Of a stretch of 54,367 nucleotides of DNA, positions 1 to 54,367 are shown piece after piece. How positions within the stretch are numbered: the stretch's first letter is position 1; every line of letters starts with the position of its first letter. Position numbers and translations under genes: made by a program. Source of the stretch: an uncultured Lachnospiraceae bacterium (lineage in GTDB: Bacteria; Bacillota; Clostridia; Lachnospirales; Lachnospiraceae); NCBI GenBank assembly GCA_948470755.1, contig CAOKPU010000013.1, positions 1 to 54,367 on the forward strand, in the 5' to 3' direction. The notes below the pieces were generated by a model, which had not been told where the DNA came from, made no database searches, and saw only the letters and a list, made by a program, of their open reading frames with translations.

Positions 1-20
1 TACGGCATTCTCCGCACAGA

Positions 21-55
21 TTTGAGATTCCGCGAAGCGGAATCATGGGGGTTAG
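21..55 (+). repeat. Hairpin repeat copy 1
   Basis: GATTCCGC-GAA-GCGGAATC forms a perfect 8-bp stem with a 3-nt loop (26-44), followed by ATGGGGGTTAG. Positions 21-51 are identical to 26332-26362, and the match extends to 55/26366 with one mismatch. In both places the element ends just before the start of a sugar- or acyl-synthesis gene. It is probably the tail of a longer element cut by the window start. Confidence 0.75.
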
Positions 56-56
56 A

Positions 57-1247
57 ATGAAGAAGGAATGGATAAGGAAGATTGCGGAAGAAGGGAATAC
101 GCCGGCCTATGTATTTGAAACAGATGTTTTGAAACAAAAGATATCGGCGGTGAGAACGGGGTTAGGAAATCATCCGGGAATCAGGCTTTGCTATGCAATG
201 AAGGCAAATCCCTTTCTGATTAAAGAATTAGAACCTTATATTGATAAGTTTGAAGTATGTTCGCCGGGGGAATTGGCAATCTGCAAAAAGAAAAATGCAG
301 CCATGGATAAGATCGTCATGTCCGGCGTCAATAAGGAAAAGGAAGATATTGAACGCGCCTTGGAATGGGGAGTTACTCTTTTTACGGTGGAATCAAGGGC
401 GCAGCTTGATTTGCTTGCGCAGTGTGCGGATATCCAACATAAGCGGATAAAGGTTCTTCTGCGCCTTACAAGCGGCAACCAGTTCGGGATGGACAGACAG
501 TGCATTCTGGATATTATAGGACAGAGGGATAAATTCCCGGGGCTTATAATAAAAGGGATCCAGTTTTATTCGGGAACGCAGAAAAAGACAAAAAAAATCA
601 GGGAAGAAATCGATGCATTGTGCGATTTCTGTCAGGAATTAAGACAGATCTATGATTTTGAACCGGAAGAACTGGAATATGGTCCCGGATTTGGGATTGA
701 TTATTTCGGAAAAGGGGACGGCGGCAATGTCCTTGAAGAATGCAGGGAGGCTTTTGAAAAGGCAGCCGATAGGAAGCTGGAGCTGACATTAGAGATGGGG
801 AGGTTCCTTGCGGCTGAATGCGGAAGTTATATCACAAAGGTGATGGATATCAAACAGAATGACGGGCAGGAATATTGTATTGTGGATGGGGGGATTCATC
901 ATGTCAACTATTACGGACAGGTAATGGGGGCGAGGATTCCTCCTGTCCGTCATTACCGTATGGCCGATCATTATGAAGAAGCGGCAGAGGTTAAGGAAAA
1001 TCAGGAAGCGCAGAATATATGCGTCTGCGGATCCCTTTGCACTGTAGCCGATGTTTTGGGCAGGAATATTCCGGTGTGTGATCTGCAGGAAGGGGATCTG
1101 TTTGTTTTTGAGAAAATTGGCGCATATTCGGTGACGGAATCCATGTATTTGTTTTTGAGCAGACGGATGCCTAAAGTTTATTTATTGTCAGAGGACGGAT
1201 TGGAACTGCTCAGGGATTCTTTTGAAACATATCAATGGAACTGTTAA
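57..1247 (+). CDS. PLP-dependent fold-III decarboxylase (DAP/ornithine decarboxylase-like)
   Basis: Alanine-racemase-fold, PLP-dependent decarboxylase of the diaminopimelate/ornithine decarboxylase superfamily, about 396 residues, normal length for the family. The PLP lysine lies in YAMKAN near residue 50. A glycine-rich phosphate loop EYGPGFG lies mid-protein, and the C-terminal barrel carries CGSLCTVADVLG and GAYS motifs typical of the active-site cysteine/aspartate region. I chose ATG 57 because GGGGG sits 5 bp upstream; an in-frame ATG at 45 lies inside a hairpin-repeat tail and is less likely. It heads a run of carrier-protein and ligase genes, so it may make an amine or modified amino acid that is later loaded on a carrier or joined to a sugar. 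The substrate cannot be read from sequence. It is less likely to be housekeeping LysA, given the neighbourhood. Confidence 0.75.
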   Translation: MKKEWIRKIAEEGNTPAYVFETDVLKQKISAVRTGLGNHPGIRLCYAMKANPFLIKELEPYIDKFEVCSPGELAICKKKNAAMDKIVMSGVNKEKEDIERALEWGVTLFTVESRAQLDLLAQCADIQHKRIKVLLRLTSGNQFGMDRQCILDIIGQRDKFPGLIIKGIQFYSGTQKKTKKIREEIDALCDFCQELRQIYDFEPEELEYGPGFGIDYFGKGDGGNVLEECREAFEKAADRKLELTLEMGRFLAAECGSYITKVMDIKQNDGQEYCIVDGGIHHVNYYGQVMGARIPPVRHYRMADHYEEAAEVKENQEAQNICVCGSLCTVADVLGRNIPVCDLQEGDLFVFEKIGAYSVTESMYLFLSRRMPKVYLLSEDGLELLRDSFETYQWNC

Positions 1248-1274
1248 GGGGGATTGGGAAGAGAGGGATTTTTT

Positions 1275-2142
1275 ATGCAATTGCTGGAATCATATGATGA
1301 ATATGCGGATATGATCAAAGAATTTAGGGAAAAATGCAGAAGGCCTTTTTCCAACATCTATTTTATGCCGGCTGATATGGAACGGTATATCCGGCTGGGA
1401 AGGGCTGGTTATGAAAAGTCGGAAAGCGGAATTATATTGTATTTTGATGAAGAAAGATTTTACAGAGTTTGTTTATGTGTAAATGAAAATGAAAAGTTTA
1501 TGATAGAACGGCAGGATAAAAAGATCCTTGTAAAAAATGTATTCCGAAAGGGGAAAAAGAGGGAGAACCTGCAAAAGGTGGAAAAGAGGCTGGCGGAATT
1601 AGGGTTTGAAAATGAAGGCACATCTGTGAAAGTGAAAGGGGAAGTGGAAAAGATTTTTCAAAGATGCGAGCGGTTGGGCCGGTATGCGGATGCGCTGGAG
1701 CAGAAGGGATACCGGTTTAAAACTGCGGATATTTCCATGATTGGGGAAATCGAACAAATTATATTGGATTCCGGCGTGATCAAGGATTACCAGCTCAATT
1801 ATTTGACAGAGGAAGAGAAGAAGGAGATGGCGGAGAAAGGATGTTATTCTTATATAGTAAACGGTGAGAATCAAATATGCGGCGGCGGTTATTTTTTTAT
1901 AGATGGCGATACGACCATAGGGGTGGGGGGGGGCAATAAAAGAAGAATTTAAGAGGCATGGGCTTGCGCCGGTTTCCGCTTATCATAAACTGAAATGGCT
2001 CAAGGATAATGGTTTTAAGAGGGGGCAGGGATGGATATTGGTTGAAAATAAACCTTCTATTAACTACCATCAAAGCCTGGGATATGAGTTTGTGGATGAG
2101 TATACGGATGAATGGATATTGAAGGGAGAGGAAAAGGAATGA
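1275..2142 (+). pseudogene. Tandem-GNAT-like acyltransferase A, frameshifted at G9 (phase OFF)
   Basis: First of four paralogous GNAT-type acyltransferases (others at 2394, 3271 and 5657). The N-terminal 150 residues are a conserved lead domain; the GNAT fold is C-terminal. The frame from ATG 1275 (RBS GAGAGGG, 7-nt gap) breaks after the nine-G run at 1925-1933 and stops at 1952, removing about the last 60 residues including the acetyl-CoA-binding helix. With eight G the frame would continue as VGGAIKEEFKRHGL, exactly where paralogue B has VAAVVKEEYRLHGL, and would end at TGA 2142, overlapping the ACP start (ATGA). The rest of the reading frame is intact, so this looks like a contingency OFF state rather than decay; an assembly error in the homopolymer is the alternative. 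Role: likely N-acylation of an amino sugar, or acyl transfer from a carrier protein. Confidence 0.7.
1925..1933 (+). repeat. G9 homopolymer tract 1 (GNAT A)
   Basis: Nine consecutive G after GT in the GNAT A gene. Eight restores the frame seen in paralogues B and C; nine gives an early stop. Confidence 0.85.
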
Positions 2143-2366
2143 GAAATAAAGTATTGGAAATATTATACGAGGTGAATCCTAAGATAGCGGATCATTTAAC
2201 GGACAATTTGATTGAAAGCGGAATAATTGATTCTTTTGAAATTGTGAACGTAGTGATGGAGCTGGAGGAGGAACTAAACATAGAAATAGACCCGGAACTG
2301 ATCAGCCCGGATAATTTTGAGAGTGTGGATGCCATTGTCCGTTTGATGGAAAGGCTTTCCGAATAA
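2139..2366 (+). CDS. Acyl carrier protein 1
   Basis: Seventy-five-residue acidic four-helix carrier protein. The phosphopantetheine attachment site is Ser32 in GIIDSFEIV, the usual DSxxxV pattern. ATG 2139 overlaps the TGA of the in-frame version of acyltransferase A (ATGA), so translation would be coupled when A is ON. A longer in-frame reading from 2112 lies inside the upstream gene and is not needed. It probably carries an amino-acyl or acyl group activated by the adenylation enzyme at 4156 and delivered by one of the flanking GNAT enzymes. Confidence 0.85.
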   Translation: MRNKVLEILYEVNPKIADHLTDNLIESGIIDSFEIVNVVMELEEELNIEIDPELISPDNFESVDAIVRLMERLSE

Positions 2367-2393
2367 CCCGGAAAGTAAATAGGAGTGTTTTAT

Positions 2394-3251
2394 ATGCAGT
2401 TATTGGAATCGTATAATGAATATAAGGATATGATCAGATTGCTTAGGAAGAAGTGTGGAAGACCTTTTTCCAATGTGTATTATACGCCGGAAGATATGGA
2501 GCGGTATATCCGATTAGGCAGGGTAAGTTATGAGGAAACAGAGGGTGGGATTGTATTTTATTTTGATGAAGAGAAGTATGATAGGGTCTGTCTGTATGTG
2601 GATGAAAAGGAAAAACTTACTATTAAAGCACGTGATAAAAAAATATTGATAAAAAATGTTTTTCGGAAAGGGGAAAAAAGGGAAAATCTTTTATGCGTGG
2701 AGCGGCAGTTAGAAACATTGGGATTTACAAGACAGGGTACATCCGTAAAAATACGGGGAGAAGTATCCAAAATTTTCCAAAAATGTGAAGGTAAGAAAAA
2801 GTTTGCGGATGCATTGGGTAAGAAAGGGTATCGGTGTGTGGTTGCCGATGTTTCTATGTTCGATGAGATTGAGGCATTGATACTAAGCTCGGGCATTATT
2901 AAGGATTATCAATTGAACTATTGGACAGAGGAAGAAAAGCAAAAGATAATGGAAGAAGGCTCCTATTTATGTATGATAGATAAGGAGGGGAAGGTATGCG
3001 CGGCGGGAGCATGTATCGTGAAAGGGAAGACAACAAAGGGAGTGGCAGCGGTGGTCAAAGAGGAATATAGGCTGCATGGGCTGATTGTGGCATTAGCCTA
3101 TCACCGGGCCAAGTGGTTGTATGAGAACGGATATGAATATTGCCAGGGGTGGATATTGACCAACAACGAACCTTCTATACGATATTATCAAAGCTTGGGA
3201 TATGAGTTCGTGAATGAATATACGGATGAGTGGATTCTGGAAACCTGTTAA
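2394..3251 (+). CDS. Tandem-GNAT-like acyltransferase B
   Basis: Intact 285-residue paralogue of acyltransferase A. It starts MQLLESYNEY with AGGAG 8 nt upstream. The N-terminal domain has the shared block CGRPFSNVYYTPEDMERYI; the C-terminal GNAT part has VVKEEYRLHGLIVALAYHRAKW (the acyl-CoA pyrophosphate-binding helix region) and ends NEPSIRYYQSLGYEF, the classic GNAT β6-β7 pattern. It is not membrane bound and has no signal peptide. Flanked by a carrier protein and further copies, it likely transfers an acyl group to an amino sugar or amino-acyl carrier. The donor, CoA or ACP, is unknown. Confidence 0.75.
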   Translation: MQLLESYNEYKDMIRLLRKKCGRPFSNVYYTPEDMERYIRLGRVSYEETEGGIVFYFDEEKYDRVCLYVDEKEKLTIKARDKKILIKNVFRKGEKRENLLCVERQLETLGFTRQGTSVKIRGEVSKIFQKCEGKKKFADALGKKGYRCVVADVSMFDEIEALILSSGIIKDYQLNYWTEEEKQKIMEEGSYLCMIDKEGKVCAAGACIVKGKTTKGVAAVVKEEYRLHGLIVALAYHRAKWLYENGYEYCQGWILTNNEPSIRYYQSLGYEFVNEYTDEWILETC

Positions 3252-3270
3252 ACCGTTAAGGGGTATTTGA

Positions 3271-4128
3271 ATGGAAAAGCTGAAAACATTTGATGAATAT
3301 ACTAATTTGATAAAGGAAGTAAAATCAGCATGTAAGAAGCCTTTTTCAAATATTTATTATATGTCGCGCGATATAAAAAATTATATAGGGACAGGCAGAT
3401 TGTCCTATGAAAAGGTAAGCGGCGGCGTTCTTTTTTTCCTGGACGAGGAGTTATACTATAGGGTTTGGCTTTATATAGATGAGAAGGCAAAGTTTATCAT
3501 ATGCCCGCAGGATAAGAAAATGCTGGTCAGGAATATTTATAAATCCGGGGAGAAAGAGGAAAGCCTGCAATGCATAGATCATAGATTGGAGGAGTCAGGG
3601 TTCCAAAAAGAAGGGACCACAATCGGGATCCAGGGAGAACTGCAGAACCTGCTTCAAAAATGTGAGAAGATAAAGAAATATGCGGAAGCGATGGAAAGGA
3701 AAGGTTTCCGCTGTGTGGAAGCGGATTTTTCCATGTACGGGGAACTGGAAGCAATTATCCTGGATTCAGGGATTGTTAAAGATTATCAGCTAGATTACAG
3801 GACGGAAGAAGAAAAGAGAAAACTGGAAAAAGGTTCTTATTTATATATAGCAGATGCTGATGGACAGATATGTGCGGCAAGTATTTGTATTGTTGAGAAC
3901 GGTATTGCAAACGGGGTGGCCCTGGCTGTGAAGGAGGAATATAAGAGGCAGGGGATCGCACCTTATTTAACATATCATAGATTTCAGTGGATGCGTAATA
4001 AGGAAGTGAGGATTGTGCAGGGATGGATATTGACCAGTAATGTCCCATCTCTTAAATATCACCAAAGCATGGGACATAAATTTTTGGACAGATATGCAGA
4101 CGAATGGGTTTTGGATCTGACAGATTAG
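3271..4128 (+). CDS. Tandem-GNAT-like acyltransferase C
   Basis: Third paralogue, 285 residues, starting MEKLKTFDEY with AAGGGG 7 nt upstream. It shares CKKPFSNIYYM, VRNIYKSGEK and the GNAT motif VKEEYKRQGIAPYLTYHRFQW, ending SLKYHQSMGHKF. Position and sequence suggest tandem duplication from the same ancestor as A and B, then divergence, as expected for enzymes using different acyl donors or acceptors in one glycan. Confidence 0.75.
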   Translation: MEKLKTFDEYTNLIKEVKSACKKPFSNIYYMSRDIKNYIGTGRLSYEKVSGGVLFFLDEELYYRVWLYIDEKAKFIICPQDKKMLVRNIYKSGEKEESLQCIDHRLEESGFQKEGTTIGIQGELQNLLQKCEKIKKYAEAMERKGFRCVEADFSMYGELEAIILDSGIVKDYQLDYRTEEEKRKLEKGSYLYIADADGQICAASICIVENGIANGVALAVKEEYKRQGIAPYLTYHRFQWMRNKEVRIVQGWILTSNVPSLKYHQSMGHKFLDRYADEWVLDLTD

Positions 4129-4155
4129 GAAATAGATTAAGCAGGAGGAAAGGGT

Positions 4156-5688
4156 ATGATAAAGAATGTGTTGCAGATGTTGGAGAATGCGGCCCGGTTA
4201 TTTCCTGATAAAGCAGCTTTTTCGGATAGCAATGGATCTGTTTCGTATCGGGAGGCCTTTGCATCGGCAAAATCCATTGGTACATGTATAACTAAAATGG
4301 GGCAAAAAGGGAAAGCTGTCGCGGTTGTCATGGAAAAAAATAAGGAAGCGGTCATAAGCTTCATGGGGGCAGTTTATAGCGGCAATTTTTACGTCCCGAT
4401 CGACTCAAAAATGCCGGATGACAGGATTAGGAAGATTTTTGACATTGTGGATCCAACAGTTATCCTGACGGATGAAGCAAACTATGAAAGAATGAAATGC
4501 CTGGAAAAGAAGGTGGTTCTTTATTGGGATGCTGTGAAAGCAATACCGGATGAGGATGCCCTAATGGCAATTAGAAGAAAGGCGATCGATACGGATCCGG
4601 TTTATGCATTGTTTACATCAGGATCTACCGGAATCCCCAAAGGAGTGGTCTGCTGCCATCGTTCCGTTATCGATTATGCAGATTGGCTGATCGAGACGTT
4701 TTCTTTTGATGAAAATACGATTTTTGGCAACCAGACTCAATTTTACTTCAGCATGTCGGTATTGGATATCTATGCCGCTATACGCAGTGCGGCGCAGCTA
4801 CATATCATACCGCAGGGATTGTTTACTTTTCCGGTAAAACTGCTGGAACATATGAATGAGCATAAGATTAATACTATTTACTGGGTCCCGACGGCGTTAT
4901 GTACGGTAGCGAACTTAAGGGCGCTGAATAAAGTACAGATGCCATATTTGAAAAAAATCCTTTTCGCAGGGGAATTGATGCCTACAAAACAATTGAACAT
5001 ATGGAGGGAACATGTGCCAAATGCCCTGTATGCGAACTTATTTGGTCCTACGGAAATTACGGATATTGGTATATATTATATCGTAAACCGTGAATTTGAG
5101 GACGATGAACCGATCCCCATAGGAAAGGCTTGTGATAATGTGGATTTGCTGATTTTGGATGAAAACGGACAAGAGGCCGCGGAAGGGGAAATTGGGGAAC
5201 TATGTATCAGAGGCAGCTTTTTGGCATTAGGATATTATAATGATCAGGAAAAAACAAAGGAAGTATTTGTGCAAAACCCGTTAAACCCTCATTATCCGGA
5301 GTTGATTTATAAAACGGGGGATCTGGTCAGTATAAATGACTGTGGTGAATTGCTTTATCACGGACGGAAGGATTTTCAGATCAAACGCCGGGGAAATCGT
5401 ATCGAATTAGGGGAAATCGAAGCGGCTGCGGGCGGGATTGACGGCATTGAAATGTGCGTATGCATTTATGATGATAAAAAGCAGAAAATTATTTTTTTCT
5501 ATAAAGGCAGGGAAATTTCGGAGGACGGATTGGCCAAGGGCTTAGGGGGGAAAATACCGGAGTATATGCAGCCGGATAGATATATCCGTCTGGAAGACCT
5601 TCCATATAACGCTAACGGGAAAATTGACAGAAAACAGTTAAAAGGAGCATATATCAATGGAAAGTTTGAGGAGCTTGGAAGAGTATAA
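4156..5688 (+). CDS. DltA-like amino-acid adenylation enzyme
   Basis: Stand-alone AMP-forming adenylation protein, 510 residues, most like D-alanine--carrier protein ligase (DltA). Visible motifs: TSGSTGIPKGV at residues 154-164 (P-loop), FSMSVLDIY, FGPTEITDIGIYY, YKTGDL, GRKDFQIKRRGNRIELGEIE, and the catalytic lysine K489 in NANGKIDRK. RBS AGGAGG lies 7 nt before the ATG. It would activate an amino or hydroxy acid as an acyl-AMP and load a phosphopantetheine carrier, probably ACP1 or ACP2. No other dlt operon genes are present, so teichoic-acid D-alanylation is unlikely here. Its end overlaps the next start by 32 nt. Confidence 0.8.
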   Translation: MIKNVLQMLENAARLFPDKAAFSDSNGSVSYREAFASAKSIGTCITKMGQKGKAVAVVMEKNKEAVISFMGAVYSGNFYVPIDSKMPDDRIRKIFDIVDPTVILTDEANYERMKCLEKKVVLYWDAVKAIPDEDALMAIRRKAIDTDPVYALFTSGSTGIPKGVVCCHRSVIDYADWLIETFSFDENTIFGNQTQFYFSMSVLDIYAAIRSAAQLHIIPQGLFTFPVKLLEHMNEHKINTIYWVPTALCTVANLRALNKVQMPYLKKILFAGELMPTKQLNIWREHVPNALYANLFGPTEITDIGIYYIVNREFEDDEPIPIGKACDNVDLLILDENGQEAAEGEIGELCIRGSFLALGYYNDQEKTKEVFVQNPLNPHYPELIYKTGDLVSINDCGELLYHGRKDFQIKRRGNRIELGEIEAAAGGIDGIEMCVCIYDDKKQKIIFFYKGREISEDGLAKGLGGKIPEYMQPDRYIRLEDLPYNANGKIDRKQLKGAYINGKFEELGRV

Positions 5689-6514
5689 ATCTCTGTTGGC
5701 TTCGTATAAGTCAATTTACCGGAGGGGGTATAACAATAATTATCTAAGTACGGCTATGGTGAAACGGTATGTTAGCCTCGGGCGTATTTATTTTGAGGCT
5801 GATGAAAATGCATTGCTTTTCTTCACGGATGAAGAAAATTATTACCGTTTGTATCTTCTGCTGGGGCCGGAAATGGATTTTTCCATTAAGGTACATGATA
5901 AGCCGGTCATGGTCAGGAATATCTACAGGGAAGGGGCAAAGCCGGATTGTCTGTGGAAAGTGGAAGCGGCTTTAAAAAAGCAGGGATTTGCCTTATATGA
6001 TAAGACGGTTCAGATTCTGGCAAAGCCTTTGGAGGATAAAGAAAACATACGGAGGAAATATGATAAGGCAATTTCTTTTTTGGAGAGATTTGGAATGAGG
6101 ATCGGGTATGCGCAGGAAGAGGATATGGAACAGATGATGAGCCTAAAAGCCCAGGAGCCATTGTTGAAAGATTATCATTTTATGTATGAAACAGAAAAGG
6201 AAATATTGTATGATATTGAAAAGGGGTATTATCGGTGTGCATACAGCTCATCGGGTGAGATTTGCGCAGTACAGAATTATGCGGTTGCTAATGGCGTATT
6301 GCAGGGGAACTGGCTGGCGGTGAAGGATGAGTATAAAGTGAAGTATGGGATTGGAAGCGCTATGGCTTATCATTCGTTTTTATATGCGATAGAACATGGT
6401 ATTTCCTGTTATTATGGCTGGGTAGTAAGAGATAATGAGAAGTCAATAAGATATCACCAGTCAATTGGATATGAAGTTGGTAATAAGTGGGCAGATGAAT
6501 GGCTGCTTCAATAA
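5657..6514 (+). CDS. Tandem-GNAT-like acyltransferase D
   Basis: Fourth and most divergent paralogue, 285 residues, starting MESLRSLEEY with AAAGGAG 10 nt upstream and inside the end of the adenylation gene. It keeps the lead domain (GYNNNYLSTAMVKRYV, VRNIYREGAK) and the GNAT core (VKDEYKVKYGIGSAMAYHSF, NEKSIRYHQSIGYE). The tight coupling to the adenylation enzyme and to ACP2 (12-nt gap) suggests this copy uses the acyl group those two make. Confidence 0.75.
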   Translation: MESLRSLEEYKSLLASYKSIYRRGYNNNYLSTAMVKRYVSLGRIYFEADENALLFFTDEENYYRLYLLLGPEMDFSIKVHDKPVMVRNIYREGAKPDCLWKVEAALKKQGFALYDKTVQILAKPLEDKENIRRKYDKAISFLERFGMRIGYAQEEDMEQMMSLKAQEPLLKDYHFMYETEKEILYDIEKGYYRCAYSSSGEICAVQNYAVANGVLQGNWLAVKDEYKVKYGIGSAMAYHSFLYAIEHGISCYYGWVVRDNEKSIRYHQSIGYEVGNKWADEWLLQ

Positions 6515-6526
6515 GGAGATAAATAA

Positions 6527-6766
6527 ATGAGCAATTTGGAAAAGTATAATCAGGTATTTTGTGAACAGTTTTCCCTTGAGAGCGGGTTTGACTGTGAGAA
6601 GGTAAAGATGAATGACACGGCTGATTGGGATTCGATAGGTCATTTGAATCTGATATCTGCTTTAGAGGATGTTTTTGGGATCATGTTTGAAACAGAAGAT
6701 ATTCTGTCTTTTGATACTTATCATCGTGGAATTGAAATATTAGGGAAATATGGAATAGAGATATAG
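6527..6766 (+). CDS. Acyl carrier protein 2
   Basis: Seventy-nine-residue carrier protein with phosphopantetheine site Ser36 in WDSIGHLNLI. RBS GGAG lies just upstream. It sits between acyltransferase D and a ketoreductase-like SDR, which fits carrier-bound processing of an acyl chain before transfer. Confidence 0.82.
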   Translation: MSNLEKYNQVFCEQFSLESGFDCEKVKMNDTADWDSIGHLNLISALEDVFGIMFETEDILSFDTYHRGIEILGKYGIEI

Positions 6767-6782
6767 CTGTGGGGATAGGGGC

Positions 6783-7544
6783 ATGAATACGGAATTGGGA
6801 CTTTTATTCGGAAAGATATGTTTAATCACAGGCGCAAGCCGGGGAATAGGGCGCCAGACGGCAGAATGTTTTGCCAAACAGGGAGCTGTTGTTTATGCGA
6901 ATGCCAGAAGGGCTGGATGCCTGGAAGAATGGGCGAAGGAAATAAGTGCAGAGGAAAGAGGAAAAATCATTCCTCTGTATTTTGATATTACAAATACAGA
7001 AGAGGTTAGGCAGGGCGTTTTAAAGCTGAAAAAAGAGGAAGGAAGGATAGATGTCCTTGTCAATAATGCCGGAATGGTTACGAATGAGCTGCTTGGAATG
7101 ATTTCCAAGGATAAAATGAGGGAAATGTTTGAAGTAAATGTATTTGGGCTTCTGGATTTGACGCAGATAGTATCTACAAGATTTATGATGAAGCAAAAGA
7201 GTGGGAGCATAATTAATATAGCGTCGGCAGTAGGGGTGGAAGGAAGCCAGGGGCAGATAGCGTATTCAGCCAGCAAAGGAGCGGTTGTCTCAATGACAAA
7301 GTCGATGGCAAAGGAGTTGGCCCCATATAATATCAGGGTCAATGCGCTTGCGCCGGGGATGATACAGACAGAACGTATAAAAGAAACGGTGCGGGATGTT
7401 TACAAAGGAAATATACCTCCTATCAGATTAGGAAGATTGGGTGAACCTCAGGAAATAGCGGATGGATGTTTATATCTTGCGTCAGATCTTTCCTGTTATA
7501 CGACGGGCCAGGTCTTAACGATAAGCGGAGGATTGGTGCTTTAG
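6783..7544 (+). CDS. Short-chain dehydrogenase/reductase (FabG-like)
   Basis: Classical SDR of 253 residues: cofactor motif TGASRGIG near residue 17, NNAG near residue 95, catalytic Tyr161-x3-Lys165 in YSASK, and C-terminal YTTGQVLTISGG. It resembles 3-oxoacyl-ACP reductase and its neighbours are two carrier-protein genes and two ligases, so reduction of an ACP-bound keto group is the simplest role. Campylobacter legionaminic clusters also hold an SDR (PtmA), so a sugar-precursor role is the alternative. Confidence 0.78.
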   Translation: MNTELGLLFGKICLITGASRGIGRQTAECFAKQGAVVYANARRAGCLEEWAKEISAEERGKIIPLYFDITNTEEVRQGVLKLKKEEGRIDVLVNNAGMVTNELLGMISKDKMREMFEVNVFGLLDLTQIVSTRFMMKQKSGSIINIASAVGVEGSQGQIAYSASKGAVVSMTKSMAKELAPYNIRVNALAPGMIQTERIKETVRDVYKGNIPPIRLGRLGEPQEIADGCLYLASDLSCYTTGQVLTISGGLVL

Positions 7545-7583
7545 GAAAATAATTTACATGGTTGGGTTTGAGGAGGCGTATAT

Positions 7584-8975
7584 ATGTTTCTGGAAATCGA
7601 TAAAAAGGATAAGAATAGTATTGCATTGATAGATAGTGGGGATGATTGTGCAACCTATGGTGAGATCATAGATTTTGGCGCTTCCTTTTATAACTGTATA
7701 AAAAAAAGGACATTAATTTTTGTATTATGCAGTAATTGCGTCGGGGCAGTAATGGGGTATCTGGGTTCGATGATGAATCGTATTGTGCCATTAATGCTGA
7801 GTGATTCTATGGATTCCAAACAGATGGAGAACCTAATACATATTTATCGGCCGGAATATATCTGGAAACCGGAAAATATGGTAGGGGATAAAGAGAAAGT
7901 CGCATTCAGCGGACGCAGCTATGCATTAGTGTCCACAGGATTAAGCAGTTATCCGCTATACGAGGAATTATCCCTTTTATTGACGACTTCAGGATCAACG
8001 GGAAGCCCTAAATTAGTACGCCATTCGTATGAAAATCTGGAAGCGCAGGCGAGGAATATTTCTGAGTTTTTTGAGCTGGATCATAAGGAAAGGCCGATGG
8101 TGGATTTGCCGATTAACTATACTTATGGATTATCGGTGTTGAATAGCCATCTATATTCCGGAGCGACTATATTATTGACAAGCCGGAATGTTTTAGATTT
8201 AAATTATTGGGCGTTTTTAAAAAAAGAGAATGCGACAAGCTTTACGAATGTACCATATAGCTATGAAATATTAAAAAAATTGCATGTTTTTCAGATGGAA
8301 CTTCCTTCCTTGAAAACTTTTTCGCAGGGAGGCGGTAAATTGAATGAAGAATTGCATAAAGAATTTGCAGAGTATGCATTGCGGACAGGGAGAAGGTTTA
8401 TTGTAACTTATGGGCAGACTGAGGGAAGCGCCAGAATGGCATATCTGCCTGCAGAGTATGCTATAAAAAAATGCGGGAGTATTGGAAAGGCAATTCCTAA
8501 TGGGCATTTGTTTCTTGTGGATGAGGATGGGAAGGAAATAGATGAACCGAATGTAGTCGGGGAAATGGTATACCAAGGGCCAAATGTGACTTTAGGTTAT
8601 GCAAAAACAGGGGAAGATCTGATATTAGGGGATGAAAGGCATGGAATCCTGTATACCGGTGATATGGTGAAAAGAGATGAGGAGGGCTTTTATTATATTG
8701 TTGGCAGAAAGAAACGTTTTTTGAAATTGTGCGGATACAGGATAAGCCTAGATGAATGTGAAGATATGATAAAGGCGGCCTTCCATATAGAATGCGCCTG
8801 TGTTGGGAATGATGAATACATGAATATTTATGTCACGACAATGCAGGATCATGATGGCATAAGGAAATATATTTCTGCAAAAACGAAAATGAATTCAAAT
8901 GTTTTCAGGGTTCTTTATTTGGAAAGGCTTCCAAGGAATGAGGCGGGAAAGATTTTATACAGCAAATTGCAGTAG
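7584..8975 (+). CDS. AMP-forming acyl-CoA/acyl-ACP ligase
   Basis: ANL-superfamily ligase, 463 residues, shorter than typical acyl-CoA synthetases. Motifs: TTSGSTGSPKLV, TYGQTEGSARM, YTGDMVKRDEEGF, GRKKRFLKLCGYRISLDECE, and the C-terminal catalytic lysine in PRNEAGKILYSKL. RBS GAGGAGG is 9-10 nt upstream. It probably activates a small carboxylic acid for ACP2 or CoA. It is distinct from the DltA-like enzyme upstream, so the module can activate two different acids. Confidence 0.78.
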   Translation: MFLEIDKKDKNSIALIDSGDDCATYGEIIDFGASFYNCIKKRTLIFVLCSNCVGAVMGYLGSMMNRIVPLMLSDSMDSKQMENLIHIYRPEYIWKPENMVGDKEKVAFSGRSYALVSTGLSSYPLYEELSLLLTTSGSTGSPKLVRHSYENLEAQARNISEFFELDHKERPMVDLPINYTYGLSVLNSHLYSGATILLTSRNVLDLNYWAFLKKENATSFTNVPYSYEILKKLHVFQMELPSLKTFSQGGGKLNEELHKEFAEYALRTGRRFIVTYGQTEGSARMAYLPAEYAIKKCGSIGKAIPNGHLFLVDEDGKEIDEPNVVGEMVYQGPNVTLGYAKTGEDLILGDERHGILYTGDMVKRDEEGFYYIVGRKKRFLKLCGYRISLDECEDMIKAAFHIECACVGNDEYMNIYVTTMQDHDGIRKYISAKTKMNSNVFRVLYLERLPRNEAGKILYSKLQ

Positions 8976-8992
8976 CAAACCGGAGAAAAATT

Positions 8993-10528
8993 ATGGAAAA
9001 ATCAATAAAAGAGAGAATGCTCCAATTGCTGACAACCCTGCAGGAGGCGCATCAGGAAATAGAACATGTACTTTCGGAAAAAGAATATGAGGCAGTGGGC
9101 AATCTTTTGGAAGACTGTCAAAACGGCGCTATATTAATAGGAAATACGATAGAACGGTTTGAGGAAAAACAAGAACATATTATAGGGATATTGGAAGAAT
9201 ATTGTGAAACCTTGTTCCGTATCAACATGGCGCTGGAAGGACAAGGATTATTAGACGGCAGTAAAGTAAAATCAGAACTCGACCAGTATATCCAAGATGT
9301 GTCAAGCCGGATAAAAGATATAAAAGTTTTGAAAATTGTTTTTTTCCCATATAAGGCCTCTATGTGGACAAGTCTCGAAAGCATTTGGAGGGCGGCGGAA
9401 AAAGATAGGGAATGTGAAGTAAAAGTAGTTGTAATACCATATTATACGTTGGATGAAGCAGGAAATGAAGATGAGTTCAAGTATGAGGCGGAGTTGTTCC
9501 CTGAGGATGTGCCAATCGTGCATTACAGAGAATATTCTGTAGAACAGGAATTGCCTGATATGGTTTTTATTCATAATCCTTATGATGGAAGAAACAATGT
9601 AACCCGTATACCTAAAGAATATTATTCCTATCGCCTTAAACTTTTTACAAAGCAATTGATTTATAGCCCATATTGTCTGCAAGGGTATTATTCCCCAAAA
9701 GATGGGAATTTCTTATGCCTGACAAACGGGGCTCATATAGCAGATAAAGTCCTTCTGCAGTCAGAGCGGTTAAGGCAGATTTATATAGATCATCGTATAA
9801 ATGAAGAAAAACTGCTCGCTTTGGGATCTCCCAAAGTGGATAGTATTGTTGATGGAATGAGGAAACCTGCACAGTATCCTGCCGGTTGGTCGGAAAAGCT
9901 GGCCGGCCGGAAAGTGTTTTTGCTTAATACGCATTTATTCTATTTTATCATAGGTGATGATTATCAAAAGGGCCATCCCGGCAGTTCCAATTATGCACAG
10001 CGATATCATGAACAAATATTTCAGTACTTGTTGGGCAAAGAGGGATGTGCATTGATCTGGAGGCCGCATCCTCTTCTGAAGGCGGCATTGAAGAGCAGAG
10101 GTTTATATGCTTCCTTGGAGTTTGTGGAGAAATGGGAACAGCGGGTCAGGGAGTCGGAAAATGGAGTGATAGATGAAAATGGGGAATATAATACTTCATT
10201 TATATTGTCAGATGCGCTTATTACCACACATAGTACGATGATTGCTGATTATATGATTACGGGTAAACCTATTTATATATGGGAAAATTACCTTAATGAA
10301 GAAAATTGTAAAAATTCCCCTGTAGATTACAGACATAATTATTTTAAAGGAGAGTCCGGAAAAGGAAAAACGTTTTACGACTTTGTGCAAATGGTTTTGG
10401 AAGGGGAAGATCCGTTATATGATGGACGGATGCAGGATGTACGCAATGCTTTTGATAATTTAGAGGGTACAATAGGACAGAATATATATGATTATTTGAA
10501 GGGAAATTTTGGGGGTAAAGATTTGTGA
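8993..10528 (+). CDS. CDP-glycerol glycerophosphotransferase-like GT-B protein
   Basis: A 511-residue soluble protein with a coiled-coil-prone N-terminus (about 1-110) followed by a GT-B-like fold. The C-terminal half has LIWRPHPLLKAA and SDALITTHSTMIADYMITGKPI, the pattern of the CDP-glycerol:polyol glycerophosphotransferase family. There is no membrane anchor or signal peptide. In a flagellin-glycosylation island it may transfer a phospho-polyol or sugar in the cytoplasm, perhaps to the glycan or flagellin. Its stop overlaps the next start by 4 nt (GTGA). Confidence 0.65.
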   Translation: MEKSIKERMLQLLTTLQEAHQEIEHVLSEKEYEAVGNLLEDCQNGAILIGNTIERFEEKQEHIIGILEEYCETLFRINMALEGQGLLDGSKVKSELDQYIQDVSSRIKDIKVLKIVFFPYKASMWTSLESIWRAAEKDRECEVKVVVIPYYTLDEAGNEDEFKYEAELFPEDVPIVHYREYSVEQELPDMVFIHNPYDGRNNVTRIPKEYYSYRLKLFTKQLIYSPYCLQGYYSPKDGNFLCLTNGAHIADKVLLQSERLRQIYIDHRINEEKLLALGSPKVDSIVDGMRKPAQYPAGWSEKLAGRKVFLLNTHLFYFIIGDDYQKGHPGSSNYAQRYHEQIFQYLLGKEGCALIWRPHPLLKAALKSRGLYASLEFVEKWEQRVRESENGVIDENGEYNTSFILSDALITTHSTMIADYMITGKPIYIWENYLNEENCKNSPVDYRHNYFKGESGKGKTFYDFVQMVLEGEDPLYDGRMQDVRNAFDNLEGTIGQNIYDYLKGNFGGKDL

Positions 10529-12567
10529 AGATATTAATGATTACACATAAAGACGGACATAATGTTTCGTTATCAAAAATAGCAGATGCTTTTTTAAGGA
10601 AAGGGCATGAGGTTATCATTTATGCACCATTTTACGCTGAGAATGTGCTGCGTTTTTTTAATAAGGAGATACCGCGCTTTCCGGTTAGTTATTTGACCGA
10701 AGAATCGGCGAAGGATTGCGATATTATCTTTTTAGCGGCGATTGCAATGTTCCATGTTGTGGAAAGGGATTTGTTGTCTATACATAAGCCTATTATAGTC
10801 CATAATTATTTGACGAATGGAACCATAATGAGCGAAGGGGATTTTTGCTTTGTGCCATCTTTGCCAACAGCGGAGACGGAATATGATAAGTATATGCATT
10901 ATTCCAGAATGGAAATCGGAGAACCCAAATATGACAGTATTAATCAGGATGCAACAGATAGTAAAAAGTTTCTTTTTATTGATAGCGGGCATTATCCTTT
11001 TGGGAGGGAAGCAAAAAGAGAACTGGCAAAAACGTTATTGAATATTTGTAAAGCTTTTCCGGATTATGAATTATGGATCAAGCCAAGGTTTTTACCGGAG
11101 GATGAGATCATAACTCATAGAAATGATTTTCATCTTTATGATGTTATAAGGAAAGAGGCGGATGGGGAAGTTCCCGGTAATCTTATCATGCTTACGGAGC
11201 ATAGGGATTTGATGGAGTTAATTGCACAGAGTAAGACGGTTCTTTGTATGTATACAACGGCATTTTCCGGCACTTATGTATTGGATAAAGGATTGCTTGT
11301 TTTAGACGGCCTTCCAAGTGAAGATGTATATGATGTCAGAATGAAGGTATTCAATCGCGTGAAAAGGATTATGATGGATTCAGGAGCGGTTATTCATTAT
11401 AGCAAGGTGAATGAATTCTTACCGGAAGGGGTTAAGTGTTCGTCGGATTATTTCAGGTATTTATTGGCGGAGCGGGAGAATACGGCGGATAAGATATGTG
11501 AAGCAACAGAATATTTGTTTGATAATTTTTATCAAAAACAGATTTTTCCTAAGGTATGCGAATGCTCCTATCAGGATTACCGGCAAATTCTTCAGGAAGA
11601 TAGGCATATGACTTGGGAGGAGATAATCAGCAACAGATATGAAAATTTCCTGATTCAGCAAATGCTGGAATTAATAGATTATAATATCAATGCTTCTTTG
11701 GACATTTCTTATATAACAGATCAGATCAACAGGATCCGTAAAAATGGTTTCCTTACGGACAGGGCTTTTAAACAGATGCGCGAAGATATAGGACGGAACA
11801 GGAATCTGTGTATTGTTGGAAATAAAGATCTTTTACTAAAGGATGATATTGACAGCGGGGCGCTATTGGTTGCTTATTATGAGCTGAAGCAATATGATGA
11901 GATAATTCATTTTCCCAAACAGGATATTGGCGCGTTCCATTTTTTCCGGGGATATGTTGCATATGAGCAAGAGGAAAATGAGCTTGCCCTCCGGGAGCTT
12001 GAGGAATATATGCAGTATTCATTAGGAAGAGAGTATGCAAAAGAAGTATCCGACATGCAATATAACCGTTTTGAGGCATTTTATATAATAATAAGGCTTT
12101 TATCGGAAAAAGGCGAGGAAGAAAAAGCGAAATTTTATTTAAAAGAAATGAAAAGCTATTACGCGAATATTTATTCTTATTTACAGGATAAAGAAGTTAT
12201 TGTAAACACGTTTCAGGGAGTGCATTATACATATATACATTGGGCGGAAGGAGCCATAAATCATTGTGCATTCAAAGAGGAAGGGTTTGCCGGCCGGCCC
12301 ATATTGGTTTATGGGGCCGGAGTCATTAGTAAAAGAATCCTATTGAAGAATCCATTGCTGAGAGACAGGATTACCGCCTTTGTAGACAGATATTCTAATC
12401 TGCAGGATTTGGAGGGGATTCCAATTGTAAGGCCTGATCAAATTAAGAGTTATGGAACTGAGAATATCATCATCATAGCGGTTCCGCATCAGGTGAAGAA
12501 TATTAAGGCGGATTTATTAAAAATACGCAATGATATGCAAATAATATCGGTGAATGATTTGTTTTAA
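10525..12567 (+). CDS. GT-B-like / TPR-like / Rossmann three-part protein, copy 1
   Basis: A 680-residue protein with a GTG start overlapping the previous stop. N-terminal ~330 residues: GT-B-like, starting MKILMITHKDGHNVSLSKIADAF and containing LWIKPRFLP and CMYTTAFSGTYVLDKGLLVLD, similar in layout to the preceding CDP-glycerol-like protein. Middle: helical repeats (FHFFRGYVAYEQEENELALRELEEYM, TPR-like). C-terminal ~100 residues: a Rossmann domain with VYGAGVISKRIL and AFVDR. The paralogue at 12595 has the same architecture. It is likely a cytoplasmic glycan transferase; the C-terminal domain may bind a nucleotide or act in assembly. The exact reaction is unknown. Confidence 0.6.
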   Translation: MKILMITHKDGHNVSLSKIADAFLRKGHEVIIYAPFYAENVLRFFNKEIPRFPVSYLTEESAKDCDIIFLAAIAMFHVVERDLLSIHKPIIVHNYLTNGTIMSEGDFCFVPSLPTAETEYDKYMHYSRMEIGEPKYDSINQDATDSKKFLFIDSGHYPFGREAKRELAKTLLNICKAFPDYELWIKPRFLPEDEIITHRNDFHLYDVIRKEADGEVPGNLIMLTEHRDLMELIAQSKTVLCMYTTAFSGTYVLDKGLLVLDGLPSEDVYDVRMKVFNRVKRIMMDSGAVIHYSKVNEFLPEGVKCSSDYFRYLLAERENTADKICEATEYLFDNFYQKQIFPKVCECSYQDYRQILQEDRHMTWEEIISNRYENFLIQQMLELIDYNINASLDISYITDQINRIRKNGFLTDRAFKQMREDIGRNRNLCIVGNKDLLLKDDIDSGALLVAYYELKQYDEIIHFPKQDIGAFHFFRGYVAYEQEENELALRELEEYMQYSLGREYAKEVSDMQYNRFEAFYIIIRLLSEKGEEEKAKFYLKEMKSYYANIYSYLQDKEVIVNTFQGVHYTYIHWAEGAINHCAFKEEGFAGRPILVYGAGVISKRILLKNPLLRDRITAFVDRYSNLQDLEGIPIVRPDQIKSYGTENIIIIAVPHQVKNIKADLLKIRNDMQIISVNDLF

Positions 12568-12594
12568 ATAAAATATTAAGAAAGGTGTATAAAA

Positions 12595-14626
12595 ATGAAA
12601 ATATTTATGATAACCCAAAAGGACGGGCCTAATATCTCTCTTGCCAAAATAGCGGATGCTTTTTTGCGCAAGGGCCATGAGATTACTATTTACGCACCGT
12701 TTTATGCAGAGAATGTTTTAAAGTTTTTTAATAAAAAGATTCCCCGTTTTCCTATAGGGGATTTGACGGAGTCGGTAGTTCTTGGCTGTGATTTGCTTTT
12801 TGCGTCTTCTACATCAGTGATGTTTTTAGGGGAAAGAAATATTTTATCTGTCAAAAGGCCAATTATCATGCATAATTATTTAGTCAACGGAGCTGTATCA
12901 GGGGGGGGGTGATTTCTGTTTTGTCCCTTCGCTTCCAACGACAGAGACGGATTACGATAAATATATGACTTTTTCCAGAATGGGGATTGGGGAGCCGAAA
13001 TACGATAGCATGATGCAAAAAGATGCAGATTATAAGAGATTTCTGTTTATCGACAGCGGGCATTATCCTTTTGGGCTGGAAGGAAAAAGGGAGCTGGCGA
13101 AAACGATATTAAATATTTGCAGGTCTTTCCCTGATTACGAGCTTTGGATAAAACCGAGATTTTTGCCAGGGGATGAAGTGATCACTCATAAAAATGATTT
13201 GAATATTTATGATGTTATAAGGGAGGAAGCGCAAGGGGAGATTCCACAAAACCTGGTTATGCTTATGGAACATAAAGACTTAATGGATCTGATTGAACAA
13301 TGCTGTACGGTTTTGTGTATGTATACCACTGCTTTTTCAGGGGCTTATGTAGCGGGTAAAGGATTGGTGGTTTTAGATAATATACCAAGTGAAGATGTGT
13401 ATGATGTCAGAAGAAAAGTTTTTGACCGTGTCAGGGAAATTATGTTAGGGTCAGGGGCGGTTATTGATTATAAAAGGGTAAATGAAGTTTTGCCTAATGG
13501 GATAAAGTGTACGGATGATTATTTTCAGTATTTATTATCGGAAAAGGAAAATACGGCGGATAAAATATGCGAAGTGACAGAATATTTATTTGATAATTTT
13601 TATAGTAAACAGCTTTTTCCCAAAATACATGATTGCGATTACAGAGACTATAAAGAGAATATCCGGGTTGATGACGAAATGACTTGGGAAAAGATCATTG
13701 GCAATAGATATGGCGATGTACTGCTGAAAAATATGATTGCCGGGATATATTATAACATAAATGCAACGTTAGACATTACCATAATAACTGACTGTTTGAA
13801 AGAAGGAAGGGAAATGGGGATTACGGAGGCCTTTTTTAAACAGATGCGCGGAAGGGAAAATGAATACAGGGATAAATGTATTGTGCAGAATAGGGATGTC
13901 CTTTTAGAAAATGAGATCGACAGCGGCGTTTTGCTGCAGACTTATTATGTAAGTAAGCAATACGATGAAATTATTAATTTCCCGAGACAGGATATAGGGG
14001 CGTTTCATTTATTCAGAGGTTATGTCGCTTATGAGCAAGGGAAGAGGCAATGTGCGGCCGCAGAGTTTGAAAAATATTTACAATTGTCATTGGACAGGGC
14101 ATATATCAAAGAAGTATCCGATATGCCCGGTTATCAATTTTCCGCTTTGTACCTGTTGATCCAATCATTAGCAGAGGAAAGTGAAATGGAAAAGGCAAAT
14201 GATTATCTGGAAAAAATAAAGGATCTTTATAGCAGGAATTATGGTAAAAGGGATGGGTTTATTGACCGTATACAAGGGGTGCGTTATACATATGTGCATT
14301 GGGCCCAAGGTGCAGTGGATAATTATTCTACACAAAAAGAAGAATTTTTAAAGCAACCGATAGTGGTTTATGGGGCGGGAGTGGTCAGCAAAGAAATTAT
14401 TTTGAAGAACAAATGGATGACGGACAGGATAGTAGCTTTTATAGATAAATTTTCCGGTGTAGAAGATTTAGATGGTATTCCTGTTTTGCCATTTAATGCA
14501 TTAAAAGATTTTGAGAGTGGGTTTTTAATTGTGATAGCGGTTCCCCATCAAGTGAGCAATATAAAAAAGGATATATTAAAAGTGCGAAATGATATGAAAA
14601 TAGTGTCAATAAATGATTTATTTTAA
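12595..14626 (+). pseudogene. GT-B-like / TPR-like / Rossmann protein, copy 2, frameshifted at G9 (phase OFF)
   Basis: Paralogue of the 10525 gene. The start MKIFMITQKDGPNISLAKIADAF matches copy 1 closely. The frame stops at 12912, after 105 residues, because of a nine-G run at 12901-12909. A second frame carries the remaining 553 residues intact to 14626 (LWIKPRFLPG, CMYTTAFSGAYVAGKGLVVLD, VYGAGVVSKEII). Eight G would read VSGGGDFCFVPSLP, aligning with MSEGDFCFVPSLP in copy 1. The downstream part has no other lesion, so this is best read as an OFF contingency gene; a homopolymer sequencing error is the alternative. Confidence 0.7.
12901..12909 (+). repeat. G9 homopolymer tract 2 (GT-B copy 2)
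   Basis: Nine G after TCA at residue 103 of the copy 2 gene. Nine gives an immediate TGA; eight restores the paralogue's frame. Confidence 0.85.
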
Positions 14627-14680
14627 AGCCAGCCTTAATGTAGGCATACAAAATATTTTAACTTTGGAGTGGAGAACAAG

Positions 14681-15337
14681 ATGAAAACAGTGGCTTTTGT
14701 GCCGATTAAAACAAATAATGAAAGGCTTCCCGGGAAAAATACAAAAAAATTTTCTAATGGCAGGCCGCTTATCAGCTACATACTTGAAACATTAAAAAAA
14801 GTAAATGGGCTCGATGGGGTTTATGTATATTGCAGCGATCCGGGAATAAAGGCATTTTTACCGGATGGAATAAATTATCTGCAAAGGGATGCTTATCTTG
14901 ACTTATCGTCTACAAGCTTTAATGAAGTGCTGACTTCTTTTGCAAGGGATGTGAGGGCCGATATTTATGTCCTGGCACATGCCACCGCTCCTTTTATTAA
15001 GAAAGAAAGTTTTGAAAAGGGGATTGAAGCGGTTAAAACGGGGAAGTACGATTCGGCGCTTGCCGTAAGAAAAATGCAGGAGTTTATCTGGAAGGACGGT
15101 AAACCTTTTAATTATCGTCCCGAGAGTATTCCGCGTACGCAAGACTTAGAGCCATTTTATGTAGAGACTTGCGGTATGTATATATATACGTCGGAATTGA
15201 TCTGCAAGGAAAAAAGGAGAATAGGTTATCATCCATATTTAATAGAAGTTACAAAAACAGAGGCAAGCGATATTAACGATCCTGAGGATTTTATGATGGC
15301 AGATGCAATGGCGGCCGATGGAAACAGGGATTTATAG
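14681..15337 (+). CDS. CMP-sugar (acylneuraminate-type) cytidylyltransferase 1
   Basis: A 218-residue NeuA/KdsB-like cytidylyltransferase with the N-terminal FVPIKTNNERLPGKNTKKF nucleotide-binding loop and VLAHATAPFIKKESF. ATG 14681 has GGAG about 12 nt upstream; an in-frame GTG at 14669 is less likely. A second cytidylyltransferase of the LegF type lies at 26394, so this one probably activates a different α-keto acid sugar. It stands directly before an HMGL-type aldolase and a HAD phosphatase, the same enzyme order of logic (synthase, phosphatase, CMP transferase) as in KDO or KDN pathways. Confidence 0.75.
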   Translation: MKTVAFVPIKTNNERLPGKNTKKFSNGRPLISYILETLKKVNGLDGVYVYCSDPGIKAFLPDGINYLQRDAYLDLSSTSFNEVLTSFARDVRADIYVLAHATAPFIKKESFEKGIEAVKTGKYDSALAVRKMQEFIWKDGKPFNYRPESIPRTQDLEPFYVETCGMYIYTSELICKEKRRIGYHPYLIEVTKTEASDINDPEDFMMADAMAADGNRDL

Positions 15338-15350
15338 AGAGGGCAGGAGC

Positions 15351-16943
15351 ATGAACAGGATTAGTATTTTAGATTGTACGCTGAGGGATGGCGGCTACGT
15401 GAATGATTTCTTCTTTGGAAAACGGGCGATGAAGGAAATCGTTGAGAAATTATCCAAAGCTTCTATTGATATTATTGAATGCGGCTTTTTAGTATCGGAC
15501 GCTTTTGATACGGACCGGTCTTTATTTGGCAGCGTTGATGATGTGAAGCGCGTAATCAGGATAAAAAACCCGAAGCAAATGTATGTTGCGATGATACAGT
15601 TTGGAGCGATAAGCATTGAGGAAATTAGTGAGTTTGACGGGAATTCCATAGATGGAATCCGTCTGACTTTTCATGAACATGAGATAGATCCGGCATTCAC
15701 TTTGGCAGGGCAGTTGATGGAAAAAGGATATAAAGTGTTTATGCAGCCTGTTGGAACAATGACATATACGGATTCATCGCTTTTGCAGCTTATTGAAAGA
15801 ATAAATGAATTAAAGCCATTTGCATTTTACATGGTGGATACCCTTGGGACGATGTATAAAAATGATCTACTGAGGATGTTTTATTTGGTTGACCATAACT
15901 TGGATAAAAAAATTTCAGTAGGCTTCCATTCGCATAACAATCTCCAGCTTTCCTTTTCCAATGCCCAGGAACTAATGCAGCTTAATACGCCGAGAAAACT
16001 GATTATTGACGCTTCGGTATTCGGAATGGGACGCGGGGCCGGCAATCTGCACACGGAACTCGTGACTCAGTATATCAATGCAAATTTTGAATTGCAGTAC
16101 GATAATATTGAGATACTTGAAATCATCGATGAATATATCAGGCCGCTTGGCATTCAGTATAAGTGGGGATATGATGCGGCTTATTATATTGCTTCTATAA
16201 CCGGATGCCATCCTAATTATGCGTCGCATCTACTGAACAGGCAGACGCTTCACGTACAGGATATATATGCTATTTTGAATGGGCTGGATTTGAATAGGAG
16301 GGCTCTTTATGATAAGGAATACATAGATGAGGAATATCTCCGGTATATGAGCCATCATGTTGATGACGGCTCTGTTTTGGAGGAGTTGAAAGAATGTATT
16401 GATGGAAGGCCGGTGTTATTGCTTGCGCCGGGGAAAACTCTGGGGGTATGCCGGGAGCAAATAAAAAAACTGGTGCAGTCGGAAGATTATTATGTGATCA
16501 GTATAAATTTTATTCCGTCAGACATCCCGGTAAATATGACCTTTATCAGCAATATGAAAAGATTTGAGAGTATAGATGAGTTAGTAAAACATACATTTAG
16601 CGGGATAAGGGTAATCGTAACATCTAATATAATGACGGGAGAGGTAGGCAATCTAAGCATTGTGGATTATTCGAGTTATTTAAATGAAGAACAATGCATT
16701 TCTGATAATGCAGGATTAATGTGTATTAATCTATTAAAAAAAATAGGCATTAAGAAGGCGCTTTTGGCAGGGTTTGATGGCTTCTCGCTTAATCTGCAGG
16801 ATAATTATTATAAGGTATCAATGTATATGGAGGTGGAAGCCGAAAATCTGCTGGCAATGAATACGGCAATAACGAAAAAGCTTGCACAAATAAGTATGCA
16901 AATGGATATCCGATTTCTGACGGACTCCATCTATCAAAGTTAG
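15351..16943 (+). CDS. HMGL-type aldolase fused to MptE/DUF115-like domain
   Basis: A 530-residue fusion. N-terminal half: pyruvate-type aldolase/acyltransferase barrel of the HMGL family with LDCTLRDGGYVNDF at residue 7 onward, metal-binding GFHSHNNLQLSF, and FGMGRGAGNL. C-terminal half (from about residue 345): VLLLAPGKTLGV, VISINFIPSD, NAGLMCINLLKKIGIKKALLAGFDGFS, which resembles MptE-like/Maf (DUF115) proteins of flagellar glycosylation loci. RBS GAGAGGG is 7 nt before ATG 15351. It may make a 2-keto acid chain that is then dephosphorylated and CMP-activated by its neighbours. Domain assignment is fairly firm; the reaction is inference. Confidence 0.65.
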   Translation: MNRISILDCTLRDGGYVNDFFFGKRAMKEIVEKLSKASIDIIECGFLVSDAFDTDRSLFGSVDDVKRVIRIKNPKQMYVAMIQFGAISIEEISEFDGNSIDGIRLTFHEHEIDPAFTLAGQLMEKGYKVFMQPVGTMTYTDSSLLQLIERINELKPFAFYMVDTLGTMYKNDLLRMFYLVDHNLDKKISVGFHSHNNLQLSFSNAQELMQLNTPRKLIIDASVFGMGRGAGNLHTELVTQYINANFELQYDNIEILEIIDEYIRPLGIQYKWGYDAAYYIASITGCHPNYASHLLNRQTLHVQDIYAILNGLDLNRRALYDKEYIDEEYLRYMSHHVDDGSVLEELKECIDGRPVLLLAPGKTLGVCREQIKKLVQSEDYYVISINFIPSDIPVNMTFISNMKRFESIDELVKHTFSGIRVIVTSNIMTGEVGNLSIVDYSSYLNEEQCISDNAGLMCINLLKKIGIKKALLAGFDGFSLNLQDNYYKVSMYMEVEAENLLAMNTAITKKLAQISMQMDIRFLTDSIYQS

Positions 16944-16956
16944 GTAAAGCGGGGGA

Positions 16957-17625
16957 ATGGGGAAAAAGATAAATATGAAAAAATATAATCTGATTTTATT
17001 CGATTTAGACGGAACATTATTGGATACTTCAAAAGGCATCTGCAACAGCGTCCGTTATGCGGAAAGAAAAATGGGGTTTGCAAAGATACCGGATAATGAG
17101 CTGAGACAATTTATGGGTCCCCCTCCGGCGGAAATATATCAAAAGATGTATGGGATATCAAGCAAAGAGGCATATGAAGCAGCGAAATACCATAGAGAGT
17201 ATGGAAGAAAAAAGGCGATATACGAGGCGGAGGTTTATGAAGGGATTGCAGAGGGCCTGGAGATATTAAAAAAATCGGGGAAGCAATTGGGCGTTGCAAC
17301 ATTAAAAGCAGAAGATATAGCAATAGAGATCTTAAGAAATTACAGATTGCTTGATTTTTTTCATATAGTTTGCGGAATGGGGGAGCAGGAAAAACAATCG
17401 AAATCCGATCTGATTACAAAAGCCAGGGCAAAAATCGGTATGGAGAGGGAAAACTCTGTTTTCATTGGGGACAGTATTTTTGATTACATAGGCGCGCAAG
17501 AAGCGGAAGTGGATTTTTTCGCTGTGCTTTACGGCTTCGGGTTCCATGATGCAAATAATCTGGACGGGAAAAGGATAGAGGGTATTTTGCGGACTCCTGA
17601 TGAGATTGCCGGGTTTGCAGTATAA
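16957..17625 (+). CDS. HAD-superfamily phosphatase (phosphoglycolate phosphatase-like)
   Basis: HAD subfamily I hydrolase of about 217-222 residues with the nucleophile motif FDLDGTLLD, a helical cap, VATLKAE (motif II position), a lysine near residue 150 in KQSKSDLI, and FIGDSIFDYIGA (motif IV). The start may be ATG 16957 or the internal ATG 16975 (MKKYNLILFDLDG), which better matches family N-termini; the ribosome site does not decide. Likely removes a phosphate from a sugar acid made by the adjacent aldolase. Confidence 0.75.
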   Translation: MGKKINMKKYNLILFDLDGTLLDTSKGICNSVRYAERKMGFAKIPDNELRQFMGPPPAEIYQKMYGISSKEAYEAAKYHREYGRKKAIYEAEVYEGIAEGLEILKKSGKQLGVATLKAEDIAIEILRNYRLLDFFHIVCGMGEQEKQSKSDLITKARAKIGMERENSVFIGDSIFDYIGAQEAEVDFFAVLYGFGFHDANNLDGKRIEGILRTPDEIAGFAV

Positions 17626-17755
17626 AATAAAAATGATATGGAAATATATCCATAAATATTTGTGTTGGGATTTCATTAATATATTATGATTATTGACGAT
17701 AGATATAATAAGTGATAGTTTGTTCTTATATAAAAATGAGCAAAGGAGTGGTTAA

Positions 17756-18613
17756 ATGATTGAGGATTGGATGAAAAAGGCAAATGATGGAGTATGGGAT
17801 CTATTAAATGAAAATCGAAAGAAGATATGGCATTTACTGGGGACAGATGTAATAATGGATAGGATGGGCATGTTAATGGATGTTTATATGCCGGCTATGG
17901 TACACCATCAGAAAATATTTCCCAAGTATCGTGGGATAAATAGAGGGAAAACAGTGGTGATTGTGGCAACAGGCCCGACGCTGGACTATTATAAGCCGAT
18001 GCCTGATGTTGTACATATGGGGGTAAATGCTGCAATTTGGAGAAAAGATATCCCTTTTAATTATTTATTTTCTATGCATTATACGAAAGACTTTGATTTT
18101 ATGAAAGAATTGTTGAACTATGAAGATGCAGTTAAGTTCCTGGGAATATATTTTAGAATGGGCGGTCTTCCTATTCCGGTATATTTAACGGAAAGGGAGG
18201 ATGTGGAGAGCTTCTATATAGATAATCTGTTACAACTGGTATATGGAACGAGGGTTGAAAAATGTAAAAAAACAATTTATCCTCTGGACATTTCCGTCTC
18301 GCCGCTCATGTGTTATCGCTCCATAGTACATTGCGCGATGCAGTTTGCGTTGTGGACCCATCCGAGCAAAATATATCTTGTAGGAGTGGATTGCAGCGGA
18401 AGAGGGAACAGCCATGCAAAAGGGCTTAATTATGAAACATGGGGGGATTGGGGAAGAATGGATTTTAGGACGTTTATCCGTCCCTGGCGTAAGGTTAAGA
18501 ATTGGATAGATGCATATTATCCGGATATCGAAATAGTTTCTCTAAACCCGGTAGGATTAAAAGGAATATTTAAAGATGAGTATACAGATGAATATATTAA
18601 CAGGATGCGGTAG
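17756..18613 (+). CDS. Motility-accessory-factor/MptE-like or GT42-like candidate glycosyltransferase
   Basis: A 285-residue protein with KTVVIVATGPTLDYYKP near residue 64, MGVNAAIWR, and HPSKIYLVGVDCSGRGN near residue 203. The G-P-T/S-L loop and the C-terminal (I)YLxGxD block are shared by Maf/DUF115 flagellin glycosyltransferases, MptE pterin kinases and GT42 sialyltransferases. In this setting it is a good candidate for moving a CMP-activated nonulosonate onto flagellin or onto the first sugar. RBS AAAGGAG lies upstream. The 130-bp gap before it, with AT-rich sequence and a TATAAT at 17704, may hold an internal promoter, but I see no good -35. Confidence 0.6.
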   Translation: MIEDWMKKANDGVWDLLNENRKKIWHLLGTDVIMDRMGMLMDVYMPAMVHHQKIFPKYRGINRGKTVVIVATGPTLDYYKPMPDVVHMGVNAAIWRKDIPFNYLFSMHYTKDFDFMKELLNYEDAVKFLGIYFRMGGLPIPVYLTEREDVESFYIDNLLQLVYGTRVEKCKKTIYPLDISVSPLMCYRSIVHCAMQFALWTHPSKIYLVGVDCSGRGNSHAKGLNYETWGDWGRMDFRTFIRPWRKVKNWIDAYYPDIEIVSLNPVGLKGIFKDEYTDEYINRMR

Positions 18614-18652
18614 GGCAGGTATCTTCAGATAAAAAAGCAAGGAGCGGGTAAA

Positions 18653-19126
18653 ATGAAGAAAGATATATGGAATATTACATTAGGGGCATTGACGGGAGCG
18701 GTAGTAACAAAAAAAATAAATGAGCTATTATCGAAGCCGTCGCAGGAAACGGAAGAAAAATTACTTGAATATTATCATATTTTAAACAGTTGGCTGGAGA
18801 TCAAGCAAGACGGCAGGTCATTAAGCGATTATTTTAAAAAATCAAATTATAAAAAAATAGGGATTTATGGGATGGGCGACCTTGGCAAAAGGCTTTATTA
18901 TGAATTAAAAGAGGCGGATATGAAATTGTGCCTGATCGATAAGAATGCTGATGAGATATCTTTTGAGGAAGAGGTTATTTCGTTGGAGGATGTTATGCCG
19001 GCTCTTGATGTCGTAGTGGTCTGTTCTTCCTATTATTTTGACGGTATTAGCAAGAAACTGAAGAGAAAAGTTAAGTGTCCGATTATTTCTATAAGAGATG
19101 TTGTCAGAGCTGTTTTGTATGCCTAG
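18653..19126 (+). CDS. Small Rossmann-fold protein, function unknown
   Basis: A 157-residue protein. A short hydrophobic stretch near the N-terminus (ITLGALTGAVV, residues 8-18) is followed by a helical linker and a Rossmann motif YGMGDLGKRLYYEL with LIDKNADE. This resembles the C-terminal domain of the 10525 and 12595 proteins and the N-terminal domain of the 39910 protein. It may be a stand-alone version of the same nucleotide- or partner-binding module. No catalytic residues recognised. Confidence 0.55.
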   Translation: MKKDIWNITLGALTGAVVTKKINELLSKPSQETEEKLLEYYHILNSWLEIKQDGRSLSDYFKKSNYKKIGIYGMGDLGKRLYYELKEADMKLCLIDKNADEISFEEEVISLEDVMPALDVVVVCSSYYFDGISKKLKRKVKCPIISIRDVVRAVLYA

Positions 19127-19138
19127 GAGAAACGGTAA

Positions 19139-20215
19139 ATGAACGATAATCAATTGGATATTTTTTTGGCAGATGTTTCTATTTCTGCTGTGGAGGCTAT
19201 GAAAAAAATTGATGAGAATGCCAGAGGGATATTATTTGTTGTTGATAAAGAAAGACGTTTGATTGGGAGCCTGACGGATGGCGATATTAGGAGATGGCTA
19301 ATAAAAACAGGGGAGTTATCTGCTAAAGTGCATAAATTTATGAATCTGAATCCCCAATATTTATGCTCATGCGATATGGAAGAAGCGGAGCATTATATGA
19401 AAGAACAGCAGATAAGGGCATTGCCAATACTTGATTTGGAGATGAGAGTCAGCGAGATTATATTTGATAGGAATTCCACATTAAATATAATAGACAAGAA
19501 AAAAGAAATTATGAGCCATACGCCGGTAGTTATCATGGCGGGGGGCAAAGGAAGCAGATTGTATCCATATACAAAAATCTTACCGAAACCATTAATACCG
19601 GTTGGGGATATACCTATTGTGGAGAGGATTATTAACCGCTTTTGCGAATGGGGGGCCTCGAAGTATTATTTGACGGTAAACTATAAAAAAAGCATGATTA
19701 AATCATATTTTACAGAACTGAAGCCTTCTTATAGTATCCATTATATAGAAGAGGAAAAACCTCTTGGAACGGCGGGAGGCATTAAACTGATCGATGAAAA
19801 GTTTGAGATGCCGTTTATTGTGACGAATTGTGATATCTTAATCGATGCGGATTATAACAGCATAATGGTTTATCACGAGGAGGCGGGAAATGATTTAACA
19901 ATTGTTTCAGCCTTGAAGAATATGGTAGTCCCTTATGGGGTATTGCACGCAAAAGAGAATGGGATTGTGACATTTATCGAAGAAAAACCAAGATTGTCTT
20001 ATTTTGTAAATACAGGAATGTATATTTTAAATCCGGATTGCATAGAAAAAATCCCGGATGATACCTTCTTTCACATGACGGACCTTGTTGAAACATTGAT
20101 GGCGGAGGGGAAAAAAGTGGGGATGTACCCCGTAAGCGAAAATGCTTTTTTGGATATGGGAGAATTTGAAGAGATGCGGAGAATGGAAAAAAGCCTTAAC
20201 ATGAAATCGGAGTAA
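19139..20215 (+). CDS. ptmE: CBS-domain sugar nucleotidyltransferase (PtmE-like, GDP-glucosamine synthesis)
   Basis: A 358-residue fusion of two N-terminal CBS motifs (residues ~5-118) with a nucleotidyltransferase domain starting VVIMAGGKGSRLYPYTK and PKPLIPVGDIPIVERII. This architecture matches Campylobacter PtmE, which makes GDP-glucosamine as the first committed donor of the legionaminic acid pathway. The CBS pair may sense adenine nucleotides. Placement ahead of legH/legI/legG genes supports the assignment. Confidence 0.82.
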   Translation: MNDNQLDIFLADVSISAVEAMKKIDENARGILFVVDKERRLIGSLTDGDIRRWLIKTGELSAKVHKFMNLNPQYLCSCDMEEAEHYMKEQQIRALPILDLEMRVSEIIFDRNSTLNIIDKKKEIMSHTPVVIMAGGKGSRLYPYTKILPKPLIPVGDIPIVERIINRFCEWGASKYYLTVNYKKSMIKSYFTELKPSYSIHYIEEEKPLGTAGGIKLIDEKFEMPFIVTNCDILIDADYNSIMVYHEEAGNDLTIVSALKNMVVPYGVLHAKENGIVTFIEEKPRLSYFVNTGMYILNPDCIEKIPDDTFFHMTDLVETLMAEGKKVGMYPVSENAFLDMGEFEEMRRMEKSLNMKSE

Positions 20216-20221
20216 GATCTT

Positions 20222-20863
20222 ATGGAAAAAATCTTGATAATTGGGAATGGCGGACATGCGAAAAGCTTGATGGACGCTATAGAACAAGAAGAAAGATATA
20301 GGATATCAGGATTAGTAGTCAATGATGAAAAAGAGGGAAGTTTGGGATATCCAATTATAGGAAAAGATGAAAATCTGGAGGAAATATATAAAGATGGCAT
20401 AGAGTATGCAGCAATGGGAATTGGATATTTAGGTAGATCGGTTCTGAGAGAGGAAATTTATAAAAAACTAAAAAGTATCGGATTTAAATTTCCTGTTATT
20501 TGCGATCCGTCGGCTATTATTTCAGAGCATATCCATATAGGGGAAGGATCCTTTATTGGCAAGGGAGCTATTGTCAATGCGGATGTTTCGATTGGGAAGA
20601 TGTGCATTATAAACAGCGGCTCAATTATTGAACATGATTGTAAAATCTTTGATTATTCCCATATATCGGTTGGCAGTATCTTATGTGGAGGGGTGAATGT
20701 GGGTAGGGCATCATTTGTCGGGGCGAATGCAACAGTAATCCAGATGACAAAAATCGGGGAAAATTGTATGATCGGTGCGGGAACTGTTATATGTAAAGAT
20801 GTGGAGGATGGCAGTATGGTTTATGGCGGAAAAACGACCCTGGTGGGGGGGGGTAAAATATGA
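20222..20863 (+). CDS. PglD/NeuD-family N-acetyltransferase (LegH-like)
   Basis: A 213-residue left-handed β-helix acetyltransferase: Rossmann N-domain IIGNGGHAKSLMDAIEQ, then hexapeptide repeats (AIISEHIHIGEGSFIGKGAIVNADVSIG), with the catalytic-histidine region IIEHDCKI. This is the PglD/NeuD/LegH family, which acetylates the 4-amino group of an NDP-sugar. The extreme C-terminus carries a nine-G run: with nine G it ends LVGGGKI at 20863, with eight it would end ten residues later (VKYDIKGDAA) and overlap the next ATG. The core fold is intact in either case. Confidence 0.8.
   Translation: MEKILIIGNGGHAKSLMDAIEQEERYRISGLVVNDEKEGSLGYPIIGKDENLEEIYKDGIEYAAMGIGYLGRSVLREEIYKKLKSIGFKFPVICDPSAIISEHIHIGEGSFIGKGAIVNADVSIGKMCIINSGSIIEHDCKIFDYSHISVGSILCGGVNVGRASFVGANATVIQMTKIGENCMIGAGTVICKDVEDGSMVYGGKTTLVGGGKI
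20845..20853 (+). repeat. G9 homopolymer tract 3 (LegH-like C-terminus)
   Basis: Nine G straddling the last codons of the acetyltransferase. Nine: stop at 20861-20863, 18 nt before the next gene. Eight: stop TGA overlaps the next ATG (ATGA, 20882-20885). Ten: immediate TAA. Confidence 0.85.
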
Positions 20864-20881
20864 TATAAAGGGGGATGCTGC

Positions 20882-21775
20882 ATGAAGATAGGATATTTTG
20901 GCGATGGCCCATGGGCACATGCAGCATTTGAAAAGATCATATCAGACAGTTCTTTTGAAATTTTATTTGTTATGGTGAGGCATGATAAAAAAGATGCGAC
21001 ATTAATGCAACTGGCAAAGAAATATGGTATACCAATTGAACTGGCTCAAAATATAAATGCGGATGCCTTTATAGAAAAGGTAAAACAGTATAAGGCAGAC
21101 ATTTTTGTCTCTATGTCGTTTAATCAGATATTTGGAAAGGAAATCATGAATATTCCTCCGTTGAGGACAATCAACTGTCATGCGGGAAAACTCCCGTTTT
21201 ACAGAGGAAGAAATATTTTGAACTGGGTATTGATTAACGATGAAGCAGAATTCGGAATAACAGTACACTATGTGGATGAAGGGATTGATACCGGGGATAT
21301 TATTTTACAGAGGGCATATCCTATCTCGGATGAAGACGACTATCAGACTTTATTAAAAAGGGCATATATTGGCTGTGCGGATTTATTATATGACGCTTTA
21401 AAAATGATACAAAGGGGAAAAGTAGAAACTATTCAGCAAAGGGATATCGATCCTGTCGGGATGTATTGCGGAAAACGCCAAGCAGGCGATGAGGTGATTA
21501 ATTGGAATCAGACGAGCAGGGAGGTTTTCAATTTTATCAGGGCGCTTTGCAGCCCGGGGCCGCAGGCGACATCCTGGATCAAAGGCAGGAAGATCTGTAT
21601 TAATAAGGCCAGAATGATAGAGGGGGCATATACATACAAGAATATAGCAGGACAGGTTATAGGGAAGACAGAAAACGGTTTTTGGGTAAAAACAGCAGAT
21701 ACGATGCTGGAAATCCTTGAGTATACATATGCCGGAAAAATTAAAATTGGAGATAGGTTAGTAAATTATGAATAG
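20882..21775 (+). CDS. Sugar N-formyltransferase (methionyl-tRNA formyltransferase family)
   Basis: A 297-residue N10-formyl-tetrahydrofolate-dependent transferase: NCHAGKLPFYRGRNILNW holds the catalytic Asn and His, and VDEGIDTGDII the catalytic Asp; a C-terminal OB-like domain follows (GKIKIGDRLVNYE). Housekeeping Fmt would sit with def/priA, so here it most likely formylates an amino sugar or an amino-acyl group on the nonulosonic acid. RBS AAAGGGGG is upstream; the end overlaps legI by 8 nt. Confidence 0.78.
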   Translation: MKIGYFGDGPWAHAAFEKIISDSSFEILFVMVRHDKKDATLMQLAKKYGIPIELAQNINADAFIEKVKQYKADIFVSMSFNQIFGKEIMNIPPLRTINCHAGKLPFYRGRNILNWVLINDEAEFGITVHYVDEGIDTGDIILQRAYPISDEDDYQTLLKRAYIGCADLLYDALKMIQRGKVETIQQRDIDPVGMYCGKRQAGDEVINWNQTSREVFNFIRALCSPGPQATSWIKGRKICINKARMIEGAYTYKNIAGQVIGKTENGFWVKTADTMLEILEYTYAGKIKIGDRLVNYE

Positions 21776-22766
21776 AGTATCAATAATTGCGGAGGCAGGC
21801 GTTAATCATAATGGAAGCATTGTTCTTGCAAAGGAGATGGTAGTCCGGGCGAAGGAAGCAGGGGCGGATTATATTAAGTTTCAGACGTTTGTGCCAGGGA
21901 ATCTCGTATCGAAATATGCTTCAAAGGCGGAATATCAGAAGAAAAATACAGGAGAAAAACAAACGCAGCTTCAAATGTTGGAAAAGCTGGCTTTGTCGAA
22001 AGAAGATTTTGTCGAATTGCAGGCTTATTGCCGGAAAGTGGGTATCGGTTTTGCTTCCACGCCATTTGATGCTGAAAGTATTGATTTCCTTAAAACAATG
22101 CATATGGATTTTTGGAAGGTGCCTTCCGGCGAAATAACCAATCTTCCTTATTTGGAGAAAATTGGAAGAATACAGGAAAAAGTGGTTTTGTCAACAGGAA
22201 TGTGCGAAATAAATGAAATAGGAAATGCGATTGCTGTTTTGGAAGATAATGGGGCGAAAGAAATTGTGGTTTTGCACTGTAATACGGAATATCCTACTGC
22301 ATATGAGGATGCAAACCTTCTGGCGATGGTTCAAATGAAACAGATTTTTGATAAACCGGTGGGCTATTCCGACCATACGTTGGGAATTGAGGTACCGGTA
22401 GCAGCAGTAGCGCTTGGGGCATCGGTGATAGAAAAGCATTTTACGCTGGATAGATCAATGGAGGGGCCCGATCATAAAGCAAGCCTTGAAGTAAAGCAAT
22501 TAAAAGAGATGGTCGAGGCAATCCGTAATGTGGAAGCAAGCTTAGGTGACGGATGCAAGAAAAGAACAGAATCAGAGAAGAAAAATGTTTTTGTAGCACG
22601 GAAAAGTATAGTGGCGAAATGCGATATTAAAGAGGGCGAAAAATTAAGCGAAGATAATATCACAGTGAAGAGACCGGGAAACGGGGTCAGCCCGATGTTG
22701 TGGCATGAGGTTCTTGGTACGTCTGCAATCCGTAATTTTAAGGAGGATGAGCTGATAGAATTATGA
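21768..22766 (+). CDS. legI: N,N'-diacetyllegionaminate synthase (NeuB/LegI family)
   Basis: A 332-residue nonulosonate synthase that condenses a 6-carbon sugar with phosphoenolpyruvate. Barrel motifs IIAEAGVNHNGS, YIKFQTF, KVPSGEITNLPYLE, LHCNTEYPT, GYSDHTLG and GPDHKASLE; a C-terminal SAF (antifreeze-like) domain from about residue 270 (ARKSIVAKCDIKEGEKL). The neighbouring PtmE- and NeuC-type genes favour legionaminate over sialate or pseudaminate. Overlaps legG by 4 nt (ATGA). Confidence 0.88.
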   Translation: MNRVSIIAEAGVNHNGSIVLAKEMVVRAKEAGADYIKFQTFVPGNLVSKYASKAEYQKKNTGEKQTQLQMLEKLALSKEDFVELQAYCRKVGIGFASTPFDAESIDFLKTMHMDFWKVPSGEITNLPYLEKIGRIQEKVVLSTGMCEINEIGNAIAVLEDNGAKEIVVLHCNTEYPTAYEDANLLAMVQMKQIFDKPVGYSDHTLGIEVPVAAVALGASVIEKHFTLDRSMEGPDHKASLEVKQLKEMVEAIRNVEASLGDGCKKRTESEKKNVFVARKSIVAKCDIKEGEKLSEDNITVKRPGNGVSPMLWHEVLGTSAIRNFKEDELIEL

Positions 22767-23935
22767 AAAAGACGATAACGGTTTTAACCGCAACACGGGC
22801 GGAATATGGCCTGTTAAAGCCAATTGTTGAAGCAATACGGGAATGCGATGAGTTCTGTGTAAAAATAGTAGTGACAGGAGCGCATTTATCGCCGGAATTT
22901 GGGTTGACCTATAAAGAAATAGAAAAAGATGGATTTCAGATTGACAGGAAGATAGAAATTCTATTAAGTTCGGATAGCCCCGTTTCTATCTCTAAAAGTA
23001 TGGGATTGGCATTAATTAGTTTTTCGGAATACTTTGAGGAAAACAGGCCTGATGCGTTGGCGGTTTTAGGGGATCGTTACGAGACTTTGGCAGTATGCAT
23101 TGCGGCGATGAACGCCAGGGTGCCGATCCTTCATTTTTATGGGGGAGAAACTACGGAAGGGGCGGTGGATGAGGCAATCAGACATTCCATTACCAAAATG
23201 AGTTATCTGCATTTTACAAGTACCGAGCAGTATCGGAAGAGAGTCATCCAATTGGGAGAGTCTCCTGACAGGGTATTTGCAGTAGGGGGAATAGGGGTAG
23301 AAAACGCGTTAAGCCTGCCAATACTTTCAAAGGAAGAGTTGGAAGAAAACTTATGCTTTTCTCTGGACAGCCCCTATGCTATAGTAACATTCCATCCGGT
23401 TACATTGGAAGATGGGGAGGCGGAAAAACAATGCCGGGAATTATTGAATGCATTGGATATGCATAAGGAGCTGAGATATATTTTTACAATGGCCAATGCT
23501 GATGCGGAGGGAAGGATAATCAATATTATGATAAAAGAATACGTATCTTCCCATAGTAATGCAATTGTGTTTGATTCTCTTGGAACGCTTCGCTATATGA
23601 GCGCATTGAAGTATGCGGCGATGGTAATCGGCAATTCATCCAGCGGCCTGCTTGAGGTTCCGTCATTTCATATACCCACAATCAATATAGGGGACCGCCA
23701 GAAAGGACGATTGCAGGCAGAAAGCGTAATTACTTGTGAACCGGTTTGTGAAGAAATAAGCAAAGCGATAGACAAAGCAAGGTCATATGATTTTTTAAAA
23801 CTTGCGGCTTCAGCCCGCAATCCCTATGGTGACGGCAATACATCCAAAAGGATTGCCGGCATTCTAAGAAAGGCGTTTATGAAAGATGATTTTAATTTGA
23901 AAAAAAAGTTTTTTGATGTTGGTTTTGAATTATAA
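22763..23935 (+). CDS. legG: Hydrolysing NDP-sugar 2-epimerase (NeuC/LegG family)
   Basis: A 390-residue GT-B-fold epimerase: TATRAEYGLLKPIVEAI at the start, LGDRYETLA, FYGGETTEGAVDEAIRHSITK, FHPVTLED, and GNSSSGLLEVPSFHIP near the end. It hydrolyses the nucleotide and inverts C2 to give the mannose-configured substrate for LegI. Full length and translationally coupled to legI. Confidence 0.88.
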   Translation: MKKTITVLTATRAEYGLLKPIVEAIRECDEFCVKIVVTGAHLSPEFGLTYKEIEKDGFQIDRKIEILLSSDSPVSISKSMGLALISFSEYFEENRPDALAVLGDRYETLAVCIAAMNARVPILHFYGGETTEGAVDEAIRHSITKMSYLHFTSTEQYRKRVIQLGESPDRVFAVGGIGVENALSLPILSKEELEENLCFSLDSPYAIVTFHPVTLEDGEAEKQCRELLNALDMHKELRYIFTMANADAEGRIINIMIKEYVSSHSNAIVFDSLGTLRYMSALKYAAMVIGNSSSGLLEVPSFHIPTINIGDRQKGRLQAESVITCEPVCEEISKAIDKARSYDFLKLAASARNPYGDGNTSKRIAGILRKAFMKDDFNLKKKFFDVGFEL

Positions 23936-23968
23936 AGGGAAGATAGGACTTTGGATAGGAGAAAAAAA

Positions 23969-25270
23969 ATGAGTAAGAGCGACGAATATGGAAAAAAAGC
24001 ACACTTATTGATTCCGGCCGGAGCGCACACGTACAGCAGGACGGATGAAGTATTTCCAGGCAATGCCCCCAGAATAATTGAGCGGAGCAAAGGCGTTTAT
24101 ACGTGGGATGTAGATGGGAACCAATATATTGATTATGCGATGGCATGCAGGTCCGTGACAATTGGATACGATTATGACCGAATCTCGAAAGCGGCAATAG
24201 AGCAGATACATAATGGAAATACGGCAAGCAAAGCATCAAAAATAGAAGTTGAAGCAGCCGAAGCAATGTGCAGTTTATTTCCATGGGTTGATATGGTGAA
24301 ATTTGCTAAAAATGGATCGACTGTTACGTCTGCGGCAACGAAACTGGCGAGAGCATATACGGGAAAGAAATATATTGCACGCTGTAAAGAGCATTCGTTT
24401 TTTTCTTATGATGATTGGTTTATAGGCAGCACTGTTATGAACGCGGGTATTCCAAAAGAAATCCAGGACTTAACTTTACAATTCAGCTTTAACGATATTG
24501 ATTCCGTAAAGGATTTATTTGAGCAATATAAAGGCGAGATTGCCGCATTGATCATGGAACCATGTGATACGGAAGAACCGGTGGATAATTTCCTCCAAAA
24601 GGTAAGGGGGCTTTGCACGGAATATGGAGTGGTATATATTCTTGATGAGATGATAACGGGATTCCGCTGGGATTTGCAAGGGGCATGCAAATATTATGGA
24701 GTGGAACCTGATTTGGTAACGTTTGGAAAGGGCATGGCAAATGGGTTTTCCGTTGCTGCATTAGGCGGTAAACGTGAAATCATGGATATGGGAGGACTTA
24801 CTCCGGGAAAGGAGAGGGTTTTTCTTATTTCTACTACGCATGGCGCGGAGATGAGTAGTTTAGGGGCATTAATAGAAACGATCAATGTATATAAAGAACT
24901 GGATGTGACAAAGCACATTTGGGAGATGGGGACAAAATTAGTTGACGGATTAAATGAAATTGCAGAAGAATATTCGTTACAAGATTATTTTTATATAGAA
25001 GGGGCTAACTGCTCTCCTAATTTTGTAGTATGTGGTAAAGACAAAATGCCTTCTTTAGAGCATAGGACGGTATTTTGCCAGGAACTATTAAAGAATGGGA
25101 TTTTGCTCCCTTATATTGCGATTGCGTATGAACATACGGAAAAGGAAATCGATGCGGCATTGGAGGCATCGAGAAAGGCTATGAAGGCATACTGCGATTC
25201 GCTTAATGGGGATGTCAATGAGTTTATTTCCGGAAATGTGATCAAACCAGTGTTTAGAAAGTACAATTAA
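23969..25270 (+). CDS. Class III aminotransferase (glutamate-1-semialdehyde aminomutase-like)
   Basis: A 433-residue fold-I PLP enzyme, start MSKSDEYGKKAHLLIPAGAHTYSR, with RSVTIGYD, KNGSTVTSAATKLARAYTGK, ILDEMITGFRW and PLP lysine in VTFGKGMANGF. ATG 23969 has AGGAG 7 nt upstream; the upstream TTG 23951 is not needed. No DegT/DnrJ-type LegC aminotransferase is in the window, so this enzyme may install the C4 amino group of legionaminic acid, or aminate another intermediate. It is not likely hemL, as no haem genes flank it. Confidence 0.75.
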   Translation: MSKSDEYGKKAHLLIPAGAHTYSRTDEVFPGNAPRIIERSKGVYTWDVDGNQYIDYAMACRSVTIGYDYDRISKAAIEQIHNGNTASKASKIEVEAAEAMCSLFPWVDMVKFAKNGSTVTSAATKLARAYTGKKYIARCKEHSFFSYDDWFIGSTVMNAGIPKEIQDLTLQFSFNDIDSVKDLFEQYKGEIAALIMEPCDTEEPVDNFLQKVRGLCTEYGVVYILDEMITGFRWDLQGACKYYGVEPDLVTFGKGMANGFSVAALGGKREIMDMGGLTPGKERVFLISTTHGAEMSSLGALIETINVYKELDVTKHIWEMGTKLVDGLNEIAEEYSLQDYFYIEGANCSPNFVVCGKDKMPSLEHRTVFCQELLKNGILLPYIAIAYEHTEKEIDAALEASRKAMKAYCDSLNGDVNEFISGNVIKPVFRKYN

Positions 25271-25305
25271 AAACAGGTTAAAAAGCGGCGGTGAAAGGAG
25301 AAAAA

Positions 25306-26031
25306 ATGAATAAACATGCGGAAGAGTATATTGTAGGACAGTTAGAGAGGACTTATAGGAGTACAGAGGTTTTTGTGAAATGGCTGGAGGGTAAAGGTTT
25401 ATTGAATGATGATAAGAATCTTAAAATATTGGATATGGCTGCGGGGGGGGGTGGAAATGTACTATATATGGCCAACCGGCATAAAAACATCCAGTTTATT
25501 GGAATGGACATAAGCAAAGAATTCGTGGAATTTGGAAATGAAGTATTGGCAAAGCGTTCCAGATTTGATAATTGCAGTCTGCTTGAGGGGGATTGGTTTC
25601 ATATAGACCCTAAATGGATAGGGGCATTTGACGGGATAGTCAGTTTTCAGTCGCTGCTTATGTTTCCGGATTATGAAGAGGCTTTGGGAAAGCTGATCGA
25701 ATTACAGCCGGAGTGGATTGCGCTTACGTCTTTGTTTTATGAAGGGAATATAGAATATACGAATAAATTCAGGAACTATTATAGGCCTTCCGGTGGTAAG
25801 GATTATACAGAATGTTATTATAATATTCATTCTACGATACGTTTCAGAAAGTATATGGAAGAATGCGGATATCCGAATGTTGATTTTATGCCGTTCGAGA
25901 TCGATATTGATTTGCCGAAGAGGGACGATATGGATATTGGAACATATACGGTAAAAACAGTAGACGGGAATAGGATACAGATTTCAGCCGGCATGATGAT
26001 GCCGTGGTATTTCGTTGTCGCTCATAAGTGA
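25306..26031 (+). CDS. SAM-dependent methyltransferase, phase-variable (ON)
   Basis: A 241-residue class I methyltransferase. Motif I is LDMAAGGGGNVLYMANR, followed by FIGMDIS and GIVSFQSLLMFPDYEEAL. The glycine-rich SAM loop itself is encoded by the nine-G run at 25443-25451, which is in frame. A change of one G would stop the protein near residue 50. AAAGGAG lies 6 nt before ATG 25306. Likely methylates a sugar or acyl substituent. Confidence 0.75.
   Translation: MNKHAEEYIVGQLERTYRSTEVFVKWLEGKGLLNDDKNLKILDMAAGGGGNVLYMANRHKNIQFIGMDISKEFVEFGNEVLAKRSRFDNCSLLEGDWFHIDPKWIGAFDGIVSFQSLLMFPDYEEALGKLIELQPEWIALTSLFYEGNIEYTNKFRNYYRPSGGKDYTECYYNIHSTIRFRKYMEECGYPNVDFMPFEIDIDLPKRDDMDIGTYTVKTVDGNRIQISAGMMMPWYFVVAHK
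25443..25451 (+). repeat. G9 homopolymer tract 4 (methyltransferase motif I)
   Basis: Nine G encoding the SAM-binding glycines after LDMAA. In frame at nine. Confidence 0.85.
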
Positions 26032-26393
26032 TACTTGTGATAGACGGCATGAGGGGTTAGGTTGAAAAATCAGCTTGATAGCTGATTTTATCAATCGGCT
26101 ATTTGTGCCGGAGCATCACAAATAGCCCCGATGGCAGACGCAAATCTGATATTTGCGTCGCCCCGTCGCGTAAACGCTCCGGAATGGGGGTTAGTGTGAG
26201 AAGAAGTTCTAAAGCTCAACAGCAGTGGCTGTTTCGCCAAGAACTTCTACGACTTGCTTTGCAAGTCTTTCTCACACCGAAAAATGCCTGGAATGCGGCA
26301 TTTTTCCAGACAAGCTTGCTTGTTTTGAGATTTTGAGATTCCGCGAAGCGGAATCATGGGGGGTAGTGTGAGAATGAGGAAAGGGATTGCGAT
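26032..26393 (+). repeat. Hairpin-dense intergenic repeat element (no gene)
   Basis: A 362-bp gap with no credible gene. Perfect or near-perfect inverted repeats: 26066-26075/26080-26089 (10 bp), 26097-26107/26117-26127 (11 bp), 26137-26145/26151-26159 (9 bp), 26194-26202/26269-26277 (9 bp, enclosing 26202-26210/26240-26248 and GACTTGC-TTT-GCAAGTC at 26251-26267), 26280-26288/26297-26305 (9 bp), 26310-26315/26318-26323 (6 bp), 26337-26344/26348-26355 (8 bp). A short phrase close to ATGGGGGTTAGTGTGAGAA recurs at about 26049, 26184 and 26356, and again at position 45. It is probably a composite palindromic repeat; a structured RNA is the alternative. Confidence 0.75.
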
Positions 26394-27122
26394 ATGTATA
26401 AACAGTATTGTATTCTTGCTATAGTTACCGCAAGAGGTGGTTCTAAAGGCCTTCCGGGTAAAAATATAAAAATGTTGAATGGAAAGCCTCTTATAGGATG
26501 GACGTTGGAACAGTTGAAATGCAGCAAGTATGTTGACGAGGTATTTGTTTCAACTGATAGTGAGGAAATAGCCGAGGTCAGCAGGCAATGCGGTTTTAAA
26601 GTGCCATCTTTGCGTCCGGCATATCTGGCAGAGGATACAACTTCATCAATGGATGTGCTGCTTTATACGATCCAACTGTTAGAAGGACAGGGGAAAACAT
26701 TCGATTATATATTGCTGCTGGAACCGACGTCTCCATTAAGAAAAAGAAATGATATAGATGAAATGATAAAGCTGGCAGGGGATCATCCTGAAAATGACGG
26801 GGTAATATCGGTTGGGGAGATTCATGGGGAACATCCTGCGATTATAAAAAGAATAGATGAAAAAGGAAATGTTGTCCCATATATTGAGAGTGAAAAGGGT
26901 ATATATCAAAGGCAGCAGTTTGATAAAGCTTATTTCCCATATGGAGTGGGGTATTTGATAAAAATTGCAAGATTTAAAGAGGCACATAGTATTTACACCG
27001 ATAACATGCTGCCGTATTATATTGAAAGATGGCAGAATTATGAAATAGACGATATATATGATTTTGCATGTATTGAGAGTATCATGAGAATGGAGAGCAA
27101 AAAAATATGGGAAAATATTTAA
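26394..27122 (+). CDS. legF: CMP-legionaminate synthetase (NeuA/LegF family)
   Basis: A 242-residue CMP-nonulosonate cytidylyltransferase: IVTARGGSKGLPGKNIKMLNGKPLIGW, LLLEPTSPLRKRND, and YEIDDIYDFACIE. This is closer to NeuA/LegF/PtmB than the shorter enzyme at 14681. It follows the hairpin element and starts the second half of the island. Its end overlaps the next gene by 16 nt. Confidence 0.85.
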   Translation: MYKQYCILAIVTARGGSKGLPGKNIKMLNGKPLIGWTLEQLKCSKYVDEVFVSTDSEEIAEVSRQCGFKVPSLRPAYLAEDTTSSMDVLLYTIQLLEGQGKTFDYILLLEPTSPLRKRNDIDEMIKLAGDHPENDGVISVGEIHGEHPAIIKRIDEKGNVVPYIESEKGIYQRQQFDKAYFPYGVGYLIKIARFKEAHSIYTDNMLPYYIERWQNYEIDDIYDFACIESIMRMESKKIWENI

Positions 27123-28129
27123 TCATCGGCCTAGGATCAATGGGAAAGAGAAGGGTGCGATGCCTGCAGGCTTTAGGTGTTGCCGGCAATCAAATAATAG
27201 GTATGGATATAAGGGAAGACAGGTGTAAGGAAGCGGAGGAGAAATACGGGATCCTTATTGCAGAAAATGAAGAGGGCATTGATTTTTCCGATATAAAAGC
27301 GGTGATCGTATCTCTGCCCCCAGATAGGCATTTTTGGGGGGCTAAGATGGCTTTCAGATATCAGAAACCGGTGTTTCTGGAAGCTAGCGTCATATTGGAA
27401 GATGTTATAAAAATTAAAGAGAACAATTTATGTAATGTATTTGTGGCTCCATCCTGCACTTTTGTATTCCATCCAATGATTAAAAAGATTAAAAAATTTG
27501 TGGAGTCGAAAAAATACGGGAAGGTATGCAATTTTTCTTATCATAGTGGGCAATATCTGCCGGACTGGCATCCATGGGAGGATGTGAACGATTTTTATGT
27601 GAGCAATAGGGAAACAGGAGGCGCGCGAGAGATTGTTCCGTATGAATTGACATGGATGACGGGCATATTTGGATTTCCGAATGCAATAAAGGGATATTAT
27701 AGAAAAACAACGGATTTAAATTGCGATATAGAAGACAGTTATGTCTGTGCAATCGATTATGGGGATATGATAGGAAGCCTGTTGGTAGACGTTGTGGGCA
27801 GGAATGCGGCAAGAAATCTGATTATCAATTTTGAAAAGGCTCAGTTGCAATGGAGGTGGGATAGTAAAAGGATTGAGATTTTTGAAGCAGATGCCGGTGA
27901 ATGGACATATATATATCAAAATGAAGGAATACATGAAACAGGATACAATGAAAATTTGAATGAAGATATGTATATAGAGGAAATCGACTGTTTTCTGAAA
28001 GGGATTGAGGATAGAAATGAATTTCCTAACACAGTTGAAAAAGATATTGCGGTATTGGAATTGCTAAATGAGGTAGAAAAATCGGATGAAAGTTACTCTG
28101 TATCAAATGAAGATTGCCTGGGAAGATAA
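27107..28129 (+). CDS. Gfo/Idh/MocA oxidoreductase 1
   Basis: A 340-residue NAD(P)-dependent oxidoreductase: Rossmann motif IIGLGSMGKRRVRCL, MDIREDRC, then VSLPPDRHFWGA and LEASVILED at the EKP-type position, where the usual catalytic lysine motif is replaced. It shares GQYLPDWHPWE and a similar layout with the enzyme at 37828, so the two are paralogues. A Gfo/Idh enzyme next to legF recalls the ptm region of Campylobacter, from memory. The substrate is probably a sugar or cyclitol intermediate. The end overlaps the nitrilase by 44 nt. Confidence 0.72.
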   Translation: MGKYLIIGLGSMGKRRVRCLQALGVAGNQIIGMDIREDRCKEAEEKYGILIAENEEGIDFSDIKAVIVSLPPDRHFWGAKMAFRYQKPVFLEASVILEDVIKIKENNLCNVFVAPSCTFVFHPMIKKIKKFVESKKYGKVCNFSYHSGQYLPDWHPWEDVNDFYVSNRETGGAREIVPYELTWMTGIFGFPNAIKGYYRKTTDLNCDIEDSYVCAIDYGDMIGSLLVDVVGRNAARNLIINFEKAQLQWRWDSKRIEIFEADAGEWTYIYQNEGIHETGYNENLNEDMYIEEIDCFLKGIEDRNEFPNTVEKDIAVLELLNEVEKSDESYSVSNEDCLGR

Positions 28130-28877
28130 GGAAACAAATTATATACGCATGGAAAAAACATTGAAAGATGCCAGTGAGCGCGGAACCGATTTGTTTTTAT
28201 TGCCAGAAATGAGTTTTACCGGGTTTTCCATGAATATAGGCATAACGAAGGAAAGCGATGGCAGGACCATGGAAAAAATGGCGGGACTCGCCAGAAAATA
28301 TCATACATCGATTGGATTTGGATGGGTAAAGGATTGTAAGGAAAAGGCGGAAAATCATTATACTGTTGTGGACAAGGAAGGGGTAATCCTTTCAGATTAT
28401 GTTAAAATCCATCCATTTTCCTATTCAGGGGAAGATAGATGGTTCCGGGGCGGTGAGGATATTGTTTTTTTCCTATTAGATGAGATTATTTTTTCCTGTT
28501 TTATTTGCTATGATTTACGTTTTCCGGAGATATTCAGGGCAGCTTCTAAATATGCAGGGGCAATTCTGGTATCTGCGAACTGGCCGGAGTCAAGGAGCAT
28601 GCACTGGAAATGTCTGTTAAGGGCGAGGGCAATTGAAAATCAGGTATATATCATAGCCGTCAATTGTACAGGTGAGATGAATGGGGTATATTATTCAGGC
28701 GATAGCTGCATGATCGGCCCTGATGGAAAAGTATTATGCCAGTTATCCAATCAAGAAGGAATTTTGGAATATGAATTAAGAAACGATGTTTGGGAAGTCC
28801 GGGATAAGTTTCCGGTAAGGGCGGATTGCAGGGAAGAGCTGTATCATGATTTGATGTTAAGAAAGTATGCTTTGTAA
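28086..28877 (+). CDS. Carbon-nitrogen hydrolase (nitrilase/ω-amidase family)
   Basis: A 263-residue nitrilase-superfamily amidase with the full Glu-Lys-Cys triad: E41 (LLPEMSF), K107 (VKIHPF), C141 (CFICYDLRFPE). Size and sequence fit the ω-amidase/YafV branch. Enzymes of this branch hydrolyse amides of small carboxylates. In the island it might release or trim an amide such as a glutaminyl-type side chain, or supply ammonia. No signal peptide. The 44-nt overlap with the previous gene suggests strict co-expression. Confidence 0.75.
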   Translation: MKVTLYQMKIAWEDKETNYIRMEKTLKDASERGTDLFLLPEMSFTGFSMNIGITKESDGRTMEKMAGLARKYHTSIGFGWVKDCKEKAENHYTVVDKEGVILSDYVKIHPFSYSGEDRWFRGGEDIVFFLLDEIIFSCFICYDLRFPEIFRAASKYAGAILVSANWPESRSMHWKCLLRARAIENQVYIIAVNCTGEMNGVYYSGDSCMIGPDGKVLCQLSNQEGILEYELRNDVWEVRDKFPVRADCREELYHDLMLRKYAL

Positions 28878-28897
28878 AGGACATTGGAGGTTGGGGC

Positions 28898-29860
28898 ATG
28901 AGCGGTTTACATATTGTTATGTATCATTATACAAGAGATTTAAAACATGGCAGATATCCGAGGATAAAAGGATTGGATTATGAACTGTTTCGGCAGCAGA
29001 TTCATTTTCTAAAAGAGCAGTTTAACATAATATCAATGGAAGAGGCGATCGAGGCGGCGGATGGGAGCTATGATTTGCCGGAAAATGCGCTGCTCCTTAC
29101 TTTTGATGATGGATATGTGGACAATTATACTTGTGTGCTGCCAATATTGGAAGAGGCTAAAGTGCAAGGCTCTTTTTTCATCCCGGGAAAAACTTTTACT
29201 ACCCATCAACTTTTAGATGTAAATAAAATTCATTTTATTCTTGCCAGCGCTGATATCAATAAATTTCTGAACGATGTATTTGAGCGGATGGATTTTTATC
29301 GTGGGGGGGGGTATAATTATCCATCAAATCAGGAATTATTTTCAGAATTGGCGAAGGAGGATAGATTTGATTCTAAGGAAATTGTTTTTATTAAAAAGGT
29401 CTTACAGACAGCGCTGCCGGAAATAGTCAGAAACCGTATTTCGAGCGATTTGTTTGAAAAGTATGTCGGCGTTACGGAAGAACAATTGGCATATGAGCTG
29501 TATATGACGGAAGATCAGATTCGTTTGATGAAGCGGCATGGAATGTTTATTGGTATCCATGGATATGATCATTACTGGTTAGGGAATCTTTTGCCGGGGC
29601 AGATGAGAGAGGATATTACCAGAGCCTTAGAGGTAATGGATGAGTTTATAGATAGGAAACGCTGGGTTATGAATTATCCATATGGAAATTACAATGAAGA
29701 TGTGCTTTCATTTATTGAAAAAAAGGGCGCCTGCTTAGGATTGACGACAAAAGTAGCAGTGGCGGATTTAAAAAAGGACAATAAATTAGAACTGCCCAGA
29801 TTGGATTGTAATGATTTTCCCCCTAAAAGCGAAGGCTATAAGAGGATGAATATAAGATAG
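28898..29860 (+). CDS. Polysaccharide deacetylase (NodB-like), phase-variable (ON)
   Basis: A 320-residue carbohydrate esterase family 4 domain without signal peptide or membrane segment, so probably cytoplasmic. Motif 1 TFDDG (Asp70, Asp71), motif 2 HGYDH (His221, His225), motif 3 MNYPYGNYNE. An unusual insert at about residues 105-200 separates motifs 1 and 2; the nine-G tract (29303-29311, encoding RGGGY) is within it and is in frame. It may remove N-acyl groups from a sugar before re-acylation by the GNAT enzymes. Confidence 0.75.
   Translation: MSGLHIVMYHYTRDLKHGRYPRIKGLDYELFRQQIHFLKEQFNIISMEEAIEAADGSYDLPENALLLTFDDGYVDNYTCVLPILEEAKVQGSFFIPGKTFTTHQLLDVNKIHFILASADINKFLNDVFERMDFYRGGGYNYPSNQELFSELAKEDRFDSKEIVFIKKVLQTALPEIVRNRISSDLFEKYVGVTEEQLAYELYMTEDQIRLMKRHGMFIGIHGYDHYWLGNLLPGQMREDITRALEVMDEFIDRKRWVMNYPYGNYNEDVLSFIEKKGACLGLTTKVAVADLKKDNKLELPRLDCNDFPPKSEGYKRMNIR
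29303..29311 (+). repeat. G9 homopolymer tract 5 (deacetylase)
   Basis: Nine G encoding three glycines near residue 137 of the deacetylase. In frame at nine; one more or fewer would remove catalytic motifs 2 and 3. Confidence 0.85.
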
Positions 29861-29923
29861 CGTTGAAAAAAAGAATTTTGCTTGCTGATTATTATAATAT
29901 AAAAAGAAAGGATAATTGTTATT

Positions 29924-30628
29924 ATGAAAGAAATGCAAATAGAGGATCAGAATAAGTGGAATATGGCATATCACCGGGGAGGGAATATATGTTTTTATCC
30001 CCATGAGGAAATTATCCGGTTTATAAATAGATATGTACGGAAAAGGGATGGGATAAATGAGTTTCATAATGTGATGGATCTAACGGAAGAGGAATGGAAC
30101 AGTTTTAGAAGTTTGGATTTGGGATGCGGCATTGGCCGACATGTGAAATTTTTGGATGAATTTGGGCTGAACCCTTTTGGAATCGATCTTTCGGATGCGG
30201 CTATTTCGATGGGGAAGGAATGGTTTCAAAAAATCGGGCGCAATGATTTGGCTGAAAAGATCACTATTGGGAGCGTTACAAACCTTCCTTACGAAGATGA
30301 GTCTTTCTGGATCTGTGTTTCCTGTGGGACATTGGACTCAATGAACAGGGAAATTGCTAAAAAAGGGATAAAAGAAGCTTTCCGCGTTTTGAAGAAGAAA
30401 GGGCTTATGTACCTTGATTTAATTATGGATACAAAAAAGGGAGATAAGGATGAAATCGTAGATTATGGGTATGAAAAGGATACGGTGCAATCGTATTTTA
30501 CGGTTGATGCGATAAAAGATTTCCTGGGAGAAGATATTGAGATAGTGGAGTTAAACATTATTATGCAGAGTGACGAAGACGGGAATGAAAAAGATAAAAG
30601 GGCGCATGTTGTAGTCCGTAAGAAATGA
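29924..30628 (+). CDS. SAM-dependent methyltransferase
   Basis: A 234-residue class I methyltransferase: LDLGCGIGRHVKFLDEFG (motif I), FGIDLSDAAI, VTNLPYEDESF, and EAFRVLKKKGLMYLDL. RBS AAAGAAAGG is upstream of ATG 29924. It contains no homopolymer tract. Likely N- or O-methylates a sugar or its acyl group, e.g. the N-methyl or O-methyl decorations known on Clostridium and Campylobacter flagellin nonulosonates. Confidence 0.72.
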   Translation: MKEMQIEDQNKWNMAYHRGGNICFYPHEEIIRFINRYVRKRDGINEFHNVMDLTEEEWNSFRSLDLGCGIGRHVKFLDEFGLNPFGIDLSDAAISMGKEWFQKIGRNDLAEKITIGSVTNLPYEDESFWICVSCGTLDSMNREIAKKGIKEAFRVLKKKGLMYLDLIMDTKKGDKDEIVDYGYEKDTVQSYFTVDAIKDFLGEDIEIVELNIIMQSDEDGNEKDKRAHVVVRKK

Positions 30629-30694
30629 AAACGCAGGTACTTTTAGGATGAAAGGCTGATCCGTAGTTGTTGACGGCAGAAAAGGGGCAGAGGC

Positions 30695-31714
30695 ATGGGG
30701 AGATTATCTGAATGTGTGATTAGGAAGGCAAGGCCGGATGATATAAACGATATTATGAGTTTTATCGGGAAGTACTGGGATCCTGACCATATTTTATGTA
30801 AATCCAGGGAATTCATGGAGTGGCAGTATTGTTACCGGGGAGAAGTTTGTTTTATAGTTGCAGAGAATAATAAAAGCCATGAACTGGAGGGAATCGTAGG
30901 TTATATACCTTATTCCGAAGAAGAGGAAAGGGATGTATTTGGAGCTTTGTGGAAAGTAAGAAATAATCATTACCCTATGTTGGGACTGAAGCTGAAGTTA
31001 TATTTAGTAAACGATATTAATGCCAAAACCTTGTCTGCTATCGGGCTAAATACAGATACCCTGGAACTGCATAGAAGAAGCGGCAGTTTTTTGGGAACCC
31101 TGAAGCATTACTATCTGCTGTCGGATTCAGAAGAATATAAAATTGCTAAAATAGTAACCAAATCAGTAATTCCGTATAATCATGAGAAAGAACAATATCG
31201 AATGGAAAGGCTGTTTGAAGTGGATGACATAAAGATATTATGTGAAAAGGAAAAAGAGGGAAAGAAGGTTCCAAGAAAAAGTTTTGATTTTATCTGTCAC
31301 CGATATCTGCGGCATCCGGTTTACAAATATCAGCTATGGGAAATAAGAAATGGGAAAAGTATATTGGGAATATTTGTAATTAGAAGAGTGGAGTGCAATT
31401 CATCATCTATTTTAAGGATTGTGGATTATATTGGGGATGTGGAAGCTATTGCCCATGCGGGCGCTGAGTTGCAGAGACTGCTGAAAGGGCATGAGTATAT
31501 AGATTTTTATCTGTATGGTATTCAGGATGACATACTGAAAGACGCAGGGTTTGTTTTAAAATCGGATGATGATATCAATATTATCCCTAACTATTTTGAA
31601 CCGTTTGTGCAAGAGAATGTTACGCTTATTTTTTATTCTTCCATGCCTTCAGGAATAATCTTGTTCAAAGGGGACGGGGATCAGGACCGCCCTAATCATA
31701 TTGCAGAGAATTAA
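30695..31714 (+). CDS. GNAT-type acyltransferase, glycan cluster family
   Basis: A 339-residue protein beginning CVIRKARPDDINDIMSFIGKYWD, a GNAT β1-α1 signature, with FMEWQYCYRGEVCFIVAENN and the family-typical tail FKGDGDQDRPN. Unlike the four paralogues at the island start it lacks their lead domain. It resembles acyltransferases found in surface-glycan and flagellar clusters. The acyl donor is unknown. AAAGGGG lies before ATG 30695. Confidence 0.65.
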   Translation: MGRLSECVIRKARPDDINDIMSFIGKYWDPDHILCKSREFMEWQYCYRGEVCFIVAENNKSHELEGIVGYIPYSEEEERDVFGALWKVRNNHYPMLGLKLKLYLVNDINAKTLSAIGLNTDTLELHRRSGSFLGTLKHYYLLSDSEEYKIAKIVTKSVIPYNHEKEQYRMERLFEVDDIKILCEKEKEGKKVPRKSFDFICHRYLRHPVYKYQLWEIRNGKSILGIFVIRRVECNSSSILRIVDYIGDVEAIAHAGAELQRLLKGHEYIDFYLYGIQDDILKDAGFVLKSDDDINIIPNYFEPFVQENVTLIFYSSMPSGIILFKGDGDQDRPNHIAEN

Positions 31715-31763
31715 GGTTGATAATGATTTTATATAAATTCTATATGGAAAGGAATTAAGAAAA

Positions 31764-32816
31764 ATGAGCAATGTATTTTCAAAAAAGAAACGTATGACGG
31801 AAAAAATGATTGCATTATCCAGGGAATATGCAAAAAGTCATGAACATGGAACAAGGATAAAAGGGTTTATATTGAATTATTCTAATAAATGTAATTTTAC
31901 ATGTCCACACTGTTATACCAGGTCGGGGGCGGGGGAATTTGGGGAAACAAAATTGTCAATAGAGGATATCAGGAGGCTGGCAGATGAAGCGGATGAATTA
32001 GGGGTTTATGAAATAGACATTCAGGGTGGCGAGCCATTGATCAATCCCCATTTATTTGATATATTGGATGCTATCCGGACAGAACGGTTCTATACGTATA
32101 TTACAACAAACGGCTGGTTTTTGGATAGGGATATGGCGGAAAAATTGGCGAAACGGGGGGTGGATCGGATTAGTGTTTCTATTGATGCTTTTTCCCCGGA
32201 GGAACACGACAAATTCCGCAGGAAGGAAGGCTCGTTTCAAAAGTGTATAGAGGCGCTCCATAATACACAGGCGGCCGGTATGAAAGCCTACGTAAATATC
32301 GTTGTGGGGCATTATAACGCGCAAAGCAAGGAATTAAAAGAATTTGTTGATTATCTGGACGGTAATAATTGGGGGATTGTTTTTAATTGTGCATCCCCAA
32401 CGGGCAATTGGAGGAATAATTATGAAGTTATGCTGACAGAAGAGGATTCCAGGGCATTGGAACGGCTAAAAAAGGAACATCCGTCTATTATCCGCGATTT
32501 GTGGAATTATTTTAACCCGGAGGATCAGCTCGTATATGGCTGCCCGGCAGTGAATCTGTTTTATGTGAATCCGCAAGGGGATATCCTTCCATGTCCTTAT
32601 ATCCATGCAAAGTTGGGAAATATCAAAGAGGAGCCTTTAAAGGAGATTTTACAGAGAGGGTTTGGCATCAAACAATTCAGGGAATACAGCAGCAAATGCC
32701 TTGTAGGGGAGGATAAGTCATTTGCTGAAAAATATTTGGACAGGGAGATGACTATATTAAATCCAATACCATATGAGGAATTGTTTGGTGAAGAAGACAG
32801 GATATCTATCAAATAA
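31764..32816 (+). CDS. Radical SAM protein with SPASM-type C-terminus
   Basis: A 350-residue radical SAM enzyme: C43-x3-C47-x2-C50 in NKCNFTCPHC binds the [4Fe-4S] cluster, with IDIQGGEPLINPHLFDIL for SAM binding. The C-terminal GCPAVNLFYVNPQGDILPCPYIH and SKCLVGEDKSF provide auxiliary-cluster cysteines of SPASM type. Such enzymes modify peptides or sugars (dehydrogenation, epimerisation). No precursor peptide gene is visible, so a sugar or acyl substrate is more likely. Followed by a methyltransferase 17 nt on. Confidence 0.75.
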   Translation: MSNVFSKKKRMTEKMIALSREYAKSHEHGTRIKGFILNYSNKCNFTCPHCYTRSGAGEFGETKLSIEDIRRLADEADELGVYEIDIQGGEPLINPHLFDILDAIRTERFYTYITTNGWFLDRDMAEKLAKRGVDRISVSIDAFSPEEHDKFRRKEGSFQKCIEALHNTQAAGMKAYVNIVVGHYNAQSKELKEFVDYLDGNNWGIVFNCASPTGNWRNNYEVMLTEEDSRALERLKKEHPSIIRDLWNYFNPEDQLVYGCPAVNLFYVNPQGDILPCPYIHAKLGNIKEEPLKEILQRGFGIKQFREYSSKCLVGEDKSFAEKYLDREMTILNPIPYEELFGEEDRISIK

Positions 32817-32833
32817 GATTAGGAGATAAAGGA

Positions 32834-33730
32834 ATGGAATTAGACATGTTTTCAAAGGAATTAAGGAAAATCCCCATGACGGGAGGGTTTCTTAGCCAGA
32901 TAGAAATATTAAAACATAGATACGGGAACGAGTATATGGAAGTTGCGGAAAGTATTCTGGGTTTATTTGATATTTTGGGGCTGGATGCCGTAAAGATCAG
33001 CCGGAAATATATATATGACTATTTGAAGCAACTGGATTATTTCATCAAACATCAGGATTATGGACATGCTGATTTTGATGAAATACGAAACGAGATATAT
33101 GATAATAAAAATACAATGTTAGAAACTTATATGCCTGGCCTGCTGATTTCGTATGCATATACAACGATTCTTTATGAAAAAAACCATCTTTTTATTTCCG
33201 AGTTCCTTCCCAGATTAAAAGATGATATGCAGGGAGTTGAGGTTGGCTTTGGCGAAGGGTTTTATCTGTGGGAAGTTTTAAGAAAAAATACTAAAGTTAA
33301 AATGGCAGGTTTTGATATATCTCCTTATGCCATAGAATTTGCTTCCCATATGTTGGAGATGGCAGGGATTCCATCGGAGAGCTATAAACTACAATATGGC
33401 AATGTGTTTGAGGGGATTCAACAGCCTGATAAATCTGCGGATTTTGCAATCTTGGCGGAAGTGATTGAGCATATTCCGAATCCGCAGTCCGGCATCAAAG
33501 AATTAGCAAGGGTTTTAAAGAAAGGCGGCCTTTTATATTTGACGACGGTTATTAATTCCAACCATATGGATCATATATCTAATTTTGAATCCCCTGCTGT
33601 CGTGGAAGAAATGCTGAGGCAGGAGCATATGAAAATAATAGAAAAAAGAATTTATCATATGACAGATGATTTTCCGGAATCTAAAGATATATCGATTGGA
33701 TTGGCATATATAGCTGAAAAGGATAGTTAA
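32834..33730 (+). CDS. SAM-dependent methyltransferase with helical N-terminus
   Basis: A 298-residue protein with an N-terminal helical domain of about 120 residues, then a class I methyltransferase core: GVEVGFGEGFYLWEVL, AGFDISPYAIEFA, ILAEVIEHIPNPQSGIKELARVLKKGG. Motif I lacks the usual D but keeps the glycine loop. It is placed just before the glyceryl-carrier genes, so methylation of a glyceryl group is a reasonable guess. Confidence 0.7.
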   Translation: MELDMFSKELRKIPMTGGFLSQIEILKHRYGNEYMEVAESILGLFDILGLDAVKISRKYIYDYLKQLDYFIKHQDYGHADFDEIRNEIYDNKNTMLETYMPGLLISYAYTTILYEKNHLFISEFLPRLKDDMQGVEVGFGEGFYLWEVLRKNTKVKMAGFDISPYAIEFASHMLEMAGIPSESYKLQYGNVFEGIQQPDKSADFAILAEVIEHIPNPQSGIKELARVLKKGGLLYLTTVINSNHMDHISNFESPAVVEEMLRQEHMKIIEKRIYHMTDDFPESKDISIGLAYIAEKDS

Positions 33731-33744
33731 AGGAGTCTTTGGAT

Positions 33745-35553
33745 ATGGAGGAAATATATAAGCTGCTGGATTATTCTTATATGATGCAGCAAAAACGGAA
33801 AGCAAAAGAGAAACTTTTGCGTTTGAAAGGATTGCAGGAGAAAAAAATAGCTGTCTTATGCGGTTCTACTTTTGGAGAGATTGAGGAATTCCTGGAAGTG
33901 TTTTTGCTGTATTATGGGATAAAACCTGTTTTCTTTATAGGGGAGTACAACCGTTTTTTTGAAGAAGCATGTTTTCCTAATGAGGCTTTAAAGGAATTTG
34001 GGCCGGATGTTATTTTGATACATATAACGAATAAAAATTTGTTGTATTGTTTTAACCAGAATGAGAAACCGGCACAATGGCTTCAGGAAGAAGAAAAAAG
34101 ACTGACTCAAATATGGAAAGCCTTGGAAGAAAAATACCATTGTGTCATTATCCAAAATAATTTTGAGTATTTTTTATATAGGGCGATAGGGAATGCGGCG
34201 AGGATACGGGCTGATGGAAGTGTAAAATATGTCGATGATATAAATAGATTTATTTCCGCCTATGTAAGCGAGAATAAGAACATTTATGTGAATGACGTTC
34301 ATTTTCTGGCCGCATATGAGGGATTGAAATACTGGTATGATGACAGAATGTGGAATATGTATAAATATCCGATGGGAATGTCGTCAATGCCGCGATATGC
34401 TCTTAATATTGCTGCTATTATCAAATCAGTATTTGGAGGAAATAAAAAAGCGGTAATTACAGATTTGGATAATACATTATGGGGAGGCGTAATTGGGGAG
34501 CTGGGCGCAGAAAATATCAAACTGGGCAATGAAACGCCCCAGGGGGAATCATTTAAACTGATCCATGAATATTTTAAATATCTATCCCGGCATGGGGCGG
34601 TGCTGAATATTTGTTCAAAAAATGAATATGAGACAGGAATAAGCGGACTGCAGACAGCAAAATCTGTTTTAAAAGAAAACGATTTTGTGGTGAAGAAAAT
34701 AAACTGGAAAAATAAGCATGAAAATATAAAAGAGATCTTATGTGAGTTAAACTTAACAGAGGATTCCGCAGTCTTTGTGGATGATAATCCGGTGGAATGC
34801 GATAGCGTGAAAGCAATGCTGCCTTTGACGGAGGTGGTACAGATGACAAAAGCAAGGGATTTTCTGGATGAACTGGATGCATTGTCCTTTTTTGAAATTA
34901 CGGAGGAAACGCAGGAAGACCGCCTGCGCCGCCAATATTATATGGAGAATATAGAAAGAGGAGAGGTGAAAAAGCAATATAAAAATTATAATGATTATTT
35001 AAAAGCGTTAAACATGGTATGTTATGTGGATTCTGTACATGATAGAAATCTGAATAGGGTAGTGCAGCTTTTAAACAAAACAAACCAGTTTAATTTTTTA
35101 ACAAGACGTTATACACCGGAGGAAATGAAGGAACTAAGCAAGAAACCGGAAGTAAAGATGCTCGCATTGGAGCTGCAGGATAAATTTGGCAGCAACGGCA
35201 TAGTATCCGTATCTATTGTACGATTGGAGGGTGATAAGGCTTTTATTGACGGATGGGTGATGAGCTGCCGAGTGTTTGAGCGTGGATTGGAGTATGTTAT
35301 GTTGGAATTGATTTGCGGTATTTGCTTAGACTATGGTATAAGTGTGCTTCATGGGTATTACCGGGAGACGGCGAAAAATAAAAAAATTGCTCACTTCTTT
35401 GACGAAACAGGATTTGAAAAGAAGAATGATGATAAGGAAGATGGAATAAGCGAATGGATATGCAGAAATATAGATAGTTTATCAGATAAATGCAAGACGG
35501 GCAGCGCGGCGATTAAGCAAGTGAAAATTAACGGTGGAGGATACGATGAATAG
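33745..35553 (+). CDS. FkbH-like HAD-IIIC protein (glyceryl-ACP synthase)
   Basis: A 602-residue FkbH-family protein. The N-terminal ~225 residues are a SGNH-like/partner domain; the HAD domain has TDLDNTLWGG with D240 and D242, CSKNE, and VFVDDNPVE; the C-terminal part (about 440-580) is GNAT-like. Known FkbH enzymes move the glyceryl group of 1,3-bisphosphoglycerate onto an ACP thiol. The ACP encoded next overlaps by 8 nt, a strong functional link. ATG 33745 has AAAGGAG 8 nt upstream; TTG 33739 is less likely. Confidence 0.8.
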   Translation: MEEIYKLLDYSYMMQQKRKAKEKLLRLKGLQEKKIAVLCGSTFGEIEEFLEVFLLYYGIKPVFFIGEYNRFFEEACFPNEALKEFGPDVILIHITNKNLLYCFNQNEKPAQWLQEEEKRLTQIWKALEEKYHCVIIQNNFEYFLYRAIGNAARIRADGSVKYVDDINRFISAYVSENKNIYVNDVHFLAAYEGLKYWYDDRMWNMYKYPMGMSSMPRYALNIAAIIKSVFGGNKKAVITDLDNTLWGGVIGELGAENIKLGNETPQGESFKLIHEYFKYLSRHGAVLNICSKNEYETGISGLQTAKSVLKENDFVVKKINWKNKHENIKEILCELNLTEDSAVFVDDNPVECDSVKAMLPLTEVVQMTKARDFLDELDALSFFEITEETQEDRLRRQYYMENIERGEVKKQYKNYNDYLKALNMVCYVDSVHDRNLNRVVQLLNKTNQFNFLTRRYTPEEMKELSKKPEVKMLALELQDKFGSNGIVSVSIVRLEGDKAFIDGWVMSCRVFERGLEYVMLELICGICLDYGISVLHGYYRETAKNKKIAHFFDETGFEKKNDDKEDGISEWICRNIDSLSDKCKTGSAAIKQVKINGGGYDE

Positions 35554-35779
35554 TATATTAGAGCGGATCAATAAGGTGTTTAAAGTTGTTTTTGGTATGG
35601 AAGATTTGATTATCCGGGAAGAAACATGTGCGGATGACATTGAGGAGTGGGACTCTTTGCAGCATATCAATCTGTTGTCTATGTTGGAAAAGGAATTTCA
35701 AATTGAGTTTGATATAGATGAAATTATTTCTATGGAAAACGTGGGTGATATGGTAAAGGTTATTGAAAGTAAGATTTGA
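35546..35779 (+). CDS. Acyl carrier protein 3 (FkbH partner)
   Basis: A 77-residue acidic carrier protein with phosphopantetheine site Ser37 in EEWDSLQHINLL. ATG 35546 lies inside the last codons of the FkbH gene (ATGAATAG overlap), with GGTGGAGG as RBS. Expected to carry the glyceryl group made by FkbH. Confidence 0.85.
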   Translation: MNSILERINKVFKVVFGMEDLIIREETCADDIEEWDSLQHINLLSMLEKEFQIEFDIDEIISMENVGDMVKVIESKI

Positions 35780-35828
35780 GGGATAGAGGAAACATAAGCG
35801 GGACATAGCACGATAAGGAGAGAAGGAA

Positions 35829-36803
35829 ATGCTGAATATAGCTATTATAGGAGTAGGCGGATTGGGAATGCGGTATGTGCAATCGCTAGCTAAATTTAAG
35901 TATGAAGCTAAGATACAAATTGTTGATGTTTCACCACAGGCTCTGGAAAGAACGGAAGAATTATTTTATTCATCAAATCCTTTTGAACATTTAAGGTTGG
36001 AAAGCATAAATGAAATTGGCGGTTTGGAAGAAGAACTGGATATTGTAGCGATTGCTACAGGTTCTAAACCAAGGAGGGAATTGGCCGAAGAACTTTTAAG
36101 AACGAAACATGTGAAGTATTTAATTTTGGAAAAGTTTTTATTTCCCCAAATGGATGACTATGCGGCAATGGAGCGGATTATAAAAGAGCATGGATGTAAA
36201 GTATGGGTCAATTGCGCCAGAAGGATATTTGATTTTTACATCCAATTAAAAGAGGAGTTCAGGGGTAAGGAGATTACCTTTGCATTAAGAGGAGGCGCAT
36301 GGGGGATTGGGTGTAATGCCATCCACTTTTTGGATTTGATCAGTTTTATGACGGACGACATGGGGAACATCCATATTAATACAGGGAAACTGGATCAGGA
36401 GATCATAGCGAGCAAAAGAAATGGGTATATAGAGTTTACAGGTACGATAACAGGAAGCATGAGCGGATGCGGCTGTTTTTCTTTTACATCGGATAAAGCG
36501 GGGGATGCCCCAATCATATATTCCATAATATCTGAGGATAAAGTTTGTATTGTAAATGAACTGGGGGGAAAGGCGGTTTTCTTTGATGCTGCGAAAAACT
36601 GGGATAGCAGGGAATGGTCATTTTCAGTAGGAATGCAGAGTGAGTTTACGGCGCCGTTATTTGAAGAAATAATAGAAACAGGAGAATGTATGCTGCCGGA
36701 TTATCATACTTCTATGAAGATTCATATGCCGTTTTTGGAGGAATTATTGAAATTCATGAATGACCGGAATGGAACAAGTGAAAAACTTTGCCCGATAACG
36801 TAA
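35829..36803 (+). CDS. Gfo/Idh/MocA-like oxidoreductase 2
   Basis: A 324-residue protein with Rossmann motif IAIIGVGGLGMRYVQSLAKF, IVDVSPQALERTEE, VAIATGSKPRRELAEEL and LILEKFLFP, the latter matching the EKP motif with F for P. First of three consecutive oxidoreductases. The substrate is unknown; probably a sugar or a side-chain alcohol. Confidence 0.68.
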   Translation: MLNIAIIGVGGLGMRYVQSLAKFKYEAKIQIVDVSPQALERTEELFYSSNPFEHLRLESINEIGGLEEELDIVAIATGSKPRRELAEELLRTKHVKYLILEKFLFPQMDDYAAMERIIKEHGCKVWVNCARRIFDFYIQLKEEFRGKEITFALRGGAWGIGCNAIHFLDLISFMTDDMGNIHINTGKLDQEIIASKRNGYIEFTGTITGSMSGCGCFSFTSDKAGDAPIIYSIISEDKVCIVNELGGKAVFFDAAKNWDSREWSFSVGMQSEFTAPLFEEIIETGECMLPDYHTSMKIHMPFLEELLKFMNDRNGTSEKLCPIT

Positions 36804-36835
36804 ATATCATTGAATGATTAGGAAGGAGAACGAAA

Positions 36836-37786
36836 ATGTCTAACGGAGGGAAAGAAGAGAAGATTCTGCTTGTTGGGGCAGGAAACATGGGAATTGAATA
36901 TGCAAAAGTATTAAATGCGTTGAAAGTTCCTTATACAACGGTAACAAGAGGGGAAGAAAAAGCGAAGGTATTTCAAACAGAAGTAGGATGTAAAGCTATT
37001 ACAGGGGGAATCGATAAGTTTTTACTGGATAATGAAGAGGCATATAGAACGGCCATTGTTGGACTGCCTATAGATGAACAAAAAAAGTGCGTTATTTCGT
37101 TGATCCATAGCGGGGTTAAGAGAATATTGCTTGAAAAGCCGGGGGCGCTTTATACTCATGAACTACATGAAATGAATCAGGCGGCAGAAGCAAATGGTGC
37201 AGTTATAAAAATTGCATATAACAGAAGGTTTTACAATTCGGTGTTGGAAGCGGAGAGGATCATCGAGGAAGATGGAGGGATTTCATCCATTTTTTTTGAG
37301 TTTACAGAATTGGAATGTGAGAAAAAGGAAGATGTTGTAAGGCATTTTATTGGTAATTCCACACATGTTGTTGATTTAGCTTTTTATTTTGGAGGGATAC
37401 CCAAAACGTTATATGGAATCAGCCGTATGGATGAGGGGAATCTTGCATTTTCGGGTACAGGAATAACGGAAAAAAATATTTTGTGTACTTATATGGCAAA
37501 TTACCTGGCGCCTGGCAGATGGGGAGTAGAAGTTATGACCGCAAAACATAGATTGATTTTCAGGCCAATGGAAAAGCTGCATATTCAGGAATTAAAATCC
37601 TTCCATATTGACGAATGGGAAATAAAAGATCAGGATGATATCTTGTTTAAGCCGGGGCTATATAAAGAAGTAAAGACATTTTTGTATGATACCGATAATA
37701 AAAGGTTTTTATCCTGCGAAGAGCAGGAAGCGCATATGAGTGCCTATGATAGGATTATATATGGAACGGAAAATGTAAACTGGTAG
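36836..37786 (+). CDS. Gfo/Idh/MocA-like oxidoreductase 3
   Basis: A 316-residue protein: ILLVGAGNMGIEYAKVLNAL, VGLPIDEQKKCVISLIHSG, and RILLEKPGALY, where the catalytic EKP lysine is intact. Also FYNSVLEAE and HVVDLAFYFGGIPKTL, where the downstream HxxD active-site pattern is present. This is the most canonical of the four Gfo/Idh enzymes here and is likely an active NAD(P)-dependent sugar dehydrogenase. Confidence 0.72.
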   Translation: MSNGGKEEKILLVGAGNMGIEYAKVLNALKVPYTTVTRGEEKAKVFQTEVGCKAITGGIDKFLLDNEEAYRTAIVGLPIDEQKKCVISLIHSGVKRILLEKPGALYTHELHEMNQAAEANGAVIKIAYNRRFYNSVLEAERIIEEDGGISSIFFEFTELECEKKEDVVRHFIGNSTHVVDLAFYFGGIPKTLYGISRMDEGNLAFSGTGITEKNILCTYMANYLAPGRWGVEVMTAKHRLIFRPMEKLHIQELKSFHIDEWEIKDQDDILFKPGLYKEVKTFLYDTDNKRFLSCEEQEAHMSAYDRIIYGTENVNW

Positions 37787-37827
37787 ATATTATTGTCTGG
37801 GAATAGATATGATAAGGGGGTGGGGGT

Positions 37828-38817
37828 ATGGATGTCTTAGTGATAGGGCTTGGTTCGATGGGGAAAAGGCGGATCAGGCTCCTTCGGCGTTTTAAACAGA
37901 TTGGCAACATCATTGGAGTAGATGCGAGGGAAGACAGGAGGGTTGAGACTGAAAAAACTTTTTTTTGTAAAACATATCCGGATGCGGATAGCGCCTTGAA
38001 GGACAATAAGCAGATACTATGTGCTTTGATTTGTACGTCCCCGTTGTCTCATCATAAAATCATCTCACAGATGCTGGAGAAGGGGCTTCATGTATTTACA
38101 GAGATTAATCTTGTGGCAGATGGTTACAAAGAAAATATATCTTTGGCAAGGCAAAAAAACCGAGTTCTCTTTTTGTCATCAACTTTTTACTACCGGGAGG
38201 AAATCAGATTTATCAGGGAAAGGGTAAAAGGGAAGTCAAATTTAAACTACATATATCATATTGGGCAATATCTGCCCGACTGGCATCCGTGGGAAAATTA
38301 TAAGGACTTTTTTGTAGGAGATGCGAGGACCAACGGATGCCGGGAAATTATGGCAATTGAGCTGCCATGGATAGTGAAGTCCTTTGGCAGTGTGATAAAT
38401 TATGATGTAATAGCAGATAATATTTCAAAATTAAATATCGCATATAAGGATAATTATTTTATACGTCTGCAGCATGAATCAGGGAACAAAGGGATCTTAG
38501 CGGTGGATGTCGTATCGCCGAAGGCGGTAAGGAAGTTGGAGATATATGGGGAAAATATATATTTCTCATGGGACGGTTCTCCGACAGGATTGGAGTATTA
38601 TGATCTTAAGGATAGGACGGTAAAGGCAGTACAGTTGTATGATAATATAGAGAGGTTGGAAGGGTACAGTGCTTTTGTGGTTGAAAATGCATATGAAGCG
38701 GAAATTCGGAACTTTCTGGAAACTATAGAGGGAAAAGCCAGGCCCTCTTATGGTTTTGAAGATGATATGGAAATCTTAAACTTAATAGATAAGATTGAAA
38801 ATATCAATAATAGATAA
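37828..38817 (+). CDS. Gfo/Idh/MocA-like oxidoreductase 4
   Basis: A 329-residue paralogue of the 27107 enzyme: VIGLGSMGKRRIRLL, VDAREDRR, CTSPLSHHKI, FTEINLVADGY (the EKP motif is degenerate), and the shared GQYLPDWHPWE block with FFVGDARTNGCREI. The two share loss of the EKP lysine, so they may bind or act in a non-standard way. The RBS is a G-rich stretch just before ATG 37828. Confidence 0.7.
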   Translation: MDVLVIGLGSMGKRRIRLLRRFKQIGNIIGVDAREDRRVETEKTFFCKTYPDADSALKDNKQILCALICTSPLSHHKIISQMLEKGLHVFTEINLVADGYKENISLARQKNRVLFLSSTFYYREEIRFIRERVKGKSNLNYIYHIGQYLPDWHPWENYKDFFVGDARTNGCREIMAIELPWIVKSFGSVINYDVIADNISKLNIAYKDNYFIRLQHESGNKGILAVDVVSPKAVRKLEIYGENIYFSWDGSPTGLEYYDLKDRTVKAVQLYDNIERLEGYSAFVVENAYEAEIRNFLETIEGKARPSYGFEDDMEILNLIDKIENINNR

Positions 38818-38872
38818 TAGGATATAACGGATGTAAGTGAACGGTATATGAACGAGGAGAAGAAGAGAGAGA

Positions 38873-39853
38873 ATGAAAAAAGTGTTAGTAACTGGAGCGG
38901 ATGGTTTTATCGGCAGCCATTTGACAGAGTGTTTATTGGAAAAAGGGTATGAAGTCAAAGCTTTTGTTTTTTATAATTCGTTCAATTCGTGGGGATGGTT
39001 GGATTCCTTACCGCAAGAGAAATTAAGTCAGATTGAAATATTTGCAGGGGATATCAGAGATCCTAATGGCGTGAAAGAAGCGATGAAGGATGTGGATGGA
39101 GTTTTTCATCTGGCGGCTCTGATCGCAATCCCCTTCAGTTACCATTCACCAGATTCTTATGTGGATACCAATATTAAAGGGACATTGAATGTTTTACAGG
39201 CAGCAAGGGCAGAAAAAGCAGAGAGGGTAATCATTACTTCTACTTCCGAAGTATATGGGACGGCAGAATATGTCCCGATTGATGAAAAACACCCATTTCA
39301 AGGCCAATCTCCATATTCGGCGACGAAAATTGGGGCAGACAGGCTTGCAGAGAGTTTTTACAGAAGTTTTGACCTTCCTGTGTCTATTGTAAGGCCGTTT
39401 AATACTTATGGGCCAAGACAGTCAGCAAGGGCCGTGATACCTACAATTATTACACAGCTATTGGCAGGGAAAAAAGAGATTAAATTAGGATCGTTAACTC
39501 CGACCAGGGATTTTAATTATGTGAAGGACACAGCCGCCGGTTTTGTTGCAGTGGCGGAGTCAATACATACGATTGGGCAAGAGATAAATATTGCAACCCA
39601 GCAAGAAATTTCGATTGGGGATTTGGCAAAGGAGATTATTTCACAGATTAATCCAAATGCAGAGATCATATGCGATGAACAGAGAATCCGGCCTTTGAAC
39701 AGTGAAGTAAACAGGCTTTTAGGTTCTAATGAAAAAATCAGGAAAATGACTGATTGGAGGCCGCAATATACTTTTAGGCAGGGAATTGCTGAAACTATAG
39801 GCTGGATACAAAATAATATGCATTTATATAAAGCAGATATTTATAATTTGTAA
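38873..39853 (+). CDS. legB: NDP-sugar 4,6-dehydratase (LegB family)
   Basis: A 326-residue extended SDR: VLVTGADGFIGSHLTECLLEKG, FVFYNSFNSWGWLDSLP (a stretch I recognise from LegB-type enzymes), TSTSEVYGTA, catalytic PYSATK, and RPFNTYGPRQSARAVIPTI. It makes the 4-keto-6-deoxy intermediate that starts legionaminic acid synthesis from an NDP-GlcNAc. It is unusually far (about 16 kb) from legI and legG, at the distal end of the island. Confidence 0.82.
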   Translation: MKKVLVTGADGFIGSHLTECLLEKGYEVKAFVFYNSFNSWGWLDSLPQEKLSQIEIFAGDIRDPNGVKEAMKDVDGVFHLAALIAIPFSYHSPDSYVDTNIKGTLNVLQAARAEKAERVIITSTSEVYGTAEYVPIDEKHPFQGQSPYSATKIGADRLAESFYRSFDLPVSIVRPFNTYGPRQSARAVIPTIITQLLAGKKEIKLGSLTPTRDFNYVKDTAAGFVAVAESIHTIGQEINIATQQEISIGDLAKEIISQINPNAEIICDEQRIRPLNSEVNRLLGSNEKIRKMTDWRPQYTFRQGIAETIGWIQNNMHLYKADIYNL

Positions 39854-39909
39854 AATATCTTTTTGTATGCCTATCTGGAAAGATGATATTTATGATAAAG
39901 GAAGAATAT

Positions 39910-41013
39910 ATGAAAAAGGTCGTTATTTATGGCGTAAAGAACAGTGAGTTGCGGAAAGACATTGAATTTTTCCTGGACGATAATTATAAAATAGTTGGTT
40001 ATTCCGATACTTATTTTATGTCTAGCGGGATAGATGGGATGCCCTTTATTCCTCCTTGTCAGCTTTGTCATTGGGAGTTTGATTATATTCTGTTGGCGGC
40101 TCAACAAAAGGCGGCCAGAATGGAAATCCGGCAGAGTTTATTGTCATATGGAATCCCGATAGAAAAAGTAATAGAACCTATGATACTGTTACGGAAAAAC
40201 GCTGAGAAATGTACGTTGGATCTGATAGAGGATATCCGTTGCCATTACCGGGGGGAATGCGGGCTTATTTTTGGCCTATCGTATTCCCGCAAAGGTATTT
40301 GTAAGAAAGAGCTGAAAATGCCTTTTTATGACTGCTCACTGCCAGGGCTGGATTTGTATTATAATCTCCGCGTATATACATATATGGTTGAGAAAGGGCT
40401 TCTTGCCAATCTTAAATTGGTATTGTTCGTATTTCCATATAATTATTTTGTCTACGATATGTCAAAATCATTTGCACAATATGAAAGCGGACAGATTTTC
40501 GCTATACGGCAGCTAAATGATTGGCATCATTATGAACAGGTTGAAGGTGCAAAAGATTATGTGGAAAGCTATAGAATGTTCGGCAAAAAAATTGCCAGAC
40601 AATATTGTTCATGCTGGTATGATGTAGAAAGCCCATATCCATATAGGGATAATGGTAGAAAAATGCCGTTGGAAAACCTTTGGTTTGCTGAATATGAGGA
40701 AACGGCTATAGAGAATGAAATGTTATTTTCAGAATTTTGCTTAAAATTAAAGCGGGGGGGGGTAAATCCTGTTTTGGTAATTCCTCCGGTCTATTTAGAA
40801 GGAATCGATCAAGCATCGTACAATGCATTTCTTGAGAAAAAGGAGCATTTTTATCATGTCGTCCATAAAACTGAAAAAAAAGCCGGAAAACTCAAAGTTT
40901 TTGATTACGCAGACCGATTTGCCAATCAGCCGGATTTTTTTCGTGACCTCACACATTTAAACACAATGGGCAGGGAGAAATTTACTAACCTGATCAACAC
41001 AGAGATTTTATAA
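39910..41013 (+). CDS. Rossmann-SGNH hydrolase/acyltransferase-like protein, phase-variable (ON)
   Basis: A 367-residue protein. The N-terminal ~100 residues resemble the small Rossmann module (KKVVIYGVKNSELRKDIEFFL, IVGYSD). The C-terminal SGNH-like part has GLSYSRKGI (nucleophile-Ser block) and DLTHLNTMGREKF (Asp-x2-His block). It may esterify or de-esterify a sugar hydroxyl. A nine-G tract at 40754-40762 (KRGGVNP, residue ~283) is in frame; a change by one would remove the catalytic Asp/His. ATG 39910 with AAGGAAG is chosen over upstream 39883/39892. It is the last gene of the plus-strand island. Confidence 0.62.
   Translation: MKKVVIYGVKNSELRKDIEFFLDDNYKIVGYSDTYFMSSGIDGMPFIPPCQLCHWEFDYILLAAQQKAARMEIRQSLLSYGIPIEKVIEPMILLRKNAEKCTLDLIEDIRCHYRGECGLIFGLSYSRKGICKKELKMPFYDCSLPGLDLYYNLRVYTYMVEKGLLANLKLVLFVFPYNYFVYDMSKSFAQYESGQIFAIRQLNDWHHYEQVEGAKDYVESYRMFGKKIARQYCSCWYDVESPYPYRDNGRKMPLENLWFAEYEETAIENEMLFSEFCLKLKRGGVNPVLVIPPVYLEGIDQASYNAFLEKKEHFYHVVHKTEKKAGKLKVFDYADRFANQPDFFRDLTHLNTMGREKFTNLINTEIL
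40754..40762 (+). repeat. G9 homopolymer tract 6 (SGNH-like gene)
   Basis: Nine G after AAGC in the C-terminal half of the SGNH-like gene. In frame at nine. Confidence 0.85.
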
Positions 41014-41059
41014 GAGGGATGAAGGGATTATCCTGAATATAAAGGAACAATAACAACGT

Positions 41060-42733
41060 CTATGATCCGGATGAAACGGAAAGGATATCCAGTAACCCTT
41101 TTGCCCTATGAAGCCACAGATGTCTGGCGGCCGCTTTCTGACAGCCGTTTTCAGCAATCTGCTGCAGGCGGGCGGGATCGGAAAGCAGTTCTTTGACCCG
41201 TTTCGGAAGGGTATCTAACTGAGAGAGGTCGAAAAGGAGAATATCTTCGCCGTCAGAGAATTCTTCTTCTAAGCGGGCGCTTTTGTCGGATAATACAGCA
41301 GAGCGGCAGAGCATCGCATTGAGGATGCGCTCGGTAAGCCCGTCTTTGTGCCAGGATATAATATTCAGGGATATTCTGGTTTGCTGCATAACGGATAAAG
41401 AATCTTCTATGCTCAGGGCGGGATGCCGGATAAGGCATGTATGTCCGGCGAAAGGGGCATTGTCCCAACTGCTGCTGTAAACATGCACTTCAATGCCTGC
41501 GTTAAGAAGCGTAAGGATTGCCTTTTCACGGTAGTAAAGCATAATGCATGAACTGGCGGCCCGCATATTGTAGAATAAGCGGAGGAAATCCGGATCGTTT
41601 AATTCCATGCCATAATGATCCAATACGTCCTGAAAAGCGGATTCTGCCGTGCGATTGGGGTCCTGCCGCAGGATTTGCATGAAACGGGCGGCAAAATGCC
41701 GATAGAAACAGGGCAGGCTATATATAGAGGCAAGCTGCTGCCTATAGTTGCGGTATGTGCCGATGAAGGTAATGTCATACAGCTTGCATCCTGTATCCGG
41801 GCCATGCGGGGAAGGGGCCGCGCTTTGGGACAGGGGAAGCGTTCCTGCGGGCGGGAAATAAAAACACCCTTTTATATTCCGGTAATAGCGTTGCATAAAG
41901 GACAGGTAATTCCTGTCATGGGTGAGAAGATAATAATGATCAGGGGCTGTTTTGATATGATCTTTTATCCAAATGGGATGGTCTAAGATCATATTATATT
42001 TTGGCCCATGGATCAAGTCGTGAAGATTGGTGGGGTGATTGGGGATCATGTTGGAAAAGGCATAAGCCTGGATGCCGATAACGGCCTTAAAGCGTTTTCC
42101 GATAAAGCGGGTTAATGAACCATAGCCTTCTTTTTCCACGTCAAAGATTACCACGCGTTGGCGGAGGCAAAGCAGGGCTTCGGCAAGTTCCTTGGCAAAA
42201 TGGTTTAAAGTATTATAACAGGTTTCCGCACCCTGATAGATTAATATGGGACGCGTATTATCGTCTATTTTATAATATTCCGGAGCATGAGAGATCATTT
42301 TTTCCAGCCATGAGGCCGCCTCCTCAGGGTTCGGAAGGCGCATGATACAGGAAAGCAAGGTTTCCATGACCGGATGGAAGCAGCCGGAGGAGATCAGTTC
42401 TTTTTGGTATTTGCCCGCAATGTAGCAGTCTGTCCGAAACCCGTTCCATAAGTCCTTTGTGGATGGGGCGGATGAGCAGGATGAAGAAAGGATTTCCTTG
42501 GGGGAGGCACCAATGGCGGTGACCGGGAATCGGGAGGCGGCGCGCAGAAGGAATTCGTAATCTTGTTTTGCGGAGAGTCCTTGATTGTAATCTCCGGTTT
42601 CGGAGAATATTTCTTCCGGGCATTCTATTTTGCCGTTTGCCCAATTTTCATCCAGAAGGATGTCCATAAAGGAAATGTCTTGTCTGGCGCCTTCCGGCAG
42701 ATAAGCGGTGTAGCATAGGATTTCTTTATTCAT
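41060..42733 (-). CDS. CgeB-like glycosyltransferase
   Basis: A 557-residue minus-strand protein. The middle and C-terminal parts resemble CgeB/GT-B proteins: YDITFIGTYRNYRQQL, VHVYSSSWDN, LSIEDSLSVMQQTRISLNIISWHKDGLTERI, followed by a C-terminal helix rich in Arg/Ala. No signal peptide. It converges on the island end (46-bp gap, no clear terminator) and overlaps the upstream GT2 gene by 4 nt. By eye its base composition is richer in GC than the island. It may be an older flagellin glycosyltransferase of the locus. Confidence 0.7.
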   Translation of the reverse strand: MNKEILCYTAYLPEGARQDISFMDILLDENWANGKIECPEEIFSETGDYNQGLSAKQDYEFLLRAASRFPVTAIGASPKEILSSSCSSAPSTKDLWNGFRTDCYIAGKYQKELISSGCFHPVMETLLSCIMRLPNPEEAASWLEKMISHAPEYYKIDDNTRPILIYQGAETCYNTLNHFAKELAEALLCLRQRVVIFDVEKEGYGSLTRFIGKRFKAVIGIQAYAFSNMIPNHPTNLHDLIHGPKYNMILDHPIWIKDHIKTAPDHYYLLTHDRNYLSFMQRYYRNIKGCFYFPPAGTLPLSQSAAPSPHGPDTGCKLYDITFIGTYRNYRQQLASIYSLPCFYRHFAARFMQILRQDPNRTAESAFQDVLDHYGMELNDPDFLRLFYNMRAASSCIMLYYREKAILTLLNAGIEVHVYSSSWDNAPFAGHTCLIRHPALSIEDSLSVMQQTRISLNIISWHKDGLTERILNAMLCRSAVLSDKSARLEEEFSDGEDILLFDLSQLDTLPKRVKELLSDPARLQQIAENGCQKAAARHLWLHRAKGLLDILSVSSGS

Positions 42734-43848
42734 GGCAGCTCCTTTGCCCGTTTCAGGGCCGGTTCATAATTCCCGCATTTTTTGTAATATGCGGAGGCTT
42801 TTGCATAATCCCCCATACATTCATAGATGACCCCGATATTATAATAAGCCAGATAGCTGTTGACTCCGTCCATGGCATAGGCAGGGATGGATGAGGCTTT
42901 TAAGAATTCCGCAATGGATTGGTCGAACATTGCGTTGTTCATATAGATTAACCCCATAAGGAATACAAAGTCAGCCCTTTTTGAGAAGATGGGATAAATA
43001 CCCTCTAGCTCCAGGGCCTTTTTATATTGTTTGAGGTTAAGGAGGCAATAACCGTAAGATTCTATCATCGTCTGGACGTATTCTTCCTTTTCGTCAATAT
43101 CCATAGACAGGATTTGCTCAAAATAAGCCAGGGCTGATTCAAATTCGTCAAGCCCAAAGTAGGACTGACCTAACTGGAAGAGAAGATATGGTTCCGGGCC
43201 GTTTGCTTCCAGCGCCGCTTCTAACATGGGGATGTTTCTGGAGGCCTTTTTTTTCCTGATTTCCCCGGTGCCGTAGCCTATATGATAAAGCGTTAAAGGG
43301 ATGGGGATAAGCTGCAGGGCTTTGCCGTCTTTGGCCGTAAGCTGTTCGTGGATGGGGCCTTGATAATACGTATACTTGCGGTGGAAAAAGCGGGCGACAC
43401 GTTCATGTGCGACAGGCATATGTCCGGACGGCATGGAAATAGTGGGAGGATTGGATAAAAATGTGGATGAAGAAGGTTCACCCGCCCTGGAGGGAAGGGG
43501 GTTGAGGAGATGGAGCAAACCGGCCTGCCTGGGGGTGATGAGCTGGGAAAGACGGGAGATATGCGCTTCCGTCAGGGCGTCTTCCATTAAATATTCGTCG
43601 CAATCGATCATAAGGATATAGTCGTTGCTTGCTTTGGAAATCGCGTAGTTCCTTGCCGCGCTGAAATCGTTGACCCAATTAAAGTGATAGATACAGGGAG
43701 TATAAGTACGGGCGATCTCTACGGTATGGTCCGTAGATCCGGTATCGGCAACGATAATCTCCCAATCATAGGAAGAAAGGCGGCGCAGGCATTCGCCAAT
43801 ATGTTTTTCTTCATTTTTAGCGATCATGCAGACCGAAATGGGGAGCAT
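42730..43848 (-). CDS. GT2 glycosyltransferase with TPR repeats
   Basis: A 372-residue protein. GT-A domain (1-~190): ISVCMIAKNEEKHIGECLRRL, VADTGSTDHTVEIA, NDFSAARNYAIS and the DxD-type DCDEYL. C-terminal TPR-like helices (about 215-365), including YLLFQLGQSYFGLDEFESALAYFEQI and YYNIGVIYECMGDYAKASAYY. This arrangement is shared by peptide/protein O- or S-glycosyltransferases such as the SunS type, which supports a role in glycosylating a protein like flagellin. RBS GGAGG 7 nt before the ATG at 43848. Confidence 0.8.
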   Translation of the reverse strand: MLPISVCMIAKNEEKHIGECLRRLSSYDWEIIVADTGSTDHTVEIARTYTPCIYHFNWVNDFSAARNYAISKASNDYILMIDCDEYLMEDALTEAHISRLSQLITPRQAGLLHLLNPLPSRAGEPSSSTFLSNPPTISMPSGHMPVAHERVARFFHRKYTYYQGPIHEQLTAKDGKALQLIPIPLTLYHIGYGTGEIRKKKASRNIPMLEAALEANGPEPYLLFQLGQSYFGLDEFESALAYFEQILSMDIDEKEEYVQTMIESYGYCLLNLKQYKKALELEGIYPIFSKRADFVFLMGLIYMNNAMFDQSIAEFLKASSIPAYAMDGVNSYLAYYNIGVIYECMGDYAKASAYYKKCGNYEPALKRAKELP

Positions 43849-43889
43849 GGCATTACCTCCATAGATAGCATATTTGTAGTCCTGATTGT

Positions 43890-43918
43890 ATTGTGCGTGA
43901 TTTTAAGGGTGATGTCAA
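43890..43918 (-). promoter_or_regulatory. σA-type promoter for the minus-strand GT operon
   Basis: On the minus strand TTGACA (43918-43913) is separated by 17 bp from CACAAT (43895-43890). The -35 is a perfect match; the -10 matches four of six. It drives the two minus-strand glycosyltransferases. Confidence 0.5.
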
Positions 43919-43946
43919 GGGTTATGGATTTATGATAATGTAGATT

Positions 43947-43975
43947 TTGACTGGATAAATGGAATGTGATAAACT
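43947..43975 (+). promoter_or_regulatory. σA-type promoter for the plus-strand GT2 gene
   Basis: TTGACT (43947-43952), 17-bp spacer, TAAACT (43970-43975), about 87 bp before the 44062 start. The divergent promoters are nearly back to back. Confidence 0.5.
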
Positions 43976-44061
43976 GAAAAATATAAGGATTTTCCGGCAT
44001 AGGAGCCGGTAACGGAAGAATGGGAATGAGGACGGTGGAACATGAGGCGGAGGTATAAAGG

Positions 44062-45054
44062 ATGGTAAAAGTATCGGTGGTCCTGCCAGTATATAATGAA
44101 GAACGGTATTTAAAGCAATGTCTGGACAGCATCTGCAGCCAGACGATGAAAGAAATCGAAATTATCTGCGTGGATGACGGTTCGACGGATGCATCGCCAA
44201 AGATCTTGCAGGATTATGCAAAGGAGGATTTCAGGATACGGCTGATAACGCAGGAAAACCAATATGCGGGGGCGGCCAGGAATAAGGGAATGAAGCAAGC
44301 TTTAGGAAAGTATCTGCTGTTTTTGGATGCGGATGACTTTTATGCCCCCGATATGATAGAAAAAATGGCGGGAAAAGCGGAAGAAACGGATGCGGATATC
44401 GTGATCTGCAGACATGTGCAGCAGGATGAAGAAGGCCATACGGAACAGATGAGCTGGGAGTTTGAAGACCTGTTCCTTGGGGGACGGGATGTATTTGCCG
44501 GGAAGGATCTTAACTGCGGGGGGATCTTCCAGATTGCAAAGGGATGGGCCTGGGATAAGCTGTTCCGGGCGGATTTTGTAAAAGAATGCGGCTATTGGTT
44601 CCCGGAGTTCCGTTCCTCGGAAGATGGTTTTTTTGTTTATACGCTTATGGCGCGGGCGAAAAGGATGGCATATATGGAGGATGCGCTGGCCGTACACAGG
44701 ATCCGGGTTTCCGGTTCTTTGTCCAATACGAAGGAAAAAAACTGGCGGAATGGGTTTAAGATGTGGTCCTTGATAGGGGAGGAACTGAAAAAGCAAGGCT
44801 TGTATAAAACTTATGAGCAAAGCTTTATTAATGAATTGGTTTATTTCCTCCTCTGGTATCTGGAGTCCATGCAGACATTTGAGGCCTTTAAAAACTGTTA
44901 TCAATATATACAGATGATAATGGAGCAGGAGTTCGGGATATTGGATTATGGGGAGGGGTTTTTCTTTCAGAAGGAGCTGTATGGATGGTATCGGCAAGTT
45001 GTTAGGCTGCCGTTGGAGGAATATTTATTCTACCGGGAAAAGGGTTTGTTGTAA
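44062..45054 (+). CDS. Family 2 glycosyltransferase
   Basis: A 330-residue GT-A enzyme: VSVVLPVYNEERYLKQCLDSI, ICVDDGSTDASPKIL, YAGAARNKGMKQALGKYLLFLDADDF with the metal-binding DAD. The C-terminal ~110 residues have no recognised domain. Immediately upstream of flagellin on the same strand, so likely part of the flagellar glycosylation machinery. RBS GGCGGAGG just before ATG 44062. Confidence 0.82.
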   Translation: MVKVSVVLPVYNEERYLKQCLDSICSQTMKEIEIICVDDGSTDASPKILQDYAKEDFRIRLITQENQYAGAARNKGMKQALGKYLLFLDADDFYAPDMIEKMAGKAEETDADIVICRHVQQDEEGHTEQMSWEFEDLFLGGRDVFAGKDLNCGGIFQIAKGWAWDKLFRADFVKECGYWFPEFRSSEDGFFVYTLMARAKRMAYMEDALAVHRIRVSGSLSNTKEKNWRNGFKMWSLIGEELKKQGLYKTYEQSFINELVYFLLWYLESMQTFEAFKNCYQYIQMIMEQEFGILDYGEGFFFQKELYGWYRQVVRLPLEEYLFYREKGLL

Positions 45055-45066
45055 GATGTAAAACAG

Positions 45067-45095
45067 TTGATATTTGTGACAATTTATGGTAAAAT
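45067..45095 (+). promoter_or_regulatory. σA-type promoter before flagellin
   Basis: TTGATA (45067-45072), 17-bp spacer, TAAAAT (45090-45095), about 300 bp before the flagellin start. The leader 45055-45393 holds no gene. No σ28 consensus (TAAA ... CCGATA) was seen in it, which is unusual for a flagellin gene. Confidence 0.5.
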
Positions 45096-45194
45096 ATCTT
45101 TTAGTAAATAATATTTGGATGATGGGATAAGCATTTTAATTTTATTTGTAAAGGGGAAACGGGATATGGAAAATCATTTTTTGTAGTATAATCG

Positions 45195-45240
45195 TACAGG
45201 CTATGACAAGAAAATAAATAGGTTCATGGCCTGTATTTTT
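45195..45240 (+). terminator. Hairpin plus T-run in the flagellin leader (possible attenuator)
   Basis: TACAGGCTATGA (45195-45206) pairs with TCATGGCCTGTA (45224-45235) with one mismatch, then TTTTT (45236-45240). It could end transcripts from the upstream GT2 gene or act as an attenuator. The T-run is shared with the left arm of the next hairpin. Confidence 0.45.
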
Positions 45241-45280
45241 GTTTCAAGCGAAATAAAGGGGGATTTCTTTTGAAACAAAA
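45237..45280 (+). promoter_or_regulatory. Perfect inverted repeat in the flagellin leader
   Basis: TTTTGTTTCAA (45237-45247) and TTGAAACAAAA (45270-45280) form an 11-bp stem, with an inner GAAAT/ATTTC stem that displays AAAGGGGG. The GGA in the loop and the GGAGGGA ribosome site at 45381-45387 resemble paired CsrA sites as in the Bacillus hag leader. Confidence 0.45.
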
Positions 45281-45393
45281 TAGTGTGAACGGTTTTTTTA
45301 TGCTTATTCCAAAGAGTCGTAATCATTTTTTCCCGCAAGGGATTTGAATTTTGTTGGTAGAACAAGAATTGATGAGAGATGGAGGGATATTCA

Positions 45394-46794
45394 ATGAGTT
45401 CGATTGTAAATAATATGCAAGCAATGAATGCCAGCAGGAATTTAAATGTAACAACAGGCCGTAAGGCGTCAAATACGGAAAAGCTTTCTTCGGGATACCG
45501 CATTAACAGGGCTGCCGACGATGCGGCAGGCTTATCCATTTCGGAGAAGATGCGCAGGCAGATCAGAGGATTGGAACAAGGTGTGAGAAATAGCAGCGAT
45601 GGAGTATCCCTTTGTCAGGTGGCGGACGGCGCGCTGGCGGAAGTGCATGATATGCTGAACCGGGTTACGGAATTGACTATTCAGTCGGCGAACGGGACAA
45701 TGACCAAGTTTGAGCGGACGGCGATCCAGGATGAAGTTTCCAACATTGTTTCGGAAATTTCCCGGGTTGGCACCACGACTACTTTTAACGGGATGCACAT
45801 TTTTGATCTGGCAGGCTTGACGAAGGAAGAATTGATTCAGGTGGATCTGGTGAAATCCCCTTCGGCGGATAAGGGGTATCTGTCGGAAGCTTATGAATTT
45901 AATAACAGGTATTATCCTTCTGCTACAATGGACTTTAGCTCAATCAACGTAGCAAATATAAAGAAACTATATGACAAATCATTTTCGTTTACTTGCAGTG
46001 TTTCCTGTCCGGAGACTTTTGAATTTAAATTTATTGATGGAAATGGAAAACAAAGTGCATTTCTGAATCCGGAAACGGTCAATAAAAGTGTACCACATTA
46101 TTATCAGATAGATATACATGGAATGACTAATGGAAGCCAAGTAGCGAAAGCTTTGTATAATTTTGTTGAGACTCATCCGGCACGCACTAACACTACTCAG
46201 CAGCCGGATAATGGACTTATGGTAAGCCATTCCAATATTTTAGTAAAGGATAAAGACAGCAGTAAGTTGATTCTCCGTTCTATTAACAATTTTGCAACTG
46301 CAGAAGATGCAATAAAATATGGTGAAAATACGTATAAAGGAAGCCAATATGGGCAGGCGAACTTCGCAGAAATCAAAGGTTCCGCCGATACGCGCATTTC
46401 CAACTTGTTCCCGATCCAAAGCGGGGCAGAGGACGGGGAGAAGCTGGAACTGGAAATTGAGAGGATGAATTCATTGCTTTTAGGCATCAGCGAACTGGAT
46501 GTCACTACCGTACCAGGATGCAACGACGCTCTTGAGAGGACGGAGTTCGCTATGCTGGCGATCAGCAGGCAGAGGGCTAAGATCGGGGCGCAACAGAATC
46601 GGCTGGGCAGTACGATTTCCAACGAAGATAATGTGGTGGAGAATACGGCGGCTGCCGAATCCAGGATCCGCGATATGGATATGTCCACGGGGATGGTGAT
46701 GCAGTCTATGCTGAATATACTCGACCAGGCGGGCCAGTCCATGCTGACGCAGGCGAATCAGGTCAACAGGGACGTTATCCGTCTGATCAGCTAG
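45394..46794 (+). CDS. hag: Flagellin
   Basis: Major flagellar filament protein, 466 residues. Conserved D0/D1 N-terminus: SSIVNNMQAMNASRNL, KLSSGYRINRAADDAAGLSISEKM, ANGTMTKFERTAIQDEV. A central variable domain spans about 145-335. The conserved C-terminus has AAESRIRDMDMSTGMVMQSM and ends VNRDVIRLIS. ATG 45394 has GGAGGGA 6 nt upstream; an in-frame ATG at 45379 precedes the ribosome site and is rejected. The surface-exposed Ser/Thr residues of the central domain are the expected targets of the glycan made upstream. No terminator follows. Confidence 0.93.
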   Translation: MSSIVNNMQAMNASRNLNVTTGRKASNTEKLSSGYRINRAADDAAGLSISEKMRRQIRGLEQGVRNSSDGVSLCQVADGALAEVHDMLNRVTELTIQSANGTMTKFERTAIQDEVSNIVSEISRVGTTTTFNGMHIFDLAGLTKEELIQVDLVKSPSADKGYLSEAYEFNNRYYPSATMDFSSINVANIKKLYDKSFSFTCSVSCPETFEFKFIDGNGKQSAFLNPETVNKSVPHYYQIDIHGMTNGSQVAKALYNFVETHPARTNTTQQPDNGLMVSHSNILVKDKDSSKLILRSINNFATAEDAIKYGENTYKGSQYGQANFAEIKGSADTRISNLFPIQSGAEDGEKLELEIERMNSLLLGISELDVTTVPGCNDALERTEFAMLAISRQRAKIGAQQNRLGSTISNEDNVVENTAAAESRIRDMDMSTGMVMQSMLNILDQAGQSMLTQANQVNRDVIRLIS

Positions 46795-46861
46795 AATTAC
46801 AGTGTAAAGCGTCTAACGATACATAAGCCGGAAACGCAGGGGAACAGGGGATAAATTACAA

Positions 46862-48211
46862 ATGGATAAGAATATTGCGGATATGATAAAAATTGTTAAA
46901 GGAAAGATCGAAGATTCCGGCAAAATCAATTTAAGAAATATTGATACGATTGTGAATGCTGCCAATCCCACACTGATGGGCAGCGATCAAGGCGTTGACG
47001 GCAGCATTCATGCTGCCGTCAATTCCTTTTTGGAAGACGGAAAAGAATATGCGGATCTGATCTGCAGGGAGTTAGGGACCGGGAATGAAAAAAATAAGAT
47101 CCGATGCGGCAGAGGGCAGGCGGTCAGAACGGAAGGCTATGGGTTGTGCAAAAACGTGATCCATGTGGTTGGGAGCCAATATGACGGGAATGGGACAAGG
47201 GGCGTTGGCTGTTCCAGTTCCCGTATTATGCTTTTGGAATCGTGTTACTATGATATTATAAGAGTGGTCAGGGAAAATGCGGGAATAAGAAACCTTGGAG
47301 TGCCAGTTATTGGTGCGGGAGAGTATGGATTCCCTTTTAAACTGGCGGTGAAAGTAGCGCTGGCCGGCATTGGGAATGCGTTGACGGAGTGGAAGGACGA
47401 GGATGAAGAACTGTTCGCAATGAGCAGTCTGGAGCATATCTATTTTTATATTTATGATGGAAATGGAGAGACATGCAATAAAAATTTCAAGACGGCGGAG
47501 CGGGTCTGGAACGGGTATAAACCGTTGTTCCGCAATGGGAAGAAGGTGGTCTTCCAGAATTCTTTTATGGCGCACATACGCTATATGAATGAGATTATGA
47601 GGTATGACAGGAAACGGGGCTATTTTGCGACGGCGGAAGCGATGAGGGTATTGCTGATGGCTGTGCGTTTCCTATTTATGCCGGTTATGATGTTGAAGGA
47701 TCTTTTTGGAAAGGCGGGCTGGGAGAAACGAAGGAAGGCTGTGGAATGGCTGGCCTTAGTGAAGGCGCTTTTGCCTATTTTCTTTTTTCTATTTTGGCAA
47801 TACGGGTTTTTCATGCAAGATCCTATCCTTTATGAGGCGGCGTTTCCATGCATTATCCTCTACAGCATGAGCGATACCGTTACTTATCTGCTGACGTTGC
47901 TCATGATGGCGGATATCCAGCGGCCGTCGGCGAACCTGATCCGGTCGATGATTATGCTTTTTGTCAATTACATAGAAGTGGCTCTGGGATTGGCTTATTT
48001 ATATTTTTTCCATTATAAGGATAAAGGGCAGGTATCCATCTATGATGCGGCCCGGTTTGGGTTGTTGGGAACGAGGGCGGAAGCAGTGGGACTGGAAACG
48101 TTTGCGGATTATGCTTTTTTATACGCGGATGCGGCCGTCAAATTTTTCTTTTTATCGCTGGTATTCGGGTATTTTGCGAATCATATGAAACAGAGGAAAT
48201 TCCGGAGCTGA
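46862..48211 (+). CDS. Macrodomain-transmembrane protein (candidate defence sensor/effector)
   Basis: A 449-residue fusion. Macrodomain (about 8-200): IVNAANPTLMG (residues 30-40), GVDGSIH (44-50), GQAVRTEGYGLCKNVIHVVG and VPVIGAGEYGFPF, all ADP-ribose-pocket motifs. C-terminal part: about five hydrophobic helices near 261-280, 297-318, 325-348, 359-383 and 414-440. Macrodomains bind ADP-ribose derivatives. Type II Thoeris uses a macro-TM effector activated by an NAD-derived signal (from memory), there with TM first. Here the order is reversed and the neighbour is a SIR2 protein. It is predicted to damage the membrane when it senses the signal; the function is inference. Confidence 0.75.
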   Translation: MDKNIADMIKIVKGKIEDSGKINLRNIDTIVNAANPTLMGSDQGVDGSIHAAVNSFLEDGKEYADLICRELGTGNEKNKIRCGRGQAVRTEGYGLCKNVIHVVGSQYDGNGTRGVGCSSSRIMLLESCYYDIIRVVRENAGIRNLGVPVIGAGEYGFPFKLAVKVALAGIGNALTEWKDEDEELFAMSSLEHIYFYIYDGNGETCNKNFKTAERVWNGYKPLFRNGKKVVFQNSFMAHIRYMNEIMRYDRKRGYFATAEAMRVLLMAVRFLFMPVMMLKDLFGKAGWEKRRKAVEWLALVKALLPIFFFLFWQYGFFMQDPILYEAAFPCIILYSMSDTVTYLLTLLMMADIQRPSANLIRSMIMLFVNYIEVALGLAYLYFFHYKDKGQVSIYDAARFGLLGTRAEAVGLETFADYAFLYADAAVKFFFLSLVFGYFANHMKQRKFRS

Positions 48212-48225
48212 AGGAGGAAGGGCAT

Positions 48226-51200
48226 ATGGAAAGCGGCATCAGGATCAGGAAAATGATTTTTGAGAAAATGATGGAAGAACATGGGAACGGGAAGAACTGG
48301 GAGATGTTATGTTGTTCGGAAAAACCGTTAGTGCCTTTCATTGGGGCGGGGATATCGGCATGGTGTTATCCGGTATGGGACGACCTACTGACGAAAATCG
48401 TGGAAGATAATTTTTCGGGGGAATGCGCCGATATTGTCAGAAAGGCATTGAAAGAAGAAGAAAATCCTGATGTGGAATATATAGAGACGGGGGCGGACGG
48501 GAAAGCCTCCGGCAGGGCGAGAGGCAGGGAGAGTGTGTTCCATTGGATGGAAGAAATTGCAGAATGCATCTTTGATGACGATGAAAAATCTTTCCGGGAG
48601 AACTGTGAAAGATTCCGGATTATGGAAAACGGGAAGCATAAAGAGGAAAATGCAGTCCTAAGGAAAATGCGCAAGCTATTTGAGGAGGAAAGCCCGAAAA
48701 AGAAGAGGGAAGCAGCCAAGGCGTTATATGAAGCTTTCGCCGTTTCCAAGCTTAAGGAAACCGGCAGGATGCCGGAATACCAAAGGTTTTTTCCGAAATT
48801 ATTTTCGGATATACTGATTACCACGAATTATGATAAAGCGCTGGAAAATTTTTATCCTTCCATTTTCAGTTATTCTTATATGGACTTGAACGGATCTTAT
48901 GATGAAAAGGGGGAAGACAGAAGCTGGCTGTTCCGGGCGGTGGAAGCAAAGCTGGAGCAGATGAGAAGCAGGCTTGCCGGGGAGGAGGCCTTGGGGATCA
49001 GTGTAACCATACCGGATATCCCAATGTTGTTAAAGGTTCATGGAAGTATAGAGCAAGTGAGTGATATAGCGTTGTCAAGGGCGAAATACGACGAGGCCTA
49101 CCGGGGAGAAATGCCGGCATTGTTCCGGGAGATCTGCCAGAAAAGCACATTGATCTTTATGGGGTGCGGGCTTAGGGAAGACCGGATATTGGACGAAATG
49201 AAGGAATTAAAGAAAAACAATGAAATGCAGCATTTTGCCTTTTACCCGGCTCCGAAAAGCAAGGAGGAACAGAGGCGCAAAAGGGATGATTTGGAGAAAA
49301 ATTACGGAATTTACCCTATATTCTATGCGGAGGATGACTTGGAGGAGCTGATAGAGGGGCAAAAGGAGAGGGAAGATGTTTTCCATAATTATTGCCTTGG
49401 GCTTTTGCTGGAAAACCTTTCGCGGCGCAAGATGTATTACCCGCAGCCTTTGGAGCTGTTATGGGATCGATACCGGTTTGAGGAATTCCATTTAAAAGAA
49501 TATCTGGAAAATACGAGAAGGGAGCGGCTGATGCAGAAGGAACCCCGCTGCATCCATCTGGAGGAGGCCGGGCAGATATGGAATTTGCTGAATTCGTCGG
49601 AGGAATGCCCGATGATCGCTGTAGTAGGAAGCGTCGGTTCAGGAACCAGTACCCTTTGCGCAAATATACAGGAACTGAGCAAGACATACAAAGACAGTAT
49701 GCAGTTTTTTAATATATCTTTGGCAAACTGTAAAAGCTGGGAGGAATTCTGCATACAGATTTTCCAGAGCCTGAATATCATAAGCCTGGAAATACCGGAA
49801 CAGGAAAAATGGAGGACGGTGGCGGAGCTGGCGGCGCAGCGCTGCGGCGGATATTGGAGGAGCGTGCTTGTGCTGGACTGTCTGGATGAACTGAAGAGGG
49901 CCGATGCCGGCGCCAGGCTGTGGGAAACGGTTACCCGTATGCTAAAATACTGGAAATCCCATCAGACGCGGGTGATTTTTACATGCCGTGAGTATCCGGA
50001 AGGGATCTCTTGTTATACATGGCCTATCGGCGAGCTTAGGAGGAAGGATGCCAAAAAGGTGTTTTTCAGTGCCTGCACGTCGAAACGGTATAGGAATATT
50101 TCGTTTTTAGAAAAAAACGTCATCCGGGAACTGTTTGAACGGCAAAGCTTTCAGGCGGCTTCCGTTCATCTGCTGGGGATATATGCGAACAGTAAAAATG
50201 ATCTGGCCGGACTTCTGGATGAATGGGAATTGTATCATAAGCCAGGGGACAGCGAGGGGCAGATACTGGCCAGGATTTTATGGATACATTTGCTGGATGA
50301 GCATAGATATGAGGAGAAGACGGAAGAGGAAAAAAGGGCGATTGAAAAGAACATTTTATGGATATGGGGGATTTTGGGAAATTATCCGGGTATTTTCCCA
50401 AAAGTCTTTCTGGACAGCATATTGCAGGACGATGGCGGGGAAGCATATAAAGGCAGGGAGTTATCCCAAAAAACAATCGTGTTTATGAAAAACGCCGGGC
50501 TGTGTGAAGAAACGGGCGATGAGAAGCAGCGTATTTTATTGGAAAATATGACGTTGTGCGTGGAGAAGTATTTTTTTTCCAGACTGACGGCGGAAGAACG
50601 GAATAAAAATTGTATAGAGATCTATGATTATTTCAGGAAATGCGTGGAAGAAACCCGGGGAAGCGATGTGGGGCTGGAATGCTTCAGAGGTTATTCCATG
50701 GATGATTATAACGGGGAGCTTAGGCGATTTATATGCGGGGAAGTGGAAAAGGAATCTGCATTTGGGGATCCGGAAGGAGATATCCTGGAGCTTTTGAAGC
50801 AGTTAGGCGGGATGATCAATAACGATAATAAGAGAAAGGCAAATAAAAAGCTCAATCTAGTCCTTCATTATGAAATAAAAATGGTAATCAGTTTCCTTAA
50901 CACGTATCTTTCCCGTGCGGATATGAGCGGGGAAAAGAAAAAAGAAGTGGCGGAGATTGGATACTGCTTTCTGCACTATTTCCATTATGTGCCGAATTAC
51001 GCCTATCCTCTTATGCGCCAGATGCTGCAGGCGATGGAACATATAGAGGAGGGCCAGCTTTATAAACTGGCCAATTTGAACCGGGCGGCGGGAGACATCC
51101 AGAGGCTGTTAGGAAGGAAAAAGGAAGCGGCCTACTATTACGGCCAGGCCCTGCGTTTATGCGATGAACAGATGCTGACGGCGTTTACGGGCCGGCCCGA

Positions 51201-52017
51201 AGCGTACCGGAAAAGCTTAAGGATCAGGGCGAGCGCATTGCTGATTGGCAACGCTTATGCGGGATCGGGCAGTGAGAGAATGAAGGCTATGGAAGAAGCG
51301 GAAAAGATCTATCAAAGGATTCAGGATAAGTGGAGGGAGGCCGATTACAACCAACGGATGGGAGAGATCCTGTTTGCAGAGGCATGTGAGGAAAAAAATT
51401 ATAAAGAAGCTAAATTTGATGAGATAAGGGAATATTATAATAAGTCCGTAAAAATATATTATGAGGAGGAAAATAAGACCGGGATTGCGTACATATTAAA
51501 ATGCATGGGCGACCTGATCGAAAGATTTAAGGAGATTTATGAACGTCAAAGGTACTGCATTTGCGAAATGGATGCAGGGAGGGATAAATTTTATACGGTG
51601 GAAAAGGAAGGAGGGGTGGAAAACAGCGTGGGGCATTGGGTATACGCTTCGGCAAGCTGTTACGCCCAGTCGTTTGTTTACTATTGCGGACATATTAACT
51701 GGCGGGGGTTTGCCAATGTGATACAGGCCATGGGGACTGCTTATCGAGGGCTTGGGTATTCCCTGCAGGAAAAAGGGAACATAGAAGCGGTGGAAATGCT
51801 TTACGGGCTTGCGGAGGAGTGCTTCCGCTGGCTTGGGGATACAAGAGGGCTTGCGGACACCCTGGATTATTTTGGGTATGGATATAAGGACTGCAAAGAT
51901 GAAAGGCATAAATATATGGCCTTGAGCAAGTGGATGGAAAGCAAGGAAATATGGAAGAAGCAAGGGAATGAAGTAAAGGCTGGGGAGATTGACAAGGCGA
52001 TTTCCGAATTGAGATAA
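48226..52017 (+). CDS. SIR2-STAND NTPase-TPR protein (Avs-like defence protein)
   Basis: A 1263-residue protein. N-terminal SIR2_2 NADase domain: FIGAGIS (residues 38-44), TTNYD with catalytic Asn201, KVHGS with His272, and FMGCGLRED (311 on), so all catalytic residues are present. Central STAND-type NTPase: GSVGSGTSTL (468-477) at the Walker A site, LVLDCLDE Walker B (D551, D554), and VIFTCREYP. In Walker A the invariant lysine is replaced by Thr474. The C-terminal ~450 residues are TPR-like helices for target recognition. This matches SIR2-STAND (Avs-type) anti-phage proteins that consume NAD on infection. RBS GGAGGAAGG 15 nt after the macro-TM gene. Confidence 0.82.
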   Translation: MESGIRIRKMIFEKMMEEHGNGKNWEMLCCSEKPLVPFIGAGISAWCYPVWDDLLTKIVEDNFSGECADIVRKALKEEENPDVEYIETGADGKASGRARGRESVFHWMEEIAECIFDDDEKSFRENCERFRIMENGKHKEENAVLRKMRKLFEEESPKKKREAAKALYEAFAVSKLKETGRMPEYQRFFPKLFSDILITTNYDKALENFYPSIFSYSYMDLNGSYDEKGEDRSWLFRAVEAKLEQMRSRLAGEEALGISVTIPDIPMLLKVHGSIEQVSDIALSRAKYDEAYRGEMPALFREICQKSTLIFMGCGLREDRILDEMKELKKNNEMQHFAFYPAPKSKEEQRRKRDDLEKNYGIYPIFYAEDDLEELIEGQKEREDVFHNYCLGLLLENLSRRKMYYPQPLELLWDRYRFEEFHLKEYLENTRRERLMQKEPRCIHLEEAGQIWNLLNSSEECPMIAVVGSVGSGTSTLCANIQELSKTYKDSMQFFNISLANCKSWEEFCIQIFQSLNIISLEIPEQEKWRTVAELAAQRCGGYWRSVLVLDCLDELKRADAGARLWETVTRMLKYWKSHQTRVIFTCREYPEGISCYTWPIGELRRKDAKKVFFSACTSKRYRNISFLEKNVIRELFERQSFQAASVHLLGIYANSKNDLAGLLDEWELYHKPGDSEGQILARILWIHLLDEHRYEEKTEEEKRAIEKNILWIWGILGNYPGIFPKVFLDSILQDDGGEAYKGRELSQKTIVFMKNAGLCEETGDEKQRILLENMTLCVEKYFFSRLTAEERNKNCIEIYDYFRKCVEETRGSDVGLECFRGYSMDDYNGELRRFICGEVEKESAFGDPEGDILELLKQLGGMINNDNKRKANKKLNLVLHYEIKMVISFLNTYLSRADMSGEKKKEVAEIGYCFLHYFHYVPNYAYPLMRQMLQAMEHIEEGQLYKLANLNRAAGDIQRLLGRKKEAAYYYGQALRLCDEQMLTAFTGRPEAYRKSLRIRASALLIGNAYAGSGSERMKAMEEAEKIYQRIQDKWREADYNQRMGEILFAEACEEKNYKEAKFDEIREYYNKSVKIYYEEENKTGIAYILKCMGDLIERFKEIYERQRYCICEMDAGRDKFYTVEKEGGVENSVGHWVYASASCYAQSFVYYCGHINWRGFANVIQAMGTAYRGLGYSLQEKGNIEAVEMLYGLAEECFRWLGDTRGLADTLDYFGYGYKDCKDERHKYMALSKWMESKEIWKKQGNEVKAGEIDKAISELR

Positions 52018-52037
52018 AAGGCATGGGGGAAAACGAA

Positions 52038-54367
52038 ATGGATGGAAAACCAAGGGATGTCATCATAAAAGAGCTTGCGGACAAGATTTTTTCCGATACC
52101 TCAAAGTGGGTTCTCTTTCTGGGGGACGGGGTATCGTATGATAAATGGAATAACCGTAAAAAGTTATTTTCCGATCTGGCAATAGAGGCGATCCGGGAGG
52201 AGGGAACGGATCCTATTGTAAAAGCAAAAATTTATGAAGCAATACAGGGAGGGGATTATTCCGGGCTTTCCGGCATTTTGTTCGGCGACCGCTGGGATGG
52301 CGCAAGCTTCCTGGATGAGATTGAGGAAAAGCAGATGGCGTTAAGGGAGCGTTATGCAAGAAGGCTGGTGAAAAGGGAAAAGATAAATATAAGCAATGCC
52401 CCGGTGGAACTGGGGGATATCCTGGCGATATTCCCGGGGATTGTTTTAACGACTTGCCAGGATGAAACAATAGAAGCTTTTTTAGAATATGAAAAGTCCA
52501 TGCCCGTGGATGACATCGTGTCTACCCCATATAACTTAACGATATCGAAGGAATGGGACAGATGGATTAAGAATAAGGAAATACGGACGCCTGACCTGGC
52601 ATCCGCTGAGGAGAAGGATATTAGGAATAAGGCCCGTATTTTGGTAAAGCTTTATGGAAGCAGGAAGAATCCATATAGGATGCTGCTGTCTAAAAAGGAC
52701 TTCGAGGAATATTATTCGGAAGGATCCAATGCGTATCTTTTTTTAAAGAAAATATTCCGTACGAAGAATCTGCTTTTTGCAGGGATGGACCTGGGGAAGG
52801 AAGGGCCGTTGTACTATGCGGAAGGAATATTAAAATTGTTGGAAGAAGCCCCGGGGGATGTAGAACGGTATCTGTTGGATGAAATGGGAGCGGAAAAAGA
52901 GCTGTTTGACCGATATCATATAAAGCCGGTAAGGGCGGGGCAGGAGGGCATAAAAGGGTTTGGCAGGGAACTGGCAAAGCGGATGGAGATTTTATGGAAA
53001 AGGACAAGTATGCCTTCCGGTACAGGGGAAGCCCGCCCGGATAATAAGATGGGAGATGCGCTTTCTAAGACAGAGGGAGGAGCTGAAAGCATCGGGGCGT
53101 TAAGTCAGGAAATGGCATTGGAACAATTTGAACAATTTTATAATAGGCGCTCCCATAACGAATTTCTGAAAAACGAAAAGGAAATGGAAATCTTAAAAAC
53201 AAAGATCCTGGGATTTGAGGAAAATGGCAGGAGCAATAGGCATTGGAACAAAAAAAGTATAGAGCAGTTGGCGGTGGCCGCCAATAATGTGGCTGATTTC
53301 TATGACTTAGAGGAAATTTTTTCCCTGGCGGAGAGCCTTTGTCTGAAAAATAGCGGAAAGGCCAAAGGAGGAGGGAATGATTCGGGGGAATTCTATGAGG
53401 CGGTAACAAGAAGTATGCTGAATGAGAGGTTAAGTACGGAGAGCAGATGCCTTCATCAGATATTCTCGTTTTACGGAAGCGGTTTTCCGTTTGGTTTCTT
53501 AATGTTGCTATCAAAGGATGAGGAGGAATTGAAAAAATGGAAGCGGGCCGGAATACAGCTTACGAACAGCGGCATCTATGTCAAACGCCATCATCGGAAG
53601 AATCTGCATGAAAGAATGTTCCATGCGGATAATGTTATGAGGACTGCAGGAACGAATCCATATAAGAAGAAGTTTAAAAACATAATAAAAGAAAGATGCC
53701 GGCAGCCGGGGGAAGGTTATTTTTATCCTCTTGACAGTACGTTGGACAACGAAGGGTCTAAGGAGAGGGAAAAAGAAAAATTTGAACAAATGTTTATAAA
53801 AATGCATGGCATCCTCAGGGATAAAAGCGAGGGATATAAGCAGCTTCATTCCCTTTTGCAGACGGAAATGCCGGAGATTATTTGTAATCTGAGAAAACTG
53901 GGAGACAGAAGAAATCAGTGGGAGCCGGCTATGCTGTATTATCTTCTTAGGGAAAGCCGGGCAATCCCAAGGGATCTTGAAATATTAAAAGAAGAAATAA
54001 GGTTTTGTTTTGCGAACGCGGAAAATAAGATAGAGAGCAGGGATAGAAGAGAAAGCAGAAAGGCTCTTTTGGATGAAGTGATGCTCCTTCAGACGGAAAG
54101 CCTGATAGAGAGCCAGTCTTATAAAAAAGAAAATCAGAATCAGGCGATTGCCAAATGTAAAGAAGCGGAAAAACTGATCGACAGGGAGGAAAGAAAGGGG
54201 AAGTGGAAAACGGATGAAATGCCGGAACAGATATTTAAGCAAAGAATACAGATTTCATTATTAGTAGCGAAAATCTATGGGAGGCTTAGCTCGATTCTGG
54301 AAATCGAACGATGCTGTAACGCGGCACTTTGTAGTAGACGGAAAAAGCATTTTAATTTCGACAGTAT
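52038..54367 (+). CDS. Degenerate SIR2-like protein, partial (runs off window)
   Basis: Open reading frame of at least 776 residues, cut by the window end. The N-terminus follows the SIR2_2 layout: WVLFLGDGVS (GAGxS position), IVLTTCQDE (where TTNYD is expected), ILVKLYGS (where LHGS is expected), NLLFAGMDLG (FxGxSL position). The catalytic Asn and His are thus replaced, suggesting an NAD-binding but inactive partner. After a linker, helical, TPR-like sequence follows (SNRHWNKKSIEQLAVAANN, PAMLYYLLRESRAIP). ATG 52038 has GGGGG 8 nt upstream; ATG 52023 is the alternative. The gap to the previous stop is 20 bp, so it is in the same operon. Confidence 0.7.
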   Translation, partial: MDGKPRDVIIKELADKIFSDTSKWVLFLGDGVSYDKWNNRKKLFSDLAIEAIREEGTDPIVKAKIYEAIQGGDYSGLSGILFGDRWDGASFLDEIEEKQMALRERYARRLVKREKINISNAPVELGDILAIFPGIVLTTCQDETIEAFLEYEKSMPVDDIVSTPYNLTISKEWDRWIKNKEIRTPDLASAEEKDIRNKARILVKLYGSRKNPYRMLLSKKDFEEYYSEGSNAYLFLKKIFRTKNLLFAGMDLGKEGPLYYAEGILKLLEEAPGDVERYLLDEMGAEKELFDRYHIKPVRAGQEGIKGFGRELAKRMEILWKRTSMPSGTGEARPDNKMGDALSKTEGGAESIGALSQEMALEQFEQFYNRRSHNEFLKNEKEMEILKTKILGFEENGRSNRHWNKKSIEQLAVAANNVADFYDLEEIFSLAESLCLKNSGKAKGGGNDSGEFYEAVTRSMLNERLSTESRCLHQIFSFYGSGFPFGFLMLLSKDEEELKKWKRAGIQLTNSGIYVKRHHRKNLHERMFHADNVMRTAGTNPYKKKFKNIIKERCRQPGEGYFYPLDSTLDNEGSKEREKEKFEQMFIKMHGILRDKSEGYKQLHSLLQTEMPEIICNLRKLGDRRNQWEPAMLYYLLRESRAIPRDLEILKEEIRFCFANAENKIESRDRRESRKALLDEVMLLQTESLIESQSYKKENQNQAIAKCKEAEKLIDREERKGKWKTDEMPEQIFKQRIQISLLVAKIYGRLSSILEIERCCNAALCSRRKKHFNFDS

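Follow-up and report, generated by a model that had tools for sequence, protein, structure and literature searches.

Campylobacter jejuni carries poly-G phase-variable flagellar glycosylation genes such as Cj1295 (PMC3068675), and in strain NCTC11168, 29 poly-G/poly-C loci have a tract of at least seven bases (PMC4965091). Orsi et al. (2010, PMC2831843) treat homopolymeric tracts as a regulatory device of general use across prokaryotes, in a text that does not contain the term "Lachnospir". Clostridium flagellin is glycosylated with nonulosonic acids (PMC13317340). In that source the sole "phase vari" passage concerns C. jejuni, and "Lachnospir" is likewise absent.

Here we describe six runs of nine G in a stretch of 54,367 nucleotides (the window, meaning the whole stretch that was analyzed) from a motile member of the genus Kineothrix. 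This genus belongs to the Lachnospiraceae, a family prominent among gut commensals. We consider it very probable that the six runs are slipped-strand contingency loci that vary flagellar and other surface glycans in a combinatorial manner.

Results

G runs in the window and the genome

The runs start at 1925, 12901, 20845, 25443, 29303 and 40754, and all six lie on the same strand as their genes. Counted by length, the window contains 47 G runs of five, 11 of six, none of seven or eight, six of nine and none longer; the longest C run is five. This confirms the original prediction of six exact G9 runs on the coding strand with no other G run above six in the window. Its claim that no G9 lies outside the island holds within the window but not genome-wide, as eight more G9, two G8 and one G10 were found elsewhere. 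The whole genome (3.0 Mb) has 50 G runs of seven, two of eight, 14 of nine and one of ten, a bimodal distribution with its second mode at nine. With 11 of the 17 runs of at least eight located beyond the window, they form a genome-wide set that is densely clustered within it.

One classification rule was applied to the runs of at least eight (n = 17) and to G7 control runs (n = 42). Six of the long runs interrupt a gene, five are continuous and six ambiguous, while none of the G7 runs interrupts a gene, 31 are continuous and 11 are close to a gene end. The interrupted to continuous ratio is thus 6:5 versus 0:31 (Fisher p = 9e-5). The next base is T after 15/17 runs of at least eight and A after 47/50 G7 runs. 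Many tract genes encode glycan-modifying enzymes, whereas the G7 control genes are mostly housekeeping genes.

Genes bearing the six runs

At nine G the frame is continuous through the runs at 25443, 29303 and 40754, interrupted at 1925 and 12901 and close to a stop at 20845. The frame check bears out the predicted two genes out of frame, three in frame and one at a stop codon. In silico, tract length sets the frame, with just the final residues changing at 20845.

In this assembly the first tract (1925-1933) interrupts a GNAT-type acetyltransferase gene on the forward strand (1254..2142). Its 232-aa ORF stops at 1952; beyond it, the homologous remainder of the gene runs into the beginning of a small ACP-like ORF (2112-2366). 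Two tract-free paralogs are found at 2385-3251 (60% amino acid identity) and 3271-4128 (47%); the GNAT label is by paralogy to neighbors matching PF00583. The second tract (12901-12909) splits a forward-strand gene without assigned class, a possible transferase (12595..14626), into ORFs 12595-12912 and 12965-14626. Both pieces share 60% amino acid identity with an intact tandem neighbor on the same strand (10525..12567), in which the corresponding position is free of G runs. This paralog, used to examine the "GT-B-like" label, matched nothing in Pfam or NCBIfam, and PDB yielded no convincing hit.

The remaining four tract genes are also encoded on the forward strand. A NeuD/LegH-type sugar acetyltransferase (20222..20863; TIGR03570, E = 9e-63; PglD_N, Hexapep) carries its tract at 20845-20853, with the stop two codons later and the next gene beginning at 20882. 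In the SAM methyltransferase (25291..26031; PF13847) the in-frame tract at 25443-25451 encodes part of the glycine-rich stretch DMAAGGGGNV, and a polysaccharide deacetylase (28898..29860; PF01522) has its in-frame tract at 29303-29311. The last gene (39883..41013; in-frame tract 40754-40762) encodes a possible SGNH/DltD-like protein whose N-terminus matches Pfam weakly, below the cut-off, and which has no NCBIfam match. DxxH- and GxSxS-like motifs were spotted in it by eye. Of the enzyme types originally proposed, GNAT, LegH-like, methyltransferase and deacetylase therefore stand, while GT-B-like and SGNH are without confirming family matches.

A nonulosonic acid island next to flagellin

Family profile matches place nonulosonic (legionaminic-type) acid genes at 19139..25270 on the forward strand, in the order nucleotidyltransferase with CBS domain, NeuD, formyltransferase, NeuB, NeuC and class-III aminotransferase; the last is presumably not the usual type for the legionaminic pathway. 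The forward strand also encodes a CMP-sugar type cytidylyltransferase (26394..27122; PF02348) and a LegB-type 4,6-dehydratase (38873..39853; TIGR04180, E = 5.9e-156, above cut-off), and a second cytidylyltransferase is found at 14669-15337 (PF02348). Two reverse-strand glycosyltransferases (41060..43848; Glyco_trans_1_2 and a GT2 with TPR) share 60% and 66% amino acid identity with their counterparts in genome G013, which likewise adjoin flagellin. They are followed on the forward strand by a GT2 glycosyltransferase (44062..45054; 60% identity to G013) and flagellin (45379..46794; PF00669, PF00700; 61% identity to G013). NeuB, NeuC-type epimerase, LegB dehydratase, cytidylyltransferase and NeuD-type acetylase near flagellin make up a legionaminic-type island, whose product looks like a sugar of the legionaminic type for the flagellum. 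The flagellar assignment is made because flagellin is adjacent and nonulosonic acid genes are present.

Coding constraint and conservation of tract sites

Both out-of-frame genes have an intact neighboring paralog without the run. Beyond the run, identity to this paralog is 62% over 65 codons for the acetyltransferase gene and 61% over 571 codons for 12595..14626. Mismatches by codon position 1/2/3 are coding-like (0.32/0.23/0.51 and 0.29/0.20/0.50, respectively). The pieces 3' of the out-of-frame tracts thus appear to retain coding constraint, a signal from the paralogs that may predate the run.

For the same-site check we examined both flanks of 12 tract pairs (ten cross-species, two same-genome paralog pairs), taken from other tracts of the genus, apart from the window's own six sites. 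Seven of the ten cross-species pairs share the site, with lengths of 9 vs 9 in five and 9 vs 10 in two (an MBOAT gene and a noncoding run); between species, 2/7 same-site pairs thus differ in length. Both paralog pairs differ (13 vs 11; 9 vs 10). The sole pair differing in frame state, G003/G005, does so 26 codons from the gene end, and the differing base lies beside the run. Pair L215/L227 and both L129/L237 pairs were rejected as same site after the flank check on both sides.

Homologs of the window's tract genes are few. In Kineothrix, a single close homolog of the deacetylase was found, a tract-free gene in species G014 (47-48% amino acid identity); for the transferase-like protein there was none outside this genome. 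Among 200 genomes of the family, the SGNH-like protein matched eight and the downstream piece of 12595..14626 three, this genome included in both counts. Viral contigs scanned with one tract flank gave no match. In G014 a methyltransferase adjoining the deacetylase carries an interrupting G9; it corresponds to 29924-30628 of the window by position only.

Across the genus, run lengths from 8 to 11 are present. The 93 runs of at least nine fetched from eleven other Kineothrix genomes comprise 15 interrupted, 19 continuous and 59 ambiguous cases; 15 of the 93 have no evident coding frame. Single tract genes belong to phage capsid, PTS, MCP, spore and peptidase families. Three of the 15 other Kineothrix genomes (G002, G007, G015) are devoid of G9 runs. 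The K. alysoides genome also bears runs; its record name includes "quiver", the name of a long-read polisher.

Alternative explanations

Glycine-rich coding on a G-rich strand could generate runs without function, as GGG is common among the glycine codons here (306/884). Dinucleotide shuffles gave a mean of 1.59 matches and reached at least six in 2/100; under this lenient null the run count by itself is just moderately unusual. However, codon resampling with fixed proteins and the island's own usage gave a mean of 0.83 runs of at least nine and reached six in 0/2000. It also expects 3.1 runs of length seven or eight in a window that has none. Markov chains of order 1, 2, 3 and 5 reproduced the six-run count in 0/60 each. 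Chance and glycine coding were rejected as the source of the runs by the codon-resampling and Markov nulls: these are repeat tracts in coding regions beyond chance. The gene interruptions and the contrasting next base after long and G7 runs also oppose this explanation, to which we give virtually no weight. Homopolymer errors in assembly or sequencing would mean that the lengths are wrong and that all genes are truly in frame. Among the fetched regions of isolate 526-35, a contig ends precisely with the run in 5/12 cases, suggesting that assemblers struggle at such runs, and 41 and 30 bases separate the longest runs of G013 (18 and 13) from contig ends. But breaks exactly at runs are equally compatible with mixed lengths in culture, and errors cannot account for the runs themselves, their gene classes or the conserved sites, making this a very unlikely account.

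Gene decay, by which both interrupted genes would be superfluous copies that ordinary frameshifts in their G runs have turned into pseudogenes, appears very improbable as well. Both genes do have an intact neighbor of 60% identity, and in a single genome a relict would look alike. Against decay, the downstream frame is open with its codon-position pattern kept, the excess of exactly nine is also seen in intact genes, tract sites are kept in other species and no G7 run interrupts a gene. Polymerase slippage or ribosomal frameshifting could instead act at the RNA level, yielding some full-length product from one DNA length. The modal length of nine and the five equal cross-species pairs would suit such a process, yet lengths vary within the genus and between same-site pairs, and some runs lie outside coding sequence; we likewise hold it very unlikely.

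Discussion

The contingency-locus reading, as first proposed, is supported by the length mode at nine, the interruptions compared with G7 runs, the kept constraint, the shared sites and the gene classes. Weighing against it are the uniform length of the six window runs, the equal lengths in five of the seven same-site pairs between species, the tract-free deacetylase homolog, the runs in other Kineothrix that lack a coding frame or fall in families such as phage capsid, PTS and MCP, and the three genomes devoid of G9 runs. Slipped-strand mispairing at replication would remove a G from the run or add one. Because the runs lie inside genes, this would bring the remainder of the gene into frame or take it out, and at one site would alter its last residues. 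Each lineage would have its own on/off combination for six genes encoding an acetyltransferase, a transferase-like protein without class, a NeuD-type acetylase, a methyltransferase, a deacetylase and a protein that may be SGNH-like. The population would thereby show a wide range of forms of a flagellin glycan of the legionaminic acid type. Within the genome-wide set of Kineothrix, which frequently affects enzymes for surface glycans, the window would be where the runs are densest. We infer from these patterns slippage, reversible switching, flagellin as the acceptor and any benefit, such as escape from phage, antibodies or TLR5.

A wider view, for which we see nearly as much reason to believe as to doubt, is that poly-G slippage serves genome-wide bet-hedging in several Lachnospiraceae genera, acting on surface glycans, those of the flagellum included, and, in some genera, on nutrient-binding proteins and regulators as well. 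A switchable duplicate next to an unvarying copy would allow the glycan to vary while the basic pathway is kept. Flagellins of this family stand out among gut antigens and are ligands of TLR5. If their glycans switch randomly by poly-G slippage, tract-length counts in existing reads would offer a direct test of how commensals diversify their surface at the strain level, how susceptible they are to phage and how antibodies recognize them. Annotators of these genomes should be aware that a gene interrupted at a G9 run may be a switch and not a pseudogene.

The mechanism itself is already known; new are the host group and the repertoire. As described for the C. jejuni Cj1295 system (PMC3068675), the homopolymer runs lie within genes predicted to modify a nonulosonic acid on flagellin in one glycosylation locus, but the host here belongs to the Lachnospiraceae, the enzymes differ and the system is proposed from sequence. 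Like the set reported for NCTC11168 (PMC4965091), the G runs are genome-wide and able to switch reading frames; here, however, there are 17 runs of at least eight in 3.0 Mb and G7 behaves as ordinary coding sequence. Coding homopolymers as switches agree with Orsi et al. (PMC2831843), who include Clostridia among the groups surveyed, and nonulosonic acid glycosylation of flagellin in Clostridia would be shared with the Clostridium case (PMC13317340).

Six poly-G tracts in a probable flagellin glycosylation island

The flagellin gene (45379-46794) has three glycosyltransferase genes beside it. Upstream of these are the genes for LegB, NeuB, NeuC and NeuD, two for cytidylyltransferases and one for a nucleotidyltransferase with a CBS domain. 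The island also encodes a radical SAM protein, a formyltransferase and a deacetylase, along with several GNATs, methyltransferases, AMP-binding enzymes, and FkbH and ACP-like proteins. The island is of the nonulosonic acid type, and its product is probably a legionaminic-type acid. One relative, Kineothrix genome G013, has a close flagellin; there the flagellin and three glycosyltransferases are adjacent and 60-66% identical to those of the window, and the remaining island genes have few matches in the fetched stretches (E 1e-15). Right after the flagellin, at 46862-52017, a macro-domain protein is encoded beside a SIR2-like and NB-ARC/AAA protein, a defence-like pair. An intergenic mosaic repeat element occupies 26031-26394, with pieces 75-100% identical at many other sites of the genome.

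An exact count bears out the original prediction of six runs of nine G (G9) on the coding strand and no other run longer than six. The window, which is all of contig C13 of a 3.01-Mb draft genome, contains these six G9 runs and no more, eleven runs of six, and none of seven, eight or more than nine. Dinucleotide shuffling, a lenient null, gave a mean of 1.59 matches and reached six in 2 of 100 replicates. Six were never reached when codons were redrawn with the proteins kept (0/2000) or with Markov chains of order 1, 2, 3 and 5 (0/60 each). For G7 and G8 runs together, the codon-redraw and Markov nulls expect about 3 to 10, except the order-5 chain (1.5).

The proposed frame states, two genes out of frame, three in frame and one at a stop, agree with our frame analysis. 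The frame is continuous through the nine G at 25443 (methyltransferase), 29303 (deacetylase) and 40754 (possible SGNH); the genes at 1925 (GNAT) and 12901 (unclassified) are broken, and at 20845 (NeuD) a stop follows only two codons away. Both interrupted genes have tract-free paralogs with 60% amino acid identity, at 2385 and 10525-12567, respectively. Beyond run 1925, 62% of 65 aligned residues are identical to the paralog and mismatches by codon position (0.32/0.23/0.51) are typical of coding sequence. Beyond run 12901 the identity is 61% over 571 aligned residues, again with a coding-typical pattern (0.29/0.20/0.50, compared with 0.33/0.15/0.59 upstream). The window deacetylase reads RGTEFRYPSNQEL where its run-free homolog from Kineothrix genome G014 reads RGGGYNYPSNQEL. 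The G014 locus is another nonulosonic acid island, where four different genes have a G9 or G10 run in or next to them.

Long runs differ from G7 controls across the genome

The claim that G9 runs are confined to the island holds within the window but not genome-wide, where G9 occurs 14 times, G8 twice and G10 once, making 17 long runs against 50 of seven. The window makes up 1.8% of the genome yet holds 6 of these 17, a strong cluster (binomial 4e-7, for a window chosen post hoc). With a single classification rule for both sets, the 17 long runs comprised 6 interrupted, 5 continuous, 3 without a coding frame and one each near a 3' end, near a 5' end and too near the locus end. None of the 42 G7 controls (40 fetched regions) was interrupted; 31 were continuous, 7 near a 5' end and 4 near a 3' end. 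The next base is T after 15 of the 17 long runs and A after 47 of the 50 G7 runs. In nine of the T-flanked cases a stop triplet follows directly (TAA 6, TGA 2, TAG 1), which would make one off state tight.

Ten proteins at other tracts of the genome include an MBOAT protein, a dehydratase, a PMT-type transferase, an acyltransferase, DUF6056, DUF362 and a response regulator; three of the ten have no Pfam match. Four G8/G9 runs cluster at 64223-74890 of contig C2, in or at genes for an MBOAT protein, a dehydratase, a PMT-type protein and an unclassified one, perhaps a second switchable glycan locus.

Tracts recur in Kineothrix and other Lachnospiraceae

At least one G9 occurs in 13 of 16 Kineothrix genomes, the window's own included, and none in G002, G007 and G015. 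Tract coordinates in G001, G005 and G009 coincide with those in the records of K. alysoides, Lachnospiraceae bacterium 526-35 and MAG S4_Bin4, respectively. From the other genomes we fetched 93 runs of at least nine; they come from eleven genomes, not including G008, and for G004 and several more they cover only part of the contigs. Of these, 15 were interrupted and 19 continuous, the rest lying near a 5' end (24), without a coding frame (15), near a 3' end (9) or too near an end (11). The 117 runs of at least eight, a set that includes the window's genome and was selected by the presence of runs of at least nine, have lengths of 8 (9 runs), 9 (80), 10 (18), 11 (6), 13 (2), 14 (1) and 18 (1); the longest and one of length 13 lie at most 41 bases from contig ends. 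In isolate 526-35, 5 of 12 runs in fetched regions are the final bases of a contig, a pattern expected either from a mixture of lengths or from trouble in sequencing. Contigs C33, C68, C79, C80 and C92 of this isolate end exactly at a G8 or G9 run.

A tract ORF was present at 70 of the 93 runs. Among the families listed (25 of 75), Methyltransf_11 (7) and Acyl_transf_3 (6) lead, followed by WcbI, PMT_2, hexapeptide transferases and DUF6056 (2 each), with single phage capsid, PTS, MCP, spore, solute-binding and peptidase members. In the control set of 41 genes with a G7 run, AAA and GDSL alone reach two members among the 25 of 103 families listed. Most of those listed have housekeeping roles (tRNA synthetase, MreB, gyrase), and one GT2 and FlgK are also among them.

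Twelve pairs of similar tracts were compared with their flanks, ten across species and two within a genome. The flank check ruled out a shared site in three cross-species pairs and placed the tract at the same site in seven. An MBOAT gene is out of frame in both the window's genome (G9) and G013 (G10); its downstream part retains 41% amino acid identity and a coding-like pattern (0.52/0.35/0.70), weaker than that upstream (58%; 0.35/0.23/0.61). An acyltransferase carries an in-frame G9 in both the window's genome and G003. A LytTR response regulator gene has a G9 just ahead of its start codon in the window's genome (C58, L038:6137) and G004 (L231:3001), possibly a translational rather than a frame switch. 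G003 and G010 share a G9 near a 3' end and another near a 5' end, the latter shifted in both, and a noncoding run is G10 in G006 and G9 in MAG S4_Bin4. In G003 and isolate 526-35 a G9 lies 26 codons from the gene end, with homology downstream only; one gene is continuous and the other is shifted via a base beside the run. The same-genome paralog pairs have the same site at other lengths, 13 and 11 in G006 and 9 and 10 in G014.

Exact G9 runs occur in 115 of 200 sampled Lachnospiraceae genera, mostly in small numbers, and seven or more in 13. The G9:G8 ratio is at least 1.5 in nine of these 13 (14:2 in the window's genome; 23:14, 20:7, 14:4, 12:2, 9:3, 9:6, 7:2 and 7:0) and lower in four (9:8, 7:7, 7:11 and 7:12). 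In G122, a genome of another genus with 23 exact G9 runs, 20 were fetched (L319-L337): 4 interrupt, 5 are continuous and 11 are not clear-cut. Among the genes that carry or follow a run are some for solute-binding proteins, some for regulators (AraC-type or response regulators), and one each for a GT87, a WcbI and a methyltransferase.

Comparison with known phase-variable systems

Judged from sequence, the interpretation of the runs as slipped-strand contingency loci, with predicted switching, is very probably right. Among the matches listed, no paper dealt with homopolymer phase variation in Lachnospiraceae; subscription papers and preprints lay outside the search, and absence is not proven. 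The sole listed match naming both 'slipped-strand' and Lachnospiraceae applies phase-variation terms, in the portion available, to C. jejuni. A 2025 review (PMC11868660) mentions promoter inversion and phase variation of a signal transducer in Clostridioides difficile; the term Lachnospir is absent from it. The mechanism is a known one; the host group is new and the set is wider.
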